DNA from: Janibacter terrae NBRC 107853
Lineage (GTDB): Bacteria; Actinomycetota; Actinomycetes; Actinomycetales; Dermatophilaceae
DNA: 64,000 bases
NCBI RefSeq assembly: GCF_001591405.1
Contig: NZ_BCUV01000003.1
Coordinates: forward strand, 124,001-188,000
Direction of reading: 5' to 3'
Made by a program: the position numbers and the translations under genes. Positions 1-64,000 of this stretch are shown piece by piece. Under the pieces are notes generated by a model. That model saw nothing but the letters and a program-made list of their open reading frames with translations, made no database searches and was not told the origin of the DNA. Positions within the stretch are counted from its first letter, which is position 1. Every line of letters starts with the position of its first letter.

Positions 1-265
1 CCACGAAGTCGGCGACGCTCTCGCGAGCCTGCTCGTAGCGCGAGCTGGTCACCCGGGAGGCGAAGCCGGCACCGCGGTGAACGGACGAGTAGGTCACCGC
101 GGCGGTGGCGACCTCCTGCGCGACGGCCTCGAAGGCCGGGGTCGTCGCCCCGTGGTCGAGGTGCGCGTACTCGACGGTCGAGCCGTCGCGGTCGCGGTAG
201 GTCAGGCACTCGGAGACGAGGCGGGGGAGGTCGGTCGAGGTCTGCTGCACGTGGGACACGGTCAT
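1..265 (-). CDS. Class V aminotransferase / cysteine desulfurase-like protein, N-terminal part
   Basis: The first 88 residues of a pyridoxal-phosphate enzyme of the class V aminotransferase (SufS/NifS-like) fold; the gene runs off the left edge. The N-terminal strand with LDHGATTP, followed by an SSVHRGAGFAS segment, is the family signature (SufS proteins read YLDxAATxP and NxHRGxH). The PLP lysine and the catalytic cysteine lie outside the window, so desulfurase and other lyase activities cannot be told apart. The ATG at 263-265 has an AGGAG ribosome site 7 bases upstream (273-277 on the + strand). The leader carries a SAM-IV riboswitch, which implies a role in sulfur amino acid metabolism and repression when S-adenosylmethionine is plentiful. 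Confidence 0.8.
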   Translation of the reverse strand, partial: MTVSHVQQTSTDLPRLVSECLTYRDRDGSTVEYAHLDHGATTPAFEAVAQEVATAAVTYSSVHRGAGFASRVTSSRYEQARESVADFV

Positions 266-299
266 GGGGATGCTCCTGGTCCGTCAGGGACCCGGGTGT

Positions 300-423
300 C
301 GACCACGAGTCCGCGCTTGCCGGGCGACAATGGCATCGCCGGCCAGGTCGTCACCCGGAGCACCCCACCGCGGAGGAGGGTTGCCGACCAGCTAGCCGGG
401 GCTTGTCGCTGGTACTCGTGACC
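300..423 (-). promoter_or_regulatory. SAM-IV riboswitch
   Basis: Read on the minus strand, the leader begins GGTCACGAG, continues through CCAGCGACAAGCCCCGG, GGTCGGCAACCCTCC and GCGGTGGGGTGC, closes the basal stem with GGGTGACGACC (346-355), then has a GGCGA/TCGCC hairpin and ends with GGCAAGCGCGGACTC. These blocks, in this order, match the conserved core and the pseudoknot tail of the actinobacterial SAM-IV class as I remember it. It ends about 35 bases before the start codon and just upstream of the ribosome site, so control of translation initiation by S-adenosylmethionine is likely. A covariance-model search (Rfam SAM-IV) would settle the call. Confidence 0.85.
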
Positions 424-432
424 TTGCGGATA

Positions 433-438
433 ACTATA
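433..438 (-). promoter_or_regulatory. -10 element of the riboswitch transcript
   Basis: TATAGT on the minus strand lies in the only A+T-rich patch of this gap. It places the transcription start at about position 425, directly at the first base of the riboswitch. A TCGACA at 459-464 is a possible but badly spaced -35 element (20 bases). Confidence 0.55.
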
Positions 439-496
439 TCGGACACCGGTGGGTCCGTGTCGAGAGGAGGCGAGGCGCGTCTCGCCACCTGGGACG

Positions 497-1141
497 TCAG
501 CCGAGGGCGACGGCGATGACCGCTCCGGCGACGAGGTAGGGGCCGAAGGCGAGGTGCGTCCCCCGGTCGGCCCGGCGCGCGAGCAGCAGTGCGAGAGCGG
601 CGAGTCCACCGATGACGAAGCCCACCCAGACCCCCACGACGAGGTGCGTCCAGCCGAGCCAGGCGAGCGTCGGCGCGATCGAGACCATGAGCTTGGCGTC
701 GCCCATCCCGATCGAGCGGCCGAAGAGGAGGAAGGCGAGCGCGAGCGTCCCGCCCCCGACGAGCAGGGCCGCGAGCCCGGCCCGCTGCAACGCCTCCCAC
801 TCGCCGGTCGCGGCGGAGGCGAGGGTGAGCAGCACGGCCTGCACGGGGACCAGGGGCAGGGTGATCGCGTTGGGCAGGCGGTGGACGTCGGCGTCCACCG
901 CGGCGAGGACGAGGCCGGCGAGGGCCAGCGAGAGCGGTGCCGCGAGCACCGGCCACGGCAGGTCGGAGAGCCCGCGGGCGATCGCCCACCCGACGGAGGG
1001 GGCGACCGGCAGGACCCACAGGTGTCGGGGGAGGGGACCCCCTTCGTCCTCCCGCCGGTACGTCCCGGTGCGCAGCCAGAGGTACCCGACCACGCCGCCG
1101 ACGAGCGCCAGGAGGGCGACGATGAGGGTGCGTGCGTCCAC
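497..1141 (-). CDS. Short A24-family prepilin peptidase
   Basis: A 214-residue polytopic membrane aspartyl protease of the type IV prepilin peptidase (A24) family. The catalytic GxGD motif is GMGD at residues 145-148. The partner aspartate is D83 or D85, in DADVHRLPN before a transmembrane helix. The N-terminal methyltransferase domain and its CxxC pairs are absent, as in FlaK/TadV-type short enzymes. The substrate would be type IV or Tad pilin leader peptides; no pilin gene lies nearby, so the partner system is unknown. The GTG at 1139-1141 is the best start: the frame stays open far upstream, but upstream residues are low complexity and the first membrane helix starts right after this GTG. 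Confidence 0.8.
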   Translation of the reverse strand: MDARTLIVALLALVGGVVGYLWLRTGTYRREDEGGPLPRHLWVLPVAPSVGWAIARGLSDLPWPVLAAPLSLALAGLVLAAVDADVHRLPNAITLPLVPVQAVLLTLASAATGEWEALQRAGLAALLVGGGTLALAFLLFGRSIGMGDAKLMVSIAPTLAWLGWTHLVVGVWVGFVIGGLAALALLLARRADRGTHLAFGPYLVAGAVIAVALG

Positions 1142-1252
1142 GGCGGCGACGCTACTCGGCGGGTGCCGGGGCCGCTCCCCGATCTCCACAGGTTGCCGTT
1201 GTTGCGCGTGTGACGCGTGTGTCGGGCGGGGCTTTCGCCTAACCTGCGGAAC

Positions 1253-4069
1253 ATGGCCACTCGTCCGTCGACCTCCTCGCGCAGCACCAAGGGCGCCTCG
1301 TCGCGCCCCAAGGGCAGCACCCGTCCGTCGGGTCGCACGTCCGCTGCGAAGGGGAAGACCGCCGCCCCGCGCAAGAAGGCCGCGTCCGGCGGTGGTCTCC
1401 CGCTGCCGCTGGTCGCGGTCCACAGGACGTGGGTGGGCGTCGCCCACGCCACCGGCGCCGGCGTGCGCCGGATCGGCACGAGTGCCGGCGAGATCGAGCC
1501 CGAGCACCGGCGCGACGGGTGGGGCTTCCTGGCCCTCGCGCTGGCCCTGGTCGTCGCGGTCCGCGAGTGGTGGGGCCTGTCGGGCGCCTTCGGTGACGTC
1601 GTGCACGCGGTCTTCGCGGGCACCTTCGGCCGGGTGGCGTACGCGCTGCCGATCGTCCTGCTGCTCCTCGGGGTCCGCCTGCTGCGCTCGGCCGGCGAGT
1701 CCGCGGCCGACGCTCGCCTGGGCTTCGGCACGGCGGGGCTGCTCTTCGCCGTCTCCGGCCTGACGCACGTCTCCAAGGACATCCCGCAGCCGCCGGACGG
1801 CGCCGGGCCCATGCGGGACGCGGGCGGCATCGTCGGCTTCCTCGCCGCGGACCCCCTGACCACGGCGGTCACGGAGTGGCCGGCCATCGTCCTGCTGGTC
1901 CTCCTCGGCCTCTTCAGCCTCCTCCTGCTCACCGGCACCCCCCTGCACGAGGTGCCGCAGCGCCTGGCCTACGTCCGGGCCGCCTTCACCGGGGAGGTCC
2001 CCTCGCACGTCACCAGCGCCGACGTCGCGGCGAAGGGGGACGCTCCCCAGGCCGCGGTCGCGCGGGCCCGGCGTCGGCGCACCTTCGACGACGACGAGAA
2101 CCTGGGCGAGCGCGACGGCGACACCGCCTTCGACCAGGCCGCGGTGGTCCAGCCCGCGGGGAAGGGACGCAAGCGCAAGGGCGCCGCCGCGCCCGTCGAC
2201 GCGGTCGACGAGCCGGCCGCGGATGCCGCGGCCACCGACGGTCCCCGCCCGGGGGAGAAGCGGCCGACCAAGAACCCGGTCGTCGCGCCGATCAGGAGTG
2301 CGGACAAGCCGGCCCTGGAGCCGCCGCCCACGACCCAGCTGCCGCAGCGGGTCGAGCAGCTGGCCCTGGCCGGCGACGTCACCTACACGCTCCCTGACAG
2401 CCAGCACCTCAAGCCCGGCGCACCCCACAAGGAGCGCTCGGCGGCCAACGACAAGGTCGTCGAGTCCCTGACGAGCGTCCTCGACGAGTTCGGCATCGAC
2501 GCGCAGGTCACCGGGTTCCACCGCGGCCCGACCGTCACCCGGTACGTCGTCGAGCTCGGCCCGGGCGTGAAGGTCGAGCGGGTCACCGCGCTGTCGAAGA
2601 ACATCGCGTACGCGGTCGCCTCGGCCGACGTGCGCATCCTCAGCCCCATCCCGGGCAAGTCCGCCATCGGCATCGAGATCCCCAATGCCGACAAGGAGAT
2701 GGTCTGCCTCGGCGACGTGCTGCGGTCCGACGTCGCCCGCAACAACGAGCACCCGATGGTCATGGGCGTCGGCAAGGACGTGGAGGGCGGCTACGTCATC
2801 GCCAACCTCGCGAAGATGCCGCACCTCCTCGTCGCCGGCGCCACCGGCTCCGGCAAGAGCTCCTTCGTCAACTCGATGATCACCTCGATCCTCATGCGGG
2901 CCACGCCCGACGAGGTGCGGATGGTGCTCGTCGACCCCAAGCGCGTGGAGCTGACGGCCTACGAGGGCATCCCGCACCTCATCACGCCGATCATCACCAA
3001 CGCCAAGAAGGCGGCGGAGGCCCTGCAGTGGGTCGTGCGCGAGATGGACATGCGCTACGACGACCTCGCGACCTTCGGCTACAAGCACCTCGACGACTAC
3101 AACAAGGCCGTCAGGGCCGGCAAGGTCGAGCCGATCCCCGGCAGCGAGCGGGTCATCCAGCCCTACCCCTACCTGCTGGTCATCGTCGACGAGCTCGCCG
3201 ACCTGATGATGGTCGCCCCGCGAGACGTCGAGGACTCGATCGTGCGCATCACCCAGCTCGCGCGCGCGGCCGGCATCCACCTCGTGCTCGCGACCCAGCG
3301 ACCCTCGGTCGACGTCGTCACCGGCCTCATCAAGGCCAACGTCCCCTCACGGATGGCCTTCGCCACCTCGTCGCTCGCCGACTCGCGCGTCGTGCTCGAC
3401 CAGCCGGGCGCGGAGAAGCTGCTCGGCCAGGGTGACGCGCTCTTCCTGCCGATGGGCAAGTCCAAGCCGATGCGTGTCCAGGGCGCCTGGGTCACCGAGT
3501 CGGAGATCGAGGCCGTCGTCAGCCACGTGACCGGTCAGCTCAAGCCGACCTACCGCGAGGACGTCGCCCCCGAGACGCCCAAGAAGCAGATCGACGAGGA
3601 CATCGGCGACGACCTCGACGTGCTGCTCCAGGCGACCGAGCTCGTCGTCACGAGCCAGTTCGGCTCGACCTCCATGCTCCAGCGCAAGCTGCGCGTCGGC
3701 TTCGCCAAGGCCGGTCGCCTCATGGACCTGCTCGAGTCGCGCGGCGTCGTCGGTCCGTCCGAGGGCTCCAAGGCCCGCGACGTGCTCATCACGCCCGAGG
3801 ACCTGCCGACCACCCTCGCCCTGATGCGCGGCGAGGAGCCGCCGGCGTCCACCGGGGACGAGGGCGACCCCCACGACGACGAGGACGAGGCCGTCGTCGT
3901 CACCGAGGCCGAGGCCGCCGCCGGGGACACCGCGGTCATCGACGTGCGCGAGGGATCACCGGCTGCGCCGCACAACCGCTACCTGACGGACCCCATCGGT
4001 ACCGAGGTCGTCGAGGAGTGGACCGAGGACGACGACGAGGACGCCTGGTCCCTCACCGACCGTCACTGA
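1253..4069 (+). CDS. ftsK: DNA translocase FtsK
   Basis: A septal DNA pump that clears and aligns chromosome termini at division. Of 938 residues, the first 50 are Ser/Thr/Lys-rich, then come membrane helices (roughly residues 85-225), a charged linker, the alpha/beta motor and the gamma DNA-reading domain. Walker A GATGSGKSS sits near residue 527, Walker B LLVIVDELADLMM near 641, and the winged-helix gamma domain spans about 788-850. The ATG at 1253 is preferred to the upstream ATG at 1217 because TAACCT (1240-1245) lies 7 bases before it, a leaderless arrangement. The C-terminal tail is acidic. The gene opens the ftsK-recA backbone cluster shared by actinomycetes. Confidence 0.97.
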   Translation: MATRPSTSSRSTKGASSRPKGSTRPSGRTSAAKGKTAAPRKKAASGGGLPLPLVAVHRTWVGVAHATGAGVRRIGTSAGEIEPEHRRDGWGFLALALALVVAVREWWGLSGAFGDVVHAVFAGTFGRVAYALPIVLLLLGVRLLRSAGESAADARLGFGTAGLLFAVSGLTHVSKDIPQPPDGAGPMRDAGGIVGFLAADPLTTAVTEWPAIVLLVLLGLFSLLLLTGTPLHEVPQRLAYVRAAFTGEVPSHVTSADVAAKGDAPQAAVARARRRRTFDDDENLGERDGDTAFDQAAVVQPAGKGRKRKGAAAPVDAVDEPAADAAATDGPRPGEKRPTKNPVVAPIRSADKPALEPPPTTQLPQRVEQLALAGDVTYTLPDSQHLKPGAPHKERSAANDKVVESLTSVLDEFGIDAQVTGFHRGPTVTRYVVELGPGVKVERVTALSKNIAYAVASADVRILSPIPGKSAIGIEIPNADKEMVCLGDVLRSDVARNNEHPMVMGVGKDVEGGYVIANLAKMPHLLVAGATGSGKSSFVNSMITSILMRATPDEVRMVLVDPKRVELTAYEGIPHLITPIITNAKKAAEALQWVVREMDMRYDDLATFGYKHLDDYNKAVRAGKVEPIPGSERVIQPYPYLLVIVDELADLMMVAPRDVEDSIVRITQLARAAGIHLVLATQRPSVDVVTGLIKANVPSRMAFATSSLADSRVVLDQPGAEKLLGQGDALFLPMGKSKPMRVQGAWVTESEIEAVVSHVTGQLKPTYREDVAPETPKKQIDEDIGDDLDVLLQATELVVTSQFGSTSMLQRKLRVGFAKAGRLMDLLESRGVVGPSEGSKARDVLITPEDLPTTLALMRGEEPPASTGDEGDPHDDEDEAVVVTEAEAAAGDTAVIDVREGSPAAPHNRYLTDPIGTEVVEEWTEDDDEDAWSLTDRH

Positions 4070-4136
4070 CCGGCCGGCGCAGGAGCGGGGGCAGGATCAG
4101 CGGGCCGTCGGCGACGGGCGAGTCTAGGGTTGCCGC

Positions 4137-4841
4137 ATGACGAAGGCCTGGTACGAGCTCGACAGCCGACCGACGGGTGCCCGGTACTGGGCCGCAGTGG
4201 TGCGCAAGCAGCCATCCGCTGTCCTCGTCGCGATCCAGCTGTTCGCGATCATCCTGCTGCCGTGGGTCGAGTCCGAACCCTGGGGACGCGTGGTCATCAC
4301 GTCGTTGTCGCTGTTCGCGGTGACCTTCGGCATCTGGGTCGTGCGCTCCACCCCGGCCCTGACGTGGCTCGCACTGCTGATCGGCTTTCCCGCCTTCGTC
4401 CTCGAGGTCTGGTCCGTCCTCGAACCTGCCGACCACGTCGTCGGCTTCACCGCGCACGCGCTCCTGGCGGTCTTCTACTTCTATGTCGCCTACGGCCTCG
4501 TCTCGTACATGTTCGCCGACACCTGGGTGACCAAGGACGAGCTCTTCGCCGTCGGGGCGGCCTTCACCGTGCTGCTCTTCGGCTTCGCCTACCTCTTCGT
4601 CGCAATCCAGACTCTGGCGCCCGGCTCCTTCACCGGTCACACCGGCGAGGGCCGCAAGACCTTCCTCGAGCTGCTCTACTTCTCCGGAGCCAACCTCACC
4701 AGTGTCGGGCTCTCGGATGTGGGCGCAGTCAAACCGCACGCCAGAGCGGCAGTGATCATCGAGCAGCTGAGCGGCGTGCTCTACGTCGCGATGGTCATCT
4801 CGCGTCTGGTCGCCCTCACCGTGATGCGGGCCCGCAGCTGA
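4137..4841 (+). CDS. Ion-channel-like membrane protein with degenerate selectivity filter
   Basis: A 234-residue membrane protein with about four N-terminal helices (roughly 30-125), then helix, re-entrant pore loop and helix at the C-terminus, as in two-transmembrane potassium channel domains. The loop reads NLTSVGLSD (T188-D194), where canonical channels have a T-x-G-Y-G-D filter. The framework (T, V, G, D) is kept, but the aromatic residue and second glycine are replaced by L and S. It may be a non-selective channel or a non-conducting sensor. TAGGGT (4125-4130) lies 6 bases before the ATG, so the mRNA is probably leaderless. No auxiliary RCK/TrkA domain is fused. Confidence 0.65.
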
Positions 4842-4882
4842 CGGTGTCCGTCGCCCTGCACCGAGCACCTAGAGTGGGGGGC

Positions 4883-6286
4883 ATGTCCGTCCCCACCCGT
4901 AGCGTCGCCCTCGTCACCCTGGGGTGTACCCGTAACGACGTGGACTCCGAGGAGCTCGCCGGGCGCCTGTCGGCGGAGGGCTGGACCCTCGTCGACGACG
5001 CGGCCGAGGCCGACGTCGCCGTCGTCAACACGTGCGGGTTCATCGAGCAGGCCAAGAAGGACTCGATCGACGCGATCCTCGAGGCGAACGACCTGCGTGA
5101 GCACGGACGCACGCAGAAGGTCGTGGCGGTCGGCTGCCTCGCCGAGCGCTACGGCAAGGAGCTGGCGGACGAGCTGCCCGAGGCCGACGCGGTCCTCGGC
5201 TTCGACTCGTATGCCGACATGTCCAGCCACCTGCGAGCGGTCCTCGACGGGCACGCCCCCGAGGCCCATACCCCGGGCGACCGCCGCAGGCTGCTGCCGA
5301 TCTCCCCGGTCGAGCGGGACGCGAGCGAGCTCTCCGTGCCGGGTCACGGCGCTGGTGACCTCCCGCGCGCCCGTCTCGACGACAAGCCGTGGGCGCCGCT
5401 GAAGATCGCCTCTGGCTGCGACCGGCGCTGCGCCTTCTGCGCCATCCCGGCCTTCCGCGGCGCCTTCGTCTCGCGCCGCCCGAGCGACGTCGTGGCCGAA
5501 GGGAGGTGGCTCGCCACCCAGGGCGTGCGTGAGCTCTTCCTCGTGAGCGAGAACTCCACGTCCTACGGCAAGGACCTCGGCGACCTCGACCTCCTCGAGC
5601 AGGTCCTGCCCGAGCTGACCACGATCGAGGGCATCGAGCGCGTCCGGGTGTCCTACCTGCAGCCCGCCGAGATCCGCCCCGGCCTGCTGCGGGCGATGGC
5701 GAGCACCGAGGGTGTGGTGCCGTGGTACGACATCTCCTTCCAGCACGCCTCCGGTCCGCTGCTGCGGCGGATGCGCCGCTTCGGTGACACCGACTCCTTC
5801 CTCGGCCTCATCGAGGGCATCCGTGAGCGCCAGCCCGAGGCCGGCATCCGCTCCAACGTCATCGTCGGGTTCCCCGGGGAGACCGAGGAGGACGTCGCCG
5901 AGCTCGAGCGCTTCCTCGTCGGGGCGCGGCTCGACGTGGTCGGGGTCTTCGGGTACTCCGACGAGGACGGCACCGAGGGCGAGCTGCTCACAGACAAGAT
6001 CGACCCCGATGTCATCGCCACGCGGGTCGACCGCCTCACCCGGCTCGTGGAGGAGCTCACCGCGCAGCGTGCCGAGGAGCGCATCGGCCAGGTCGTCGAG
6101 GTGCTCGTCGAGGACGTCGACGAGGAGAGCGGTGAGGTGAGCGGCCGCGCCGCGCACCAGGGCCCCGACGTCGACGGCGTCACGCTGCTGACCGGTGCGC
6201 TCGAGGGTGTCGAGATCGGCGCCTTCGTCGCTGCCGAGGTGGTCGGCACCGAGGGCATCGACCTCGTCGCGGAGGTCCTGGCGTGA
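4883..6286 (+). CDS. rimO: Ribosomal protein S12 methylthiotransferase RimO
   Basis: A radical-SAM enzyme that adds a methylthio group to the conserved aspartate of ribosomal protein uS12. It has 467 residues with the UPF0004 domain first (cysteines 15, 51 and 85 for the auxiliary iron-sulfur cluster), then the radical-SAM core with CDRRCAFC (cysteines 179, 183, 186) and a C-terminal TRAM domain. The ATG at 4883 follows TAGAGT (4870-4875) by 7 bases, indicating a leaderless transcript. The stop codon overlaps the GTG start of pgsA (GTGA). It is distinguished from MiaB, which is encoded separately at 26160 in this window, by the CAIPAFRG segment after the cluster motif. Confidence 0.95.
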
Positions 6287-6948
6287 GCCAGGACCATCCC
6301 ACCCCGGAGGCACCGGAGGGCATCTCGATGCCGATCCCGGAGCCGAGCCCGTGGAACTTCCCCAATGCGCTGACCGTCCTGCGGATCCTGCTCGTCCCCG
6401 TCTTCGTCTGGCTCGTGCTGCGTGACGGCGGCGAGGACCCGGCGACGCGCTGGTGGGCCTGGGGCGTCTTCGCCGTCGCGATCATCACCGACCGCATCGA
6501 CGGTGACCTGGCCCGGGCCAAGGGGCTGGTGACGACCTTCGGCAAGGTCGCCGACCCGATCGCCGACAAGGCACTGACGGGCGCCGGCCTCATCACGCTG
6601 TCGATGATCGGCGAGATCCCCTGGTGGATCACGGTCGTCATCATCGCCCGCGAGCTCGGCATCACGCTCCTGCGCTTCTGGGTCATCCGGCACGGGGTCA
6701 TGCCGGCCAGCCGTGGCGGCAAGGTCAAGACCTTCCTCCAGGCACTGGCCATCGGGCTCTTCGTCATCCCGCTGAGCAGCCTGCCCGTCGAGTGGCTGTG
6801 GCGGGGGATCGCCTGGCTCATCCTCGTCGCCGCGCTCGTCGTGACGATCGCGACTGCGATCGACTACGTCATGAAGGCCCTGACCCTGCGGACCACGAGC
6901 GATCGCGCCCGGATGAAGCGCGCCCGTCGGGCCAGTGGCGGCCGCTGA
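6283..6948 (+). CDS. pgsA: CDP-diacylglycerol--glycerol-3-phosphate 3-phosphatidyltransferase
   Basis: Makes phosphatidylglycerol phosphate, the precursor of phosphatidylglycerol and cardiolipin, in the cell membrane. The 221-residue protein carries the CDP-alcohol phosphotransferase signature DxxDGxxARx8GxxxDxxxD (D70 to D94: [10 protein letters not shown], then GKVADPIAD) and about five membrane helices. The GTG start overlaps the rimO stop in GTGA, and the gene overlaps the next one by 14 bases, so the three are translationally coupled. The order pgsA, cinA domain, clgR is conserved in actinomycetes (pgsA3-clgR in mycobacteria), which supports the assignment to this paralogue. Confidence 0.92.
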
Positions 6949-7420
6949 CGGCTCGCCGGCGGGTGCCGCCGGGCTGCTGGCCTCCCTTCGCGCCGTCGGG
7001 TGGTCCCTCGGCACCGCCGAGTCCCTGACGGGTGGTCGGCTCGCGGCGACGATCGTCGACGTCCCCGGGGCCTCCGCGGTCTTCCGCGGATCCGTCGTCG
7101 CCTACGACCCAGCGGTCAAGATCGAGGTCCTCGGCGTCGACCCCGAGCTGGTCGCCCGGGTCGGGACGGTCGACGAGGAGGTCGCGACGCAGATGGCGAA
7201 GGGGGCCGCCCGCGTCCTCGGCGTCGACGTCGCCATCGCGACGACCGGGGTCGCCGGCCCCGGGCCGAGCGAGGGACATCCCGCCGGGACGGTCTGGCTG
7301 GCGTGCCTGACCCCCGACGGATTACGGACGCGACGCCTGGCGTTGACGGGGGACCGGGACGCCGTGCGGTCCGGGGCGGTGGAGGCGGCACTGGACCTCG
7401 CTGTGCGGGACTCACCCTGA
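6935..7420 (+). CDS. pncC: CinA C-terminal domain protein, nicotinamide-nucleotide amidohydrolase
   Basis: A stand-alone CinA C-terminal (PncC) domain of 161 residues. The family deamidates nicotinamide mononucleotide to nicotinate mononucleotide in pyridine nucleotide salvage. Visible signatures are GTAESLTGGRLAATIVDVPGAS, split here as TAESLTGG and TIVDVPG, then GSVVAYDPAVK and TTGVAGPGPSEGHPAGTVW. The N-terminal molybdopterin-binding-like half of full-length CinA is missing, as in YgaD/PncC. The GTG start lies inside the end of pgsA (14-base overlap). The downstream clgR has its own promoter overlapping this gene's end. Confidence 0.9.
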   Translation: MAAADGSPAGAAGLLASLRAVGWSLGTAESLTGGRLAATIVDVPGASAVFRGSVVAYDPAVKIEVLGVDPELVARVGTVDEEVATQMAKGAARVLGVDVAIATTGVAGPGPSEGHPAGTVWLACLTPDGLRTRRLALTGDRDAVRSGAVEAALDLAVRDSP

Positions 7421-7423
7421 CCG

Positions 7424-7446
7424 TTGTCGGGGTGGCGGGGTACGGT
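7424..7446 (+). promoter_or_regulatory. RecA-NDp/PafBC-type promoter of clgR
   Basis: TTGTCGGGG (7424-7432), eight bases, then TACGGT (7441-7446). This matches the mycobacterial RecA-NDp consensus TTGTCRGTG-N8-TAnnnT with one mismatch and exact spacing. The same motif precedes recA, lhr and the DUF222 gene in this window. Confidence 0.7.
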
Positions 7447-7480
7447 TGGAACCAGTAGATGCGAGTAGGAGGTGAGCGCG

Positions 7481-7780
7481 ATGGTGCTGCTGCGTGAGGA
7501 GCTCGGGGACGTGCTGCGCGATGCGCGCCGTGCCCAGGGCCGGACCCTGCGCGACATCTCCGCCAAGGCCTCCGTCTCCCTCGGCTACCTCAGCGAGATC
7601 GAGCGCGGGGAGAAGGAGGCGAGCTCGGAGCTGCTCGCCTCGATCTGCACCGCCCTCGAGATGCCGATGTCGCTTGTCTTCACCGAGATCGCCCAGCGGG
7701 CCGACCGCGCCGAGCGCGCCTCGGCTCCGGTGACCCTGCCGGTCGCCAACCGGTCCGAGGACGTCGTCTCCGCGGCCTGA
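7481..7780 (+). CDS. clgR: ClgR-type transcriptional activator
   Basis: A 99-residue Cro/C1-type helix-turn-helix protein. Residues 15-70 hold the HTH ([20 protein letters not shown], then [14 protein letters not shown]), closely matching ClgR/PopR, the actinobacterial activator of the clp protease genes and other proteostasis and damage functions. The position directly after pgsA and the CinA domain is the conserved location of clgR. The ATG at 7481 is chosen because a perfect AGGAGG lies 8 bases upstream; the GTG at 7472 overlaps that ribosome site. In mycobacteria this gene is damage-inducible; the RecA-NDp motif at 7424-7446 predicts the same here. Several homologues carry C-terminal degradation signals; the end here is VVSAA, which resembles a Clp-recognised tail. 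Confidence 0.88.
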
Positions 7781-7791
7781 TCGGCTCGGCC

Positions 7792-8655
7792 TCAGGGCCG
7801 TGGCCGTCGGCGGGAGCCGAGCGGCCCCTGCGGTCGGCCGTCGTCCGTCGGCCCCACCCCTCCCTGGCACCCCGGGCAGGAGAAGAAGACCCGGTCCGGC
7901 CCCTGGCGCCCGAGAGGGGCGACCCGCACGGTCTGGCCGCAGCGTCGACAGGGGCGACCCGACCGTCCGTGCACCCACGCCCGCTGGTCGGCGCGCAGGA
8001 TGCCGGTGGCCGACTGGACCGCGTGCTCCCGGCCGCGCAGCATGAGCTCGTGCAGGCGGGCGAGCAGGGCGGTGACCTCGTCGTCGCCCAGGTCCGCTGC
8101 CGGACGCCACGGGTGCAGCCGCTGGACGAAGAGCCCCTCGCTCGCCCAGAAGGTCCCCACGCCGGCGAGGACGCGCTGGTCGAGCAGCGCCGCGGCGACC
8201 GAGACCTGCTCCGGCTGCTCGCTGATCCGTCGGGCGACCAGGTCGGGGTCCCAGTCGTCCCCGAGGATGTCGGGTCCGAGGTGCCCGACGAGCCGGTGCT
8301 CCTCGTCACGCCGCACGACGTCGAGCTCACCGAGCCGCAGCCCGAGCGTCGTCCAGTCGTCGTTGCCGATGGCCGCGCGCAGGTCAGGGCGGCGAAGGGA
8401 GCGCCTCGCCGCCTCGGACCCCGCCGCCTCGACCCGCCAGGATCCCTCCATCCGCAGGTGCGTGTGCAGGGTCCAGCCCGAGTCGAAGCGGTGGAGCAGG
8501 TGCTTGCCCCGGGGCACGACCTCGTCGACGACCGCCCCGCGCAAGGGCGCCTCGTCGACCTCACCCCACCGGATGTCGACGAGCAGCGCGCGCCGGCCCG
8601 CGAGGGCAGCGTGCAGCCGCTGTGCCGTCCGCCAGACGGTGTCGCCCTCGGGCAC
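7792..8655 (-). CDS. nei2: Fpg/Nei-family DNA glycosylase
   Basis: A bifunctional DNA glycosylase/AP lyase for oxidised bases. The 287-residue protein starts (M)PEGDTVW, so proline 1 (after Met removal) and glutamate 2 are the catalytic pair. A central H2TH domain follows, and a C-terminal zinc finger of two Cys pairs (CRRC ... CPGC). PEGDTVW rather than PELPEV places it in the Nei branch. GTG at 8655 is the start because the enzyme needs PE at its N-terminus. It lies 2 bases after the lhr stop, and the lhr-nei pair is conserved in mycobacteria (Rv3296-Rv3297), so both are probably expressed from the damage-type promoter upstream of lhr. Confidence 0.92.
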   Translation of the reverse strand: MPEGDTVWRTAQRLHAALAGRRALLVDIRWGEVDEAPLRGAVVDEVVPRGKHLLHRFDSGWTLHTHLRMEGSWRVEAAGSEAARRSLRRPDLRAAIGNDDWTTLGLRLGELDVVRRDEEHRLVGHLGPDILGDDWDPDLVARRISEQPEQVSVAAALLDQRVLAGVGTFWASEGLFVQRLHPWRPAADLGDDEVTALLARLHELMLRGREHAVQSATGILRADQRAWVHGRSGRPCRRCGQTVRVAPLGRQGPDRVFFSCPGCQGGVGPTDDGRPQGPLGSRRRPRP

Positions 8656-8657
8656 GG

Positions 8658-11600
8658 TCAGCCCCGCCCGCTCGGCCGTAGCCGCAGGCCCCGCGGCGTC
8701 ATCGTGAACCCGGCGTCGGTGAGGGCCTGCGCGAGCGGGTCCTGCGACCCGAGCACGGGAGCGCCGTCGGCCCGCTGCACCGTGAGGCGGCCGAGCGCGC
8801 CCCGGTGCACCGCGTCGGCGAGCCCGCGCGCGGCCAGGGCGAGGGACTCCTCGTCGCTCTCCCAGGACAGCAGCGTGCGCCCGCCGCGCTCGACGTAGAG
8901 GACGAGCTGCCCGTCCACCGCGACGACGAGTGCCCCCGCCTTGCGGCCGGGCTGGTGCCCGGAGTCCCGCTCGGGCCAGCGCAGCGCCGCTCCCCACGGG
9001 TTGGCAGGGTCGGTCGCCGCGAGCACGACCGGCCCCTCGGGAGCGCGGGTCGAGCGCACCTCGTCCACGGCGCCCGGCACCGCGAACTGCGAGGCCCCCA
9101 GCCCCTCGATGAAGTAGCCGCGCCGCACCTGGCCGGCCTCCTCGGCGGCCCCGAGCACGCGGTGGATCGCCGCGAAGCCGCCGGTGACCTCCTCGGCGAC
9201 GACGGCGCCGCGCGTGACGACGCCGTGCCGGTCGAGCAAGCCCTCGGCGGCCGCGTGGATGCGCGTCGTCGGGTCGCTCTCGGCGATCGGCAACGCAGAC
9301 CACCGGCCGGCGGCGCGCGAGGGCCCGCTGCGCTGAGGCAGGGCGGCACGGCCCAGCCGCGGCCGACCGCCGTACCGGCCCCGAGGGGTCGGCCGGCGCT
9401 GCGCCTTGTGCGCGGTGCGTCCACCGGCGAGCAGACCCCGGACCGGGGCAAGCGTGTCGCCGGTGACCAGCCCGCGGTGGGCGAGCGACCACAGCGTGTC
9501 GGCGAGCTCCTCGTCGTCGATCCGCTCCTCGTCCTCCGCCCGGCTGCGGGCGAGGGCGTCGGAGAGGTCGCGGAAGAAGTAGGCGCCTCCGCCGGCCAGC
9601 GCCGCGTGGACCCGCTCCTCGACATCGCCCAGACCGGACGCGTCGGGGACCGGGAGCGTCGTGTCGGCGCCGTCGGCGAGGTGCAGGCTGATCCACGCGT
9701 CGTCACCGGGGAGGCTGCCGTGGCCGGCCCAGAGCACCTGACCGGTCGCCATGAGGTCGTCGAGGATCGGCCTGACCGTGTCGTCGACGCGCGCGGGCAG
9801 GACGAGCGACTCGAGCGCGCTGGCCGGGACCGGGACCCCGCTCAGCTGCTCGACGACCCGCAGCATGCCGTCACGTCCGCGCATGCGACGCCCGACGCCC
9901 TGCCACGCCGGCAGGAAGCGTGCGTACTGCCGCGGCTCGACCGGTTCGACCTCGTGCCTCAGGGCGGCCAGCGATCGGCGCCGCAGGGTCCGCAGCACCT
10001 CGGCGTCGCAGAACTCGCCGCCCCGGCCGCCGCACTCGACGGGCAGCAGGTCGCCCTCGACGAGCCGGCCGGTCTGGACGAGGCGCCGCAGGGCGTCGGT
10101 GGCGACCGCGCGGCCGATGCCGTAGTGGGTCGCGAGGTCGGCCGCCGCGAAGGGGACGTGGGTGCGGGCATATCGTGCGACGAGGTCACCGAGCGGGTCG
10201 CTCGTCGGCTGGAGCATCGAGTCGGCGAGCCCCGGCGGCAGGCTGACGCCCAGGGCGTCGCGCAGGCGGGCGGCGTCCTCGGTGCTCGCCCAGCGGTCCT
10301 CGCCGGCGACGCGCACGGGGATGACCTGGCGGCCGCGCTCGAGCTCGGCGAGGGCGGCGCGGACGTCCTCCTCGTCGAGCCGGCTGCGTCGGTCGAGCTC
10401 GGCCACGGAGAGCGGGCCGAGCACCCGCAGCAGGTCCAGCAGGTCCTCGCCGTCGCGGGCCGCGCGCTCCGGGGTGAGGCTCTGCAGCTCGGCGGCGGTG
10501 CGCTCCACCGCGGCCGGGTCGAGGAGGTCGGACAGTGCGAGCTGCTCGCCGCGCCCGAGGAGGTCGGCGAGCAGGCTGGGGTCGAGCGTCAGGGCCGCGG
10601 CGCGCCGCTCGGCGAGGGGGGAGTCCCCTTCGTAGAGGAACTGGGCGACGTAGCCGAACATCAGTGACGCGGCGAAGGGGGAGGGCCGTGTGCTCTCGAC
10701 GTCGACGAGCGTCACCCGGCGCCCGGCGATGTGCGTCATGAGCTCCGTCAGCGCCGGCACGTCGAAGACGTCCTGGAGGCACTCGCGCACGGCCTCGAGC
10801 ACGATCGGGAAGTCGGAGTGACCGCTCGCGACCTCGAGCAGCGCCGCGGCCCGCTGCCGCTGCTGCCACAGCGGCTGACGTCGGTCGGGCCGGCGCCGGG
10901 GGAGCAGCAGAGCCCGGGCGGCGCACTCGCGGAAGCGCGCGGCGAAGAGCGCCGAGCCACCGATCTCCTCGGTGACCGCCCGCTCGACGTCGGTCGGGTC
11001 GAGGGTGATGAGGTCGAGGACCTGGGTGCTCACGGCGCCGGAGTCCGGCGCTGCGTCGAGCTCGATGTCCGGGAGGCGCAGGACGATCCCGTCGTCCCCG
11101 TGCATCGCCTGCACGTCGATGCCGAAGCGCTCCCGCATGCGCCCGGAGATCGCGAGCGCCCACGGCGCGTGAACCTGCGCGCCGAAGGGGGAGTGCAGCG
11201 CCACCCGCCAGTCGCCGATCTCGTCGCGGAAGCGCTCGACGACGATCGTGCGGTCGTCGGGCAGGTGACCGGTGGCGGTGCGCTGCTCGTCGAGGTAGGC
11301 GAGCAGGTTGTCGCGGGCCCACTCGTCGAGGCCGGCCTGCGCGAGGCGGGCGTGCGCCCCCTTCGCGTCGAGCCCGCCGACCTCGCGGAGGAAGCCACCG
11401 ACGGCGGCGCCGAGCTCCGCCGGGCGCCCGAGCTGGTCGCCGTGCCAGAAGGGCAGCTTGCCCGGCTGCCCGGGAGCGGGCGTGACGAGGACCTGGTCGT
11501 GGGTGATGTCCTCGATGCGCCAGCTGCTCGTGCCGAGGGTGAAGACGTCGCCGACGCGCGACTCGTAGACCATCTCCTCGTCGAGCTCGCCGACCCGTCG

Positions 11601-13196
11601 GCCGGGGCCGTCGCCGGACGCGAGGAAGACGCCGTAGAGGCCGCGGTCGGGGATCGTGCCCCCACTCGTCACCGTCAGTCGCTGCGCCCCGCGCCGCCCG
11701 ACGATGGTGCCGGCGACCCGGTCCCACGTGATCCGTGGCCGCAGCTCGGCGAAGTCCTCGGACGGGTAGCGCCCGGCGAGCATGTCGAGCGTCGCGTGCA
11801 GCAGCGTCGCCGGCAAGGAGGCGAAGGGGGCCGCCCGCCGCACGAGCGCCTCCACCTCGGTGACCTGCCAGTCGTCGAGCGCGCACATCGCGACGACCTG
11901 CTGGGCGAGGACGTCGAGCGGGTTGGCGGGGACGTGCAGGGCCTCGATCTCGCCGGCGCGCATGCGCTCGACGACGACGGCGGACTGGACGAGGTCCCCG
12001 CGGAACTTCGGCAGGACGACACCGTGGCTCACGGCGCCGACCTGGTGGCCGGCGCGGCCGACGCGCTGGAGGCCGGAGGCGACCGAGGGCGGGGACTCGA
12101 TCTGGACGACGAGGTCGATCGCGCCCATGTCGATGCCGAGCTCGAGGCTGCTCGTGGCGACGACGCAGGGCAGGCGGCCGGCCTTGAGGTCCTCCTCGAT
12201 GAGCGAGCGCTGCTCCTTGCTCACCGAGCCGTGGTGGGCGCGGGCCAGGATGGTCTCCTGCCCCACCCGCTCGGAGTGGATCTCGTTGAGCCGCCCGGTG
12301 AGCCGCTCACCGAGTCTGCGGCTGTTGACGAAGACGAGGGTCGAGCGGTGCTGCTCGACGAGGTCAACGACCCGCTCCTCGACGTGCGGCCAGATCGACG
12401 CCCGGCGCTCCTCGCCGGCCGCAGCACCGGAGAGGTCGCCCGTCGGCTCCCCGAGGTCGGTGAGGTCGGCGACGGGGACGACGACGTCGAGCTGCCACTG
12501 CTTCGTCGACTCGGGCTGGACGATCTCGACGGGACGGCCGCCGGCGAGGAAGCGGGCGACCTCGTCGACCGGGCGCACGGTCGCGGACAGGCCGATGCGC
12601 TGGGCGGGGGACTCGAGGAGGGCGTCGAGGCGCTCGAGCGAGAGGGCGAGGTGGGCGCCGCGCTTGGTCCCGGCGAGCGCGTGGATCTCGTCGATGATGA
12701 TCGTGTCGACCCCGCGCAGGGCGTCGCGGACCCCCGAGGTGAGCATGAGGAAGAGCGACTCGGGCGTCGTGATGAGCACGTCGGTCGGCGCCTTGGCGAA
12801 GGCGCGGCGCTCGTTCGCCGGGGTGTCACCCGAGCGGACGGACACGGAGACCTGCGGCGCCGGCAGTCCCAGCCGGTCGGCGGCGTGGCCGATGCCGACG
12901 AGCGGGGCGCGCAGGTTGCGCTCGACGTCGACCGCCAGGGCCTTGAGCGGGGAGATGTAGAGCACCCGGCAGCGCGCCTGCGGGTCCTCCGGTCGCGGCG
13001 TGGAGGCGAGCCGGTCGAGCGCCGAGAGGAAGGCCGACAGTGTCTTGCCCGACCCGGTCGGGGCGACGACGAGCGCGTGGCTGCCACCGCTGATCGCGCT
13101 CCACGCCCCGGTCTGGGCCTCCGTGGGCGCGGCGAAGCTGTCGCGGAACCATGCCGCGGTCGCGGGGGAGAAGCTCTCGAGGATGTCGTTGGTCAT
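8658..13196 (-). CDS. lhr: ATP-dependent DNA helicase Lhr, long form
   Basis: A superfamily 2 helicase, 1512 residues, the full length of the bacterial Lhr type. The N-terminal core has Walker A APTGSGKT (residues 45-52) and a DEIH box at 169-172 followed by the AGTKRG segment typical of Lhr. Then come winged-helix and beta-barrel domains and a long C-terminal region of tandem winged-helix modules. Lhr is a 3'-to-5' translocase thought to act in DNA repair, with DNA-RNA hybrid unwinding preference. It is co-transcribed with nei2, 2 bases downstream. Upstream lies a RecA-NDp-like promoter (13206-13228), fitting a damage-induced repair operon. The frame is intact throughout. Confidence 0.95.
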   Translation of the reverse strand: MTNDILESFSPATAAWFRDSFAAPTEAQTGAWSAISGGSHALVVAPTGSGKTLSAFLSALDRLASTPRPEDPQARCRVLYISPLKALAVDVERNLRAPLVGIGHAADRLGLPAPQVSVSVRSGDTPANERRAFAKAPTDVLITTPESLFLMLTSGVRDALRGVDTIIIDEIHALAGTKRGAHLALSLERLDALLESPAQRIGLSATVRPVDEVARFLAGGRPVEIVQPESTKQWQLDVVVPVADLTDLGEPTGDLSGAAAGEERRASIWPHVEERVVDLVEQHRSTLVFVNSRRLGERLTGRLNEIHSERVGQETILARAHHGSVSKEQRSLIEEDLKAGRLPCVVATSSLELGIDMGAIDLVVQIESPPSVASGLQRVGRAGHQVGAVSHGVVLPKFRGDLVQSAVVVERMRAGEIEALHVPANPLDVLAQQVVAMCALDDWQVTEVEALVRRAAPFASLPATLLHATLDMLAGRYPSEDFAELRPRITWDRVAGTIVGRRGAQRLTVTSGGTIPDRGLYGVFLASGDGPGRRVGELDEEMVYESRVGDVFTLGTSSWRIEDITHDQVLVTPAPGQPGKLPFWHGDQLGRPAELGAAVGGFLREVGGLDAKGAHARLAQAGLDEWARDNLLAYLDEQRTATGHLPDDRTIVVERFRDEIGDWRVALHSPFGAQVHAPWALAISGRMRERFGIDVQAMHGDDGIVLRLPDIELDAAPDSGAVSTQVLDLITLDPTDVERAVTEEIGGSALFAARFRECAARALLLPRRRPDRRQPLWQQRQRAAALLEVASGHSDFPIVLEAVRECLQDVFDVPALTELMTHIAGRRVTLVDVESTRPSPFAASLMFGYVAQFLYEGDSPLAERRAAALTLDPSLLADLLGRGEQLALSDLLDPAAVERTAAELQSLTPERAARDGEDLLDLLRVLGPLSVAELDRRSRLDEEDVRAALAELERGRQVIPVRVAGEDRWASTEDAARLRDALGVSLPPGLADSMLQPTSDPLGDLVARYARTHVPFAAADLATHYGIGRAVATDALRRLVQTGRLVEGDLLPVECGGRGGEFCDAEVLRTLRRRSLAALRHEVEPVEPRQYARFLPAWQGVGRRMRGRDGMLRVVEQLSGVPVPASALESLVLPARVDDTVRPILDDLMATGQVLWAGHGSLPGDDAWISLHLADGADTTLPVPDASGLGDVEERVHAALAGGGAYFFRDLSDALARSRAEDEERIDDEELADTLWSLAHRGLVTGDTLAPVRGLLAGGRTAHKAQRRPTPRGRYGGRPRLGRAALPQRSGPSRAAGRWSALPIAESDPTTRIHAAAEGLLDRHGVVTRGAVVAEEVTGGFAAIHRVLGAAEEAGQVRRGYFIEGLGASQFAVPGAVDEVRSTRAPEGPVVLAATDPANPWGAALRWPERDSGHQPGRKAGALVVAVDGQLVLYVERGGRTLLSWESDEESLALAARGLADAVHRGALGRLTVQRADGAPVLGSQDPLAQALTDAGFTMTPRGLRLRPSGRG

Positions 13197-13205
13197 CGCA
13201 GGGAC

Positions 13206-13228
13206 AGCCTGCCACCGACCACCGACAG
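13206..13228 (-). promoter_or_regulatory. RecA-NDp/PafBC-type promoter of lhr-nei2
   Basis: On the minus strand: CTGTCGGTG (13220-13228), eight bases, CAGGCT (13206-13211), then 9 bases to the lhr ATG. One mismatch in the -35-like block, and CAGGCT keeps the A and T of TAnnnT. It sits in the 33-base gap between lhr and the coiled-coil gene. Confidence 0.6.
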
Positions 13229-13229
13229 C

Positions 13230-13520
13230 TCAGCGCTGGAGCAGCTCCAGCACCTGGTCGACCTTGCCCCCGAGCGAGTCGACCTTGCCCCCGAGCGAGT
13301 CGACCTTGCCCTCGAGCGAGTCGACCTTGCCCTCGAGCGAGGTCATCCGCGTCTCGATCGATGACATGCGCTCGCCCAGTGCCCCGACGTCCTCGGTCAG
13401 CTCGTTGAACCGGTTGGTGTGTCGTCCCTGGGTGTTGTGGATGTCAGCGATCATCGTGTAGATCGCCGAGATGTCGTTCTCGTGCTGCCGCACCTTGCGC
13501 TCGATGTCCGCCGCCGTCAT
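13230..13520 (-). CDS. Small coiled-coil protein with heptad tandem repeats
   Basis: A 96-residue protein with no recognisable enzymatic domain. The N-terminal half (IERKVRQHENDISAIYTMI) and the C-terminal half form continuous heptads. Near the C-terminus a 21-base DNA unit (13258-13341) is repeated four times and encodes seven-residue steps KVDSLEG or KVDSLGG, each one heptad. This looks like a trimeric or dimeric coiled coil of the DUF1640 or spike-stalk kind; the function is unknown. The ATG at 13520 is preferred to an upstream in-frame start because TATCGT lies 6 bases before it (leaderless style). The gene ends 2 bases before the lhr promoter. Confidence 0.65.
   Translation of the reverse strand: MTAADIERKVRQHENDISAIYTMIADIHNTQGRHTNRFNELTEDVGALGERMSSIETRMTSLEGKVDSLEGKVDSLGGKVDSLGGKVDQVLELLQR
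13258..13341. repeat. Four tandem 21-bp repeats
   Basis: The unit tcgaccttgcccccgagcga plus g occurs at 13258, 13279, 13300 and 13321; the last two copies have T for C at one site. They encode heptads of the coiled-coil protein, and copy number could vary by slippage without breaking the frame. Confidence 0.9.
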
Positions 13521-13583
13521 CCCTCCACGATAGGCGTCCCGGCGCGACACGCCGAGGGCCCGTCGCACATCTGTGGACAACCG

Positions 13584-14057
13584 TCAGCTGGTCGTCACCC
13601 GCTCCCGCGCCAGCATCGCCCCGACCCTGACCAACCCGACGGTCAGTCCGACGACCAGCACCACCACGACGAGTGCCTCGATCGGTCGGGTCACGACGAA
13701 GGTCGGGATCGCGCGGTCCGGCACGGCCACCGCGCCGACGAAGGCGGCGCACAGCCCGAGCCAGCTGCCGCGCATGTTGCCCCTGTGCGCGGCGATGTTG
13801 CCCCGTCGCGCCTGGACCACCCCGAGGGTGACGGTGACGAGGGTGACGGTCGAGAGGATGTGCAGCAGGGACAGCTCACCGTGGCGGATGTCGCGGATCC
13901 AGTACGAGCTGAGCGCGACCCAGATCATCAGCCCCGCCCAGACCCGGCCGAGGAGGACGTGACGGACGTCCCCCTTCGTCGGCCGGAAGAGCTGGTAGCC
14001 GCCGAGCGGCAGGGCCACGAGCGCGGCGAGCAGGTGGGCGACGAGCAGCGGGGTCAT
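13584..14057 (-). CDS. DUF2306 membrane protein
   Basis: A 157-residue protein with four predicted membrane helices, of the DUF2306 (predicted membrane protein) family. It starts with a hydrophobic helix (LLVAHLLAALVALPLGGYQL) and has the conserved RxxxGRVWAGLM and YWIRDI segments of that family. The molecular role is unknown. ATG at 14057 overlaps the stop of the MarR gene (ATGA), so it is the last cistron of a four-gene operon with MarR, the lysoplasmalogenase-like gene and agmatine deiminase. Close coupling to MarR suggests that the regulator controls it. Confidence 0.75.
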   Translation of the reverse strand: MTPLLVAHLLAALVALPLGGYQLFRPTKGDVRHVLLGRVWAGLMIWVALSSYWIRDIRHGELSLLHILSTVTLVTVTLGVVQARRGNIAAHRGNMRGSWLGLCAAFVGAVAVPDRAIPTFVVTRPIEALVVVVLVVGLTVGLVRVGAMLARERVTTS

Positions 14058-14470
14058 GGTGACTCCTCGAGGAGGGCGGTGAGCCGGCGCACGTCGCGGG
14101 CCAGGGCCTCGGGGCTGCGTCCGATGGCGCGGACGGCGTCGTCGAAGTCCCGGCCGAGGCTCGTGCCGGCGCGGTCCAGCAGCGCGCGACCAGCCTCGGT
14201 GAGCGCCAGGGTGCGGCGGTTGCCGGATCCGGGCGTCCGGGCGATGTCGATCCAGCCGTGCTCGCCCAGCCCGGTGGTCGTGCGGCTGGCGGAAGCCTCG
14301 CTCAGCCCGAGCCTCGCGGCGAGGTCACGCTGGGTCAGCCCCGGGGCGTCGCCGACCACGAGCAGGGCGAGGTAGCGCGCGTACGTCAGTCCGAAGGGGG
14401 CCAGACGCACCTCCGCGGACCGGTCGAGGGCCTTGACGAGGAGGTGGAGGTCATGGGCGAGCGTGCTCAT
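14054..14470 (-). CDS. MarR-family transcriptional regulator
   Basis: A 138-residue winged-helix regulator. After an N-terminal dimerisation helix it has the MarR pattern LTQRDLAARLGLSEASASR (recognition helix about 56-68), a wing with GNRRTLALTEAGRALL, and a C-terminal helix pair. Members usually repress adjacent genes and are released by small phenolic ligands or oxidation. There is no cysteine in the recognition region, so thiol-based sensing is unlikely. It sits 3 bases after the lysoplasmalogenase-like gene and overlaps the DUF2306 gene by 4 bases. The ligand cannot be inferred. Confidence 0.88.
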   Translation of the reverse strand: MSTLAHDLHLLVKALDRSAEVRLAPFGLTYARYLALLVVGDAPGLTQRDLAARLGLSEASASRTTTGLGEHGWIDIARTPGSGNRRTLALTEAGRALLDRAGTSLGRDFDDAVRAIGRSPEALARDVRRLTALLEESP

Positions 14471-14473
14471 GAC

Positions 14474-15115
14474 CTAGACGAGCAGCGCCAGCGCCGCCGT
14501 GTAGGTCGAGAGGATCACGCCGGATGAGATCGCCTGTGCCCGAGGGGACGTCGCGAACCGCTGCCCGACGATGATCGCGGCGTCGGAGACGAGGAAGAGC
14601 GCCCCGCCGAGGGCCACGGCCCGCCCGGTGCGTGCGCGGCCACCGTCGCCCAAGGCCAGCGCCGACATCGAGCCGAGCAGGAGACCGTAGCCCGTGAGCA
14701 CCGCGTCGGGAGCCCCTCCGTCGGAGTCGAGGACGGCGAGCCCAGCCAGGGTGGTCGCCGCGACGCCCACCGGCCCCCGTCGGGGCCGTGCGCCGTCCCG
14801 CACGAGCAGGGCGACGAGGCCGGCCTGCTGCACGGCGAAGGCGCTCGCGCCCCGCCGCATCATCGCCCGTGACAGCTCGCCCTCGGTCCGGCTCGAGCGG
14901 TACATGTACCAGTCCCCGACGGTGGAGCCGACGAGCGCGATGAGCAGGGTGCCGGTGCGGCGGGGGCTGCGCCCGGACCGGGTCGAGAGCACCCCGGCTG
15001 CGAGCGTCGGGGCGAGCGCCAGCTTGCTCACGAGGTGGGCGCGGTCGCGACCGAGCACGTCGGCCGCGGTCGTCGCCACGGCGAGCGGGAGGTAGCCGAG
15101 CAGGTCGGGCCTCAC
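14474..15115 (-). CDS. YhhN/TMEM86-family lysoplasmalogenase-like membrane protein
   Basis: A 213-residue protein with about seven to eight membrane helices. Segments GSTVGDWYMYRS and LFLVSDAAIIVGQRF carry the paired aspartates (GD ... SD) conserved in the YhhN/TMEM86 family, whose characterised members hydrolyse the vinyl ether bond of lysoplasmalogens. Whether this bacterium has plasmalogens is not shown, so the substrate is uncertain. The GTG start at 15115 overlaps the agmatine deiminase stop in GTGA. It belongs to the operon running from 16158 to 13584. Confidence 0.78.
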   Translation of the reverse strand: MRPDLLGYLPLAVATTAADVLGRDRAHLVSKLALAPTLAAGVLSTRSGRSPRRTGTLLIALVGSTVGDWYMYRSSRTEGELSRAMMRRGASAFAVQQAGLVALLVRDGARPRRGPVGVAATTLAGLAVLDSDGGAPDAVLTGYGLLLGSMSALALGDGGRARTGRAVALGGALFLVSDAAIIVGQRFATSPRAQAISSGVILSTYTAALALLV

Positions 15116-16158
15116 GAGGACTCCGGCTGCTGCTGGGTGATGCAGTGGATGCCGCCACCGCGGTCGAAGAGCGGGCGGGCATCGACGCCGACGACCTCGC
15201 GGCCCGGGTAGACCTCGCGCAGGATCTCGAGCGCCCGCTCGTCGTGCGGGTCGTCGAAGACGCAGGCCACGACCCCGCCGTTGCACACCAGGTGGTTGAC
15301 GTAGGACCAGTCGACCGGTCCCTCGTCGTCCGTGAGCGTCCGGGGCGCAGGGATGCGCGTGACCTCCAGCCGGCGTCCGGCGGAGTCGGTCGCCGCGAGC
15401 AGCGCCTGCTCGATCTCGCGGCTCACCGCGTGGTCCGGGTGCGACTCGTCCTCCTGCCAGTGCAGCAGCACGTGCCCCGGTTCGGTGAAGGTCGCGACGA
15501 TGTCGACGTGCCCGCGCGTCCCGAGCTCGTCGTAGTCGCGCGTCAGGCCCCGCGACAGCCAGATGAAGGTGTCCACGCCGAGCAGCCGGCCGACCTCGGC
15601 CTCGATGTCCCCCTTCGTCGCCCCCGGGTTGCGACCCGGGTCGAGCTGCACGGTCTCGGTGAGCAGGACGGTGCCCTCCCCGTCCACGTGCAGCCCGCCC
15701 CCTTCGTTCACGATCGACGAAGGGAGGTGGTGCGCGCCCGCGGCGTCGGCCACCTGTGCGGCGATCCGGGCGTCGAGGTCCCACGTCGCCCAGTCCTGCC
15801 CGCCCCACCCGTTGAAGACCCAGTCCACGCCACCGAGCTCGCCGTCGGGGGAGAGGACGAAGCTCGGCCCGATGTCGCGCATCCACGCGTCGTCGAGGTC
15901 GGCGATGACGATGTCGATGGGGTGCGCGGTGTCGTTGCGCAGGTACTCGCGGCACAGGTGGATGTCGCTCGGCGACACGACCATCGTCACCGGCTCGAAG
16001 CCGGCCACCGCCCGCGCGACCGCGGCCCACGTCCGCCGGGCGCGCTCCACCTCGTCGGGGGTGTCGCCCAGGGTGTAGCCGTTGCTCGGCCACGCCATCC
16101 ACGTGCGCTCGTGCTCGGTCCACTCGGCGGGCATCCGCCACGGGATCGTCTCGCCCAT
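15112..16158 (-). CDS. aguA: Agmatine deiminase
   Basis: Converts agmatine to N-carbamoylputrescine plus ammonia. It is a 348-residue guanidine-modifying (pentein fold) enzyme of the PAD-Porph type. It begins WRMPAEWTEHERTWMAWP and has DIVIADLDDAWMRDIGPSFV with the substrate-binding aspartates, NEGGGLHVDGEGTVLLTE, and the C-terminal nucleophile region GGGIHCITQQQP (Cys339). All key elements are present. ATG at 16158 has AGGAGG 7 bases upstream. It is the first gene of a four-gene operon. No N-carbamoylputrescine amidase lies in the window, so the downstream step is elsewhere or absent. Confidence 0.92.
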   Translation of the reverse strand: MGETIPWRMPAEWTEHERTWMAWPSNGYTLGDTPDEVERARRTWAAVARAVAGFEPVTMVVSPSDIHLCREYLRNDTAHPIDIVIADLDDAWMRDIGPSFVLSPDGELGGVDWVFNGWGGQDWATWDLDARIAAQVADAAGAHHLPSSIVNEGGGLHVDGEGTVLLTETVQLDPGRNPGATKGDIEAEVGRLLGVDTFIWLSRGLTRDYDELGTRGHVDIVATFTEPGHVLLHWQEDESHPDHAVSREIEQALLAATDSAGRRLEVTRIPAPRTLTDDEGPVDWSYVNHLVCNGGVVACVFDDPHDERALEILREVYPGREVVGVDARPLFDRGGGIHCITQQQPESS

Positions 16159-16236
16159 CGGGCGACCTCCTTGGTCGTCGTGGCTGCAGTATGCCGCCCC
16201 GCACCGACGGCCGCCGGACACACCTACACTCGCCGG

Positions 16237-16491
16237 GTGCGCCTGAGTCACTTCTGGACCCTCATGGAGGACGAGTTCGGGGAGGGGTATGCCCACACCC
16301 TCGCCCGCGGGCACGTCGTCCAGGCGCTCGGTGACCGCACGGTCGAGCGCGCGCTCGCCGACGGTGAGCCGCCCCGCCGGGTGTGGGAGAGCCTGTGCGA
16401 GGACCTGTCCATCCCGCCCCACCGCCGCCTCGGGCTCGACCGGGAGCCGATGGAGGTCCCGCCGGAGATCGCGAACGAGAGGCCGGAGTGA
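16237..16491 (+). CDS. DUF3046 protein
   Basis: An 84-residue protein matching DUF3046, a small actinobacterial family. It starts VRLSHFWTLMEDEFG and contains GHVVQALGDRTVERALADGEPPRRVW, cut here as HVVQALG and RTVERALADG, then ALCE-like ESLCEDL. The function is unknown, but the gene lies close to recA-recX in many actinomycetes (Rv2738c in M. tuberculosis); here an ABC exporter and a broken gene are inserted between them. TACACT (16225-16230) lies 6 bases before the GTG, a leaderless promoter. The tail extends about 15 residues beyond the core domain. The stop overlaps the GTG of the ABC ATPase (GTGA). Confidence 0.85.
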   Translation: MRLSHFWTLMEDEFGEGYAHTLARGHVVQALGDRTVERALADGEPPRRVWESLCEDLSIPPHRRLGLDREPMEVPPEIANERPE

Positions 16492-17420
16492 GCGTGCTGC
16501 TGAGCGCGCGCGGCCTGACCAAGACCTTCGGTGACTTCACGGCCGTCGACGGCATCGACATCGAGGTGCGGCGGGGGGAGTCCTTCGGGTTCCTCGGTCC
16601 CAACGGCGCCGGCAAGTCCTCGACGATGAAGATGGTCGCCGCCACCTCTCCGCCGAGCGCCGGCGAGCTGCGCATCCTCGGCCTCGACCCGGTGACCGAC
16701 GGCGCCGCGATCCGGGCCCGCCTGGGCAACTGCCCGCAGCAGGACAACCTCGACGAGGAGATCACCGTCGAGGAGAACCTCTACGTCTACGGGCGCTACT
16801 TCGGGTTGCCGCGCCGGGTGATCCGCGAGCGGATCGACGAGCTGCTCGACTTCGCCCAGCTCACCGAGCGGCGCAAGGACAAGGTCGAGCCCCTGTCGGG
16901 TGGCATGAAGCGACGCCTGACCATCGCCCGCTCGCTCATCAACGAGCCGGAGATCCTGCTCCTCGACGAGCCGACGACCGGTCTGGACCCCCAGGCGCGG
17001 CACGTCCTGTGGGACAAGCTCTTCCGGCTCAAGCGCCAGGGCGTCACGCTCATCATCACGACGCACTACATGGACGAGGCCGAGCAGCTGTGCGACCGGC
17101 TCGTCGTCATGGACCGCGGTCGCATCGTCGCCGAGGGCTCTCCGCGCTCGCTCATCGGGTCCTACTCGACGCGCGAGGTGCTCGAGCTGCGCCTGCCGCT
17201 GGACGAGCAGGCGGACCACGCCGACGCGGCGCACCTCGTCGAGGGCGTCGGCGAGCGCGTCGAGGCACTGCCGGACCGCCTCCTCGTCTACACCGACCAC
17301 GGTGACGCGGCCCTCGAGGCCGTCCACGACCGCGGCCTGCAGCCGCTCAGCGCGATCGTGCGCCGCTCCACGCTCGAGGACGTCTTCCTCCACCTCACCG
17401 GCCGCACCCTCGTCGACTGA
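16488..17420 (+). CDS. ABC exporter ATP-binding protein, NodI/DrrA type
   Basis: A 310-residue ATPase of a drug- or polysaccharide-type ABC-2 exporter. Walker A GPNGAGKSS (about 39-47), Q-loop region GNCPQQDNL, signature LSGGMKRRL, Walker B ILLLDEPTTGLDPQ and the H-loop histidine in ITTHYMDEAEQ are all intact. The C-terminal 90 residues are the DUF4162-like extension of DrrA/NodI proteins. GTGA overlap with DUF3046 and one-base overlap (TGATG) with the first permease show a coupled operon. The substrate is unknown; ATPases of this type commonly serve lipid, daunorubicin-like or lipo-oligosaccharide export. Confidence 0.92.
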   Translation: MSVLLSARGLTKTFGDFTAVDGIDIEVRRGESFGFLGPNGAGKSSTMKMVAATSPPSAGELRILGLDPVTDGAAIRARLGNCPQQDNLDEEITVEENLYVYGRYFGLPRRVIRERIDELLDFAQLTERRKDKVEPLSGGMKRRLTIARSLINEPEILLLDEPTTGLDPQARHVLWDKLFRLKRQGVTLIITTHYMDEAEQLCDRLVVMDRGRIVAEGSPRSLIGSYSTREVLELRLPLDEQADHADAAHLVEGVGERVEALPDRLLVYTDHGDAALEAVHDRGLQPLSAIVRRSTLEDVFLHLTGRTLVD

Positions 17421-18187
17421 TGCTCGGCCGCGTCGGCGCCGTCGCGGGGTACTTCCTCGTCGTCTACCGGCGCACCTGGATGGGCTCGCTCTTCTCGCGC
17501 TTCGTCTCGCCGCTGCTCTTCCTGCTCGCGATCGGGCTCGGCCTCGGATCCCTCGTGGACGCGTCGTCCGGGGGAGTGGACGGCGTCTCCTACCTGCTCT
17601 TCGTCGCGCCGGGCATGGTCGCGGTGCAGGCGATGATGACGGCGGTCGGTGAGTCGACCTACCCCGTCTACGGGCTCTTCACGTGGAACCGCATGTACCA
17701 CTCGATGCTCGCCACGCCCCTCACGGTGAGCGACCTGCTCCTCGGGCACCTGACGGTCATCGCCGTGCAGGGTGGCCTCGCTGCGGCGGCCTTCGTCCTC
17801 GTCGCCTCGTTCTTCGGCAGCTTCGCGTCCTGGTGGGTCCTGCTCGCGGTGCCCATCGGGGTCCTCGTGACCCTCGCCTTCGCCGTCCCGCTCTTCGGCT
17901 TCACCGCCCGGGCGAAGGGGGACTCCTCCTTCAACATCGTCTACCGCCTCGTCATCACCCCGCTCATGCTCTTCTCGGGCGTCTTCTTCCCGGTCGACCG
18001 CCTCCCCTTCGTCCTCGAGATCCTGGCCTGGGCTACCCCGCTGTGGCACGGGGTCGAGCTGGTGCGCTCGTCCGCCCACGGGAGCTTCGCCCCCTTCGGC
18101 CTCGTGCACCTGCTCGTGCTGCTCGCCTTCGTCGCCCTCGGCTGGGTCTACGCCCGGTCCGGCATGACCCGGCGGTTGGTGACATGA
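17420..18187 (+). CDS. ABC-2 type exporter permease 1 (NodJ-like)
   Basis: A 255-residue integral membrane subunit with six predicted helices. It has the ABC-2 permease pattern: an N-terminal RTWMGSLFSRFVSPLLFLLAIG region, FVAPGMVAVQAMMTA, the YHSMLATPL coupling segment and SGVFFPVDRLP before the last helices, all as in NodJ/DrrB proteins. It pairs with the similar permease that follows (ATGA overlap) to form a heterodimeric channel driven by the upstream ATPase. No regulatory sequence is seen inside the operon. Confidence 0.88.
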   Translation: MLGRVGAVAGYFLVVYRRTWMGSLFSRFVSPLLFLLAIGLGLGSLVDASSGGVDGVSYLLFVAPGMVAVQAMMTAVGESTYPVYGLFTWNRMYHSMLATPLTVSDLLLGHLTVIAVQGGLAAAAFVLVASFFGSFASWWVLLAVPIGVLVTLAFAVPLFGFTARAKGDSSFNIVYRLVITPLMLFSGVFFPVDRLPFVLEILAWATPLWHGVELVRSSAHGSFAPFGLVHLLVLLAFVALGWVYARSGMTRRLVT

Positions 18188-18972
18188 CGACCGGTGTCCT
18201 CACGCCCGGCCTGGCCATGTGGCGCGCCGTGGTGGAGCGCAACGTCGTGACCTTCCGACGGCAGTGGATCGCCTTCGTCACCGGTTTCGCCGAGCCGGTC
18301 TTCTACCTCTTCTCGCTCGGCATCGGCGTCGGGTCGCTCGTCCCATCCGTCATGACCGACGGCGGGACGCAGGTCTCGTACGCGGCCTTCGTCGCCCCGG
18401 CGATGCTCGCCAGCTCGGCGATGAACGGCGCGGTCATGGACTCGACCTTCAACGTCTTCTTCAAGCTCAGGTACGCGCGCATCTACGACGCGATGCTCGC
18501 GACCCCGCTCGGGCCGCGGGACATCGCCGTCGGTGAGGTCGTTTGGAGCCTGGTCCGCGGTGGGGTCTACGCACTCGTCTTCTACCTCGTGGCGCTCGCG
18601 GTGGGCGTCGTCGAGTCCTGGTGGTCGGTGCTCGCGGTGCCGGCGGCGGTCTTCATCGGCCTCGCATTCTCCGCGGTCGGCATGTACGCGACGACCTTCA
18701 TGCGCTCCTGGGTCGACTTCGACTGGGTGATGCTCGTCATCCAGCCGCTCTTCCTGCTCTCGGCGACCTTCTTCCCGCTGGCGACCTACCCGGGGTGGGC
18801 GCAACCGGTCGTCATGGCCACCCCGCTCTACCACGGCGTCGCACTAGAGCGCGGCCTCATGCTCGGCGAGGTCGGGTGGGGCCTGCTCTGGCACGTCGCC
18901 TACCTGCTCGTGCTGGGCGTGGTCGGCATCTGGGCCACCTCCCGCCGCATCGAGACCCTCCTGCGCGCCTAG
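18184..18972 (+). CDS. ABC-2 type exporter permease 2 (NodJ-like)
   Basis: A 262-residue permease paralogous to the preceding protein: both share an RxWxxxxxxFxxPxFYLxxxGIG start, FVAPAMLASSAMNGA, the YDAMLATPLGPRDI coupling segment and LSATFFPLATYP before the final helices. Six membrane helices are predicted. It is coupled to permease 1 by ATGA overlap and completes a three-gene exporter. The next gene converges on it with only 13 bases between stops. Confidence 0.88.
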   Translation: MTTGVLTPGLAMWRAVVERNVVTFRRQWIAFVTGFAEPVFYLFSLGIGVGSLVPSVMTDGGTQVSYAAFVAPAMLASSAMNGAVMDSTFNVFFKLRYARIYDAMLATPLGPRDIAVGEVVWSLVRGGVYALVFYLVALAVGVVESWWSVLAVPAAVFIGLAFSAVGMYATTFMRSWVDFDWVMLVIQPLFLLSATFFPLATYPGWAQPVVMATPLYHGVALERGLMLGEVGWGLLWHVAYLLVLGVVGIWATSRRIETLLRA

Positions 18973-18985
18973 GGACGGAAGGGGG

Positions 18986-20208
18986 TCAGGCCAGCCCGAG
19001 CTCCGCGGCCTCCTCCCACAGCTCCTCGCGCACGCGGGGGTGGGCGGCCTGCTCGATGAGCGCCCGGGCCTGGTCCCGCTCGGAGTGGCCGAAGAGCGGG
19101 GCGGTGCCCTGCTCGGTGACGATCGCGGTGGCCTGGAAGGAGGTCACCGGCTCGTCGACGAGCGGCACGATCGTGCTGACGTCGGCGCGTGGGTGCCACG
19201 AGCGCAGCGCGAGGAAGGCCTGCCCGCCGGGGGAGTGCAGCGCGCCGACGATGAAGTCGGTCTGCCCGCCGAAGCCGCTGTGGATGCGGGCGCCGAGCCG
19301 GGAGGCGTTGGCCTGCCCGAAGAGGTCGACCTGCAGCGCCGTGTTGATCGAGGTCGCTGCCGCGCGATGAGCCCAGGGTCGTTGGTGCGCTCGGTGCGGG
19401 CCATCTGCACCCGCGGGTTGCCATCGACCCAGGCGTAGAGCTCGGGGGAGCCGAAGAGGAAGGACGTGGTGAGGGGATGGTCCGGGTCGAGCGCTCCGGC
19501 CGCGTCGAGGGCCAGGACGCCGTCGGAGAACATCTCCGTCCACAGCCGCAGCTCGCGGTGCTCGGTGAGCGCGGCGAGCGCCGCGTCGGGGACGGCCCCG
19601 ATGCCCATCTGCAGGGTTGCGCCGTCGGGGACCATCGCGGCGACGCGGCGGCCGATGGCGCTCGTCTCCTCCCCGAGGGGCGCGTGGGCGGCGGGCGAAG
19701 GGAGCGGCTCGCTCACCTCGACCGCGAGGTCGACGTGGTCGAGCGGGACGCGCGCGTCACCGTGGGTGTAGGGCATGCGGTCGTTGACCATCGCGACGAC
19801 GAGGCCGCCGCGCTCGCGGCAGGCCTCGACGGCGCCGGGCAGGAGGTTGACCTCGAGGCCGAGGGAGAGGTGCCCCTCGCGCGGGGGAGCGCAGTGCACG
19901 AGGACGCAGTCGACAGGGAGCCGGTCGCGGTAGAGGACCGGGACGAGGGAGAGGCGGCTCGGCACGTACCGCAGCCCGGCGCGGCGCCGCTGCCCGGGCC
20001 CGACGAAGCTCGTCTCGAGCGTCACGCCCGCGCGGTCGGGGAGGCCGGCCGGGCCGTTGAGCATGTTGAGCGTGTAGGTCTCGAGGGTCGCGTCGAGCAG
20101 GTGCACGAGCGCCCACGGGACGCTGTGGTTGCCGGAGACGACGACCCGCGGGTCGTCGGGCAGGGCGGTCAGGGCGCGGGCGAGGGCCTCGGGGGTGACG
20201 GTCTGCAC
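18986..20208 (-). pseudogene. Acetyl-CoA hydrolase/transferase, frameshifted
   Basis: A CoA-transferase family gene (acetyl-CoA hydrolase or acyl-CoA:carboxylate CoA-transferase) split by a one-base frameshift. The upstream frame reads through DGATLQMGIGAVPDAA, EMFSDGVLALDAAG, TSFLFGSPELYAW and TERTNDPGLIA. The family then continues in another frame with TSINTALQVDLFGQANASR, GGQTDFIVGAL, ALRSWHPRADVSTIVPL and the normal C-terminus. The break lies at about 19354-19362; adding one base restores about 407 residues, the family's size. GTG at 20208 is the likely start. It may be a real recent mutation or a sequencing error, since no other damage is visible. Confidence 0.8.
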
Positions 20209-20254
20209 GTCCTCATCCTGTCGTGACGGCGTGTCGGCGCGCCACCTCCCACCC

Positions 20255-20270
20255 TCGAACACCTGTACGG
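20255..20270 (+). promoter_or_regulatory. LexA (SOS) box-like sequence upstream of recA
   Basis: TCGAAC, four bases, GTACGG. This resembles the actinobacterial and Bacillus-type LexA operator (CGAAC-N4-GTTCG) with one change in the right half. It lies about 175 bases before recA and 70 bases before the RecA-NDp promoter, so recA seems to have both LexA and PafBC-type control. Confidence 0.6.
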
Positions 20271-20337
20271 GTAACGTCGTCCACAGGTGCCCATCCGGCA
20301 GCCGCGGTGTCCACAGCCCCACGGCAGCTGCGGACGG

Positions 20338-20360
20338 TTGTCGGTGGTGGCTCCTAGCGT
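20338..20360 (+). promoter_or_regulatory. RecA-NDp/PafBC promoter of recA
   Basis: TTGTCGGTG (20338-20346), eight bases (20347-20354), TAGCGT (20355-20360). This is a perfect match in sequence and spacing to the LexA-independent damage promoter known upstream of mycobacterial recA and used by the PafBC activator. Confidence 0.85.
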
Positions 20361-20444
20361 CTGACCAGACAGCACGAGACGTCCGACTGTGTGGGAACTG
20401 GTCGCCGGTGGACGCGCCCGACACGATGACAAGGAAGGTGTGGC

Positions 20445-21515
20445 ATGGCTGAGGTCACCGCCATCGACAGCAAGCTCCACGAGCAGAAGCTCAAGTCCCT
20501 CGACAACGTCATGGGGCAGATCGAGAAGGCCCACGGCAAGGGCGCGGTGATGCGCCTGGGCGACGACGTGCGCCCCCCGATCGCGGTCATCCCGACCGGC
20601 GCGATCGCCCTGGACGTCGCCCTCGGCATCGGCGGCCTGCCCCGTGGCCGAGTCGTCGAGATCTACGGCCCGGAGTCCTCCGGAAAGACGACGGTCGCCC
20701 TGCACGCGGTCGCCAACGCGCAGCGAGCCGGGGGCATCGCGGCGTTCATCGACGCCGAGCACGCCCTCGACCCCGAGTACGCCAAGAAGCTGGGTGTCGA
20801 CACCGACGCCCTCCTCGTCAGCCAGCCGGACACCGGTGAGCAGGCGCTCGAGATCGCCGACATGCTCATCCGCTCCGGCGCGCTCGACGTCATCGTCATC
20901 GACTCCGTCGCGGCGCTCGTGCCCCGCGCCGAGATCGAGGGCGAGATGGGTGACAGCCACGTCGGTCTGCAGGCCCGTCTCATGAGCCAGGCGCTGCGCA
21001 AGATCACCGGCGCGCTCAACACCTCCGGCACGACCGCGATCTTCATCAACCAGCTCCGCGAGAAGATCGGCGTCATGTTCGGCTCGCCCGAGACCACCAC
21101 GGGTGGCAAGGCGCTGAAGTTCTACGCCTCCGTCCGCCTGGACGTGCGCCGCATCGAGACCCTCAAGGACGGCACCGACCCGGTCGGCAACCGCACCCGG
21201 GTCAAGGTCGTGAAGAACAAGGTCTCCCCGCCCTTCAAGCAGGCGGAGTTCGACATCCTCTACGGCCAGGGCATCTCCCGCGAGGGCGGCCTGATCGACA
21301 TGGGCGTCGAGCACGGCTTCGTCCGCAAGGCCGGAGCCTGGTACACGTACGAGGGCGACCAGCTGGGTCAGGGCAAGGAAAATGCCCGCAAGTTCCTCAA
21401 GGACAACCCGCAGCTCGGCGAGGAGATCGAGGCCAAGATCAAGACCAAGCTCGGCATCGGGGTCGTTCCCGTCGAGGAGGCCGACGAGCCGGCCGAGGTC
21501 CCGGTCGACTTCTGA
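20445..21515 (+). CDS. recA: Recombinase RecA
   Basis: A strand-exchange protein and SOS co-protease; 356 residues. Walker [10 protein letters not shown] (residues 75-83), Walker [13 protein letters not shown], loop L1/L2 regions ([20 protein letters not shown], cut here as [15 protein letters not shown]; and [21 protein letters not shown] as [12 protein letters not shown]) are intact. There is no intein, unlike M. tuberculosis. ATG at 20445 follows AGGAAGG and 6 bases. An 84-base leader follows the RecA-NDp promoter. recX starts 8 bases after the stop, the normal arrangement for a co-transcribed regulator. The C-terminal tail is acidic ([10 protein letters not shown]), as usual. Confidence 0.99.
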
Positions 21516-21523
21516 GCCGCGAC

Positions 21524-22126
21524 ATGAGCACTGACGAGGGAGCCGCCGCGCGCAGGCTCGAGGGCCTGCGTGCGGCGGTCTCCGCCGTCGAGCGCGGCGC
21601 CGCCCCTCCTCCGGACCCCGCGGGCCGGGAGGGTGACCCCGACGCCGACCCGTACGCGGTGGCCCGCGCCGTCGTCCTGCGCCTGCTGACCGGTTCGCCC
21701 AAGTCGCGCGCCGAGCTGGAGAAGGCCTTGCGCCGCAAGGGCTGCCCCGACGACGTCGCGGCGGATGTGCTCGATCGCTTCGAGCAGGTGGGCCTCGTCG
21801 ACGACGAGGCCTACGCCCAGGCCTTCGTGCGCTCCAAGCAGGCCGGTCGCGGTCTGGCGAAGCGCGCGCTCTCCCACGAGCTGCGCAGGAAGGGGGTCGA
21901 CGACGAGCTCGCCCAGGCGGTGCTCGACGAGGTCGACCCGGAGGACGAGCGGGCCCGCGCCCATGAGCTCGTCGCGAAGAAGCTGCGCTCCATGCACGGC
22001 CTGGACCGCACCGTGCAGGCTCGGCGCCTCGCCGGGATGCTCGCCCGCAAGGGCTACGGCAGCGAGGTCGCGCGCCTGGTCATCAACGAGGCGCTCGACG
22101 CGCAGCCGGAGCACCAGCGCGACTAG
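21524..22126 (+). CDS. recX: RecA regulator RecX
   Basis: A 200-residue RecX protein. It inhibits or modulates RecA filaments and is co-expressed to prevent excess recombination. After about 45 variable residues the three-helix repeats are visible: LRLLTGSPKSRAELEKALRRKG (cut here as SPKSRAELEKALRRKG), then FVRSKQAGRGLAKRALSHELRRKG (as GRGLAKRALSHELRRKG) and LARKGYGSEVARLVI. The start is ATG at 21524, 8 bases after recA. The 3' end overlaps the PaiB-like gene on the other strand by 44 bases. Confidence 0.93.
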   Translation: MSTDEGAAARRLEGLRAAVSAVERGAAPPPDPAGREGDPDADPYAVARAVVLRLLTGSPKSRAELEKALRRKGCPDDVAADVLDRFEQVGLVDDEAYAQAFVRSKQAGRGLAKRALSHELRRKGVDDELAQAVLDEVDPEDERARAHELVAKKLRSMHGLDRTVQARRLAGMLARKGYGSEVARLVINEALDAQPEHQRD

Positions 22127-22694
22127 TTCCGCCGGGCGGCCGGCTCATCCACTCGACGAGCAGGTCCGGGTTCGACCCGGCGCCCGGGCCGGGGCCGTCG
22201 GCCGCGACGCCGTCGCGGGCCCCGAGGCGGTCGGGGTCGCTCTTGTGCGCCGAGACCTTGAACTTCCCGGTCACCCGGCGCACGGGGATGCGGATCCCGA
22301 CGACATGGGCCAGCTGCTCGTCCACGTACCCGGGCGGTGCCATGCCCGCCCGCACCCACCGCGGGTCGTCGTGCACCTCCAGCGGACCCCAGGCGTGGAC
22401 GGCGACGTAGTTCCACGTCGGCACGGTGCGGTGGTGCTCGGCCTTGCTCGGGTACCAGGTGGGGGAGATGTAGTGGTCCGTGGCCCGGAAGACGGCGAGG
22501 GACTCCCCTTCGTGCCGCCCGACCTGCCACACCCGGTTGACGCGGGCGACGTGCCCGACGAGCTCGATGCCGGATGCGGTCCGCTGCGCGAGCAGCGGGA
22601 TGAGGTCGACCTCGGGGGAGGCGCCGTCATGGGTGACGAGCGAGGCGAGCGGGTGCCGGGCGATGACGTCGAGCACCAGGGCCTCGTCGTCCAC
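22083..22694 (-). CDS. PaiB-like FMN-binding split-barrel protein
   Basis: A 203-residue protein of the PaiB (FMN-binding negative transcriptional regulator) family. HPLASLVTHDG near the start, the strand FRATDHYISPTWYPSK, then VPTWNYVAVHAWG and VVGIRIPVRRVTGKFKVSAHK fit the flavin split barrel. In Bacillus PaiB is linked to sporulation and protease repression, but many homologues may be plain oxidoreductases. The usual N-terminus (MYxPxHF) is not seen in frame with a start, so GTG at 22694 may be slightly short. It overlaps recX tail-to-tail and is divergent from the ATP-grasp gene with 38 bases between them. Confidence 0.78.
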   Translation of the reverse strand: MDDEALVLDVIARHPLASLVTHDGASPEVDLIPLLAQRTASGIELVGHVARVNRVWQVGRHEGESLAVFRATDHYISPTWYPSKAEHHRTVPTWNYVAVHAWGPLEVHDDPRWVRAGMAPPGYVDEQLAHVVGIRIPVRRVTGKFKVSAHKSDPDRLGARDGVAADGPGPGAGSNPDLLVEWMSRPPGGTSRAGAPAARRAPR

Positions 22695-22732
22695 CCGGTC
22701 GTGGCACCACCGCTCGTGCGTAGGGTGGGCGC

Positions 22733-24340
22733 GTGACCGTCAACGACTCTCTCTTCGGGACCTACGCACCCAGTGCGGCATGGGACGAGATGCTCGGCGA
22801 AGGGGGCGAGCCCCGCCCGCCGTACAAGCCGATCCACCACACGCTGCGCTCGATGGAGCCGCAGGAGCTGAAGGACCGTGCGGACGCCCTCGCCCGGATG
22901 TTCTTCGACCAGGGGGTCACCTTCGACCACGCCGGCGAGGAACGCCCCTTCCCCCTCGATGCCGTCCCTCGGGTCATCGACGCGGACGCCTGGCAGGCGG
23001 TCGAGCAGGGCGTCGCGCAGCGGGTCAAGGTCCTCGAGGCCTTCCTCGACGACATCTACAGCCGCACCGGCGGGCTGCCCCGGGCGGTCGAGGACGGCAT
23101 CGTCCCGTGGAAGCTCATCGCCACGTCGAGCCACTACCACCGTGCGGTGACCGGTCTGCGACCGCCGGGTGGGGTGCGCGCGCACGTGAGCGGCATCGAC
23201 CTCATCCGCGACGAGGAGGGGACCTTCCGCGTCCTCGAGGACAACGTCCGCGTCCCCTCCGGCGTCTCCTACGTCATCGCCAACCGCCGCGCGATGACCA
23301 ACGTCTTCCCCGAGGCCTTCGCGACGATGCGGATCCGGCCCGTGCACGACTACCCGCGCATGCTCCTGCACGCGCTGCGCGCCTCGGCGCCCGAAGGGAG
23401 GGTCGACCCGACCGTCGTCGTGCTCACCCCCGGCGTCTACAACAGCGCGTACTTCGAGCACACGCTGCTCGCCCGGATGATGGGCGTGGAGCTCGTCGAG
23501 GGGCGTGACCTCGTCGTGCGCGGCGGCGAGGTGCGCATGCGCACGACGCACGGGGAGGAGCGCGTCGACGTCATCTACCGGCGCATCGACGACGACTTCC
23601 TCGACCCGGTGCACTTCCGGCGCGACTCGATGCTCGGCGTGACAGGACTGGTCTCCGCCGTCCGCGCGGGGCGCGTGACGCTGGCCAACGCGATCGGCAA
23701 CGGCGTCGCCGACGACAAGCTCGTCTACTCCTACGTCCCGGAGCTCACGCGGTACTACCTCGACGAGGACCCGATCCTGCCCAATGTCGACACCTACCGG
23801 CTCCAGGAGCCCGAGGCCCTGCGGGAGGTGCTCGGCCGGCTCGACGAGATGGTGACCAAGCCGGTGGACGGATCCGGTGGCAAGGGCCTCGTCGTCGGAC
23901 CCGCGGCCAGCGGCGCCGAGCTCGACGAGCTGCGGGCCAAGCTGCTCGAGGACCCGCGCGGGTGGATCGCCCAGCCGGTGGTCCAGCTGTCGACCGTGCC
24001 GACGCTCATCGACGGGCAGCTGCGCCCGCGCCACGTCGACCTGCGCCCCTTCGCCGTCAACGACGGCACCGACGTGCAGGTCCTCCCCGGTGGCCTGACC
24101 CGCGTCGCCCTGCCCGAGGGCCAGCTCGTCGTCAACTCCAGCCAGGGGGGTGGCTCCAAGGACACCTGGGTGCTCGCCGGACGCTACAACCGGCTGCCGC
24201 ACGACGTCGACGAGCGCGAGGTCATCTTCCTCGGTACCGGGACGGGCACGCACGAGCGCGACGACGGCCCTGTCCCGCAGTCGCAGTCCCAGTCCCGGTA
24301 CCAGGGCCAGTCGCAGGACCCGAGCGAGGAGGACGTCTGA
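22733..24340 (+). CDS. Circularly permuted ATP-grasp type 2 protein
   Basis: A 535-residue protein of the circularly permuted ATP-grasp family (DUF404/DUF407). Markers are SMEPQELKDRADALARMF, GIDLIRDEEGTFRVLEDN with the metal-binding EDN, VPSGVSYVIANRRAMT, VTLANAIGNGVADDK, TKPVDGSGGKGLVVG with the ATP-binding lysine and glycines, and QLRPRHVDLRPF. The family is predicted to ligate amino groups to carboxylates and travels with alpha-E and transglutaminase-like proteins, as here. TAGGGT (22721-22726) is 6 bases before the GTG. The last 30 residues are a Gln/Ser repeat tail (QSQSQSRYQGQSQ) outside the domain. A one-base overlap couples it to the next gene. Confidence 0.9.
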   Translation: MTVNDSLFGTYAPSAAWDEMLGEGGEPRPPYKPIHHTLRSMEPQELKDRADALARMFFDQGVTFDHAGEERPFPLDAVPRVIDADAWQAVEQGVAQRVKVLEAFLDDIYSRTGGLPRAVEDGIVPWKLIATSSHYHRAVTGLRPPGGVRAHVSGIDLIRDEEGTFRVLEDNVRVPSGVSYVIANRRAMTNVFPEAFATMRIRPVHDYPRMLLHALRASAPEGRVDPTVVVLTPGVYNSAYFEHTLLARMMGVELVEGRDLVVRGGEVRMRTTHGEERVDVIYRRIDDDFLDPVHFRRDSMLGVTGLVSAVRAGRVTLANAIGNGVADDKLVYSYVPELTRYYLDEDPILPNVDTYRLQEPEALREVLGRLDEMVTKPVDGSGGKGLVVGPAASGAELDELRAKLLEDPRGWIAQPVVQLSTVPTLIDGQLRPRHVDLRPFAVNDGTDVQVLPGGLTRVALPEGQLVVNSSQGGGSKDTWVLAGRYNRLPHDVDEREVIFLGTGTGTHERDDGPVPQSQSQSRYQGQSQDPSEEDV

Positions 24341-25260
24341 TGCTGAGCCGGATCGCTGACTCCCTCTTCTGGATCGGTCGCTACATCGAGCGCGCCGACG
24401 GGACCGCGCGCATCGTCGACGTGCTGCGCCTGCAGCTCCTCGAGGACCCCGCGGCGGACGAGCAGACCGCGTGCACGATGGTGCTGCGCGGGATCATGGG
24501 CTACGACGACGTCGGCGAGGTCGACTACGCCGACACCAGCCGCATGCTCGTCTTCGACGCGGGCAACCCCAACGCCGTCTCGGGCTCGTGGCACGCCGCG
24601 CGCGAAAACGCCCGGCGTGCCCGCGAAACCGTCTCCACCGAGATGTGGGAGGCGATCAACACGACCTACCACCGGTGGAACTCCTTCACCCCGGGACCCG
24701 CGACGCAGTACCACCTCGGGTGGGTGCGCGAGCGCTCCGCGCTGCTCGACGGCCTCACCGACACGACGATGAGCCACGACGACGCCTGGGACTTCCTCGT
24801 CCTCGGCCGGGCGCTCGAGCGTGCCGACATGACCGCCCGTCTCGTCGCGACGGGCGCCAGCGACCTGGGCCCCGGCTGGGGGCAGGTCCTCGCCAGCTGC
24901 GGCGCGCAGCAGGCGATGCTGCGCACGATGCGTGGCGTCGTCACCGACCGCACCGCGGCCGCCTTCCTGACGCTCGACCGGCGCTTCCCGCGCTCGGTCA
25001 TCGCGGCGCTCAAGGAGGCGGAGGAGCGGCTGATCAACCTCTCGCCCGACAAGGACCGGGTCGGCTTCTCCGACGAGGGCCGCCGCATCCTCGGGCAGAT
25101 CCGCACCTCGCTGGAGTTCAGCAACCCGGACACGGTGCTGCACGACCTGCCGGAGCGGATGCAGCTGGTGCAGGAGGCCGTCATGGCCGCCTCGGACGCG
25201 ATCGGGGCGCGCTACTTCTTGTCCGCGCCGGTCCAGGAGTGGATGGGAGAGGTCGTATGA
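24340..25260 (+). CDS. Alpha-E domain protein (DUF403)
   Basis: A 306-residue all-alpha protein starting MLSRIADSLFWIGRYIERADGTAR, the Alpha-E signature (shown here in two parts: LSRIADSLFWIGRY and ERADGTAR). LVLGRALERADMTARL is the second conserved motif, and DRRFPRSVIAALKEAEERL a third. The biochemical role is unknown. In comparative genomics it is tied to circularly permuted ATP-grasp proteins and transglutaminases in a proposed peptide synthesis or modification system. ATG overlaps the ATP-grasp stop (TGATG) and its stop overlaps the transglutaminase ATG (ATGA). Confidence 0.9.
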   Translation: MLSRIADSLFWIGRYIERADGTARIVDVLRLQLLEDPAADEQTACTMVLRGIMGYDDVGEVDYADTSRMLVFDAGNPNAVSGSWHAARENARRARETVSTEMWEAINTTYHRWNSFTPGPATQYHLGWVRERSALLDGLTDTTMSHDDAWDFLVLGRALERADMTARLVATGASDLGPGWGQVLASCGAQQAMLRTMRGVVTDRTAAAFLTLDRRFPRSVIAALKEAEERLINLSPDKDRVGFSDEGRRILGQIRTSLEFSNPDTVLHDLPERMQLVQEAVMAASDAIGARYFLSAPVQEWMGEVV

Positions 25261-26105
25261 GCAGCAGGCGCCACCGCATCGTCCACCGCACGACGATGCG
25301 CTACGAGGGCGAGGTCACCGCCGCGCACAACGAGCTGCGCATGATCCCGGTGAGCGAGCCGGGCCAGGCGACGCTCGAGGCGCGCGTGCGCGTCAAGCCC
25401 CTCACCTGGAGCCACGTCTACGAGGACCACTGGGGTACCCAGGTCATGGCGATGGAGTCCCAGACCGGCCACGAGGTGCTCGAGATCGAGGCCACGAGCA
25501 CCGTCGAGCGCTCCGAGCTGCCCGTCCAGGCCGACGCCGTCGGCTGGGCCGCGGTCAGGGACGCGACGACCTGCGACCGGTTGAGCGAGTTCCTCGCGCA
25601 GACCGGCCGGACCGCGCCGCCCGAGGAGGTCGTCGCCCTCGCACAGGAGCGCGTGGAGGACCCGACCCCGCGAGCCGCCGGGCTCGCCATCGTCGAGCGG
25701 CTGCGCGAGCGCCTCACCTACGAGAGCGGCATCACCGGCTGGCAGTCGACGGCCGCCGACGTCTGGGCCGGCGGCAAGGGCGTGTGCCAGGACTTCGCCC
25801 ACGTGACCCTCGGCGCCCTGCGGTCGGCCGGGATCCCCGCCCGCTACGTGAGCGGGTACCTGACGGCCGAGGACACGGACGTCCAGCGCGGCACGACGGT
25901 GCCCGCGCGCAACCACGCGTGGATCGAGCTGTGGGACGGCGGCTGGCACGCGCTCGACCCGACCAACACCGGGCCGGTCGGGCTGGACCACGTCGTCATC
26001 GGCCGCGGCCGCGACTACGACGACGTCTCGCCCTTCCGCGGCATCTTCGTCGGCCCCCCGGTCAGCGACCTCGACATCGAGATCACCTACACCCGGCTGG
26101 GGTGA
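25257..26105 (+). CDS. Transglutaminase-like cysteine protease family protein
   Basis: A 282-residue protein with an N-terminal beta-domain (Bact_transglu_N, about residues 5-85) and a C-terminal transglutaminase/protease core. The triad is Cys177 (GGKGVCQDFAHV), His220 (ARNHAWIEL) and Asp234 (WHALDPTN). Members either cleave peptide bonds or make isopeptide bonds. With the ATP-grasp and Alpha-E genes it forms a tightly overlapping operon (22733-26105) that probably makes or processes an unknown peptide. There is no signal peptide, so it acts in the cytoplasm. Confidence 0.9.
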   Translation: MSSRRHRIVHRTTMRYEGEVTAAHNELRMIPVSEPGQATLEARVRVKPLTWSHVYEDHWGTQVMAMESQTGHEVLEIEATSTVERSELPVQADAVGWAAVRDATTCDRLSEFLAQTGRTAPPEEVVALAQERVEDPTPRAAGLAIVERLRERLTYESGITGWQSTAADVWAGGKGVCQDFAHVTLGALRSAGIPARYVSGYLTAEDTDVQRGTTVPARNHAWIELWDGGWHALDPTNTGPVGLDHVVIGRGRDYDDVSPFRGIFVGPPVSDLDIEITYTRLG

Positions 26106-26159
26106 GGCGCGGACGCAGGGGGAGGGCACCCCCTTCGTCCGACGTACCCTTGACGGGCC

Positions 26160-27698
26160 ATGACTGCGACGCCCAAGACCTATGACGTGCGCACCCACGG
26201 GTGCCAGATGAACGTGCACGACTCCGAGCGCCTGGCCGGCCTCCTCGAGACGGCCGGCTATGTCGACATCGCGAGCCTGCCGCGCCACGAGCGCGGCGAG
26301 GTCGCCGACGTCGTCGTGTTCAACACCTGCGCGGTGCGGGAGAACGCCGACAACAAGCTCTACGGCAACCTCGGCCAGCTCCGCCCGTTCAAGCAGCGCA
26401 ACCCCGACCTGCAGATCGCCGTCGGCGGCTGCATGGCGCAGAAGGACCGCACGACCATCGTCGAGCGGGCGCCCTGGGTCGACGTCGTGTTCGGCACCCA
26501 CAACATCGGCTCGCTGCCCGCCCTGCTCGACCGCGCCCGCCACAACGCGCAGGCGCAGGTCGAGATCCTCGAGTCGCTGGAGACCTTCCCCTCGACGCTG
26601 CCGACGCGGCGCGACTCCGCCTACTCGGGGTGGACGTCGATCTCGGTCGGCTGCAACAACACCTGCACCTTCTGCATCGTGCCCGCGCTGCGCGGCAAGG
26701 AGAAGGACCGCCGTCCCGGCGAGGTCCTCGCCGAGGTCGAGGCGCTCGTCGCCCAGGGCGTCCTCGAGGTGACCCTGCTCGGGCAGAACGTCAACAGCTA
26801 CGGCGTCGAGTTCGGTGACAAGCTCGCCTTCGGCAAGCTGCTGCGCGCCTGCGGCGACATCGAGGGCCTGGAGCGGGTGCGCTTCACCAGCCCGCACCCG
26901 GCCGCGTTCACCGATGACGTCATCGAGGCGATGGCAGAGACGCCCAATGTCATGCCGAGCCTGCACATGCCGCTGCAGTCCGGCTCCGACCGCGTGCTGA
27001 GGGCGATGCGGCGCAGCTACCGCTCCGAGCGCTTCCTCGGGATCATCGAGCGGGTCCGCGACCGGATCCCCGACGCGGCGATCACGACCGACATCATCGT
27101 CGGCTTCCCGGGGGAGACGGAGTCGGACTTCGAGGAGACCCTGCGGGTCGTGCGCGAGTCGCGCTTCAGCTCCGCCTTCACCTTCCAGTACTCGATCCGC
27201 CCCGGGACACCGGCCGCGACGATGGCCGACCAGGTGCCCAAGGAGGTCGTCCAGGAGCGCTACGAGCGGCTCGTCGCGCTCCAGGAGGAGATCTCCTGGG
27301 CGGGCAACCGCGAGCAGGAGGGGCGCGAGCTCGAGGTGCTCGTCGCGACGGGGGAGGGACGCAAGGACCGCGAGACCGCCCGTCTGAGCGGTCGCGCCCC
27401 CGACAACCGCCTGGTGCACTTCGCGGTCCCCGAGGACCTGCCCGAGGTCGGGCGCCCGCGCCCCGGCGACATGGTCACGGTGGGCGTCACCTACGGCGCC
27501 CCGCACCACCTCGTCGCCGACTCCGCCCTGTCCGGCGGCACCTTCAGCGTCCGCCGCACGAAGGGGGGCGACGCATGGGCCGCCCTCCAGGACAAGGGCG
27601 TCGAGGGTGCCGTCGCCAAGCCCGGCGTCTCGCTCGGCATGCCGCGCATCGGGGCTCCGGAGCCCGTGGAGGCCAACGGGCCCGCCTGCAGCGCCTGA
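26160..27698 (+). CDS. miaB: tRNA-2-methylthio-N6-dimethylallyladenosine synthase MiaB
   Basis: A radical-SAM methylthiotransferase that thiomethylates i6A37 of tRNA. It has 512 residues. UPF0004-domain cysteines are at 15 (THGCQMN), 57 (FNTCAVRE) and 91 (GGCMAQK); the SAM cluster is C165-NNT-C169-TF-C172 followed by [14 protein letters not shown] domain (about 380-445) and an extra C-terminal tail follow. TACCCT (26145-26150) lies 9 bases before the ATG, so any leader is very short. The modification substrate is made by MiaA, encoded at 30365 in this window. A strong bidirectional terminator follows (27730-27770). Confidence 0.96.
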
Positions 27699-27729
27699 TC
27701 CGCCCGGGCAGGACCACGACCGAGCACGA

Positions 27730-27770
27730 CGAAGGGGGTCGGTCACCGTCACGGTGACCGACCCCCTTCG
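27730..27770. terminator. Bidirectional terminator built from the CGAAGGGGG motif
   Basis: A near-perfect 41-base palindrome: the left arm starts CGAAGGGGGTCGGTCACC and the right arm ends with its exact complement, GGTGACCGACCCCCTTCG. It lies between the convergent miaB and PRC-barrel genes. There is no U-tract, as is common in high-GC organisms. Confidence 0.85.
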
Positions 27771-27782
27771 GGCTGGGACGGG

Positions 27783-28592
27783 TCAGACGCGACGGTCGTC
27801 CGGGACGTCGTCGACGCCCTCGGTCTCGATGCGCTCCTTGCGCACCGTGCCGCTCACCTGCTCCTCGTCCGTGACGGTCTCCTTCTCGAGGCGGACGCGC
27901 TCGACGGGGACGGTCTCCTTCTCGACCACGGGGCGCTCCTCGTGGAGGGTGACCTCGTGCTCCTCCTCGGAGATACCGGGGCCGTCGAGGGCGTCGCCGC
28001 GATTGGCGTCGGTGATCGGCTCGCGCTCGACGCGGACCTCCTCGCGGGTGACGGGGACGGTGACCTGCTGCTCCTCGGTGACGACGTACTTGCGCAGACG
28101 GGCACGGCCGGTCTCGCGGCGCTCGGTCCCCACGTCGAGCCGCTCCTCGGAACGGGTCATCGCGTCGTCGGTCGTGGGTCCGGAGGTGTCGTGGCCGACG
28201 ACGCGCTCACCGGTCTCGTCGTCCAGGTCCCGGCCGCCACGGCCCTCGGCCACACCGGCGACGGGTGCGCCGGTGGTGCCCGTCCTGCCGTAGTGCGCGA
28301 AGAGACGCTCCTCCTCCTCGGGCTCGAGGTGCCCGTCGTCCTCGACGTTGGGTGCGTCCTTGACCTGGTCCTTCGTGTACGGCACCCGCAGTCCCTCGTC
28401 CGTCTGCTGCGCGTCGGTCAGCGGCACGAAGCTCGAGCGGGTCCCGAAGAGCCCGGTCCTGACGGTGATCCAGTCCGGGCGCCCGGTCTGGTCGTCCAGG
28501 TACACCTGCCCGACGCTCCCGATCTTCTCCCCGTCGGAGCCGTGGACGTCCCGCCCGCTGATCTGGTCGATGGCGTTGTGGTCGATGCTCAT
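27783..28592 (-). CDS. PRC-barrel and DUF2382 stress protein (YsnF-like)
   Basis: A 269-residue soluble protein. Residues about 10-85 are a PRC-barrel (GRDVHGSDGEKIGSVGQVYL, cut here as VHGSDGEKIGSVGQVYL, then PDWITVRTGLFGTR). After an acidic linker, residues about 155-260 are a DUF2382 domain with its charged pattern (LRKYVVTEEQQVTVPVTREEV cut as KYVVTEEQQVTVPVTREEV; VVEKETVPVERVRLEKETV). YsnF of Bacillus is a general stress protein with this second domain. Function is unproven. ATG at 28592 has an AGGA ribosome site 7-8 bases upstream, unlike the leaderless genes around it, which fits a regulated stress gene. Confidence 0.85.
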   Translation of the reverse strand: MSIDHNAIDQISGRDVHGSDGEKIGSVGQVYLDDQTGRPDWITVRTGLFGTRSSFVPLTDAQQTDEGLRVPYTKDQVKDAPNVEDDGHLEPEEEERLFAHYGRTGTTGAPVAGVAEGRGGRDLDDETGERVVGHDTSGPTTDDAMTRSEERLDVGTERRETGRARLRKYVVTEEQQVTVPVTREEVRVEREPITDANRGDALDGPGISEEEHEVTLHEERPVVEKETVPVERVRLEKETVTDEEQVSGTVRKERIETEGVDDVPDDRRV

Positions 28593-28681
28593 GTTCCGTT
28601 CCTCTCGTGGTCGTGTCGACGGCCGGGGTTCGGCCGGAGGCACCACTGGCTTACCCCAGCCGAGGGAGCCAAAACACGACC

Positions 28682-28715
28682 AAGGGGGTCGATCGCCGTG
28701 GTGATCGACCCCCTT
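28682..28715 (-). terminator. Terminator downstream of the small stress gene
   Basis: AAGGGGGTCGATC (28682-28694) and GATCGACCCCCTT (28703-28715) form a 13-base-pair stem with an 8-base loop. The right arm carries CCCCCTTCG (28709-28717), while the left flank reads CCAAGGGGG, one base off the motif. Confidence 0.8.
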
Positions 28716-28730
28716 CGCGTCAGAGCGGTC

Positions 28731-28910
28731 TCACTCGCCGATCTTGCCGTCGAGGAACTCCCTGCCCTGGTCGCTCTTGTCGGCGTCAACGCCCTTGCCC
28801 TCGGCGAACTCGCCGGCCTTGTCGAGGCCCTGGTCGCTGTGCTCCTCGACCTTGTCGCTGTGCTCACCGAGCGCGTCGGTGGCCTGGCCCTTCAGATCGT
28901 CGAACCCCAT
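28731..28910 (-). CDS. Small MT0933-antitoxin-like / CsbD-like stress protein
   Basis: A 59-residue highly charged protein (MGFDDLKGQATDALGEHSDK at the start; LDKAGEFAEGK in the middle). The MGF start and the DKxxxxxDxxLDKAGEF pattern match small actinobacterial proteins grouped as MT0933-like antitoxins (Rv0909 type), which also resemble CsbD stress proteins. No toxin gene is next to it, so an antitoxin role is not supported by context. ATG at 28910 has AAGGAG 6 bases upstream. It is followed by its own terminator and sits beside the PRC-barrel stress gene. Confidence 0.65.
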   Translation of the reverse strand: MGFDDLKGQATDALGEHSDKVEEHSDQGLDKAGEFAEGKGVDADKSDQGREFLDGKIGE

Positions 28911-29027
28911 GGCGTTCTCCTTCTGTGTCGGCATGCCCGGTACGGGCCGTGGCACCACACAAGCACGACATCTCTGGCGCTTCAACGGGAACGGGCGTAC
29001 GGTCGATAGTGGTTGAAAAACGAATAG

Positions 29028-29056
29028 TTGACACGACAAGCAAAAGGTCCTAACGT
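29028..29056 (+). promoter_or_regulatory. Housekeeping promoter of the yceI-like gene
   Basis: TTGACA (29028-29033), 17 bases, TAACGT (29051-29056). It is the best sigma-70-type match in the window, inside an A+T-rich stretch (28990-29056) that contrasts with its surroundings. The transcript would have a leader of about 50 bases before the ATG at 29111. Confidence 0.8.
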
Positions 29057-29110
29057 ATGTCGTGTTCCAACCACCTCCCGGACCACGGCACCACCACCAA
29101 GGAGCTCCAC

Positions 29111-29656
29111 ATGACCGACCTGAACATCCCCGCCGGTACCTACGCCATCGACCCGAGCCACACCGAGGTGAGTTTCGTCGCTCGCCACGCGATGGTCACC
29201 AAGGTCCGCGGCTACTTCCGCGACCTCGAGGGCACCATCACCGTCGCCGAGGACCTGGGCGCCTCCAGCGCGACGGCCACGATGAAGACCGCTTCCGTCG
29301 ACACCGGCAGCGCCGACCGTGACGGCCACCTGAAGTCGGCCGACTTCTTCGACGTCGAGACCAACCCGGAGATCACCTTCGTCTCCACCGGCGTGCAGAA
29401 CGCCTCGGGCAACAGCTTCGACCTCGTCGGCGACCTGACGATCAAGGGCGTCACCAAGCCGGTCACCCTGAAGGCCGAGTACGACGGCACCGCCCAGGAC
29501 CCCTTCGGCAACGTCCGTGTCGGCTTCACCGCCCAGACGGTCGTCGAGCGCGAGGACTGGGGCCTCACCTGGAACGCCGCGCTCGAGACCGGCGGCGTGC
29601 TCGTCTCCAAGAAGATCACCCTCAACCTCGAGGTCTCGGCCATCAAGCAGGCCTGA
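29111..29656 (+). CDS. YceI-family lipid-binding protein
   Basis: A 181-residue lipocalin-like YceI protein. GTYAIDPSHTEVSFVARHAMV with the conserved DxxHT/VxFxVxH pattern (here split: YAIDPSHTEVSF and ARHAMV), DGHLKSADFFDVETNPEI, GDLTIKGVTKPVTL and GLTWNAALETGGVLVS are family hallmarks. YceI proteins bind polyisoprenoid chains. There is no signal peptide, so this is the cytoplasmic form, often induced by acid or base stress. ATG at 29111 has AAGGAG 6 bases upstream; the upstream in-frame ATG at 29057 overlaps the promoter and is rejected. A hairpin follows the gene. Confidence 0.92.
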   Translation: MTDLNIPAGTYAIDPSHTEVSFVARHAMVTKVRGYFRDLEGTITVAEDLGASSATATMKTASVDTGSADRDGHLKSADFFDVETNPEITFVSTGVQNASGNSFDLVGDLTIKGVTKPVTLKAEYDGTAQDPFGNVRVGFTAQTVVEREDWGLTWNAALETGGVLVSKKITLNLEVSAIKQA

Positions 29657-29693
29657 GCCTCGACCCCGGGCTCGTAGAGCCCGCCACCCCCGC

Positions 29694-29731
29694 GGAGCCG
29701 GGACCGGTACCCCCTGACCGGTCCCGGCTCC
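29694..29731 (+). terminator. Hairpin after the yceI-like gene
   Basis: GGAGCCGGGACCGG (29694-29707) and its complement CCGGTCCCGGCTCC (29718-29731) form a 14-base-pair stem around a 10-base loop, 37 bases after the stop. No U-tract follows. Unlike the other terminators it lacks the CGAAGGGGG motif. Confidence 0.75.
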
Positions 29732-29768
29732 GTCATGCCCGTCCCGCGGGCCAAATAGGATGCCGCCC

Positions 29769-30368
29769 ATGACGATCCGCCCCATCACCATCACGGGTGA
29801 ACCGGTCCTGCACACGCGCGCCCAGCCGGTCACCGAGTTCGACGCCGAGCTGCGCACCCTCGTCGAGGACATGTACGAGACCCAGGAGGCCGCGCACGGC
29901 GTCGGTCTGGCAGCGCCGCAGATCGGGGTCGGCCTGCGGGTCTTCACCTGGAGCATGGCCAACGACGACGGCGTGCCGACCCTCGGTCACGTCATCAACC
30001 CCTACGTCAAGGCAGCCAAGCCCGCCGTCGGCGAGCCCGACCGCGACAACGAGTCCGAGGGCTGCCTCTCCGTGCCCGGCTACTCCTTCCCGCTGCGCCG
30101 CGGTGAGAGCGCCGAGGTGAGCGGCTACGACTGGGACGGCAACGAGATCGCCTTCACCGCCACCGGGTGGTTCGCCCGCTGCATGCAGCACGAGTACGAC
30201 CACCTCAACGGCTTCCTCTACGTCGACCGGCTGGGCGAGAAGTGGAAGAAGAAGGCCCGCAAGGCCGTCAGGGCCGAGGGCTGGGGTGTCCCCGGCCACA
30301 CGTGGATGCCGGGCGAGGTCCCGGACCCCTTCGGTCACGACGACGAGCAGGACGACGAGCAGGAGTGA
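29769..30368 (+). CDS. def: Peptide deformylase
   Basis: Removes the formyl group from nascent protein N-termini. It has 199 residues and the three metal-site motifs: GVGLAAPQIG (44-53), EGCLS (97-101) and HEYDH (141-145), giving Cys99, His141 and His145 as iron or zinc ligands with the catalytic glutamate. ATG at 29769 is preferred to the ATG at 29760, because TAGGAT (29756-29761) overlaps that upstream codon and places a leaderless start at 29769. The C-terminus has a short acidic tail. The stop overlaps the miaA GTG. Confidence 0.96.
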   Translation: MTIRPITITGEPVLHTRAQPVTEFDAELRTLVEDMYETQEAAHGVGLAAPQIGVGLRVFTWSMANDDGVPTLGHVINPYVKAAKPAVGEPDRDNESEGCLSVPGYSFPLRRGESAEVSGYDWDGNEIAFTATGWFARCMQHEYDHLNGFLYVDRLGEKWKKKARKAVRAEGWGVPGHTWMPGEVPDPFGHDDEQDDEQE

Positions 30369-31288
30369 TCCCGCAGGTCATCGCCGTCGTCGGCGCCACC
30401 GCGACCGGCAAGTCGGACCTGGCGCTCGACCTCGCCGAGCGGCTGGGTGGCGAGGTAGTCAACGCCGATGCGATGCAGCTCTACCGCGGCATGGACATCG
30501 GCACCAACAAGTTGCCTCCCGCTGAGCGCCGTGGGATCCCGCACCACCTCCTCGACGTCCTCGAGGTCACCGACGAGGCGACCCTCGCAGACTTCCAGTC
30601 CCGTGCCGAGGCAGCGATCGGCGACGTGCTCGCGCGCGGTCGGGTGCCGGTGCTCGCCGGCGGCTCCGGCCTGTACGTGCGCGCGGCCCTGGATCACCTC
30701 GACATCCCGCCGACGGACCCGGTCGTGCGCGCGCGGCTCGAGGCGCAGGCGCAGGACGAAGGGGGGAGCGACGCCCTGCGTCGTCGCCTGCGCGAGCTCG
30801 ACCCCGCGGCCGCGGCTGCCATCGAGCCCAACAACATCCGCCGGATCGTCCGAGCACTCGAGGTCGTCGAGATCACCGGCCGTCCCTTCTCGGCGACGGC
30901 GCCCACGAAGCGGTACCGACGCCCTTCGCTCGTCATCGGTCTGCGTGACGACCGGGACGCGCTGACCCGCCGGATCGAGCGGCGCGCCCGCGCGATGTGG
31001 GAGGGCGGGTTGCTCGACGAGGCGCGCCGGCTGGACGCTGCCGGGCTGCGCGGCGGCCGGACCGCCTCGCGGGCGATCGGCTACGCGCAGGCACTCGGTC
31101 AGCTCGACGGGCGCTGGGGCGCGGAGCAGGCGATCAGGGACACCGCGCAGGCCACCCGGCGGTACGCCCGACGGCAGGAGTCGTGGTGGCGGCCCGACCC
31201 GCGCCCCGTGTGGTTGGACGCCGCCGCGCCGGACCTCGCGGACGCGGCGCTGGAGCTCACCCGCCGTCCGACACAATGGGTCCCATGA
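30365..31288 (+). CDS. miaA: tRNA dimethylallyltransferase MiaA
   Basis: Transfers a dimethylallyl group from DMAPP to A37 of tRNAs reading U-starting codons, making the substrate for MiaB. It has 307 residues with the P-loop GATATGKSDLA (about 10-20), DAMQLYRGMDIGTNK, GGSGLYVRA, and the C-terminal RRYARRQESWWR tRNA-binding motif. GTG at 30365 overlaps the def stop (GTGA-type), and its own stop overlaps the dapF ATG (ATGA). The order miaB ... miaA-dapF-hflX follows the actinobacterial norm. Confidence 0.96.
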   Translation: MIPQVIAVVGATATGKSDLALDLAERLGGEVVNADAMQLYRGMDIGTNKLPPAERRGIPHHLLDVLEVTDEATLADFQSRAEAAIGDVLARGRVPVLAGGSGLYVRAALDHLDIPPTDPVVRARLEAQAQDEGGSDALRRRLRELDPAAAAAIEPNNIRRIVRALEVVEITGRPFSATAPTKRYRRPSLVIGLRDDRDALTRRIERRARAMWEGGLLDEARRLDAAGLRGGRTASRAIGYAQALGQLDGRWGAEQAIRDTAQATRRYARRQESWWRPDPRPVWLDAAAPDLADAALELTRRPTQWVP

Positions 31289-32154
31289 ACCTGCCTTTCA
31301 CCAAGGGCCACGGCACCGAGAACGACTTCGTGCTCGTCCCTGACCTCGACGGCGAGCTCGAGCTCACCCCGACGCAGGTCGCGTTGCTCGCCGACCGCCA
31401 GGCCGGGATCGGCGGTGACGGCGTCATCCGCATCGTGCGCACGGCGGCGGCCGCGGAGGAGGACGTCCGCGCGCTGGCCGACCGGGCCGAGTGGTTCATG
31501 GACTACCGCAACGCCGACGGGTCGCTGGCCCAGATGTGCGGCAACGGCACGCGGGTCTTCGCGACCTGGCTGCGCCGCGAGGGACTGGTCGGCGAGGAGC
31601 TGACGATCGCCACCCGAGCAGGCATCCGCCGGATCCGTTTCGAGGGCGACGAGGTCGTCACCCACATGGGGACCTGGCGCTTCGTCGACGAGGCCAAGGC
31701 GCAGGCGCAGGGGTTCGACTCCCTCGTCCACGTCGAGGAGGCCGAGGACATCACCGAGCCGTACTCCGCGCTCTCGCTCGACCTCGGCAACCCGCACACC
31801 GTCGTGGCGCTGCCGGAGAACGTCAACCTCAACGGCCTCCGCCTGCGCCAGCCGCCGAAGGTCAACCCCGTCCCGCCCGAGGGCAGCAACGTCGAGTTCG
31901 TCCGGGTCCTCGGCCCGGGCCACGTCTCGATGCGCGTCCACGAGCGCGGCGTCGGGGAGACCCGCTCCTGCGGCACCGGCGTGTGCGCCGCCGCGATCGG
32001 GCTCGCCTTCTGGTCCGGCGACGTCGACGCCCCGGGGCAGGTGCAGGTCGAGGTGCCCGGCGGGACGCTGCGGGTGCGCCTGCTGCCCGGCCGTGAGGTG
32101 GAGCTCGCCGGTCCTGCCGTGCTCGTCGCCGACGGGACGACGACGCTCGTCTGA
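31285..32154 (+). CDS. dapF: Diaminopimelate epimerase
   Basis: Converts LL- to meso-diaminopimelate for lysine and peptidoglycan synthesis. It has 289 residues of the two-fold DAP epimerase fold. The catalytic cysteines are Cys85 (MCGNGTR) and Cys229 (SCGTGVCAAA), both in full motifs. FTKGHGTENDFV at the start, DRQAGIGGDGVI and DLGNPHTVV are further family signatures. ATG at 31285 is chosen because it overlaps the miaA stop (ATGA); an ATG three codons upstream is also possible. Confidence 0.96.
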   Translation: MNLPFTKGHGTENDFVLVPDLDGELELTPTQVALLADRQAGIGGDGVIRIVRTAAAAEEDVRALADRAEWFMDYRNADGSLAQMCGNGTRVFATWLRREGLVGEELTIATRAGIRRIRFEGDEVVTHMGTWRFVDEAKAQAQGFDSLVHVEEAEDITEPYSALSLDLGNPHTVVALPENVNLNGLRLRQPPKVNPVPPEGSNVEFVRVLGPGHVSMRVHERGVGETRSCGTGVCAAAIGLAFWSGDVDAPGQVQVEVPGGTLRVRLLPGREVELAGPAVLVADGTTTLV

Positions 32155-32212
32155 GGCGCTCCCCTTCTCGGCTCAGCCCGTCGCGGGTGGATGGCGCCCC
32201 TAGACTCCCGCT

Positions 32213-33106
32213 GTGGAGCTGATGAGGGACGTCACCGCGGGTGGCTGGCTGATCGACCGGGTGGGTGACTGGGGTCTGGTCGGGGGCGTCGCGGGGACCG
32301 GCTTCGACTCGTACGCGCGGATCCTGCACCCGGTCCCGGTCACGCGCTGGGACCGGTCCGTGGTCGACGAGTGGGGCATGCCGCGTCTGCTCGAGGAGAC
32401 CCGGTGGCCGTGGTCCGAGGTCGCAGCCCGACAGGGCCTGACGACGCACCCGCTCGTCCAGTTCAACCGCTTGGCCGACGTTCACGAGGGCGTGGAGCTC
32501 GCCGATGGGTGGAGGGTCGGTCAGACGCAGGAGGGGTTCTTCGACCTCGACCTGCTCGCCGGGCTGACCGAGCACCTGGCGGTCGCGACGACGACGCCGG
32601 ACGACCTCGTCACCGGGATCTGGGCGGGGTGGGGCCAGCTCGGTGAGCGTGGGGTCGCCCGGTACCTCGAGGAGCGCAGCGGGTGGCTGCCACGCAGGCG
32701 GGCGCAGCGCGAGGCCGACATCGCGCAACAGGCTGGTGTCGCACCCGAGGTGCGCCGCGCGGTGAATCACGGGCCGTGCCTGCAGTGGCCGGGACGGGAG
32801 ATGCTCCTCCTCGCCACGTCGACGAGCGAGCTGGCGGACCGGACATGGCCGCAGCGGGCCGGGCTGGGGGCGGACGACGGGATGTGGGAGATCAGCCCGC
32901 AGCTGCTCTGGCCGGCCGACCGGGCGTGGGTCGTGGCGAGCGAGATCGACTGGGACAGCACGATCGTCGCCGGACCGCGCTCTCTCGTCGATGCAGTCCT
33001 AGCGGACGAGAGGTTCGTGGCCTTCGAGGTCGATGCGGACGCGGACCTGAGCTACGAGGGCGACACGGTCAACCCGCCGCGGGGCGGGTGGACCGCAGCA
33101 CCCTGA
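32213..33106 (+). CDS. Conserved actinobacterial protein of unknown function
   Basis: I do not recognise a domain in this 297-residue protein. It has no signal peptide and no membrane helix. The first half is rich in tryptophan (GGWLIDRVGDWG, VVDEWGMPRLLEETRWPW), the centre has a WAGWGQLGERGVARYLEER helix region (cut here as GWGQLGERGVARYL), and the end has LLWPADRAWVVASEIDWDST, split as LLWPADRAWVV and EIDWDSTIV. The last motif suggests a conserved acidic pocket. TAGACT (32201-32206) lies 6 bases before the GTG. The 3' end overlaps the methyltransferase on the other strand by 38 bases. Confidence 0.75.
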   Translation: MELMRDVTAGGWLIDRVGDWGLVGGVAGTGFDSYARILHPVPVTRWDRSVVDEWGMPRLLEETRWPWSEVAARQGLTTHPLVQFNRLADVHEGVELADGWRVGQTQEGFFDLDLLAGLTEHLAVATTTPDDLVTGIWAGWGQLGERGVARYLEERSGWLPRRRAQREADIAQQAGVAPEVRRAVNHGPCLQWPGREMLLLATSTSELADRTWPQRAGLGADDGMWEISPQLLWPADRAWVVASEIDWDSTIVAGPRSLVDAVLADERFVAFEVDADADLSYEGDTVNPPRGGWTAAP

Positions 33107-33680
33107 AGCCCTTGCTCGTCGTGACCCGCTCGGTGGGCAGCCCGAGCTCGTCGGTGATCCAGCGGGCGTAACCGTCGGCGCCGAGGTTCTTGCCGATGAC
33201 GAGGTGGGCATCGGCTCCCTTCGCCAGGCGGGGGAGCCACGTGCCCAGCAGGTCCTGGACGGCCGGCTTGCCGATGCGGATCGGCGGGTTGGACCAGATC
33301 GCCGCGAAGGCGACGTCTGCCGGCACCTCGTCGGGCCGGGCCGTGCGGACGTTGGCCAGGCCGAGTCCGGCAGCATTGCGCCGGGTCAGGTCGAGGGCGC
33401 GCTCGGTGACGTCGACCGCCCAGACGGTGGCCTCGGGGGAGCGCATCGCGAGCGTCAGGGCGATGGGCCCCCACCCGCAGCCGATGTCGAGCAGGTCTCC
33501 GGCCGCGGGGGGCCCGGGCACCTCGGCGAGGAGGATCGCCGTCGCCCGGTCGAGGCCGCCGGGCGAGAAGATGCCGCCGGCCGTCTCCACCGTGACCTCG
33601 CGGCCGGCGAGCTCGAGCGTGAGCGGACGGCGCTCGCGGTCGGTCGCGGCGGGGGAGTCGGTGAAGTAGTGGTCGGTCAC
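33069..33680 (-). CDS. RsmC-like class I SAM-dependent methyltransferase
   Basis: A 203-residue methyltransferase of the small-subunit rRNA guanine-N2 (MTS) type, single-domain like actinobacterial RsmC homologues. It starts DHYFTDSP, has FSPGGLDRATAILL, the SAM-binding DIGCGWGPIALTL, AVDVTERALDLTRRN and the catalytic SNPPIRIG (NPPx motif), typical of N-methylation of nucleic acid bases. The likely target is 16S rRNA, but the exact base cannot be read from sequence. GTG at 33680 follows TAGGGT (33687-33692 on the minus strand) by 6 bases. Confidence 0.85.
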   Translation of the reverse strand: MTDHYFTDSPAATDRERRPLTLELAGREVTVETAGGIFSPGGLDRATAILLAEVPGPPAAGDLLDIGCGWGPIALTLAMRSPEATVWAVDVTERALDLTRRNAAGLGLANVRTARPDEVPADVAFAAIWSNPPIRIGKPAVQDLLGTWLPRLAKGADAHLVIGKNLGADGYARWITDELGLPTERVTTSKGFRVLRSTRPAAG

Positions 33681-33698
33681 GCAGCAACCCTAGGTCGG

Positions 33699-33721
33699 TT
33701 GTCGGTGCCCGGTGGGATGCT
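33699..33721 (+). promoter_or_regulatory. RecA-NDp/PafBC-type promoter of the DUF222/HNH gene
   Basis: TTGTCGGTG (33699-33707) is exact, followed by eight bases and GATGCT (33716-33721), which keeps the A and T of the -10. The start of transcription would be about 35 bases before the ATG. Confidence 0.65.
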
Positions 33722-33762
33722 GGCGCCAGCGATGGACATGCAGGGCGAGGGGAGGAGGCGCG

Positions 33763-35244
33763 ATGACGGATCCAGGGACCGACAGCACGGGGAGCGAGTC
33801 GATGCCGCCGGTCGTCCTGCCGGACCGGTTGGCCGCCTCGCTGGAGGCCTTGTCGGCGGCCCGCCCGGAGGGGTTGTCGCAGGCGGAGCTGCTCCGCGTG
33901 GTCAGCCTGCTGGAGGCGACGAAGGGGGCGGCTGCGGCTCTGCAGGCCCGCGCGACCGCTCGGTTCGTCGAGGACCGCGACGCGCGGGTGGCCGAGCAGC
34001 TGGCGAGCGACGAGATCTCAGCCCGTGAGGCCCGGTGCCGTCGCGCCGCGGCGCGGGCGGAGTTGGCCCTGGCACGGCGGGTCTCGCCGAGCCAGGCCGA
34101 TCGGCACGTGGGTCTGGCCCAGGGTCTGGTCCACGACCTGCCGCACACGATGGCGGCCCTGACCGCCGGTGAGCTCAGTGAGTGGCGGGCGACGATCGTG
34201 GCTCGCGAGACGGCGTGCCTCTCCCACGAGGACCGCATGGAGGCCGACCGGCGGATCGCCGGGTGCCTGACGACGGCGGGGGACCGAGAGCTGTCCGCTG
34301 CGGCGCACCGGGCGGCGGTCGACCTGGATCAGGAGTCATTGGTGAGGCGTCGTCGCCGGGCGGCCGCCTCCCGCAACGTGTCGGTGCGCCCGGCCCCGGA
34401 CGGCATGGCCTGGTTGAGCATCCTGGGTCCGTTGACGGATGTCGTCGGCGCGTTCGCAGCACTGAAGGCCGCGGAGCACGCGCGTCACACCCTGACGGGC
34501 GACCCGGTCGTCGACGCGGCGCGCGTGGCGGACGAGCGAGGCCGCGGCGCGTGGATGGCTGACACGGCGTTGGAGCTGCTGTCGGGGCGCCACGCAGGGC
34601 AGGTGCAGCCCGTCGAGGTCGCCCTGGTGATGCGTGAGGAGGCGATCGTGCGTACGGACGGCGAGAGCGACGAGGTCGAGGTCCCGGGTTTCGGGGCGAT
34701 GCCGGGACCGATGGCTCGTGAGCACCTCCTGCGGCTGTGTGACAGCGACACCCGGACCTGGCTGCGCCGCCTGTGGACCGCTCCGGGGCGACGAGACCTC
34801 GTGGCCATGGACTCGCAGCGGCGCCTCTTCTCCGGGGTGCTGCGTCGGCTGATCGAGCTGCGGGACGCGTCGTGCCGGGTGCCGTGGTGCGGTGCCCCGA
34901 TCAGGGACATCGACCACGTCAACGCCCACGCGGGCGGGGGCGAGACCTCCGCGGCCAACGCGATGGGGACCTGTCAGCGGCACAACCTGGCCAAGGAGTC
35001 GCCGGGTTGGTCGGCCGAGCTCGTCGCGGACGGGCTCGACCCCGGCGGTGGTCCGCATCAGGTCAGGCTGACGACACCGACGGGCGAGGACTACTCCTGC
35101 GTGGCGCCACCGCTGCTGGGTCACGGGCGACCCACGCGTCCCGGTACCTCGGGTGCCAGGGTGAGGCGCCGACCGGAGCCGGTGCCCGACCGGGCCTGGT
35201 CACCGCTTGAGGTTCACCTCGACGGGCTCGTCGACGCGGCCTAG
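33763..35244 (+). CDS. DUF222 and HNH endonuclease protein (13E12 repeat family)
   Basis: A 493-residue protein of the actinobacterial 13E12/REP family. The N-terminal DUF222 domain (about 40-330) includes LPHTMAALTAGELSEWRATI (cut here as MAALTAGELSEWRATI) and RRRAAASRNVSVRPAPDGMA (as NVSVRPAPDGMAWL). The C-terminal HNH nuclease has CRVPWC (from Cys371), DIDHVNAHAGGGET and TCQRHNLAKE with the final His and Asn. All metal and catalytic positions are present. ATG at 33763 has GGAGGA 6 bases upstream. Copies are usually multiple per genome, and several are damage-inducible in mycobacteria, matching the promoter motif at 33699-33721. The biological role is unsettled. Confidence 0.88.
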   Translation: MTDPGTDSTGSESMPPVVLPDRLAASLEALSAARPEGLSQAELLRVVSLLEATKGAAAALQARATARFVEDRDARVAEQLASDEISAREARCRRAAARAELALARRVSPSQADRHVGLAQGLVHDLPHTMAALTAGELSEWRATIVARETACLSHEDRMEADRRIAGCLTTAGDRELSAAAHRAAVDLDQESLVRRRRRAAASRNVSVRPAPDGMAWLSILGPLTDVVGAFAALKAAEHARHTLTGDPVVDAARVADERGRGAWMADTALELLSGRHAGQVQPVEVALVMREEAIVRTDGESDEVEVPGFGAMPGPMAREHLLRLCDSDTRTWLRRLWTAPGRRDLVAMDSQRRLFSGVLRRLIELRDASCRVPWCGAPIRDIDHVNAHAGGGETSAANAMGTCQRHNLAKESPGWSAELVADGLDPGGGPHQVRLTTPTGEDYSCVAPPLLGHGRPTRPGTSGARVRRRPEPVPDRAWSPLEVHLDGLVDAA

Positions 35245-35267
35245 GACGCCGACCTCGGACCCCGACC

Positions 35268-36800
35268 TCAGACGACGTCCTCGTCCACCCAGTCCAGGGT
35301 CTTGCCGATCGCCTTGGTCCAGTTGCGGTGCAGCCGCCCCACCTCGGTCTCGTCCATGGCCGGCGACCACCGGCGGTCCTCGGCCCAGTTGTCGACGATC
35401 TCGTCGGTCGACTCCCAGTACCCGACGGCGAGGCCGGCGGCGTAGGCGGCGCCGAGCGCGGTGGTCTCGGCGATCCTGGGCCGCACGACGTCGACGCCGA
35501 GGACATCCGCCTGGAACTGCATGAGGGTCTCGTTGGCCACCATGCCGCCGTCGACCTTGAGCTCGGTGAGACGGCCGCCGGCGCGCTCGGCGTCCGCCTG
35601 CATCGCGTCGAGCACGTCCTTGGTCTGGTACGCGGTGGACTCCAGGGCTGCCCGGGCGATGTGGCCCTTGTTGGCGAACCGGGTGAGCCCGAGGATCGCG
35701 CCGCGGGCATCGGGCCGCCAGTGCGGTGCGAAGAGCCCCGAGAAGGCCGGGACGAAGTAGACCCCGCCGTTGTCCTCGACGCTCCCGGCGAGCTGCTCGA
35801 CCTCGGGGGCCTCCTTGATGAGGCCCAGGTTGTCGCGCAGCCACTGGATGAGCGAGCCGGTCACGGCGATCGAACCCTCGAGCGCGTACACGGCCGGCTC
35901 CTCGCCGAGCTGGTAGCAGACGGTCGTCAGCAGGCCGTTGTCGCTCCTGACGATCTCGGTCCCGGTGTTGAGCAGCATGAAGTTGCCCGTGCCGTAGGTG
36001 TTCTTCGCCGTCCCCGGCGTCAGGCACGCCTGGCCGAAGGTGGCCGACTGCTGGTCGCCGAGGACCCCTGCGATCGGCGTCCCCTTGAGCACTCCCGGCT
36101 TGCACTCGCCGTACACCTCCGAGGAGGAGCGGATCTCGGGGAGCACCTGCATCGGCACCCCGATCGCCTCGCAGGTCGCCTCGTCCCACGCGAGGGTCCG
36201 CAGGTCCATGAGCATCGTGCGGGAGGCGTTGGTGACGTCGGTCACGTGGACCCCGGCGTTCTCGCCGCCGCCGGTGAGGTTCCACAGGACCCACGTGTCC
36301 ATCGTCCCCGCGAGCAGCTCGCCGGCCTCGGCGCGCTCGCGCGCCCCCTCGACGTGGTCGAGGATCCACGCGATCTTCGGTCCGGCGAAGTACGTCGCGA
36401 GCGGCAGGCCGCAGACCTCCTTGAAGCGGTCCAGGCCGCCGTCCTGGGCCAGCTCGTCGACGATCCCCTGGGTACGCGTGTCCTGCCAGACGATGGCGTG
36501 GTGGATCGGCTGGCCGTTGCTCCTGTCCCACACGACGGTGGTCTCGCGCTGGTTGGTGATGCCGACCGCCGAGATGTGCCCGCTGTTGAGGTTGGCCTTG
36601 CCGAGCGCCCCGCCGATGACCCGCCGGGTGTTGTCCCAGATCTCCATGGCGTCGTGCTCGACCCAACCGGCGCGCGGGAAGATCTGCTCGTGCTCGATCT
36701 GGTCGGTCGCCACGACCGAGCCGTCCCGGTCGAAGATCATCGCCCGGGTGCTGGTCGTCCCCTGGTCGATGGCCAGCACGTAGGTCTTGGCAGCGCTCAT
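35268..36800 (-). CDS. glpK: Glycerol kinase
   Basis: Phosphorylates glycerol to sn-glycerol-3-phosphate. It has 510 residues of the FGGY fold: [15 protein letters not shown] at the start, [48 protein letters not shown] and [17 protein letters not shown] with the ATP site. ATG at 36800 is chosen because CAGGAT lies 7 bases upstream; ATG at 36809, three codons earlier, is a real alternative. Divergent from glpD with 59 bases between the start codons. No glpF or glpR lies nearby. It converges on the DUF222 gene with 23 bases between stops. Confidence 0.97.
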
Positions 36801-36859
36801 GTGCGGCATCCTGTCAGGTCCCTTTCGCCTGTGGTGCCGACCGCGACTACCGTTGTGCC

Positions 36860-38566
36860 ATGCCGAATCCCACGCCCCTCGACCCCCAGCAGCGCGTCGC
36901 GGCCTGGCGCCGCATCGCGGAGGAGGACCTTGACGTCCTGGTCATCGGCGGTGGGGTGACCGGCGCCGGCGTCGCCCTCGATGCGGCGACCCGTGGCCTC
37001 AAGGTGGCCCTCGTCGAGCAGCGCGACTTCGCCTCGGGGACCTCCTCCCGCTCGAGCAAGCTCTTCCACGGCGGCGTGCGGTACCTCGAGCAGCTCAACT
37101 TCGGCCTGGTCCGCGAGGCGCTCAAGGAGCGCGAGCTCATGCTCACCCGCATCGCGCCGCACCTCGTCAAGCCGGTCTCCTTCCTCTACCCGCTGGCGCA
37201 CCCGGTCTGGGAGCGGCCGTACGTGACCGCCGGGTTGACCCTCTACGACTCGATGGGCGGCGGCCGGTCCGTGCCGCGCACCAAGCAGCTGACGAAGGGG
37301 GGAGTCCGTCGCCTCGTCCCCGCGCTCAAGCCGTCCGCCCACCACGGCGGGCTGCTCTACCACGACGCCCAGTGCGACGACGCCCGCCACACGCTCACGG
37401 TCGTGCGCACGGCGGCGTCCTACGGCGCGACCGTCCTCAACTCGGCGAAGGTCACCGGTCTGCTCCACGCGGGCGAGCGGGTCGTCGGCGCGCGGGTGCT
37501 CGACGTCGAGACCGGTGACGAGGTGGAGGTCAGCGCGTCGGTCGTCATCAACTGCACGGGCGTGTGGACCGATGACATCCAGCGGATGGCCGGTGGCCGC
37601 GGCCGGTTCCACGTCCGGGCGAGCAAGGGCGTGCACATCGTCGTCGCCCGCGACCGGGTCAACTCCGAGACGGGCCTGATCCTGCGCACGGAGAAGTCGG
37701 TCCTCTTCTGCATCCCGTGGGGCACCCACTGGATCATCGGTACGACCGACACGGACTGGAACCTCTCTCGGGCGCACCCGGCGGCGACCTCCACGGACAT
37801 CGACTACATCCTCGAGCAGATCAACGGCGTGCTCGTCACCCCGCTGACCCGCGACGACATCCAGGGGGTCTACGCCGGGCTGCGCCCCCTGCTGGCCGGT
37901 GAGTCCGAGGAGTCCTCGCAGCTCAGCCGCGAGCACGCGGTGGCCCGTCCCCAGCCGGGTCTGGTCTCCATCGCGGGCGGCAAGTACACGACCTACCGGA
38001 TCATGGCGCAGGACGCGGTCGACGCGGCCCGTGTGGACCTGTCGCCCGGGGTCCCGGACAGCGTCACCGAGCACATCCCGCTCGTCGGGGCCGAGGGCTA
38101 CCAAGCGCTGGTCAACCAGCTCGACACCCTGAGTCGCCGTCACGACCTGCCGGTCTGGCGCCTGACCCACCTGCTCGACCGCTACGGGTCCCTCGCCGTC
38201 GACCTCTTCCGGATGATCGACGAGGACCGCGCCCTCGCCGAGCCGCTCGAGGGAGCGGAGGAGTACCTCGTCGTCGAGGTCGTCTACGCCGCCCGCCACG
38301 AGGCGATGCTCCACCTCAACGACCTCCTGACCCGTCGCACGCGCATCTCGATCGAGACGACCGACCGCGGCGTCCAGGCGGCCGCACCGGCGGCGCGGGT
38401 CCTCGCGGCCGAGCTGGGCTGGGACGCGGAGCGCACCGAGTCGGAGGTCCAGCACTACCTGCGGCGGGTGCAGGCCGAGATCGAGAGCCAGCAGATGACC
38501 GAGGACGAGCGGGCCGATGCCGAGCGCACCGAGGCGACCGACATCCGCACCCTGGCCAAGGGCTGA
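36860..38566 (+). CDS. glpD: Aerobic glycerol-3-phosphate dehydrogenase
   Basis: A membrane-associated flavoenzyme that oxidises sn-glycerol-3-phosphate to dihydroxyacetone phosphate and feeds electrons to quinone. It has 568 residues. The FAD-binding Rossmann motif [19 protein letters not shown] is at about 30-48, followed by the GlpD signatures [20 protein letters not shown] (cut as [18 protein letters not shown]) and TDTDWN, and a C-terminal helical domain (DAO_C) from about 400. TACCGT (36848-36853) lies 6 bases before the ATG, a leaderless start. Works with the divergent glpK. Confidence 0.96.
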
Positions 38567-38569
38567 GGC

Positions 38570-40018
38570 CTACGCCCTGGAGCCGACGTCCGGGCGCTGC
38601 TCGATGGTGTGCGCGGGCAGGTCGACCGGAGCCCGACCCTCCCCGCGGACCAGCGTGAAGTACGCCAGCGTGAGCAGGACCAGCGCGCCGGCCCCCACGT
38701 AGAAGGCGTTGCGTCCGGAGTCGGTGGTCGCGAGCAGCACGATGACGCCCAGCATGAAGACGATCGCGATGCTGTTGAGCACCGGGAAGAAGGGCATCCG
38801 GTAGGGCGTGTCGGGCGCGCCCTCGCGGATCATCCGCGCCCGCATCCGCCAGTGGGCGAGCAGGATCATCAGCCACGTGAAGACCGTGGCGAAGGTGGCG
38901 ATGGCCGCGACGTAGAAGAAGAGCCGGTCCTCGATCGTCAGGAAGAGCGCGATGCCGACGGCGCCGGTGACGAACATGATGAGCACGGGGACGACCGGGA
39001 TGTGCGCCCGGCGCGAGACGTGGTGGAAGACGCGTGGCGCGTGGCCCTGCTCCGCGAGGCCGTACATCGTGCGGGAGCAGGCGTAGAAGATCGCGTTCAT
39101 CGCCGACAGGGCCGCCGTGATGACGACGAAGTTCATGATGTGCTCGGCCGCGGGGATGTCCAGGGCGGCGAAGACCTCGACGAAGGGAGAGGTCTCGCCG
39201 GTCACCTCGTCCCACGGGATGATCGACATGATCACCGCGAGCGCGGCGACGTAGAAGAGCAGGATGCGCACGGGCACGGTGTTGACCGCTCGCGCGATGG
39301 AGCGGTCCGGGTCGTCCGCCTCGCCGGCCGTCATGCCGAGCGTCTCGATCCCGCCGAAGGAGAAGACGACGACGCTCAGGCTCATGACGATGCCCCACAG
39401 GCCGAAGGGGGCGAACCCGTCGTTGCTCCACAGGTTGGCGAAGTCGGGGGTGGTGCCACCGACGTCCTTGCCCCAGAAGATCAGGACGAGGCCACCGACG
39501 ACCAGGGCGAGGATCGCGAGGACCTTGATGAGGGAGAACCAGAACTCCATCTCACCGAAGACCCGCACGGCCATGAGGTTGAGGCAGCCGATGAGCACGA
39601 GCGCGGCGACCATCCACACCCAGCCGGGCACGCCGGGGAACCACAACCCCATGTACGTCGCCACGGCGGTCATGTCGGCGATGGCGACGACGGCCAGCTC
39701 GAGCCAGAAGACCCACCCCGTGATGAACCCGGCGAAGGGGCCGAGGAAGGACCCGGTGTACTGGGCGAAGGACCCGGCGACGGGGTGGCGCACGGCCATC
39801 TCGCCCAGCGCGCGCATGACGATAAAGACCATGGCACCGGCGACGAGGTAGGCCAGCAGCACGGCCGGGCCAGCGGCCTGGATGGTCTCGGAGGAGCCGA
39901 AGAACAAGCCCGTGCCGATGGCGGTGCCGAGGGCGATGAACTGCACGTGGCGGGGGTTCAGACCCCGATCCAGGTGGTCCTCGGTGGGCGTGGGGACGAC
40001 GTCGTGGGTGGCGGACAC
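38570..40018 (-). CDS. Amino acid permease, GABA/aromatic type (APC superfamily)
   Basis: A 482-residue transporter with 12 predicted membrane helices of the AAT family. RGLNPRHVQFIALGTAIGTGLFFGS (cut here as HVQFIALGTAIGTGLF) is the helix-1 signature with the G-x-G-T-G-L-F unwound segment. EMAVRHPVAGSFAQY, FSFGGIETLGMTAGEA and ACSRTMYGLAEQGHAPRVF are further hallmarks. Likely a proton symporter for GABA, arginine or an aromatic amino acid; the substrate is not resolvable. The GTG at 40018 follows TAGGCT (40027-40032, minus strand) by 8 bases. Convergent with glpD, 3 bases between stops. Confidence 0.9.
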   Translation of the reverse strand: MSATHDVVPTPTEDHLDRGLNPRHVQFIALGTAIGTGLFFGSSETIQAAGPAVLLAYLVAGAMVFIVMRALGEMAVRHPVAGSFAQYTGSFLGPFAGFITGWVFWLELAVVAIADMTAVATYMGLWFPGVPGWVWMVAALVLIGCLNLMAVRVFGEMEFWFSLIKVLAILALVVGGLVLIFWGKDVGGTTPDFANLWSNDGFAPFGLWGIVMSLSVVVFSFGGIETLGMTAGEADDPDRSIARAVNTVPVRILLFYVAALAVIMSIIPWDEVTGETSPFVEVFAALDIPAAEHIMNFVVITAALSAMNAIFYACSRTMYGLAEQGHAPRVFHHVSRRAHIPVVPVLIMFVTGAVGIALFLTIEDRLFFYVAAIATFATVFTWLMILLAHWRMRARMIREGAPDTPYRMPFFPVLNSIAIVFMLGVIVLLATTDSGRNAFYVGAGALVLLTLAYFTLVRGEGRAPVDLPAHTIEQRPDVGSRA

Positions 40019-40100
40019 GAGGTCCGAGCCTACGTCCGGGCTCCCACGCAGGACTAATGGGTGGATCGTGGGCGTTGGAAGGTGAGATCCTGAGGAGAAC

Positions 40101-41600
40101 ATGACAGAACCACTTCACGACCACGACGCGTCCGCCGACGACATCCGCCTCGACGCCACGATCGACCGGGTCCTCTCCCGACGCGCACAGGCGCTCGCCG
40201 ACGACGAGGGCTTCCTCGACCGCAGCGACTACGACGGCGACCAGCTGGACCGCGAGGAGCGCTCCGCCCTTCGCCGTGTCCAAGGGCTGTCCACCGAGCT
40301 CGAGGACATCACCGAGGTCGAGTACCGCCAGCTGCGGCTCGAGCGCGTCGTGCTCGCCGCGGTGTGGAACGACGGCACGATCGAGGACGCGGAGAACTCG
40401 CTGCGCGAGCTCGCCGCCCTCGCCGAGACGGCCGGCTCCGAGGTCCTCGCCGGCGTCCTGCAGCGCCGCCAGAACCCCGACCCCGGCACCTACCTCGGCT
40501 CCGGCAAGGCACTCGAGCTGCGCGACATCGTCGAGGCCGAAGGAGCCGACACTGTCGTGTGCGACACCGAGCTCAGCCCGAGCCAGCGGCGCGCCCTCGA
40601 GGACGTCGTCAAGGTCAAGGTCATCGACCGCACGGCTCTGATCCTCGACATCTTCGCCCAGCACGCCACCTCCCGCGAGGGCCGCGCGCAGGTCGAGCTG
40701 GCCCAGCTGACCTACCTGCTCCCGCGCCTGCGCGGCTGGGGTGAGTCGATGTCTCGGCAGGCCGGTGGCCAGGCGGCCGGCGGCCAGGGCATGGGGTCGC
40801 GCGGTCCCGGTGAGACCAAGATCGAGCTCGACCGCCGCCGCATCAACTCGCGCATCTCCAAGCTCAAGCGCGACATCGCGGGGATGAAGACCCACCGTGA
40901 CACCAAGCGCTCCTCGCGCCGCAGCAACGGCACGCCGTCCGTCGCCATCGCCGGCTACACCAATGCCGGCAAGTCGACATTGCTCAACCGCCTCACCCAC
41001 GCCGGGGTGCTCGTCGACAACCAGCTCTTCGCGACCCTCGACACCACCGTGCGGCGCTCCGAGACGGCCGACGGGCGCGAGTTCACCCTCGCCGACACCG
41101 TCGGGTTCGTGCGCGAGCTCCCCCCGCAGCTCGTGGAGGCCTTCCGCTCCACGCTCGAGGAGGTGGGCGAGGCCGACCTGCTGCTGCACGTCGTCGACGG
41201 CTCGCACCCCGACCCGGAGGGGCAGATCTCCGCGGTCCGTTCTGTGCTCGCCGACGTCGACGCGACCGATGTCAAGGAGGTCATCGTCATCAACAAGGCC
41301 GATGCCGCCGACCCCGAGGTCGTCGACCGCATCCTGCGCAACGAGAAGCACTCGATCGCCGTCTCGGCGCGGACGGGGGAGGGCATCCCGGAGCTGCTCG
41401 CGCTCGTCGCGGACGAGCTGCCCCGTCCGGACATCGACGTCGAGGTCCTCGTCCCGTACGCGCGCGGCGACCTCGTCAGCCGGTTGCACGACGAGGCCGA
41501 CATCCTCTCGGAGGACCACGTCGCCGACGGCACCCGGGTCAGTGCCAGGGTGCACCCGGACCTCGCGGCCGAGCTCGCCCCCTTCGTCGCGGTCGCCTGA
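40101..41600 (+). CDS. hflX: GTPase HflX
   Basis: A ribosome-associated GTPase that splits stalled 70S ribosomes under stress. It has 499 residues. The N-terminal HflX domain includes NPDPGTYLGSGKALELRDIV (cut as PGTYLGSGKALEL) and RGPGETKIELDRRRI; the G domain has G1 GYTNAGKSTLLNRL, G3 DTVGFVRELP, and NKAD (G4). ATG at 40101 has GAGGAG 4 bases upstream. It closes the conserved miaA-dapF-hflX segment, although glp and permease genes are inserted before it. In mycobacteria lexA and nrdR follow; here they do not. Confidence 0.96.
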   Translation: MTEPLHDHDASADDIRLDATIDRVLSRRAQALADDEGFLDRSDYDGDQLDREERSALRRVQGLSTELEDITEVEYRQLRLERVVLAAVWNDGTIEDAENSLRELAALAETAGSEVLAGVLQRRQNPDPGTYLGSGKALELRDIVEAEGADTVVCDTELSPSQRRALEDVVKVKVIDRTALILDIFAQHATSREGRAQVELAQLTYLLPRLRGWGESMSRQAGGQAAGGQGMGSRGPGETKIELDRRRINSRISKLKRDIAGMKTHRDTKRSSRRSNGTPSVAIAGYTNAGKSTLLNRLTHAGVLVDNQLFATLDTTVRRSETADGREFTLADTVGFVRELPPQLVEAFRSTLEEVGEADLLLHVVDGSHPDPEGQISAVRSVLADVDATDVKEVIVINKADAADPEVVDRILRNEKHSIAVSARTGEGIPELLALVADELPRPDIDVEVLVPYARGDLVSRLHDEADILSEDHVADGTRVSARVHPDLAAELAPFVAVA

Positions 41601-41609
41601 CCCGTTCCG

Positions 41610-41891
41610 GTGGAACCACTGGCGGTCCTGGCCGCCGCCCTCGTCGGAGCGTTCTTCGTCGTCCCGACGGCGCGCGGGATCGCCCAGGCGGTCCGGGCAC
41701 GCGATGCGTGGGCGCCCTTCGAGCGTTCGCGCGGGCACCGTGGTGCCCTCGCCCCGGGCGGTGGGTACCTCAGCTCGTTGCGGGCGCCCGGGCACGGCCA
41801 GCGCTCCAGGACGGGACTCTGGGTCCGGTGGGTCTGCTGCGTGGGCGTCACCGCGAGCACCGTGCTGGCGGTGGCTCGCCTCATCTGGTGA
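41610..41891 (+). CDS. Small membrane protein of unknown function
   Basis: A 93-residue hypothetical protein with two hydrophobic segments: residues 4-20 (AVLAAALVGAFFVVPTA) and the last 22 (VCCVGVTASTVLAVARLIW). Between them is a basic, glycine-rich loop. No family is recognised. It begins with GTG 9 bases after hflX and is probably co-transcribed with it. Its last 11 bases overlap the lysE-type gene on the other strand. The base and codon use are typical of the window. Confidence 0.6.
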   Translation: MEPLAVLAAALVGAFFVVPTARGIAQAVRARDAWAPFERSRGHRGALAPGGGYLSSLRAPGHGQRSRTGLWVRWVCCVGVTASTVLAVARLIW

Positions 41892-42474
41892 CGAGCAGCA
41901 CGGCTAGCCCGATCATCGTCACGCCGATGACGCCGTCGAGCACCCGCCAGGTGCCCGGCCGGCCGAGCGGCCCGGCCAGGGCCCGTGCGCCCAGGCCCAG
42001 CGCCGAGAACCACAGGGTGCTGCCGAGCGCGGCCCCGCCCGCGAAGGCCCAGCGCTGCTCGCCGTGACCGTTGGCGATCGACCCGAGCATGAGGACGGTG
42101 TCGAGGTAGACGTGCGGGTTGAGGAAGGTGATGGCCAGCGTCGTCATCACGACCGACCCGCGCGAGGTGGGCGCATCGGCGGTCAGCGTCTCCGGTCGGG
42201 CGGCACGCCGCAGGGCGACGAGACCGTACCCGAGCAGGTAGGCCGCCCCCAGCCACGTGACGACGCGCACCAGTTCGGGGTGGGCACCCACCAGCGCGCC
42301 GACGCCGGCAGTGCCCAGACCGATGAGCAGGGCGTCGGCGGCGATGCAGATGAGCACGACCGGTGCCAGGTGCTCGCGACGGATGCCCTGGCGCAGGACG
42401 AAGGCGTTCTGCGCGCCGATGGCGACGATGAGGGTGAGTCCGGTGAGCAGACCGGCGAGGGCGGAGACGGGCAC
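41881..42474 (-). CDS. lysE: LysE/ArgO-type basic amino acid exporter
   Basis: A 197-residue exporter of lysine and/or arginine with about six membrane helices. The LysE/ArgO signature is LTLIVAIGAQNAFVLRQGIRRE (cut here as IVAIGAQNAFVLRQGIR), and helix 4-5 has TFLNPHVYLDTVLMLG, both strongly conserved. GTG at 42474; TAGCGT lies 8 bases upstream on the minus strand. It is divergent from an ArgP/LysG-type regulator, exactly as lysE-lysG in Corynebacterium, so expression should be induced when intracellular lysine or arginine rises. Confidence 0.9.
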   Translation of the reverse strand: MPVSALAGLLTGLTLIVAIGAQNAFVLRQGIRREHLAPVVLICIAADALLIGLGTAGVGALVGAHPELVRVVTWLGAAYLLGYGLVALRRAARPETLTADAPTSRGSVVMTTLAITFLNPHVYLDTVLMLGSIANGHGEQRWAFAGGAALGSTLWFSALGLGARALAGPLGRPGTWRVLDGVIGVTMIGLAVLLVTR

Positions 42475-42512
42475 AGGGCACGACGCTAGGCGCTCGCCAC
42501 CGTGCAGGCCAG

Positions 42513-42526
42513 TGAAGGATCCTTCA
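42513..42526. promoter_or_regulatory. Palindromic operator between lysE and lysG
   Basis: TGAAGGATCCTTCA is a perfect 14-base palindrome. It sits between the divergent start codons, 7 bases upstream of the regulator's -10 (TAGCAT, 42534-42539) and 39 bases before lysE. It is the likely binding site of the LysR-type regulator. Confidence 0.65.
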
Positions 42527-42545
42527 GGATCATTAGCATGGCTTC

Positions 42546-43427
42546 ATGCAGCTCGAGCAGTTGCGAGCCCTGCTCGCCGTCATCGACGCCGGTACCTTCG
42601 ACGCCGCGGCCCGCTCCCTCCACGTCACTCCCTCCGCGGTGAGCCAACGGATCAAGGCGCTCGAGCGCGACACGGGTCGGGTACTCGTCGAGCGCGCGAT
42701 CCCGTGCCGGGCGACCGAGGCAGGGCAGTCGCTGGTCCGTACGGCTCGGCAGATGGTCCTGCTCGAGGACGAGGCGCGTGCCGCGTTGGGCGAAGGGGGA
42801 TCCACGCACGTCGCGCTGCCGGTCGCCGTCAACGCCGACTCCCTCGCGACGTGGTTCGCGCCCGTGCTCGAGGTCGCCGCCGGCTGGCCGGACACGCGGC
42901 TGCAGCTCGAGGTCGAGGACGAGGAGTACAGCGCCGACCACCTGCGGCGCGGGGGAGTGGTCGGTGCGGTCACGGCCGACCCGACGCCGGTCGCCGGTTG
43001 CCGCACGGAGCCGCTCGGGGCGATGCGCTACCTCCCGGTGGCCTCGCCGGCCCTGGCCGAGCGCTTCATCCGAGGGCGGGGCCACGACTGGGCTGCCATG
43101 CCCGTGCTGCGCTTCAACTCCAAGGACGACCTGCAGGCCGAGGTGCTGCGGGACCTGGGCGTCATGACCGAACCGCCGACGTCGCAGGTGCCGTCGTCGG
43201 AGGGCTTCGTCGCGGCCGTGCGCGCCGGCCTCGGCTGGGCGATGGTCCCCGAGGCACAGCTCGGCGACGACCTCGACACCGGCGAGCTCGTGCTCCTGCG
43301 CAGCCGTGAGCGCCGTGACGTGCCGCTGTACTGGCAGGTCTGGACCCTCGGCACCCCACGCCTCACCCGCCTCACGGAGGCGGTTCACGACGCCGCTCGG
43401 CGACTGCGTCCGGTCCGCACCCGCTGA
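42546..43427 (+). CDS. lysG: LysR-family regulator, LysG/ArgP type
   Basis: A 293-residue LysR-type activator. The N-terminal HTH reads LEQLRALLAVIDAGTFDAAARSL (cut as LRALLAVIDAGTFDAAA) and VTPSAVSQRIKALERDTG. In place of the more common PLF, it has GRVLVERAIPCRATEAG, the ArgP/IciA/LysG version. The effector domain spans about 90-290. It should sense lysine or arginine and activate the divergent exporter. TAGCAT (42534-42539) lies 6 bases before the ATG, so the regulator itself is leaderless and overlaps the operator zone. Confidence 0.9.
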   Translation: MQLEQLRALLAVIDAGTFDAAARSLHVTPSAVSQRIKALERDTGRVLVERAIPCRATEAGQSLVRTARQMVLLEDEARAALGEGGSTHVALPVAVNADSLATWFAPVLEVAAGWPDTRLQLEVEDEEYSADHLRRGGVVGAVTADPTPVAGCRTEPLGAMRYLPVASPALAERFIRGRGHDWAAMPVLRFNSKDDLQAEVLRDLGVMTEPPTSQVPSSEGFVAAVRAGLGWAMVPEAQLGDDLDTGELVLLRSRERRDVPLYWQVWTLGTPRLTRLTEAVHDAARRLRPVRTR

Positions 43428-43468
43428 GGCCTACCGCCGGTCGGTGCGCCGGGGCCACCATGGGTGGC

Positions 43469-43891
43469 ATGGCATCGACACTCAACCCGTACCTGAGCTT
43501 CGACGGCAGTGCCCGTGAGGCGATGGAGTTCTACCAGTCCGTGCTCGGCGGCGAGCTGGTCGTGCACACCTTCGGCGAATCCATGCCCGACGCCGGCGAC
43601 ATCGCCGACCAGGTGATGCACGCGAGCCTGCAGACCGACGCGGGCTACACGATCTTCGCCAGCGACACGCCACCCGGCATGACGGCCACGCCCGGCAGCG
43701 CCATCACCATCAGCATCAGCGGCGACGAGGCGGAGCGGCTGCGCGGCTACTGGTCGGGGCTCACCGACGGCGGCACCGTCGAGGTGCCCCTCGAGATGCA
43801 GATGTGGGGGGACGAGTTCGGCTCCTTCACCGACCGCTACGGCGTCCCGTGGATGGTCAACATCGCGGGGAGCTCGGTGAGCGGCGGCTGA
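43469..43891 (+). CDS. VOC-family protein, PhnB-like
   Basis: A 140-residue glyoxalase/bleomycin-resistance-fold protein of the PhnB subgroup (3-demethylubiquinone methyltransferase-like domain). NPYLSFDGSAREAMEFYQSVLGG (cut as PYLSFDGSAREAMEFYQ) and the C-terminal WGDEFGSFTDRYGVPWMVNI are diagnostic. The substrate and activity of this group are unknown; metal ligands are not obvious. ATG at 43469 is favoured over ATG at 43460, because CACCAT (43456-43461) lies 7 bases upstream. It ends 1 base before the convergent hydrolase gene. Confidence 0.85.
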   Translation: MASTLNPYLSFDGSAREAMEFYQSVLGGELVVHTFGESMPDAGDIADQVMHASLQTDAGYTIFASDTPPGMTATPGSAITISISGDEAERLRGYWSGLTDGGTVEVPLEMQMWGDEFGSFTDRYGVPWMVNIAGSSVSGG

Positions 43892-43892
43892 G

Positions 43893-44477
43893 CTACCGCT
43901 CGGCGAGGACCTCGGCCGAGGTCGACACGACGATCTGCGGCGCGTACAGGCCCATGACCTGCAGTGCGGCCGCGTGGTCCTCCTCGCTCGACCCCGCGCA
44001 GGCGTCGGCGGCGACGACGAGCGTCGCGCCGGCGTCCGCTGCGGGCAGCGCGGTGGAGATGACGCAGCAGTCCGTTGAGACCCCCGCGAGTACGAGCGTG
44101 GGCGTCTCGCCGGTGACGCGCCTCAGCGCCGTGCCCCACTTGCCGAAGGTCGTGACGTCGACCGTGCCCCGGCTGCTCCACCCGTTGGCGGGGGAGACGA
44201 GGTCGAAGAGCGGATCGGTGTCGGGCCGGTCGGCGAAGGCCCAGCGCTCGAAGTACGGCCCCCAGGAGCCCTCCCGTGAGGTCCCCGGGAGCCAGCGCGT
44301 GACGAGCGTGCGCTCGGCACCGAAGCCGGAGCGCAGGCTCTTGATCGGGCCGAGGGCCGCGTCGAACATCGGCGAGCCCCACTCGGAGGCAGGGTCGGCG
44401 AAGATGCGCTGGGGGTCGACGACGACGAGCCAGGCGTCGTCGAGGTCGGGCAGCGAGGGCCGCTCGGCGCCCGTCAC
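43893..44477 (-). CDS. Isochorismatase-like cysteine hydrolase
   Basis: A 194-residue alpha/beta hydrolase of the isochorismatase/nicotinamidase superfamily. The predicted triad is Asp21 (VVVDPQRIF), Lys113 (TFGKWG) and Cys138 (GVSTDCCVI), with the cis-peptide region GVSTDCC intact. Possible substrates are nicotinamide, N-carbamoyl compounds or ureidoacrylate. GTG at 44477 overlaps the stop of an NCS1 nucleobase-type permease (GTGA), so the enzyme probably acts on whatever that permease imports. GGAGGAG lies 5 bases upstream. Confidence 0.85.
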   Translation of the reverse strand: MTGAERPSLPDLDDAWLVVVDPQRIFADPASEWGSPMFDAALGPIKSLRSGFGAERTLVTRWLPGTSREGSWGPYFERWAFADRPDTDPLFDLVSPANGWSSRGTVDVTTFGKWGTALRRVTGETPTLVLAGVSTDCCVISTALPAADAGATLVVAADACAGSSEEDHAAALQVMGLYAPQIVVSTSAEVLAER

Positions 44478-45976
44478 AGCCGCTCCTCCTGCCGCCGCAC
44501 CACACCGCGTCGCGCCACCCAGGTGATGACGAAGGCGAGCACGAGCGCCACGACCACGCCGAGGTTGGCGTAGGACCAGTCCCCGGCCCAGTAGCTCCCG
44601 GCCGGGTCCTCGACGAGCTCGGTGCCCATGAAGGCCTTGAGCAGGTAGCCCTGCCAGTTGTTCCACGTCGAGTCCGGCATCGCGTTGGTGACCAGACCCC
44701 ACCCGATGGCCGAGGTGAGGACCATCGTCGCGACGGAGATCCAGTCGACCGACCCGTAGCGCCCGCGGGAGTCGAAGAGCGCGACCTCGTCGTAGTCCCG
44801 GCGCCGCAGCGCGAGGTCGGACAGGAAGATCCCGGCCCAGGCCGCGAGCGGCACCCCGAGGGTGATGAGGAAGGACTGGAAGGGGCCGAGGAAGTTCTCG
44901 GCGAAGAAGACCACGTAGATCGTGCCGAGGGTGAGCAGCAGCCCGTCGATGCCGGCGGCGGCGGGGCGCGGGATCCGCACCCCGAGGCTCAGCAGGGTCA
45001 GGCCCGAGGAGTAGATGCCGAGCACCGCGCCGGAGACGAGCGCGAGCACGGCGGCCACGCCGAAGACCACGAGGTACCACGTCGGCAGGATCGTCGCGAG
45101 GGTGCCGACGGGGTCGGCGACGATGCCTGCCCGCAGGTCCGCGTCGGACCCCGCCAGGCCGATGCCATACGCGACGAGCAGGGCCGGCGCGAGCGCGCCA
45201 CCGAAGGTGTTCCACGCGACGATCGCGCCGGAGGAGGCCTCGCGGCTCTGGTAGCGCGACCAGTCGGCGGCGATGTTGATCCACCCGAGGCCGAACCCGG
45301 TCATGACCATGATCAGCGCGCCGAGGACCTGCTGGGGGGACCCCCCTTCGACCGCCGTGAGCGCGGACCACTCGATGTGCGAGACGGTCAGCAGCACGTA
45401 GACGACCGTCGCGAGACCGGTCACCCAGGTGAGCCACGACTGCAGCCGCATGATCAGGTGGTAGCCGGCGACCGAGGCGACGACGATGAGCCCGGCGACG
45501 ACGAGCATCGCGATGATCTTGGTGGGCGTCCCTCCGCCCCAGCCGAGCTCGCGCATGACCGTCGCGGTGGCGAGCGTGGCCATGATCGCGAGGAAGGTCT
45601 CCCAGCCGATCGAGACGATCCACGAGACGACGCCCGGCAGCTTCTGCCCCTGGACGCCGAAGGCCGCCCGGGAGATGACCATCGTCGGGGCCGAGCCCCG
45701 CTTGCCGGCGACGGCGACGAGCCCGCACAGCAGGAAGGAGATGACGATCCCGAGGACCGACACGAGGATCGCCTGCCAGAAGGAGATGCCGAAGTCGAGC
45801 ACGAAGCTGCCGTACGAGATGCCGAAGACGGAGACGTTCGCGGCGAACCACGGCCAGAAGAGGTCGGAGGGCCTCGCGGTGCGGTCGGCCTCGTCGATGA
45901 TCTCGATGCCCGTGGTCTCGACCCCGGCGCGCCGGACGGACTCGAGGGTGTCACCCGAGGGGGAGGGAGCGCTCAT
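44474..45976 (-). CDS. NCS1-family nucleobase/purine-cytosine permease
   Basis: A 500-residue transporter with 12 predicted helices of the NCS1 (cytosine/purine/allantoin) family. FWPWFAANVSVFGISYG in helix 1, GKRGSAPTMVISRAAFGVQG (cut as RGSAPTMVISRAAFG), GFGLGWINIAADWSRY and the final helices match CodB-type permeases. It is the first gene of a two-gene operon with a cysteine hydrolase, suggesting uptake and hydrolysis of one substrate such as a pyrimidine or nicotinamide-like compound. ATG at 45976 follows GATTCT by 6 bases on the minus strand. Confidence 0.88.
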   Translation of the reverse strand: MSAPSPSGDTLESVRRAGVETTGIEIIDEADRTARPSDLFWPWFAANVSVFGISYGSFVLDFGISFWQAILVSVLGIVISFLLCGLVAVAGKRGSAPTMVISRAAFGVQGQKLPGVVSWIVSIGWETFLAIMATLATATVMRELGWGGGTPTKIIAMLVVAGLIVVASVAGYHLIMRLQSWLTWVTGLATVVYVLLTVSHIEWSALTAVEGGSPQQVLGALIMVMTGFGLGWINIAADWSRYQSREASSGAIVAWNTFGGALAPALLVAYGIGLAGSDADLRAGIVADPVGTLATILPTWYLVVFGVAAVLALVSGAVLGIYSSGLTLLSLGVRIPRPAAAGIDGLLLTLGTIYVVFFAENFLGPFQSFLITLGVPLAAWAGIFLSDLALRRRDYDEVALFDSRGRYGSVDWISVATMVLTSAIGWGLVTNAMPDSTWNNWQGYLLKAFMGTELVEDPAGSYWAGDWSYANLGVVVALVLAFVITWVARRGVVRRQEERL

Positions 45977-45981
45977 TCGGG

Positions 45982-45988
45982 CAGAATC
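45982..45988. promoter_or_regulatory. Overlapping back-to-back -10 elements
   Basis: CAGAAT (45982-45987) is the + strand -10 for the HD gene (GTG at 45995, 7 bases on). The minus strand reads GATTCT (45988-45983), 6 bases before the NCS1 permease ATG at 45976. The two start codons are only 18 bases apart, so one site seems to fire in both directions. Confidence 0.5.
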
Positions 45989-45994
45989 CCACAC

Positions 45995-46654
45995 GTGATG
46001 ACGCTGCGTGAGCGATGGCACGCCGATGTGACCGCCCTGGTGCCGGGCGCGGACCCCGCCGCAGTGGACGAGCTCGGCGACGAGCTGCTCGTGCGGTGGC
46101 GCGAGCCGCACCGCGCGTACCACGGCCCGGTGCACCTGGCGGAGGTCCTCGCGGCCCTCGACGAGCTGGCCGAAGGGGGTGACCTCCCCGACGAGGACCG
46201 GCACCTCGCGGAGCTGGTCGCGTGGTTCCACGACGCGGTGTACGAGACCACCGCCGCGCCGGGTGCGTCCGAGGAGGCCTCGGCGGTGCTCGCGGAGCAG
46301 CGCCTGCCCCTCCTCGGGCTCCGGGTGGCGGAGGTCACCCGCGTGGCGCGCCTGGTCCGTGACAGCGCCACGCACGAGATGGCCGTCGACGACGCGGTCT
46401 CCAGGGCCTTCCACGACGCGGACCTGTGGATCCTGGCGTCGCCGACCGAGCGCTTCGACTCCTACTGCGCCCAGGTGCGCGCCGAGTACGGGCACGTGCG
46501 GGCGAGGGACTTCGCGTGGGGGAGGGCCGCGGTGCTCACCCCCTTCGCCGAGCGGGAGCGCCTGTACCTCACGGACCACGCGCACGCGCACTGGAGCGCG
46601 CGGGCCCGCGTCAACCTTGCTCGGGAGCTCGCCCGGCTCGCTCCGCCTGCGTGA
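45995..46654 (+). CDS. HD-superfamily metal-dependent phosphohydrolase
   Basis: A 219-residue all-helical HD-domain hydrolase. Metal ligands are suggested by HRAYHGPVHLAEVLAAL (first His), AWFHDAVYE (the HD pair) and FHDADLWIL (last Asp). This group (predicted metal-dependent HD phosphohydrolases, near YfbR-like proteins) acts on an unknown phosphorylated small molecule or nucleotide. Start: GTG at 45995, or ATG at 45998; the promoter CAGAAT favours the GTG. The 3' end overlaps the DUF4031 gene on the opposite strand by 44 bases. Confidence 0.83.
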   Translation: MMTLRERWHADVTALVPGADPAAVDELGDELLVRWREPHRAYHGPVHLAEVLAALDELAEGGDLPDEDRHLAELVAWFHDAVYETTAAPGASEEASAVLAEQRLPLLGLRVAEVTRVARLVRDSATHEMAVDDAVSRAFHDADLWILASPTERFDSYCAQVRAEYGHVRARDFAWGRAAVLTPFAERERLYLTDHAHAHWSARARVNLARELARLAPPA

Positions 46655-46895
46655 CCCTCAGGCCGCTGCGGATGAGTCGGCGGATCAGTTCGGACCCGGC
46701 GACCTCGTGGGCCCCGGCGGCGACGACCTCGTCGTATCGCTCGACCGGCACGTCGTAGTGGTCCTCGTCGAAGAGCCGACGCTGCAGCCCGACGGCGCCC
46801 GCGAAGGCGTGCAGCTCCTCCAGCGAGGAGTCGGACACGAGGTGGCTCCAGGTACGGCCCCATCCGGGCCACGTGGGCGGGTCGACGAGGATCAT
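46611..46895 (-). CDS. DUF4031 protein
   Basis: A 94-residue protein matching DUF4031: MILVDPPTWPGWGRTWSHLV at the start, then ELHAFAGAVGLQRRLFDEDHYDVP (cut as FAGAVGLQRRLFDEDHYDVP), ERYDEVVAAGA and a C-terminal basic helix with LIRRLIRSGLR. The domain is small and widespread in actinomycetes, with unknown function. The start lies 4 bases after the stop of the Ski2-like helicase, so the two are one operon. Its coding end runs 44 bases into the HD gene on the other strand. Confidence 0.85.
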   Translation of the reverse strand: MILVDPPTWPGWGRTWSHLVSDSSLEELHAFAGAVGLQRRLFDEDHYDVPVERYDEVVAAGAHEVAGSELIRRLIRSGLRVTQAERAGRAPEQG

Positions 46896-46899
46896 CGGC

Positions 46900-49500
46900 T
46901 CACAACCGTCTCAGCGCGCTCGCCAGGACGACCGCCTCGCCGACCCGGTCGGACGCATCGAGGTCGACCTCGGCCTCGATGACCCAGTCGTGGTCGCCCT
47001 CGGGGTCCGCGAGGGTCTGGCGCACCCGCCACAGCCGCACGTCCGGCGCGTCCTCGTCGTCGACCCCGGGGGCGGGGCCGCTCGCCTCCTCCACGTGCAG
47101 GTGGTGCGGGCCGTGGGCGTCCTGGTCGGTGGCGATCCGGTCGTGCTCCTCCCAGTAGTCGCCGAGCGCGCCGTCCCACGCGTCGTACCCCATGACCGGG
47201 GTCCGGCCGTCGTCGGCGAGCTCGGCGGCGGCGGTCTCGATGGCGCTCAGCCCGGACAGGTCGTCGCGCGCTGCGCGCTCGACGCGCTGCCACAGGGCGC
47301 CCCGGACCATCGTGCGGAAGGGACCGGTGCGCGCACTCAACGGGCGCGGCGGTGCGGCGGCCTCGCGGCCCTGGGCGAGCCGGGCGGCCGCGTCCGGGTC
47401 GGACAGCGCCTCCCACTCGTCGAGCAGCGAGGAGTCGGTCTGGCGCACGGTCTCGCCGAGCCAGGCGACGATCTCCTCGAGCGCGGGTGAGGAGTGGGCC
47501 TCGGGCACCGTCCGGGTCAGCGTCCGGTACGCGTCGGTGAGGTAGCGCAGGACGAGGCCCTCGCGCGGCGCGAGCTGGAAGCGACGGACGAAGTCCGCGA
47601 AGGACATGCCCTCCTCCCACATGAGCCGGACGACGGACTTGGGGACGAGCGCCTCCTCGGGCAGCCACGGGTGGCTCTGCCGGTAGGTCTCGAAGGCGGC
47701 CTCGAGCTCCTCCGCGAGGGGCCGCGGCCAGGTGATCTCCTCGAGCAGCCGCATCCGCTCCTCGTACTCGATGCCGTCGGCCTTCATCTCCGCGATCGCC
47801 TCGCCTCGGGCGGCGTGCTGCTGCGCGACGAGCACCGCCATCGGCGCCTCGAGCACCGCCTCGATCGTCGAGACGACCTCGAGGGCGTGGGTGGGGGAGT
47901 CCGGGTCGAGCAGGTCGAGCGCGGCCAGGGCGAAGGGGGCGAGCGGCTGGTTGAGCGCGAAGTCGGCGGGCAGGTCCAGGGTCAGCGCGACGGTCCGCCC
48001 GGTCTCGTCCGGCTCGGGGAGACGCTCCAGCACACCGGAGTCGAGCAGACTGCGCCCCAGGCGGACGGCTCGACGGGCGAGGCGGGACCTCCCCTTCGCG
48101 TCCTCGTGGTTGTCCCTGGTGAGCCGCGAGAGCGAGGCGACCGGGTCACCGGGGCGGGCGACGAGGTTGAGGATGAGCGAGTTGTCGACCTTCATCCGCG
48201 AGCGCAGGACCTCCGGCTCGGCGGACGTCAGCTTGGCGAAGGTCTCCTCGGTCCAGACGATGAAGCCCTCGGGGGCCTTCTTGCGCTGGACCTTCTTGCG
48301 CTTCTTGTCGTCGTCGCCCGCCTTGAGCAGCGCGCGGTGGTTGTCGATGACGTGCTCCGGCGCCTGGACGACGACGTAGCCCTCGGTGTCGTACCCGGCG
48401 CGGCCCGCGCGGCCGGCGATCTGGAGGAACTCGCGCACCCGCAGCACGCGGTGGCGGGAGCCGTCGAACTTCGTCAGCGAGGTGAAGAGCACGGTGCGGA
48501 TGGGCACGTTGATGCCGACGCCGAGCGTGTCGGTGCCGCAGATGACCTTGAGCAGGCCGGCCTGGGCGAGCTGCTCGACGAGACGCCGGTAGCGGGGGAG
48601 CATGCCGGCGTGGTGCACGCCGACGCCGCGGCGCAGCATCCCGCCGAGCGTGCGGCCGAAGCCCGCGGAGAAGCGGAAGCCGGCGAGCCGGTCGGCGATC
48701 GCCTGCTTCTCGTCCTTGTCGAGCAGCTTGAGCGTCTGCAGCAGGCGGGCGTGCTCGGCGGCGTTGGCCTGGGTCTGGTGGACGACGTACACCGGGGCGC
48801 GACGCCACTCGAGGATCTCCTCGATCGTCTCCTGGATCGGGGTGAGCGCCCAGGAGAAGGTGAGCGGCACCGGCCGCTCGGCGTCCGCCACGACGGCGAC
48901 GTCGCGCCCCGTCCGCTCGCGCAGGTCGGCCGCGATCGCGCGGGTGTCGCCGAGCGTGGCCGACATGAGGAGCATCTGCGCCTGCGGCAGCTCCAGCAGC
49001 GGCACCTGCCAGGCCCAGCCGCGCTCTGGCTCGGAGTAGTAGTGGAACTCGTCCATGACGACCAGGCCGACGTCGGCGCTGCTGCCCTCGCGGAGCGCGA
49101 GGTTGGCCAGGACCTCGGCGGTGCACACGATGATCGGGGCGTCGGCGTTGACCGAGGCGTCGCCGGTGAGCATGCCGACGTTGTCGGGGCCGAAGGTCGC
49201 ACAGAGGTCGAAGAACTTCTCGGACACCAGGGCCTTGATCGGTGCGGTGTAGAAGGCGACCTCGTCCCTGGCCAGCGCGTGGGCGATCGCGCCGGTGGCG
49301 ACGAGGGACTTGCCGGACCCGGTCGGGGTCGCGAGGACCACGTGGTCGTCGCCGAGGAGGGCGAGCAGCGCCTCCTCCTGGTGCGGGTACAGCGGCGTGC
49401 CGCGGTCGGCGGCCCACGTCGCGAAGAGCTCGAAGAGCGCGTCGGGCTCGGTGCCGACGGGGACGGCGAAGGGGGCGGAGGCGGTGGTCGTCGAGGTCAT
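46900..49500 (-). CDS. Ski2-like DEAD/DEAH-box helicase with DUF3516 C-terminus
   Basis: A superfamily 2 RNA helicase of 866 residues. ATPTGSGKS (Walker A, about 58-66), APIKALVSEKFFD, VVMDEFHYYSE (DEFH box), LLMSATLG (motif III), GVGVHHAGMLPRYR, TDTLGVGINVPIRTV and QIAGRAGRAG (motif VI) are all intact. The C-terminal 320 residues are the actinobacterial DUF3516 region. The family resembles Ski2/Mtr4 helicases and is often called HelY in mycobacteria, but it lacks the arch domain. Likely acts in RNA decay. ATG at 49500 with GGAG 5 bases upstream. Confidence 0.92.
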   Translation of the reverse strand: MTSTTTASAPFAVPVGTEPDALFELFATWAADRGTPLYPHQEEALLALLGDDHVVLATPTGSGKSLVATGAIAHALARDEVAFYTAPIKALVSEKFFDLCATFGPDNVGMLTGDASVNADAPIIVCTAEVLANLALREGSSADVGLVVMDEFHYYSEPERGWAWQVPLLELPQAQMLLMSATLGDTRAIAADLRERTGRDVAVVADAERPVPLTFSWALTPIQETIEEILEWRRAPVYVVHQTQANAAEHARLLQTLKLLDKDEKQAIADRLAGFRFSAGFGRTLGGMLRRGVGVHHAGMLPRYRRLVEQLAQAGLLKVICGTDTLGVGINVPIRTVLFTSLTKFDGSRHRVLRVREFLQIAGRAGRAGYDTEGYVVVQAPEHVIDNHRALLKAGDDDKKRKKVQRKKAPEGFIVWTEETFAKLTSAEPEVLRSRMKVDNSLILNLVARPGDPVASLSRLTRDNHEDAKGRSRLARRAVRLGRSLLDSGVLERLPEPDETGRTVALTLDLPADFALNQPLAPFALAALDLLDPDSPTHALEVVSTIEAVLEAPMAVLVAQQHAARGEAIAEMKADGIEYEERMRLLEEITWPRPLAEELEAAFETYRQSHPWLPEEALVPKSVVRLMWEEGMSFADFVRRFQLAPREGLVLRYLTDAYRTLTRTVPEAHSSPALEEIVAWLGETVRQTDSSLLDEWEALSDPDAAARLAQGREAAAPPRPLSARTGPFRTMVRGALWQRVERAARDDLSGLSAIETAAAELADDGRTPVMGYDAWDGALGDYWEEHDRIATDQDAHGPHHLHVEEASGPAPGVDDEDAPDVRLWRVRQTLADPEGDHDWVIEAEVDLDASDRVGEAVVLASALRRL

Positions 49501-49540
49501 CGTGGCTCCATCGTCCCAGTGACCGGGGTGGTGGTGCACC

Positions 49541-50539
49541 ATGGCCCACGTGACTGCAGTGCTGCCTCCACCGCGATCGATCACCACGGCCGGGTTCGGC
49601 CTCCGTGCCCCCGTCGTGGGCGACGCCCGCCTCGTGGCCGACCTCATGGGTGACCCCGAGGCCGTCGAGCGTGCCGCCGAGATCGTCCGGGGCTGGCGCG
49701 CGCACTGGGACCAGCACGGCTACGGCGCCTGGGTCGTCGAGGACGGAGCCGGGGCCCGCGCCGGCTTCGTCGGGCTCCGGGCGCACGCCGAGTTCATCCG
49801 CGTGACGATCCGCGTCCTCGAGCGCGAAGGGGGCGAGGACCTGGCCGCGCGCTCGCTGCGGGCGGCGGTCGCGCACGCCCTCGAGTGGTTGCCGGACTTG
49901 CCGCTGCGCATGCGGGTGGCCCCGGACGACCTCGCGACCAGGCTCGTCGCCGAGTCCGCCGGGATGATGCACGTCGCCGAGCTGGACCACACCGTGGACG
50001 GGGAGGAGTGGCAGGTCCTCGAGCTGCCGTACCTGCGGGTCGCCGAGCGCATCCCGGCCCGGGCGCGCGAGGCGATGCTCGACATGTGGGTCGCGGTCAA
50101 CGACGCTGGCGGTGCGGTCGGGTTCCTGCCCGGCGCCTCCCGCGAGGACGTCTCGGCCGTGCTCGACGGCTACGAGGCGAGGCTCGAGCGGGGGGACACG
50201 GTGTGCGTCGCCCTCAACTCGCCGCTGGGCGACCTGCTGGGCTTCGGCTTCGTCGTCGGGTCGACCGGGGCACTCATGGCGCACGGCGCCACCCTCGAGC
50301 GGGTCATGACCGACCCCGGCCGCCGTGGCACCAACCACGGCGCCCTCCTCATGGCGGGCCTGCACCGCACGGCCCGCGACCGCGGCTTCGAGCTCGTCAC
50401 CCTCGACTACCGGGGCGGGACCGGGCTCGGCGAGTTCTACACCCGGTACGGCTACGCGGAGGTCGGTCGGGTGCCGGGGGCGGTCCGGGTCGCGCCCGGT
50501 GACGACCGGGACGGCGTGATCATGGCGCGCTCGCTGTGA
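49541..50539 (+). CDS. Tandem GNAT acetyltransferase
   Basis: A 332-residue protein made of two GNAT folds. The first (about 15-165) is a RimJ-like degenerate domain; the second (about 170-330) keeps an acetyl-CoA loop TDPGRRGTNHGALLMAGLHR, cut here as RRGTNHGALLMAGLH, then GLGEFYTRYGYAEVGRVPG. Comparable two-domain proteins exist in actinomycetes (Eis or MshD-like layouts), but this one lacks the Eis sterol carrier domain; the substrate is unknown. The start is ATG at 49541 or GTG at 49550; the CACCAT element (49537-49542) 7 bases before 49550 favours the shorter form. It overlaps the next gene (GTGA). Confidence 0.75.
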   Translation: MAHVTAVLPPPRSITTAGFGLRAPVVGDARLVADLMGDPEAVERAAEIVRGWRAHWDQHGYGAWVVEDGAGARAGFVGLRAHAEFIRVTIRVLEREGGEDLAARSLRAAVAHALEWLPDLPLRMRVAPDDLATRLVAESAGMMHVAELDHTVDGEEWQVLELPYLRVAERIPARAREAMLDMWVAVNDAGGAVGFLPGASREDVSAVLDGYEARLERGDTVCVALNSPLGDLLGFGFVVGSTGALMAHGATLERVMTDPGRRGTNHGALLMAGLHRTARDRGFELVTLDYRGGTGLGEFYTRYGYAEVGRVPGAVRVAPGDDRDGVIMARSL

Positions 50540-51012
50540 CCCACCTCGAGCCCTTCGGCCACGGGACCGCGTGGCTCGCTGTCCTCGACCGGTCGCAGGC
50601 CGAGGTCGCCGAGGCACTGGGCCTGACGGACGGGCGCGGGGTCGACGGGGCCGAGGCCGTGGGCGCCGTCTCGGGCACGGGCATCCTCCCGCCGGTCCCG
50701 GGCGCGGACGGTCGCTGGACGCTCGCCATCAGCCACCGCATGTCCGGCATCTCCCCCCGACGGCTCGGCGCGCTCACCGCGCTGCTCGGGACCCGGGTGC
50801 ACCTCTACGACACGACCCGTGACGCCGCACCGGAGGAGGTGCTCGCGCGGGCCGCCGCCGAGAGCATCGACCCCAGGACCCTCGCCGGCCAGGTCCCCGG
50901 CAACGCGGTGTACTACGACGACGTCGACGAGGGGCCACCGCCGGGCGAGCAGCTGTCCACGCCCTCGCGCACGCCGTGGCTGTGGTCCGTCCTCAGGGGT
51001 GGCCGTCCCTGA
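50536..51012 (+). CDS. Conserved hypothetical protein
   Basis: A 158-residue soluble protein with no recognised domain. It starts VTHLEPFGHGTAWLAVLD and contains RSQAEVAEALGL, AISHRMSGISPRRLGALTALLG (cut as SHRMSGISPRRLGALTALL) and a Pro-rich C-terminus. It is tied to the GNAT gene upstream by a GTGA overlap, so a partner or target role for that enzyme is possible but unproven. The next gene has its own promoter 15 bases after this stop. Codon use is typical. Confidence 0.65.
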   Translation: MTHLEPFGHGTAWLAVLDRSQAEVAEALGLTDGRGVDGAEAVGAVSGTGILPPVPGADGRWTLAISHRMSGISPRRLGALTALLGTRVHLYDTTRDAAPEEVLARAAAESIDPRTLAGQVPGNAVYYDDVDEGPPPGEQLSTPSRTPWLWSVLRGGRP

Positions 51013-51027
51013 CCTAGCATTCGGCCC

Positions 51028-52350
51028 ATGACCGAGACCGATCAGGACACCGCGAGCAGACCCCCCTTCGGCCTCGGGTGGCAGCTCCACGGCGACGGGC
51101 GGGAGGTCCGGCCCGGCGAGGTCGTGCGGCCCGGCGAGCGGCTGTCGTGGCCGCGGACGATCGGTCTCGGCGCACAGCACGTGGTCGCGATGTTCGGCGC
51201 GACCTTCCTCGTCCCGCTGCTCGTCGACATCTCGCCCGCGACGACCCTCTTCTTCAGCGGCATCGGCACGATGCTCTTCCTCGTCCTCACCGCCGGGCGG
51301 GTGCCGAGCTACCTCGGCAGCTCCTTCGCCTTCATCGCCCCGTTCACCGCCGCGACGGCGAGCCACGACCAGGCGACCGCCTTCGGCGGCGTCGTCATGG
51401 CGGGCGTGGCCCTCGCGCTGCTCGGCCTGGCCGTGCAGCTCGCCGGCGACCGGTGGCTGCGCGCCCTGATGCCCGCCACGGTGACCGGTGCGATCGTCGC
51501 CCTCATCGGGCTCAACCTGGCGCCGAGCGCCAAGGCCAACGTCGAGCAGGGGCCGGTGACCGCCCTGGTCACCATCGCCGTCATCCTCGTGGTCACCGTC
51601 GCCACCCGGACGCTGTTCTCCCGCATCGCGATCCTCGTGGGCGTCGCGGCCGGCTACGTCGCCGCGCTGCTGCAGGGACAGGTCATCTTCGCCAAGGTCG
51701 AGGAGGCGTCCTGGTGGGGGATGCCGGACTTCCAGGCGCCCCACCTCGACCTCGCCGTGGCAGGTCTCTTCGTCCCCGTCGTCCTCGTCCTCGTCGCCGA
51801 GAACGTCGGGCACATCCGCTCCGTCGCCTCGATGACCGGTGAGGACCTCGACCCGATCACCGGGCGCGCGCTCATCGCCGACGGGCTCGCGACCACCCTC
51901 GCCGGGGCCGGCGGCGGGTCCGGCACGACGACCTACGCCGAGAACATCGGCGTCATGGCGGCCACCCGGGTCTACTCCACCGCGGCCTACTGGGTGGCCG
52001 CGGTCGTCGCCCTGCTCCTGTCCTTCTCGCCGAAGTTCGGCGAGGCCATCGCGACCGTGCCCGCGGGCGTCCTCGGCGGAGCGGGCGTCGTCCTCTACGG
52101 GATGATCGGCCTGCTCGGCGCGAAGATCTGGATCGAGTCACGGGTCGACCTCGGCAACCCGATCAACCTCATGACCGGCGCAGTCGCGCTGATCATCGGC
52201 ATCGCCGACTTCACCTGGCAGATCGGTGACCTGCAGTTCGCCGGGATCGCGCTCGGGACCGCCGCCGCGCTGCTCGTCTTCCACGGCATGCGGGCCCTCA
52301 ACCTCGTCACCCGCGCGGTGCCCGACCCGCTGACCCCGCTCGATCGATGA
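51028..52350 (+). CDS. uraA: Uracil/xanthine permease, NCS2 family
   Basis: A 440-residue nucleobase:cation symporter with 14 helices of the NCS2/UraA fold. LGAQHVVAMFGATFLVPLLV contains the QH pair of helix 1. GSSFAFIAPFTAATA, ALIGLNLAPSAK, FVPVVLVLVAENVGHIRSV (cut as VLVLVAENVGHIRSV, with substrate-binding Glu-Asn) and GGGSGTTTYAENIGVMAAT (with the second Glu) are all intact. Uracil is the most likely substrate. TAGCAT (51015-51020) lies 7 bases before the ATG (leaderless). Together with the NCS1 permease at 44474 it suggests active pyrimidine salvage. Confidence 0.9.
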   Translation: MTETDQDTASRPPFGLGWQLHGDGREVRPGEVVRPGERLSWPRTIGLGAQHVVAMFGATFLVPLLVDISPATTLFFSGIGTMLFLVLTAGRVPSYLGSSFAFIAPFTAATASHDQATAFGGVVMAGVALALLGLAVQLAGDRWLRALMPATVTGAIVALIGLNLAPSAKANVEQGPVTALVTIAVILVVTVATRTLFSRIAILVGVAAGYVAALLQGQVIFAKVEEASWWGMPDFQAPHLDLAVAGLFVPVVLVLVAENVGHIRSVASMTGEDLDPITGRALIADGLATTLAGAGGGSGTTTYAENIGVMAATRVYSTAAYWVAAVVALLLSFSPKFGEAIATVPAGVLGGAGVVLYGMIGLLGAKIWIESRVDLGNPINLMTGAVALIIGIADFTWQIGDLQFAGIALGTAAALLVFHGMRALNLVTRAVPDPLTPLDR

Positions 52351-52356
52351 AGACCT

Positions 52357-52400
52357 CCTCATCTCGTCCTCATCATCGGATCATCCGGACTGCCTAGGGT
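52357..52400 (+). promoter_or_regulatory. Three 11-bp-spaced direct repeats plus -10 (OmpR/PhoP-type box)
   Basis: CCTCATC at 52357, CCTCATC at 52368 and GATCATC at 52379 are spaced exactly 11 bases, one helical turn, and run into TAGGGT at 52395-52400. This is the layout of OmpR/PhoB-family binding sites, and an OmpR-type regulator is encoded in the operon it controls. Confidence 0.7.
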
Positions 52401-52407
52401 CATCGGC

Positions 52408-52809
52408 ATGAGGACAGGACGACGCATCGGACGAGACGGCTTGCTGCTGGCGGCACTGCTCTGCGTGCCCCTGCTGGTGCTGCTCGGGTTCCGCGTGGCG
52501 GCCGCGCCCTCGGACCCGCCGCCGGTGCAGGAGCGCCCCCTGCAGCTGACGAGCGAGACGCGCCCCTCCAGCCCGACGTCGAGCTCGACCTCCTCCAGCC
52601 CCAGGACGTCGAGCCCCAAGACCTCCAGCCCCAAGACCTCCAGCCCCAAGACGACGCAGCCCGTCCCGTCGTCCACGTCGTCGCGCCCCACGTGGACGCC
52701 CCCGCCCAGCGTCACCACCCGCTCCGATGCCCCGGTGCCGACGTACGACGACGATGATGGGGACGACGACGGGGACGACGCGGATGATGACGAGTACGAC
52801 GATGACTGA
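52408..52809 (+). CDS. Secreted or membrane-anchored Ser/Thr/Pro-rich acidic protein
   Basis: A 133-residue protein with no known domain. Basic residues (RTGRRIGRDG) and one hydrophobic stretch (LLLAALLCVPLLVLLGFRVAA) make a signal or anchor. Then follow a Ser/Thr/Pro-rich spacer with tandem SSPKT repeats (15-base DNA repeats near 52600-52650) and a tail of about 20 residues that is almost all aspartate (DDDDGDDDGDD). It could bind calcium or other cations outside the cell. TAGGGT is 7 bases before the ATG. It overlaps the histidine kinase by one base, which makes it a candidate sensor accessory protein. Confidence 0.7.
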   Translation: MRTGRRIGRDGLLLAALLCVPLLVLLGFRVAAAPSDPPPVQERPLQLTSETRPSSPTSSSTSSSPRTSSPKTSSPKTSSPKTTQPVPSSTSSRPTWTPPPSVTTRSDAPVPTYDDDDGDDDGDDADDDEYDDD

Positions 52810-54284
52810 TGGCGGCTGAGCGCCGCCCGCGGCCCAGGTTGGCCAGGGACACCATCGTCGGCTGGATGCTGCTGATGCTCCTCGTCAGCCTGCTGAGCGT
52901 CATCATCGTCGTGCGCGAGAGCCTGCACCGGTCCGTGACCGACGCCGCCAACGCCGACGTCTCGCAGGAGATCGAGGAGTTCCGCACCTTCACCGAGGAA
53001 GGCGTCGACCCCGAGACCTCGAAGCCCTTCACCTCCGCCGAGCGGCTCCTCACCGTCTACCTCACCCGCCAGCGGCCCGGGGCGGGCGAGGCCATCGTCG
53101 GCTACGTCGGCCAGTCGGGGGTCGTCACGACCTCGTACGGTCCCGGCGCTCCCGACCCGCAGGAGTACGACCTCACCCGGGACACCTCGCTCGTCCGCGA
53201 CGCCGAGCGCCGGACCTCGGGCACCACCGACACCCCGGCGGGCGAGATGCGGTGGGCCCGCACCGTCGTCGACGTGCGCGGCGGTGACGACGCGATGATG
53301 CTCGTCGCCGTCTTCACCGAGGGCGCGCGGGCCGAGGCCGACCGCACCGTGCGCACCCTGACCCTCGTCTCGCTGGTCGCGCTCCTCTTCGCGGGCGTCG
53401 TCTCCTGGCTCGTCGCCGGTCGGCTGCTGCGCCCGGTGCGCCTCGTCCACGAGGCGGCCGAGGAGATCACCGAGCAGGACCTCACCCGGCGCATCGACGT
53501 CGGTGACGACGACGTGTCCGGGCTGGCCGCGACCTTCAACCGGATGCTGGACCGCCTCGAGGAGGCCTTCCTCGCGGAGCAGCGCTTCGTCGACGACGCC
53601 GGCCACGAGCTGCGCACCCCCATCACCGTCATCCGTGGCCACCTCGAGCTCATGGACGACGACCCGCGGTCGCGGGCGGCCACGATGCGCATCGTCACCC
53701 AGGAGCTGGACCGGATGAGCCGGATCGTCACCGACCTGCTCGCGCTGGCCAAGGCCGACCGTCCGGACTTCCTCCGCCCGGTCGACGGGGTCGACCTGTC
53801 CGCCCTCACGGTCTCGCTCGACGCGAAGATCTCCGCCCTGGCCGAGCGCAGCTGGCGGGTCAGCCAGGTCGCCGAGGGGACCGCCAGGCTCGACGCCGAG
53901 CGGATCACCCAGGCCGTCCTGCAGCTCGCGCAGAACGCTGTCCAGCACACCCACGACGGCGACGCGATCACGCTCGGGTCCGATGTGGTCGACGACCCGG
54001 CCCTGGGCCGGGCGCTGAGCATCTCCATCACGGACACGGGGCCGGGGGTGCCGCAGGCGGACCGGGAGCGGATCTTCGAGCGCTTCTCGCACGGCGAGCC
54101 GCCGGACGGTCGCCGCCACAGTGGGGCCGGGCTGGGCCTGGCGATCGTGCGCGCCATCGCCGAGGGGCACGACGGTCGGGTCGACGTGGGAGCCGGACCG
54201 GGTGGGGGCGCCGTGTTCACGATCGTCATCCCCGTCGACGAGGACACCGGACGCCACGAGCAGGACGACCAGGAGGCACCATGA
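52809..54284 (+). CDS. Two-component sensor histidine kinase
   Basis: A 491-residue membrane kinase. Helix at about 17-38, an extracytoplasmic sensor region of about 140 residues, a second helix near 192-212, a HAMP domain with AEEITEQDLTRRIDV, HisKA with FVDDAGHELRTPITVI (His266), and HATPase with NAVQHTHDG (N box), DTGPGVPQ (G1), GAGLGLAIV (G2). All catalytic boxes are present. It overlaps the secreted acidic protein (TGATG) and the response regulator (ATGA). The ligand is unknown; the upstream acidic protein may take part in sensing. Confidence 0.93.
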   Translation: MAAERRPRPRLARDTIVGWMLLMLLVSLLSVIIVVRESLHRSVTDAANADVSQEIEEFRTFTEEGVDPETSKPFTSAERLLTVYLTRQRPGAGEAIVGYVGQSGVVTTSYGPGAPDPQEYDLTRDTSLVRDAERRTSGTTDTPAGEMRWARTVVDVRGGDDAMMLVAVFTEGARAEADRTVRTLTLVSLVALLFAGVVSWLVAGRLLRPVRLVHEAAEEITEQDLTRRIDVGDDDVSGLAATFNRMLDRLEEAFLAEQRFVDDAGHELRTPITVIRGHLELMDDDPRSRAATMRIVTQELDRMSRIVTDLLALAKADRPDFLRPVDGVDLSALTVSLDAKISALAERSWRVSQVAEGTARLDAERITQAVLQLAQNAVQHTHDGDAITLGSDVVDDPALGRALSISITDTGPGVPQADRERIFERFSHGEPPDGRRHSGAGLGLAIVRAIAEGHDGRVDVGAGPGGGAVFTIVIPVDEDTGRHEQDDQEAP

Positions 54285-54955
54285 GCAGCATCCTCATCGC
54301 CGAGGACCACGAGGAGATCTCGAGCTTCATCGACAAGGGGCTGCGCGCCAACGGCCACCGCACGACGATCACCGCCGACGGCCGTCAGGCCTGGGCGCTC
54401 GCCGGCACGGGTGCCTTCGACCTGCTCGTGCTCGACGTCGGGCTGCCCGGCCTCGACGGCTTCGAGGTGCTGCGGCGGCTGCGCGGCGACGGCGTCGACA
54501 TCCCGGTCATCATCCTCACCGCCCGTGACGGTGTGGACGACACGGTCGCGGGCCTCGAGGGCGGGGCCAACGACTACATGACCAAGCCCTTCCAGTTCGC
54601 CGAGCTGCTCGCGCGGGTGCGCCTGCGGCTGCGCGAAGGTGGCGCCGCACCCGCCACGGACACCGCCCTCACCCTCGGAGACCTCAGCCTCGACGTGCGT
54701 CGCCGGACCGCGCGCGTGGCAGAGCGCGAGGTGGAGCTCACCGCGCGGGAGTTCGCGCTGCTCGAGGCGTTCGTCGAGCACCCGGAGCAGGTGCTCTCCC
54801 GGGAGCAGCTGCTCGGCATGGTGTGGGACATGGACTTCGACCCGGGGTCCAACGTCGTCGACGTCTTCGTCCGCTCGCTGCGCTCGAAGATCGGCGCCGA
54901 GCGGATCGTCACCGTGCGCGGCGTGGGCTACCGGCTCACCGCGGTCGTCAGCTGA
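54281..54955 (+). CDS. OmpR-family response regulator
   Basis: A 224-residue regulator. The receiver domain has acidic residues E8 and D9, phospho-acceptor Asp52 (LLVLDVGLPG) and Lys in YMTKPF. The C-terminal winged helix runs from about 130 to 220, with LTAREFALLEAFVEHPEQVLSREQLL (cut as ALLEAFVEHPEQVLSREQLL) and VRGVGYRL at the end. It forms an operon with the kinase and the secreted protein. The three direct repeats at 52357-52385 fit its DNA-binding class, predicting autoregulation. Its 3' end overlaps a LuxR-type regulator on the other strand by 8 bases. Confidence 0.94.
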   Translation: MSSILIAEDHEEISSFIDKGLRANGHRTTITADGRQAWALAGTGAFDLLVLDVGLPGLDGFEVLRRLRGDGVDIPVIILTARDGVDDTVAGLEGGANDYMTKPFQFAELLARVRLRLREGGAAPATDTALTLGDLSLDVRRRTARVAEREVELTAREFALLEAFVEHPEQVLSREQLLGMVWDMDFDPGSNVVDVFVRSLRSKIGAERIVTVRGVGYRLTAVVS

Positions 54956-55571
54956 TCAGGCCCTCCTCACGGGCGCGCGCGACCGCGGCCGTGCGCGAGT
55001 CGACGTCGAGCTTGGTGAAGACGTGCACGAGGTGGGTCTTGACCGTCGCCTCGGAGATGAAGAGCGTGCGGGCGATCTCCTTGTTGCCCAGGCCCCGGGC
55101 GACCGCGGTGAGGATCTCGACCTCGCGCGCCGACAGCTGCGCACGCGGCCGGCCCAGCCGGGCGACGACCCGCTGGGCGAGCTCGGCCGAGAGGACCGTC
55201 CCACCCGCCGCGGCCCGGACGACGGCGCCGACGATGTCGGCCGGGTCCGCGTCCTTGAGCAGGTACCCGGCCGCCCCGGCCTCGACGGCGCGCACGATGT
55301 CACGGTCGGTGTCGTACGTCGTGAGGACGAGCACCGCCGGCGCCTCCCGCCCGGAGCGGAGGGAGGCCGTCACCCCCACCCCGTCCATCCCGTCGCCGAG
55401 GCGCAGGTCGGTGACGACGACGTCGGGATGCTCTCGCTCCGCGACCACCAGGGCCTCCTCGCCGGTGCCCGCCTCGCCGACGACCGCGATCCGCTCGTCC
55501 TGACCGAGCAGGGCGACGATGCCCAGCCGCGTCACCGGGTGGTCCTCGACGACGACGACACGCACGCTCAC
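54948..55571 (-). CDS. NarL/LuxR-family response regulator
   Basis: A 207-residue regulator. The receiver has the phospho-acceptor Asp55 (VVVTDLRLGD) and Lys in YLLKDAD. A LuxR-type HTH at about 140-205 reads LSAREVEILTAVARGLGNKEIA (cut as SAREVEILTAVARGLGNKEI), SEATVKTHLVHVFTKL. GTG at 55571 overlaps the kinase stop in GTGA. It is the last gene of an MMPL exporter, kinase, regulator operon. The probable target site is the inverted repeat at 58889-58908 upstream of that operon. Confidence 0.93.
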   Translation of the reverse strand: MSVRVVVVEDHPVTRLGIVALLGQDERIAVVGEAGTGEEALVVAEREHPDVVVTDLRLGDGMDGVGVTASLRSGREAPAVLVLTTYDTDRDIVRAVEAGAAGYLLKDADPADIVGAVVRAAAGGTVLSAELAQRVVARLGRPRAQLSAREVEILTAVARGLGNKEIARTLFISEATVKTHLVHVFTKLDVDSRTAAVARAREEGLIS

Positions 55572-56776
55572 GGTGTCTCCTTCACGGTGCGGGGCGAGGG
55601 GACCCAGGCCGAGACGGCCGTCCCCTCGTCGGGGGTGGACTCGACGGCCAGGCCGCCGCCGACCTCGCGCAGGCGGGCTCGTGTCGCCCGCAGGCCGTAG
55701 CCCCCTTCGCCGGTGGTGCTCGGTCCGGACGACCACCACGCGTCCGCGTCGAAGCCACGCCCGTCGTCGACGACGTCGACCCGGACGGTCTCCTCGCTCG
55801 CGTCGAGGGTGACGACGACCCGGCTGGCGGCGGCGTGGGTGCGGATGTTGGCGAGTGCCCCCTGGACGCACCGCAGGAGCGTGACCTCGGCGGTCGTCGG
55901 CAGCGGCGGGAGCGTCCCGGCGACGACGACCTCTGCCTCGACCCCCGACTCCTGCGCGAAGCGCTCGGTGACCCGGCGCACGGCCGCGGCGAGGCTCCCT
56001 TCGTCGAGGTCAGCGGGGGCGAGGGCCGCTACCACCCGGCGCGACTCCTCGAGGCCGCGGGTGGCGCCGTCCTCGAGGTGGCCGAGCAGTTCGCGGACCC
56101 GGGCGGGGTCCTCCTCGGCGCCGGCCGCGCGGGCGAGCAGGACGATCGAGCTGAAGCCCTGGGCGATGCCGTCGTGGATGTCCCGGGAGAGCCGGGTGCG
56201 CTCGCTCGTCGCCCCTTCGGCACGCTGCACGCGGGCGAGCTCGTCGGTGAGGGCCGCGGTCTCCTCCTGCGCCGCGTAGAGCGAGGCGATGAGCCGCTGC
56301 CGCTCGATGCCGTCCCGCACGAGTGCCTGCTGGGCCCAGGCGACGCCGAGCGCGACGACCATGCCGATGAGGGGGCCGATGATCGCGGCGAAGGAGGCCG
56401 CGCCGGTCTGTCGGACCGGCTCGAGGGCGACGACCACGAAGACGCCGAGCGAGATGAGCACGGCCGGCAGCAGCGGCAGGACGTGGCCGGCCAGCAGCCA
56501 CAGGGGGAAGGCGAGCCAGACGTTCTCGGGGGAGACGAGGACGAGGAGGGTCCACAGCAGGACCAGCACGAGGAACCAGCGGGTGCCTGCCCGGGCGAGG
56601 CGTGGGCCGACGGAGTACCAACCGATGAACGCGGCGAGCGCGGCGATCTCGGCGAGCGGGTGGGCCCCGTCCACGATCGCCCGGAGTCCGCAGACCAGGG
56701 CCAGCACGCCGAGGAGGGCGTGCCGGCCCAGCCGCAGCCACCGGCTGGTGACCGTCTGGTCGAGGGGCGCGCTCAC
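55568..56776 (-). CDS. NarL-type (HisKA_3) sensor histidine kinase
   Basis: A 402-residue kinase with about five N-terminal membrane helices (residues 15-150) and no large extracytoplasmic domain, so it probably senses within the membrane, like DesK or LiaS. The phospho-acceptor is His201 in RLSRDIHDGIAQGFS; the HATPase has NIRTHAAASRV and DDGRGFD and GYGLRATRARL. GTG at 56776 overlaps the MMPL stop (GTGA) and also follows TAGCGT by 7 bases, so it may have a leaderless promoter inside the MMPL gene. Confidence 0.9.
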   Translation of the reverse strand: MSAPLDQTVTSRWLRLGRHALLGVLALVCGLRAIVDGAHPLAEIAALAAFIGWYSVGPRLARAGTRWFLVLVLLWTLLVLVSPENVWLAFPLWLLAGHVLPLLPAVLISLGVFVVVALEPVRQTGAASFAAIIGPLIGMVVALGVAWAQQALVRDGIERQRLIASLYAAQEETAALTDELARVQRAEGATSERTRLSRDIHDGIAQGFSSIVLLARAAGAEEDPARVRELLGHLEDGATRGLEESRRVVAALAPADLDEGSLAAAVRRVTERFAQESGVEAEVVVAGTLPPLPTTAEVTLLRCVQGALANIRTHAAASRVVVTLDASEETVRVDVVDDGRGFDADAWWSSGPSTTGEGGYGLRATRARLREVGGGLAVESTPDEGTAVSAWVPSPRTVKETP

Positions 56777-58842
56777 CGGCGTGACGCTACCCGCCCGGGC
56801 CGCCAGAAGCGGTCGCCGACGAGGGCCGTCGCGGCGGGCACGACGACGGTGCGCACGAGGAGGGTGTCGAGGAGGACACCGAGCCCGACGACGAGCCCGA
56901 GCTGGCCGAGCACGACGAGAGGGAGGACCCCGAGGGCGGCGAAGACCGCGGCCAGGACGACCCCGGCGCTCGTGATGACCGCTCCCGTCCGGGCGACCGC
57001 CCGGGCGACCCCCTCGCGGGTGCCGTGCCCACCGGTCTCGGCGCGCGCCCGGTGCATGAGGAAGATCGTGTAGTCGATCCCCAGCGCGACGAGGAAGAGG
57101 AAGGCGAGGAGCGGGACCTGCACGTCCAGCGCCGCGTGTCCGAGCAGGTGCTCGTCGAGCCACGCCCCGAGGCCGATCGCCGCGAGCGCGCTCGCCGCGT
57201 TGAGCAGCAGGAGCACGAGCGGACCGACGAGCGCGCCCAGGATCAGGACGAGGACGACGAGGCTCACGAGCAGGACGAGGGGGGCGACGGTCGTGAGGTC
57301 GCTCTCGGCGGCGGTGCGGGCGTCGAGCAGCTCGGCGGAGCCACCGCCGACCAGGGCGTCGGCACCCGGGACGGCGTGGGCGCTCGTGCGCAGGTCGCGG
57401 GCGAGGTCGAGGCTCGCAGGCGTGCCGGGGGAGGGCTCGCCGATGACCGTGAGCCGGGCCAGGCCGGCGCCGTCGGTGCCCGCCGGGACGACCGTGGTGA
57501 CGCCGTCGACGGACTCGAGCGCGGAGACGGTCGCCGCGGTGCTCCCCTCGCGCGTCGTCACGGCGAAGGGGGCGACCGACCCGGCGGGGAAGTGCTCGCC
57601 GACCGTGACGAGGCCGTCGGCGGACTCGGAGGCGGTGCGGAAGGAGTCGGCCTGGGCCAGGCCGACGCTCGCGCCGGAGAGGCCCGAGGCGAGGACGGCC
57701 AGCACGGCGAGACCACCGACGAGGTGCGGCCCGGGGCGGGCGACGACGCGGCGGGCGACCTTCGCCCAGACGCCGTCGTGGCCGGGCCGGTCACCGGGGC
57801 GGGGGACGAAGGGCCAGAAGACCCGCCGGCCGACCAGGGCGAGGGCGGCGGGCAGCGCGACGAGGATGGCGACCAGGGCGATGACGAGGCCGACGGCGGA
57901 GGCCAGCCCGAGCCCACGGGTGCCGGGGACGCTCGCGAGGAGCAGGGTGCCCAGCGCGAGGACGACGGTGGCGTTGCTCGCGAGGATCGCGGGGACCGTG
58001 GCGCGCCAGGCGACCGCGAGGGCGGCGCGGTGGTCCGCGTGCTCGTGCAGCTCCTCGCGGTAGCGGGAGATCAGCAGGAGGGCGTAGTTGGTGCCTGCGC
58101 CGAAGACGAGGACCGAGACGATCCCGGCGTCGAAGGGGAGACCGCTCGCCTCGCCGACGGCCGCCGTGACCCTGCCGGCGAGCCGGTCGGCGGTCCCGAC
58201 GACCACGAGCGGGACGAGCCAGAGGACCGGTGAGCGGTAGGTGAGGAGCAGCAGGAGCGCGACCACGCCGATGGTCACGGCGAGCAGGGTGAGGTCCGCG
58301 CCGTCGAAGGACGAGGCGATGTCCGCACCGAAGGCGGGCCCACCGGTGACCTCGACGGTCAGGTCCGCCGGCGCGTGCTCGGCGACGTCGGCACGCAGGT
58401 CCTCGATGGTCTGCACCGCCGCGGCGCTGTCCTCGGTCACGGGCACCGGCACGGTGACCGTCGCGGCCCGGCCGTCCTCGCTGACGCGGGCGTGGGCGTC
58501 GGTGGCGCCGAGGTCGTCGGCGAGGTCGGCCAGGGCGGAGGCGTCGGCGGGGGAGAGGGCGGCTCCTCCCTTCGTCGCGACGAGGACGACCGGGGCATCG
58601 CCGCTCCCGGGGAAGTGCCGCAGCTGCTCGGCCACGATCGCGGACTCGGCGGTGGCCGGGTAGCCGTCGCCCCGGGGCGGTGCCTGCGCGGTGCCGAGCA
58701 GGGTGGTGGCCAGCCCGACGAGCAGGAGGGCCAGGACGAGCACGAGGGCGGCCCCGCGGCGGCCGGTCAGGCGCTGCGCGAGGGTCTCGCGGGACCTACG
58801 TGGAGGGGTGTCGGGGCGGTGAGGTCGCAGGGTCGTCGTCAT
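56773..58842 (-). CDS. MMPL-family RND transporter
   Basis: A 689-residue exporter with 12 predicted helices in two halves, each with an extracytoplasmic loop (about 60-190 and 370-500). GAGTNYALLLISRYREEL and GIDYTIFLMHRARAE carry the paired GxxxDY-like and GTNY motifs of MMPL/RND proton-relay helices. Members export lipids, siderophores or antibiotics. It is the first gene of an operon with a NarL-type kinase and regulator, which resembles envelope-stress systems such as LiaSR controlling exporters. ATG at 58842. There is no adaptor or outer-membrane partner. Confidence 0.9.
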   Translation of the reverse strand: MTTTLRPHRPDTPPRRSRETLAQRLTGRRGAALVLVLALLLVGLATTLLGTAQAPPRGDGYPATAESAIVAEQLRHFPGSGDAPVVLVATKGGAALSPADASALADLADDLGATDAHARVSEDGRAATVTVPVPVTEDSAAAVQTIEDLRADVAEHAPADLTVEVTGGPAFGADIASSFDGADLTLLAVTIGVVALLLLLTYRSPVLWLVPLVVVGTADRLAGRVTAAVGEASGLPFDAGIVSVLVFGAGTNYALLLISRYREELHEHADHRAALAVAWRATVPAILASNATVVLALGTLLLASVPGTRGLGLASAVGLVIALVAILVALPAALALVGRRVFWPFVPRPGDRPGHDGVWAKVARRVVARPGPHLVGGLAVLAVLASGLSGASVGLAQADSFRTASESADGLVTVGEHFPAGSVAPFAVTTREGSTAATVSALESVDGVTTVVPAGTDGAGLARLTVIGEPSPGTPASLDLARDLRTSAHAVPGADALVGGGSAELLDARTAAESDLTTVAPLVLLVSLVVLVLILGALVGPLVLLLLNAASALAAIGLGAWLDEHLLGHAALDVQVPLLAFLFLVALGIDYTIFLMHRARAETGGHGTREGVARAVARTGAVITSAGVVLAAVFAALGVLPLVVLGQLGLVVGLGVLLDTLLVRTVVVPAATALVGDRFWRPGRVASRR

Positions 58843-58888
58843 GGCACCCAGTCCACCGGCGAAGGGGGCTCGCCCGCATCGCGCGGGA

Positions 58889-58908
58889 GGTTGGTCCTGC
58901 GGTCAACC
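58889..58908. promoter_or_regulatory. Inverted repeat between the MMPL operon and dinG
   Basis: GGTTG, ten bases, CAACC. It lies 47 bases before the MMPL start, inside an unusually A+T-containing spot, and TTGACC on the minus strand within it may be the -35 element. Candidate operator of the NarL/LuxR-type regulator at 54948. Confidence 0.45.
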
Positions 58909-58979
58909 TTTTGGTGGACCATCTCGACGGCTGTGGATCGGTGACCCGGGATGTCGGCCGGGCCATCTAGGGTGGAGCG

Positions 58980-61202
58980 GTGTCCTCGACTGTTGAGTCC
59001 CTGCTCGCCGCCGCCGTCGGGGGAGTGGGCGGATCGACCCGCCCGGGACAGGTCGAGATGGCCGTCGCGGTGGCGCGTGCCATCGACACCGAGGAGCACC
59101 TGCTCGTCCAGGCCGGCACCGGCACCGGCAAGTCCCTCGCCTACCTCGTCCCCGCCGTCGAGCACGCCCAGCGCGTCGGCAAGCCCGCGGTCGTCGCGAC
59201 CGCGACCCTCGCGCTGCAGGGCCAGATCGTCGACCGTGACATGCCGCGCCTCGCCGACGCGCTGACCCCCCACCTGCGGCGTCGCCCGACCTACGCGATC
59301 GTCAAGGGCCGTCGCAACTACGTGTGCAAGCACAAGGTCGAGGGCGGCTTCCCCGACGACGAGGACGGGCTCTTCGACGTCGGCGAGGCGGACGCCCGCG
59401 CCGGCTGGCTCGGCAAGGAGGTCGTCCGGGTCCGCGAGTGGGCCGCCGAGACCGAGTCGGGCGACCGCGACGAGCTCGTCCCCGGCGTCTCGGAGAAGGC
59501 CTGGCGCCAGGTGTCGGTCTCCGCGCAGGAGTGCCTGGGCTCCAAGTGCCCGATGGTCGGTGAGTGCTTCGTCGAGCGCTCCCGCGAGGCGGCCAAGGAC
59601 GTCGACGTCATCGTCACCAACCACTCCTTCATGGCCATCGACGCCTTCGAGGGGCGCCCGATGCTGCCCGACCACGACGTGCTCGTCATCGACGAGGCGC
59701 ACGAGCTCGTCGATCGGGTCACGTCCACGGTCACCGACGAGCTGGCGCCGGGCGGCGTGCGCGCGGCGGCCAAGCGGGCGCGCAAGTTCGCGGAGACCTC
59801 GGACGCGCTCGACGACCTCGCCACCGACCTCGAGGCGGTGCTCGAGGAGGCCCCCGAGGGGCGCCTGGCCACCGGCATCCCCGACGCGCTCGCGATGGTC
59901 CTCGGGCGCTGCCGTGACGTGGCCCGCGCGCTGCTCACGGAGATGAAGCCGCCCAAGGGCGAGCAGGTCGACGGCACCCGGCAGGTCGCGCTCGTCACGG
60001 TCGAGGAGGTCCACGACACGGCCGCGCGCATGCTGCAGGAGCACGAGCTGGACGTCATCTGGGTCAGCCGCGACCTGCGTCGCGGACCGCTGCTGAGGGT
60101 CGCCCCGATGAGCGTGGCGATGCGGATGCGGGAGCGGATCTTCGGTACCGGGGCGACCGACGACGACGAAGGGGTGCGCGACCGCACCGTCGTCCTCACC
60201 TCCGCGACGCTGGAGCTCGGCGGCACCTTCGACGCCGTCGCCGGCACGCTCGGTCTGCGCGGCCCGGGCGCCCCGGAGTGGACCGGCCTCGACGTCGGGT
60301 CCCCCTTCGACTACCAGCAGCAGGGCATCGCCTACGTCGCCGAGCACCTCCCGGCGCCCGGACGGGACGGGCTCGCGCCGCAGACGCTCGACGAGATCGA
60401 GGCGCTCGTGCGGGCGGCCGGGGGTCGCACGCTCGGGCTCTTCTCGTCGATGCGCGCGGCCAAGGAGGCCAGCGAGGCGATGCGCGAGCGGCTGGGGCCT
60501 GACTTCACCGTGCTCTGCCAGGGCGAGGACATGATCGGCACGCTGGTGCGCGACTTCGCGCGCGACCCCCGGACCATCCTCTTCGGCACGCTCACGCTCT
60601 GGCAGGGCGTCGACGTGCCGGGCAGCAGCTGCCAGCTCGTGCTCATCGACCGCATCCCCTTCCCACGACCCGATGACCCCCTGGCATCCGCGCGCACCCA
60701 GGAGATCGCCCGGCGCGGCGGCAACGGCTTCATGGCGGTCTCGGCCACGCACGCCGCGCTGCGGCTGGCCCAGGGTGCCGGCCGGCTCATCCGACGGTCC
60801 GACGACCGGGGCGTCGTCGCCTTCCTCGACCACCGGATGATCAAGGCCCGCTACGCCGGGTTCCTGCAGCGCTCCCTTCCCCCGTTCTGGCCGACGACCG
60901 ACCGCCAGCTCGTGCTCGGGGCCCTCGCTCGGCTCGACGAGACCGCCCCCGATGTCCTGCCGGTCGCCGACCCGGTCAAGCGCGGCCTGACCGGCCAGGT
61001 CGCCGACCCCGGCCCGGCGGGCAGCGTGCGCACCGCGGTGGTGCAGGGCGACGGGTGGTCCGTCCAGGACGACGACGAGCTGCGCGACGGCATCGACCTC
61101 GGTCTGCCGCTCACCGAGCTGGCCGCCTCGCTCGACCGCGACGAGGCCGCGGTCACCGCGCGGGCCGACACCCTCGGGCTCGTCGTCCGCACCCGCGACT
61201 AG
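58980..61202 (+). CDS. dinG: DinG/XPD-type iron-sulfur DNA helicase
   Basis: A 740-residue superfamily 2 helicase (DinG/YoaA branch). Walker A GTGTGKS (Lys51), four cysteines for the iron-sulfur cluster (Cys116, Cys185, Cys190, Cys196), DEAH at 238-241, LTSATL, GTLTLWQGVDVPG and QGAGRLIRR (motif VI) are present. It unwinds forks, R-loops or G-quadruplexes during repair. TAGGGT (58968-58973) is 6 bases before the GTG. A SOS box is not visible upstream, so damage control is not supported. It is separated from the divergent MMPL operon by 137 bases. Confidence 0.93.
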   Translation: MSSTVESLLAAAVGGVGGSTRPGQVEMAVAVARAIDTEEHLLVQAGTGTGKSLAYLVPAVEHAQRVGKPAVVATATLALQGQIVDRDMPRLADALTPHLRRRPTYAIVKGRRNYVCKHKVEGGFPDDEDGLFDVGEADARAGWLGKEVVRVREWAAETESGDRDELVPGVSEKAWRQVSVSAQECLGSKCPMVGECFVERSREAAKDVDVIVTNHSFMAIDAFEGRPMLPDHDVLVIDEAHELVDRVTSTVTDELAPGGVRAAAKRARKFAETSDALDDLATDLEAVLEEAPEGRLATGIPDALAMVLGRCRDVARALLTEMKPPKGEQVDGTRQVALVTVEEVHDTAARMLQEHELDVIWVSRDLRRGPLLRVAPMSVAMRMRERIFGTGATDDDEGVRDRTVVLTSATLELGGTFDAVAGTLGLRGPGAPEWTGLDVGSPFDYQQQGIAYVAEHLPAPGRDGLAPQTLDEIEALVRAAGGRTLGLFSSMRAAKEASEAMRERLGPDFTVLCQGEDMIGTLVRDFARDPRTILFGTLTLWQGVDVPGSSCQLVLIDRIPFPRPDDPLASARTQEIARRGGNGFMAVSATHAALRLAQGAGRLIRRSDDRGVVAFLDHRMIKARYAGFLQRSLPPFWPTTDRQLVLGALARLDETAPDVLPVADPVKRGLTGQVADPGPAGSVRTAVVQGDGWSVQDDDELRDGIDLGLPLTELAASLDRDEAAVTARADTLGLVVRTRD

Positions 61203-61212
61203 CCTGAGCGCC

Positions 61213-62184
61213 ATGGACATCCGCCGCCTCGGTCGCTCTGGTCTCGCCGTCTCCGCCGTCGGTCTGGGGTGCAACAACCTCGGTCGCCGCGGCACCGCCA
61301 GCGAGACGCAGGAGGGTACGGACGCCGTCGTGCACGCCGCGCTCGACTGCGGGATCACCCTCTTCGACGTGGCCGACGTGTACGGCGCAGAGCCGGGGCT
61401 CTCCGAGACCATGCTGGGTCGGGCGCTCGGCTCGCGCCGCGACGAAGCCGTCCTGGCGACGAAGTTCGGCATGGACATGGGCGGGACCAACGGCGAGGAC
61501 TTCGGCGCGCGCGGCTCGCGCCGCTACATCGTCCGCGCCGTCGAGGCGTCCCTGCGGCGCCTGGGCACCGACCACATCGATCTCTACCAGTTCCACTCCC
61601 CTGACCCCCTCACGCCCATCGAGGAGACCCTCGACGCGCTCGACGACCTCGTGCGCTCCGGCAAGGTGCGCTACATCGGGCACTCCAACCGCGCCGGGTG
61701 GCAGATCGCCGAGGCGGAGCACGTCGCCCGCGAGCGCGGCGGTCCACGCTTCATCTCGAGCCAGAGCCACTACAACCTGCTCGACCGCCGCGCGGAGCTC
61801 GAGGTCACGCCCGCAGCCGAGGCGTACGGGCTGGGGGTGCTGCCGTACTTCCCGCTCGCCCGGGGGCTGCTCACCGGCAAGTACTCCTCGGGCACGGCGC
61901 CCGAGGGCAGCCGTCTGGCATCCCGCCCCGAGATCATCGAGGGGGCCGACCTCGACCAGCTGCGGGCCTTCGGCGACTTCGCCCGGGAGCGCGGCCTCAC
62001 CGAGGTGCAGGTCGCCTTCTCGTGGCTCGCCTCCCGCCCGAGCGTCGCGAGCGTCATCGCCGGCGCGACCCGCCCCGAGCAGGTGGCCGAGAACGCCGGG
62101 GCCGCGGGGTGGGTCCCGACGCCGCAGGACGAGGCGGAGCTCGACGAGATCTTCCCGCGGGTGCCCAAGGTGGCGCTCTTTTGA
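61213..62184 (+). CDS. Aldo/keto reductase
   Basis: A 323-residue NADPH-dependent oxidoreductase of the AKR (TIM barrel) fold. The catalytic tetrad is Asp52, Tyr57 (DVADVYG), Lys84 (LATKFG) and His128 (LYQFHSPD). RYIGHSNRAGWQI, SQSHYNLLDR, YFPLARGLLTGKY and the cofactor-binding SVIAGATRPEQV are all present. The group is close to YajO/YhdN-like AKRs; the substrate is unknown. TAGCCT (61200-61205) overlaps the dinG stop and sits 7 bases before the ATG (leaderless). Its stop overlaps the TTG of holA. Confidence 0.93.
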   Translation: MDIRRLGRSGLAVSAVGLGCNNLGRRGTASETQEGTDAVVHAALDCGITLFDVADVYGAEPGLSETMLGRALGSRRDEAVLATKFGMDMGGTNGEDFGARGSRRYIVRAVEASLRRLGTDHIDLYQFHSPDPLTPIEETLDALDDLVRSGKVRYIGHSNRAGWQIAEAEHVARERGGPRFISSQSHYNLLDRRAELEVTPAAEAYGLGVLPYFPLARGLLTGKYSSGTAPEGSRLASRPEIIEGADLDQLRAFGDFARERGLTEVQVAFSWLASRPSVASVIAGATRPEQVAENAGAAGWVPTPQDEAELDEIFPRVPKVALF

Positions 62185-63137
62185 GCACGCCCCCCTTCGT
62201 CCTCGTCCAGGGGCCCGAGACCGTCCTCGCCGACCGTGCCGTCGACCAGGTCGTCGCCGACGTGCGCGTCGGTGCGCCCGACCTCGAGGTCGTGACCCTG
62301 CGCGCCGAGGGCTACGAGGAGGGTGAGCTCTCCATCCACGCCGGCCCCTCGCTCTTCGGCGAGGACAAGGTCATCGTCGTGCGGGACCTGCACCTGGCCC
62401 CCGACGTCCTGCAGCTCGACCTGCTCGCCTACCTCGCCGACCCCGAGGACGGCGTGACCCTCGTCGTCACCCACGCCTCGGGCAACAAGGGCAAGAAGGT
62501 GCTCGACACCCTCAAGAAGGCCAGGGCGCTCGTCCTCGAGGCGCCCGCCATCAAGAGCGACCGGGACAAGGCCGAGTTCGTCACCAACGAGTTCCGGCGT
62601 GCTCGGCGCAAGGCCGATGCGGGGGCCGTCCAGGCGCTCGTCGAGGCCGTGGGCAAGGACGTGCGCGAGCTGGCCTCCGCCTGCCAGCAGCTCGTCGACG
62701 ACACGACCGGTGTCATCGACGCCGACGTCGTCGAGCGGTACCACGGTGGTCGCGTCGAGGCCACCGGGTTCAAGGTGGCCGACGCCGCGGTGGCCGGCCA
62801 GACGGGTGAGGCGCTGCGCCTGCTGCGCCACGCGGTCAACGTCGGGGTCGACCCCGTCCCGATCGTCGCGGTCCTCGCCCAGCAGCTGCGGCAGCTGGCC
62901 AGGGTCGGGGGAGCCGGGCGCGGTCGCAGCGCCGACCTCGCCCGAGAGCTCGGGATGGCCCCCTGGCAGGTCGACAAGGCCCGCCGCGCGCTGCAGGGCT
63001 GGGGTGGCGACGCGCTCGGTCGCTCGATCCAGGCCGTCGCCGCGGCAGACTTCGAGGTCAAGGGCGGCGGGCGCGACCCCGTCTACGCCGTGGAGAAGGC
63101 CGTGCTCACCATCACGCGTGAGCGCAACGGCGGCTGA
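62181..63137 (+). CDS. holA: DNA polymerase III delta subunit
   Basis: The clamp-loader delta subunit; 318 residues. [19 protein letters not shown] is the HolA start, then the AAA-like core with [33 protein letters not shown] (cut as [17 protein letters not shown]), and the helical C-terminus with [26 protein letters not shown] (cut as [18 protein letters not shown]). The start is TTG at 62181, overlapping the AKR stop (TTGA); no ATG or GTG fits the conserved N-terminus. Normally followed by rpsT, as here. A TTG start should keep translation low, fitting a low-copy replication protein. Confidence 0.92.
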
Positions 63138-63149
63138 ACCACCCCGGGT

Positions 63150-63179
63150 TTGTCCGCGCCTGCTCGCCGCTGCTAGATT
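63150..63179 (+). promoter_or_regulatory. Promoter of rpsT
   Basis: TTGTCC (63150-63155), 18 bases, TAGATT (63174-63179). The leader is about 135 bases to the rpsT start, much longer than for other genes here. It holds a 10-base direct repeat GTGCGCGCAT at 63191-63200 and 63205-63214. Confidence 0.7.
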
Positions 63180-63321
63180 TGTCCATCGCGTGCGCGCATG
63201 GTCGTGCGCGCATCGCAGCACCACCCAGGGCGTCTCTCCCACGGTGTCCCCACGCCGGTCCCGAGATGCCTTGCCGCCCTCTAACGGCAGAAGCTCGACC
63301 AACCCAGTCAGAAAGATTCTT

Positions 63322-63582
63322 GTGGCAAACATCAAGTCCCAGATCAAGCGCGTCAAGACCAACGCGGCCCGGACCGAGCGCAACCGCGCGCACAAGTCCG
63401 AGCTGCGCACGTGGATCCGCAAGGTCCGCACGGCCGTCGAGACCGGCGACGCCGAGACCGCCAAGACCGCGCTGGTCACGGCCGGCAAGAAGCTCGACAA
63501 GGCCGTGAGCAAGGGCGTCATCCACGCCAACCAGGCCGCCAACAAGAAGTCGGCGCTGGCGAAGGCCGTCAACAAGATCTGA
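63322..63582 (+). CDS. rpsT: 30S ribosomal protein bS20
   Basis: An 86-residue ribosomal protein that binds 16S rRNA early in small-subunit assembly. [29 protein letters not shown] (in parts: [14 protein letters not shown] and [13 protein letters not shown]) and [20 protein letters not shown] at the end are clear bS20 signatures. GTG at 63322 has only a weak ribosome site (AGAAAGA). The long leader with direct repeats, after a strong promoter, is consistent with autogenous control as known for S20 in other bacteria. A 20-base-pair terminator follows. Confidence 0.96.
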
Positions 63583-63595
63583 TCTGTTGACCCCA

Positions 63596-63639
63596 GACGA
63601 AGGGGGCCGGTCACCGCGAGGTGACCGGCCCCCTTCGTC
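63596..63639. terminator. Bidirectional terminator built from the CGAAGGGGG motif
   Basis: A perfect 20-base-pair stem, GACGAAGGGGGCCGGTCACC (63596-63615), a GCGA tetraloop, then the complement (63620-63639). It separates the convergent rpsT and PemK-like genes. The motif CGAAGGGGG is at 63598-63606 and its complement at 63629-63637, the same arrangement as 27730-27770. Confidence 0.9.
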
Positions 63640-63684
63640 ATGCCCGTGAAGCTGCATTCCCCTAGGGCAATGCAGGGAAGGGGG

Positions 63685-64000
63685 TCAGGCCGGGTCGTCG
63701 TCGTAGTCGCGGCCGGCGGCGACCGCCCGCACGCCCTCGACCACGGCGGCGAAGACGCGTTCGTCGAGGACCGCGCCGTCGCGGCGGACCTGCTCCGGGT
63801 CCACCCGCAGGACGCGGTTGATGCGGGCCTCGCTCGGACGACCCCGTCCGTCCCAGGCGCCCGCGCCGACGTCGACCCACCGGCGCCCCTCGGCGGCCTC
63901 CTGCTCGGCATCGAGGTCGTGGTCGGCGCTCGTCAGCTGCAGGCCGAGCAGCCACTCGCCGTCCCGGCCGACGAGCAGCACGGGCCGGTCCTTGCCCTGC
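63685..64000 (-). CDS. PemK/MazF-like protein, C-terminal part
   Basis: The last 104 residues of a protein whose gene runs off the right edge. Visible segments are QGKDRPVLLVGRDGEWLLGLQLTS (cut as QGKDRPVLLVGRDGEW), then WVDVGAGAWDGRGRPSEARI and NRVLRVDPEQVRRDGAVLDE. The RPVLLV-x-LQLTS core and the SEARINRVLRVDP segment match PemK/MazF-fold proteins that are common in actinomycetes without an antitoxin partner. Whether it has endoribonuclease activity is unknown, since the N-terminus is missing. It converges on rpsT with the terminator at 63596-63639 between them. Confidence 0.7.
   Translation of the reverse strand, partial: QGKDRPVLLVGRDGEWLLGLQLTSADHDLDAEQEAAEGRRWVDVGAGAWDGRGRPSEARINRVLRVDPEQVRRDGAVLDERVFAAVVEGVRAVAAGRDYDDDPA

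Follow-up and report, generated by a model that had tools for sequence, protein, structure and literature searches.

The nonamer CGAAGGGGG probably serves as a DNA uptake sequence in two genera of one clade, Janibacter and a second genus. This putative assignment is based on its clade-limited abundance, its lack of polarity, its independence of codon usage, its placement in terminator-like hairpins and between genes, the turnover of its sites, differences in tolerated variants and its near absence from an acquired island. A preliminary description of the window (the whole 64,000-nt stretch of the Janibacter terrae NBRC 107853 genome analysed here) had proposed an uptake, recombination or nucleoid-protein signal. 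Our results support this proposal, and uptake appears to fit the sequence evidence best of the three because replichore polarity is lacking, convergent pairs are terminator-like, copies are enriched between genes, the motif is limited to one clade and it is nearly absent from the island.

An exact recount of the window returned 39 copies, 22 on the plus strand and 17 on the minus strand, as well as ten copies of the variant CGAAGGGAG (6 plus, 4 minus), at a G+C content of 72.4%. This agrees with the earlier hand count, with its "about ten" variants and approximately 72% G+C, and the positions assigned to the copies were likewise correct. The strong over-representation claimed is borne out, since dinucleotide shuffling yields a mean of 0.69 copies (maximum 3 in 100 shuffles) and a fourth-order Markov model, under which CGAAGGGGG is the top over-represented 9-mer of the window, predicts 2.0. 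All copies listed below are exact matches, except where a mismatch is named; the gene for ribosomal protein S20, which precedes the last pair, spans 63322-63582 (Pfam).

1038-1046, minus, in predicted gene 497-1189
2031-2039, plus, in ftsK (FtsK-like)
7197-7205, plus, in cinA-like gene
10673-10681, plus, in helicase gene 8658-13196
11183-11191, plus, in helicase gene 8658-13196
11357-11365, minus, in helicase gene 8658-13196
11822-11830, plus, in helicase gene 8658-13196
13970-13978, minus, copy
14392-14400, plus, copy
15609-15617, minus, copy
15698-15706, minus, copy
17913-17921, plus, copy
18090-18098, minus, copy
22798-22806, plus, copy
26129-26137, minus, intergenic
27559-27567, plus, in miaB
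27730-27770, convergent pair (27730-27738 plus, 27762-27770 minus), perfect hairpin 3' of miaB, fold -42.1 kcal/mol
28680-28717, hairpin of an exact copy (28709-28717 minus) and one-mismatch CCAAGGGGG (28680-28688 plus)
30757-30765, plus, in miaA
33920-33928, plus, copy
37293-37301, plus, in glycerol-3-phosphate dehydrogenase-like gene
39403-39411, plus, copy
41578-41586, minus, copy
42791-42799, plus, copy
45342-45350, minus, copy
46171-46179, plus, copy
46539-46547, minus, intergenic
47931-47939, plus, copy
49467-49475, plus, copy
49825-49833, plus, copy
51062-51070, minus, copy
55701-55709, minus, copy
57564-57572, plus, copy
58860-58868, plus, intergenic
60301-60309, minus, copy
62191-62199, minus, intergenic
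63598-63637, convergent pair (63598-63606 plus, 63629-63637 minus), perfect hairpin just 3' of the S20 gene, fold -48.4 kcal/mol

The preliminary description had made its case depend on a whole-genome count and on Markov and codon-shuffled models, and the excess stands on both counts. The enrichment is not limited to the window: the 3.58-Mb genome (G000) holds 1797 copies, 905 and 892 on the two strands, compared with 22 (14 and 8) for the reversed word used as a control. In an 864-kb sample (the window plus 800 kb), CGAAGGGGG ranks first of all 9-mers, with 464 copies against 32.9 expected under a fourth-order and 23 under a third-order Markov model. Within 758 genes predicted by a home-made finder trained on this genome, 176 copies are sense and 160 antisense, compared with 16.9 and 31.8 after synonymous-codon shuffling (30 within-gene shuffles), a sevenfold excess (336 versus 49). 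Such numbers, hundreds to thousands of copies far above both kinds of null for a motif of 9-12 bases, are those of the uptake sequences known as DUS and USS. The copies occupy all six frames in unequal shares, in line with the both orientations and different reading frames reported before. Their density correlates with G+C (rho 0.37) and is not predicted by codon typicality. The fuller form of the motif is G-R-CGAAGGG-[G/a]-[G/a/t]; in the 864-kb sample, information in the flank stops about 2 bases ahead of the 9-mer, which argues against a transposed repeat.

Placement along the chromosome is similar to that of DUS and USS, which favour permissive places. With genes called by the finder trained on G000, the density of CGAAGGGGG is 1.37/kb between genes versus 0.44 within genes in G000, 2.49 versus 0.34 in G066, and 2.62 versus 0.48 in G208, whose sets for conservation, densities and dialects, and pairs count 5 kb twice (L047 overlaps L114); overall, this is an intergenic enrichment of 3-7 times, and 341 of the 464 sampled copies in G000 are genic. 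Spacers of up to 1 kb carry 2.86 copies/kb between convergent genes and 0.98/kb between divergent genes. Convergent pairs no more than 50 bp apart number 24 in G000, 23 in G208 and 13 in G066, against 3.8, 4.3 and 4.2 expected at random, while tandem pairs number 3, 1 and 6 against about 8 at random; the convergent pairs of DUS and USS lie in terminators, and those found here form predicted terminator-like hairpins. Both strands are used without replichore polarity, again as in DUS and USS: in 20 stretches around the single-contig genome G208 (a set free of the L047/L114 duplication) there are 139 plus and 133 minus copies, and the sample gives plus-to-minus ratios of 37:24, 36:37, 25:36 and 41:36 by quarters. 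Sites of CGAAGGGGG turn over between species. Conservation between G000 and G208 amounts to 36 of 61 sites (59%), against a background of 49.8% among the remaining 9-mers that contain AAGG or CCTT, and is weak evidence for the uptake reading; the sites shared with G000 are 3 of 14 in G200, 0 of 2 in named Janibacter loci, 1 of 9 in the second genus and 1 of 8 in genomes not loaded with the motif.

The picture in acquired DNA is mixed. The island, a 28.6-kb region with restriction and transposase genes, has a single CGAAGGGGG, and its longest motif-free stretch, 21.7 kb with 0 copies, begins just after a methylase and one transposase, which lie outside the gap. The 44.5-kb prophage of G000 has 8 copies, threefold below the chromosome yet above chance. 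Its capsid has no relative among viral contigs, the capsids of 95 phage records are less than 60% identical to it, and its integrase has one relative among viral contigs (37%). When 12 kb of the window were compared with plasmids, 15 records matched, of which the 10 listed are ftsK, helicase or unannotated matches.

Every one of the 16 Janibacter genomes is loaded (797-1860 copies), as are all three genomes of the second genus, g5 (1317-1939 copies), with one motif per approximately 1,600 to 4,100 letters in Janibacter and this neighbouring genus. None of the remaining 167 genomes of the family is loaded (up to 80 copies each), nor is any of 147 other genomes drawn from the order (1-100) or 392 others drawn from the class (0-231). 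An FtsK tree of 30 genomes unites all 7 loaded ones as a single clade (support 100/98), with g88 as the nearest unloaded sister. The LeuS tree does not unite them, as LeuS of G066 and G197 falls among unloaded genera, which is most simply explained by gene transfer; we prefer the FtsK tree because the genus labels agree better with it. The tolerated variants differ between the two loaded genera, judging from one g5 genome and two g1 genomes. Like DUS and USS, the motif is clade-specific with dialects following phylogeny, with the LeuS tree in disagreement.

HIP1 of cyanobacteria is a short palindrome that recurs very often within a limited range of lineages, and for which we know of no terminator pairs. 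A motif of this kind, maintained without uptake through a nucleoid protein, a methyltransferase or repair bias, would share with CGAAGGGGG its frequency, shortness and lineage limit; it would suit the even, Poisson-like scatter (variance/mean 1.05 per 10 kb) and the 8 copies in the prophage itself. However, CGAAGGGGG is not palindromic, its appearance in one clade is abrupt, it is nearly absent from the acquired island, and convergent terminator-style pairs and gene-end enrichment would be left unexplained, so we consider such a role in host upkeep unlikely. We see only a small chance that CGAAGGGGG is a Chi-like site steering RecBCD or an AdnAB-type nuclease in recombination: it is a short, G-rich word that is no palindrome, abundant on the chromosome and scarce in one island, but counts within one family step up from no more than 80 to 797 or more, convergent gene-end pairs are not expected of Chi, and we rejected this candidate since the strands (905 versus 892 genome-wide) show no orientation bias with replication. 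Sites orienting FtsK or SpoIIIE (KOPS, SRS) are polar, and SRS contains GAAGGG. This hexamer is common to SRS and the motif and an ftsK gene lies inside the window, but origin-to-terminus polarity is missing both genome-wide and across the G208 quarters, and this candidate was rejected as very improbable. Mobile repeats of the REP or MITE type, or simple intrinsic terminators, are just as hard to credit, because, although some copies form gene-end hairpins, most sampled copies lie inside genes and the 864 kb contain no more than 24 convergent pairs spaced up to 50 bp apart; REP and MITE were rejected for want of a conserved flank beyond the core. An origin of the motif in codon usage or base composition, suggested by the G+C-rich genome and the correlation of density with G+C, has a negligible probability and was rejected on the reversed-word count (22 versus 1797), the synonymous shuffling and the low counts in the rest of the family.

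The uptake-sequence reading agrees with the known systems in several respects. Uptake sequences of Neisseria and Haemophilus also lack polarity, exceed the codon null, are enriched between genes, form convergent hairpins, have sites that turn over between species and variants that differ between genera, and are rare in acquired DNA, as CGAAGGGGG is in the island. According to the available portion of a 2025 paper, Neisseriaceae and Pasteurellaceae, both Gram-negative, are the only families known with uptake sequences (PMC12616744). The sections at hand of two further papers describe the Neisseriaceae DUS, read by ComP, as a short non-palindromic motif with thousands of copies, intergenic enrichment, convergent terminator pairs, clade-specific dialects and rarity in acquired DNA (PMC3630211, PMC2397512); the same traits are seen here, the last of them in the island more clearly than in the prophage. 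In contrast, our motif is unrelated to DUS, its host is Gram-positive and high-G+C, and the candidate readers are Tad pilins. The Pasteurellaceae USS, in the portion of the paper mentioned, similarly has a 9-base core and subclade types (PMC12616744); CGAAGGGGG is unrelated to it and lacks its discontinuous AT-rich flank. The preliminary description knew of no such sequence in actinobacteria, and among the literature matches listed we found no description of one, nor any paper on transformation or competence of Janibacter; by title, the matches listed for the motif string look like chance.

Like the hosts of DUS and USS, G000 encodes the genes of a DNA-uptake machine: comEA, both halves of comEC, tad-1 and tad-2 (tad-2 by Pfam), with the RecA gene inside the window. 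Since the prophage interrupts comEC, this strain is at present unlikely to be transformable; the 14 other loaded genomes examined for comEC have an open frame of 801-1060 aa. For Micrococcus luteus, the accessible part of one study reports comEC and two tad loci as essential for transformation; the gene set (comEA, comEC, two tad loci) and the order tadA-B-C-flp-tadE-tadG-like match those found here, although that part describes no uptake sequence (PMC4322843). Neither ComEC (35 of 35 genomes tested) nor TadE (26 of 26 and 30 of 30) is special to the loaded clade. TadE, the minor pilin of the Tad system, carries a C-terminal cysteine in all 19 loaded genomes and in 1 of 37 unloaded ones (G304), a set that includes a low-scoring TadE from G169 that may be another pilin; as a single shared trait of one clade, this cysteine is confounded with ancestry. 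A fold search with a TadE model gave no structural neighbour at E 0.001 (best E 0.75).

Based on these findings, we propose a hypothetical multistep mechanism in which (i) a surface Tad/Flp pilus would bind motif-bearing DNA, (ii) the pilus would retract the bound DNA to ComEA and ComEC, (iii) RecA would recombine the imported DNA, and (iv) motifs would build up by biased transformation (molecular drive) where they do little harm, because motif-bearing fragments would be taken up preferentially. With less support, the tad-1 TadE with its second, C-terminal cysteine is a candidate for the receptor in this scenario. Tentatively, the system may represent a third independent DUS origin and the first in a Gram-positive host, in which a Tad/Flp rather than a type IVa pilus would read the tag via TadE, the clade-specific second cysteine allowing a disulfide to brace the DNA-binding face in the manner of ComP; this remains somewhat less probable than not.

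If uptake is confirmed, CGAAGGGGG would mark a third independent origin of self-recognition DNA tags, a third case in another phylum and on another pilus. How such tag systems originate would then become askable, since the nearest unloaded sister, g88, is available for comparison. Janibacter would be worth testing for natural transformation, and the combination of counts, convergent pairs and dialects could be applied to other phyla.

The nonamer CGAAGGGGG is present in the window in exactly the 39 copies (22 on the + strand, 17 on the - strand) that the preliminary description had counted by hand, and the approximately ten variant copies reported with it are found as CGAAGGGAG (n = 10). In dinucleotide shuffles of the window (n = 100), copies average 0.69 and never exceed 3, and CGAAGGGGG is the window's top 9-mer against a fourth-order Markov model. 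The excess extends to the whole genome of Janibacter terrae NBRC 107853 (G000; 3,576,202 bases in 11 contigs, of which the window is a part), which holds 905 copies on the + and 892 on the - strand, or one copy per 2.0 kb, with 14 and 8 for the reversed, uncomplemented control word. The claimed over-representation also holds against stricter models. In 864 kb of G000, comprising the window and further stretches of the genome, there are 464 copies compared with 23 expected under a third-order model, and their spread per 10 kb is Poisson-like (variance/mean 1.05). Within 758 predicted genes, the 176 sense and 160 antisense copies exceed within-gene synonymous codon shuffles (n = 30; means of 16.9 and 31.8, maxima of 22 and 45, respectively); genes were predicted with a home-made codon-usage script trained on G000 and applied unchanged to the other genomes.

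In the same 864 kb, G is preferred at position -1 (0.77) and A (0.37) or G (0.43) directly ahead of the C, and bias further out is weak, so that CGAAGGGGG is no piece of a longer repeat. Three variants are tolerated: CGAAGGGAG (124 vs 19 expected), CGAAGGGGA (111 vs 14) and CGAAGGGGT (66 vs 20). CGAAGGGGG is again the top 9-mer in 455 kb of G066, a genome of g5, the second motif-rich genus of the family; here A at position 8 is rare (22 beside 244), T at position 9 is frequent (81), and the next base is A in 0.37. Comparing this one g5 genome with G000 and G208, a second Janibacter genome, the variant preferences look like a dialect difference. Other words were also enriched: CCCTAGGG in G000 (62 on both strands vs 5.1) and AGTGCCT, scattered in the window (11 on both strands vs 1.1 expected, fourth-order model). 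G208 also has a strong excess of the palindrome ACCCTAGGGT, with 17 sites in the loci examined, often paired about 42 bases apart, compared with one site across the G000 loci and none in those of other genomes. Examples are:

G208 locus L107, 9734-9743 and 9776-9785: ACCCTAGGGT sites
G208 locus L124, 8167-8219: ACCCTAGGGT sites

The load of hundreds to thousands of copies is confined to few genomes. Across 186 family genomes in 53 genera, all 16 of g1 (797 to 1860 copies) and all three of g5 (1317 to 1939) are loaded, with the reversed word at 34 or fewer in each, and the remaining 167 hold at most 80 copies. Genus g1 is taken as Janibacter (Micrococcales, Intrasporangiaceae at NCBI), since the ComEC of G208 has matches of 77-85% identity, among named genomes, in J. 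indicus, J. hoylei, J. anophelis and other Janibacter species. A 9.3 kb contig of Candidatus Janibacter merdipullorum (L058) has no copy, where 2 to 5 would be expected at Janibacter densities. Overlapping draws from the order (149 genomes) and class (394) contain the same two loaded genomes, the others holding 1 to 100 and 0 to 231 copies, respectively; the maximum of 231 belongs to a 9.2 Mb genome with a reversed control of 139. An FtsK tree (30 genomes, 25 genera) places 7/7 loaded genomes in one clade (support 100/98, recovered in 100% of 200 bootstrap trees). Its closest unloaded relative is g88, and inside it g1 and g5 separate uncleanly, G197 being paired with G233. A tree of LeuS from these genomes conflicts with the FtsK tree for two of the seven. 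LeuS of G197 and G066 (L178, L180) clusters with other genera, which suggests a transfer of leuS.

CGAAGGGGG is denser between genes than within them, at 1.37 (123 copies in 89.8 kb) vs 0.44 per kb (341 in 774 kb) in G000, 2.62 vs 0.48 in G208 and 2.49 vs 0.34 in G066. In intergenic spacers of up to 1 kb, density is 2.86 per kb between convergent, 2.02 between co-oriented and 0.98 between divergent genes. For pairs no more than 50 bp apart, the null was 200 random placements preserving coding and intergenic counts (G000, G208 and G066 in this order): convergent pairs number 24, 23 and 13 vs 3.8, 4.3 and 4.2 (largest 12, 9 and 11), divergent pairs 9, 4 and 8 vs 3.8, 4.1 and 4.5, and tandem pairs 3, 1 and 6 vs 7.9, 8.5 and 8.3. 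Numerous convergent pairs close long hairpins, among them these in the window:

27730-27770: hairpin-closing convergent pair
63598-63637: hairpin-closing convergent pair, directly behind the ribosomal protein S20 gene

In Neisseria, inverted uptake-sequence pairs serve also as terminators (excerpts of PMC3630211 and PMC2397512). The preliminary description had likened CGAAGGGGG to DNA uptake sequences, Chi sites and FtsK-orienting sites. In G208, a single-contig genome, 20 segments of 20 kb at even spacing carry 139 copies on the + and 133 on the - strand (37:24, 36:37, 25:36 and 41:36 by quarters), and this lack of polarity argues against FtsK-orienting sites as well as a Chi-like site biased in the usual way.

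Between G000 and G208 (120 kb, 84% identity), 36 of 61 CGAAGGGGG sites are unchanged, against a background of 31.5% for all 9-mers and 49.8% for other AAGG- or CCTT-bearing 9-mers; the tolerated change of G to A at position 8 accounts for five of the eight one-step differences. Other comparisons are at or below background (G200, 3/14; named Janibacter loci, 0/2; g5, 1/9; unloaded genomes, 1/8). Copy number is held while sites change, as biased-uptake drive predicts; the excess conservation is modest and insufficient alone. The absence from prophages and islands that the preliminary description had raised is nearly complete in an island and only partial in a prophage. G000 C7:967293-995852 (L031, L032; 28.6 kb) has a single inner copy, at 974174, followed by the longest CGAAGGGGG-free gap of the sample (21.7 kb, C7:974174 to C7:995852, G+C 0.653). 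This motif-poor island encodes a Mutator-family transposase, a resolvase fragment, a DsbD-like gene and a cation efflux gene, together with:

C7 970-972.4 kb: N6 methylase and integrase-core transposase, ahead of the long gap
C7 974-977 kb: type I restriction R subunit

Two oppositely oriented transposase genes in the island have their first 70 residues in common, one being of the Mutator family by scan. A 44.5 kb prophage of G000 carries eight copies, fewer than the chromosome (P 1.6e-4) and more than chance (P 3e-5). Exclusion from foreign DNA is thus supported by one case and only partly by the other, a mixed outcome.

All 35 genomes tested, loaded and unloaded, have comEC. ComEA (SLBB and HHH domains) lies upstream of it in G208, G200, G066 and G234, and G000 has a full-length ComEA relative (69% identity) ahead of the comEC start. 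The G000 pilus locus tad-1 encodes a CpaE-like protein, TadA (TIGR03819), a T2SSF-domain protein, an Rv3654c-like protein, a DUF4244 small pilin-like protein and TadE (NF041390), with an adjoining helicase; TadB is assigned there from its position. Besides a TadE and a TadG-like protein, the locus tad-2 encodes a T2SSE ATPase, two T2SSF proteins and two small products that match nothing in Pfam. Transformation of Micrococcus luteus requires comEC and two tad loci (excerpts of PMC4322843). These components are widespread among loaded and unloaded genomes of the family, so they permit uptake and do not explain the motif. Three more Tad-like clusters were read by eye in G000 (L129, L130, L131; C7:1290001-1320000, C10:56001-76000), one among plasmid- or conjugation-like genes, and a further T2SSE match lies at C7:1183478. 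In the unloaded G017 (C1:2162458-2223435), the tad-1 tadA match is partial and about 60 kb away from tadE; tad-1 seems to be split by an insertion.

In G000, comEC itself is interrupted:

G000 C6:460902-552280 (loci L046, L132, L133, L148): comEC in two parts, at C6:460902-462488 and C6:551462-552280

Two tandem prophage copies appear to lie inside the gene, because the 89.0 kb between its parts is roughly double the 44.5 kb period separating two serine integrase copies, and capsid, tail and resolvase Pfam domains are present. The second copy is identical to the first over the initial 2.9 kb, the stretch compared. Prophages are reported to break competence genes elsewhere (excerpts of PMC7029219). 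Transformation is probably beyond the window's own strain, whereas comEC frames of 801 to 1060 aa are present in the 14 remaining loaded genomes of the comEC set.

In other systems, the known or predicted receptors are minor pilins whose loops are held by disulfides (excerpts of PMC12616744). TadE has a C-terminal cysteine, in a CSSTAR-like stretch, in 19/19 loaded genomes; a cysteine in this part occurs in one of 37 unloaded genomes (G304, 41 CGAAGGGGG copies). By reading of the TadE sequences, a first cysteine, in the helix, is present in 19/19 loaded and 29/37 unloaded genomes. An AlphaFold2 model (mean pLDDT 88) consists of two helices, one long and one short, and three strands, and places the second cysteine (residue 97) within the last strand; Foldseek returned no solved structural neighbour. 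As the loaded genomes are one clade, the cysteine counts as one shared trait, and TadE is a candidate receptor only in the sense of a lead.

Taken together, most computable features fit a DNA uptake sequence, with a mixed foreign-DNA test, a weak conservation test and machinery that is not clade-specific, and the working mode of CGAAGGGGG as a candidate uptake sequence is fairly clear. The literature matches listed, whose coverage leaves out most subscription journals and bioRxiv preprints, hold no account of an uptake tag of this type. If true, this would be the third lineage with DNA uptake tags, and the first that is Gram-positive.
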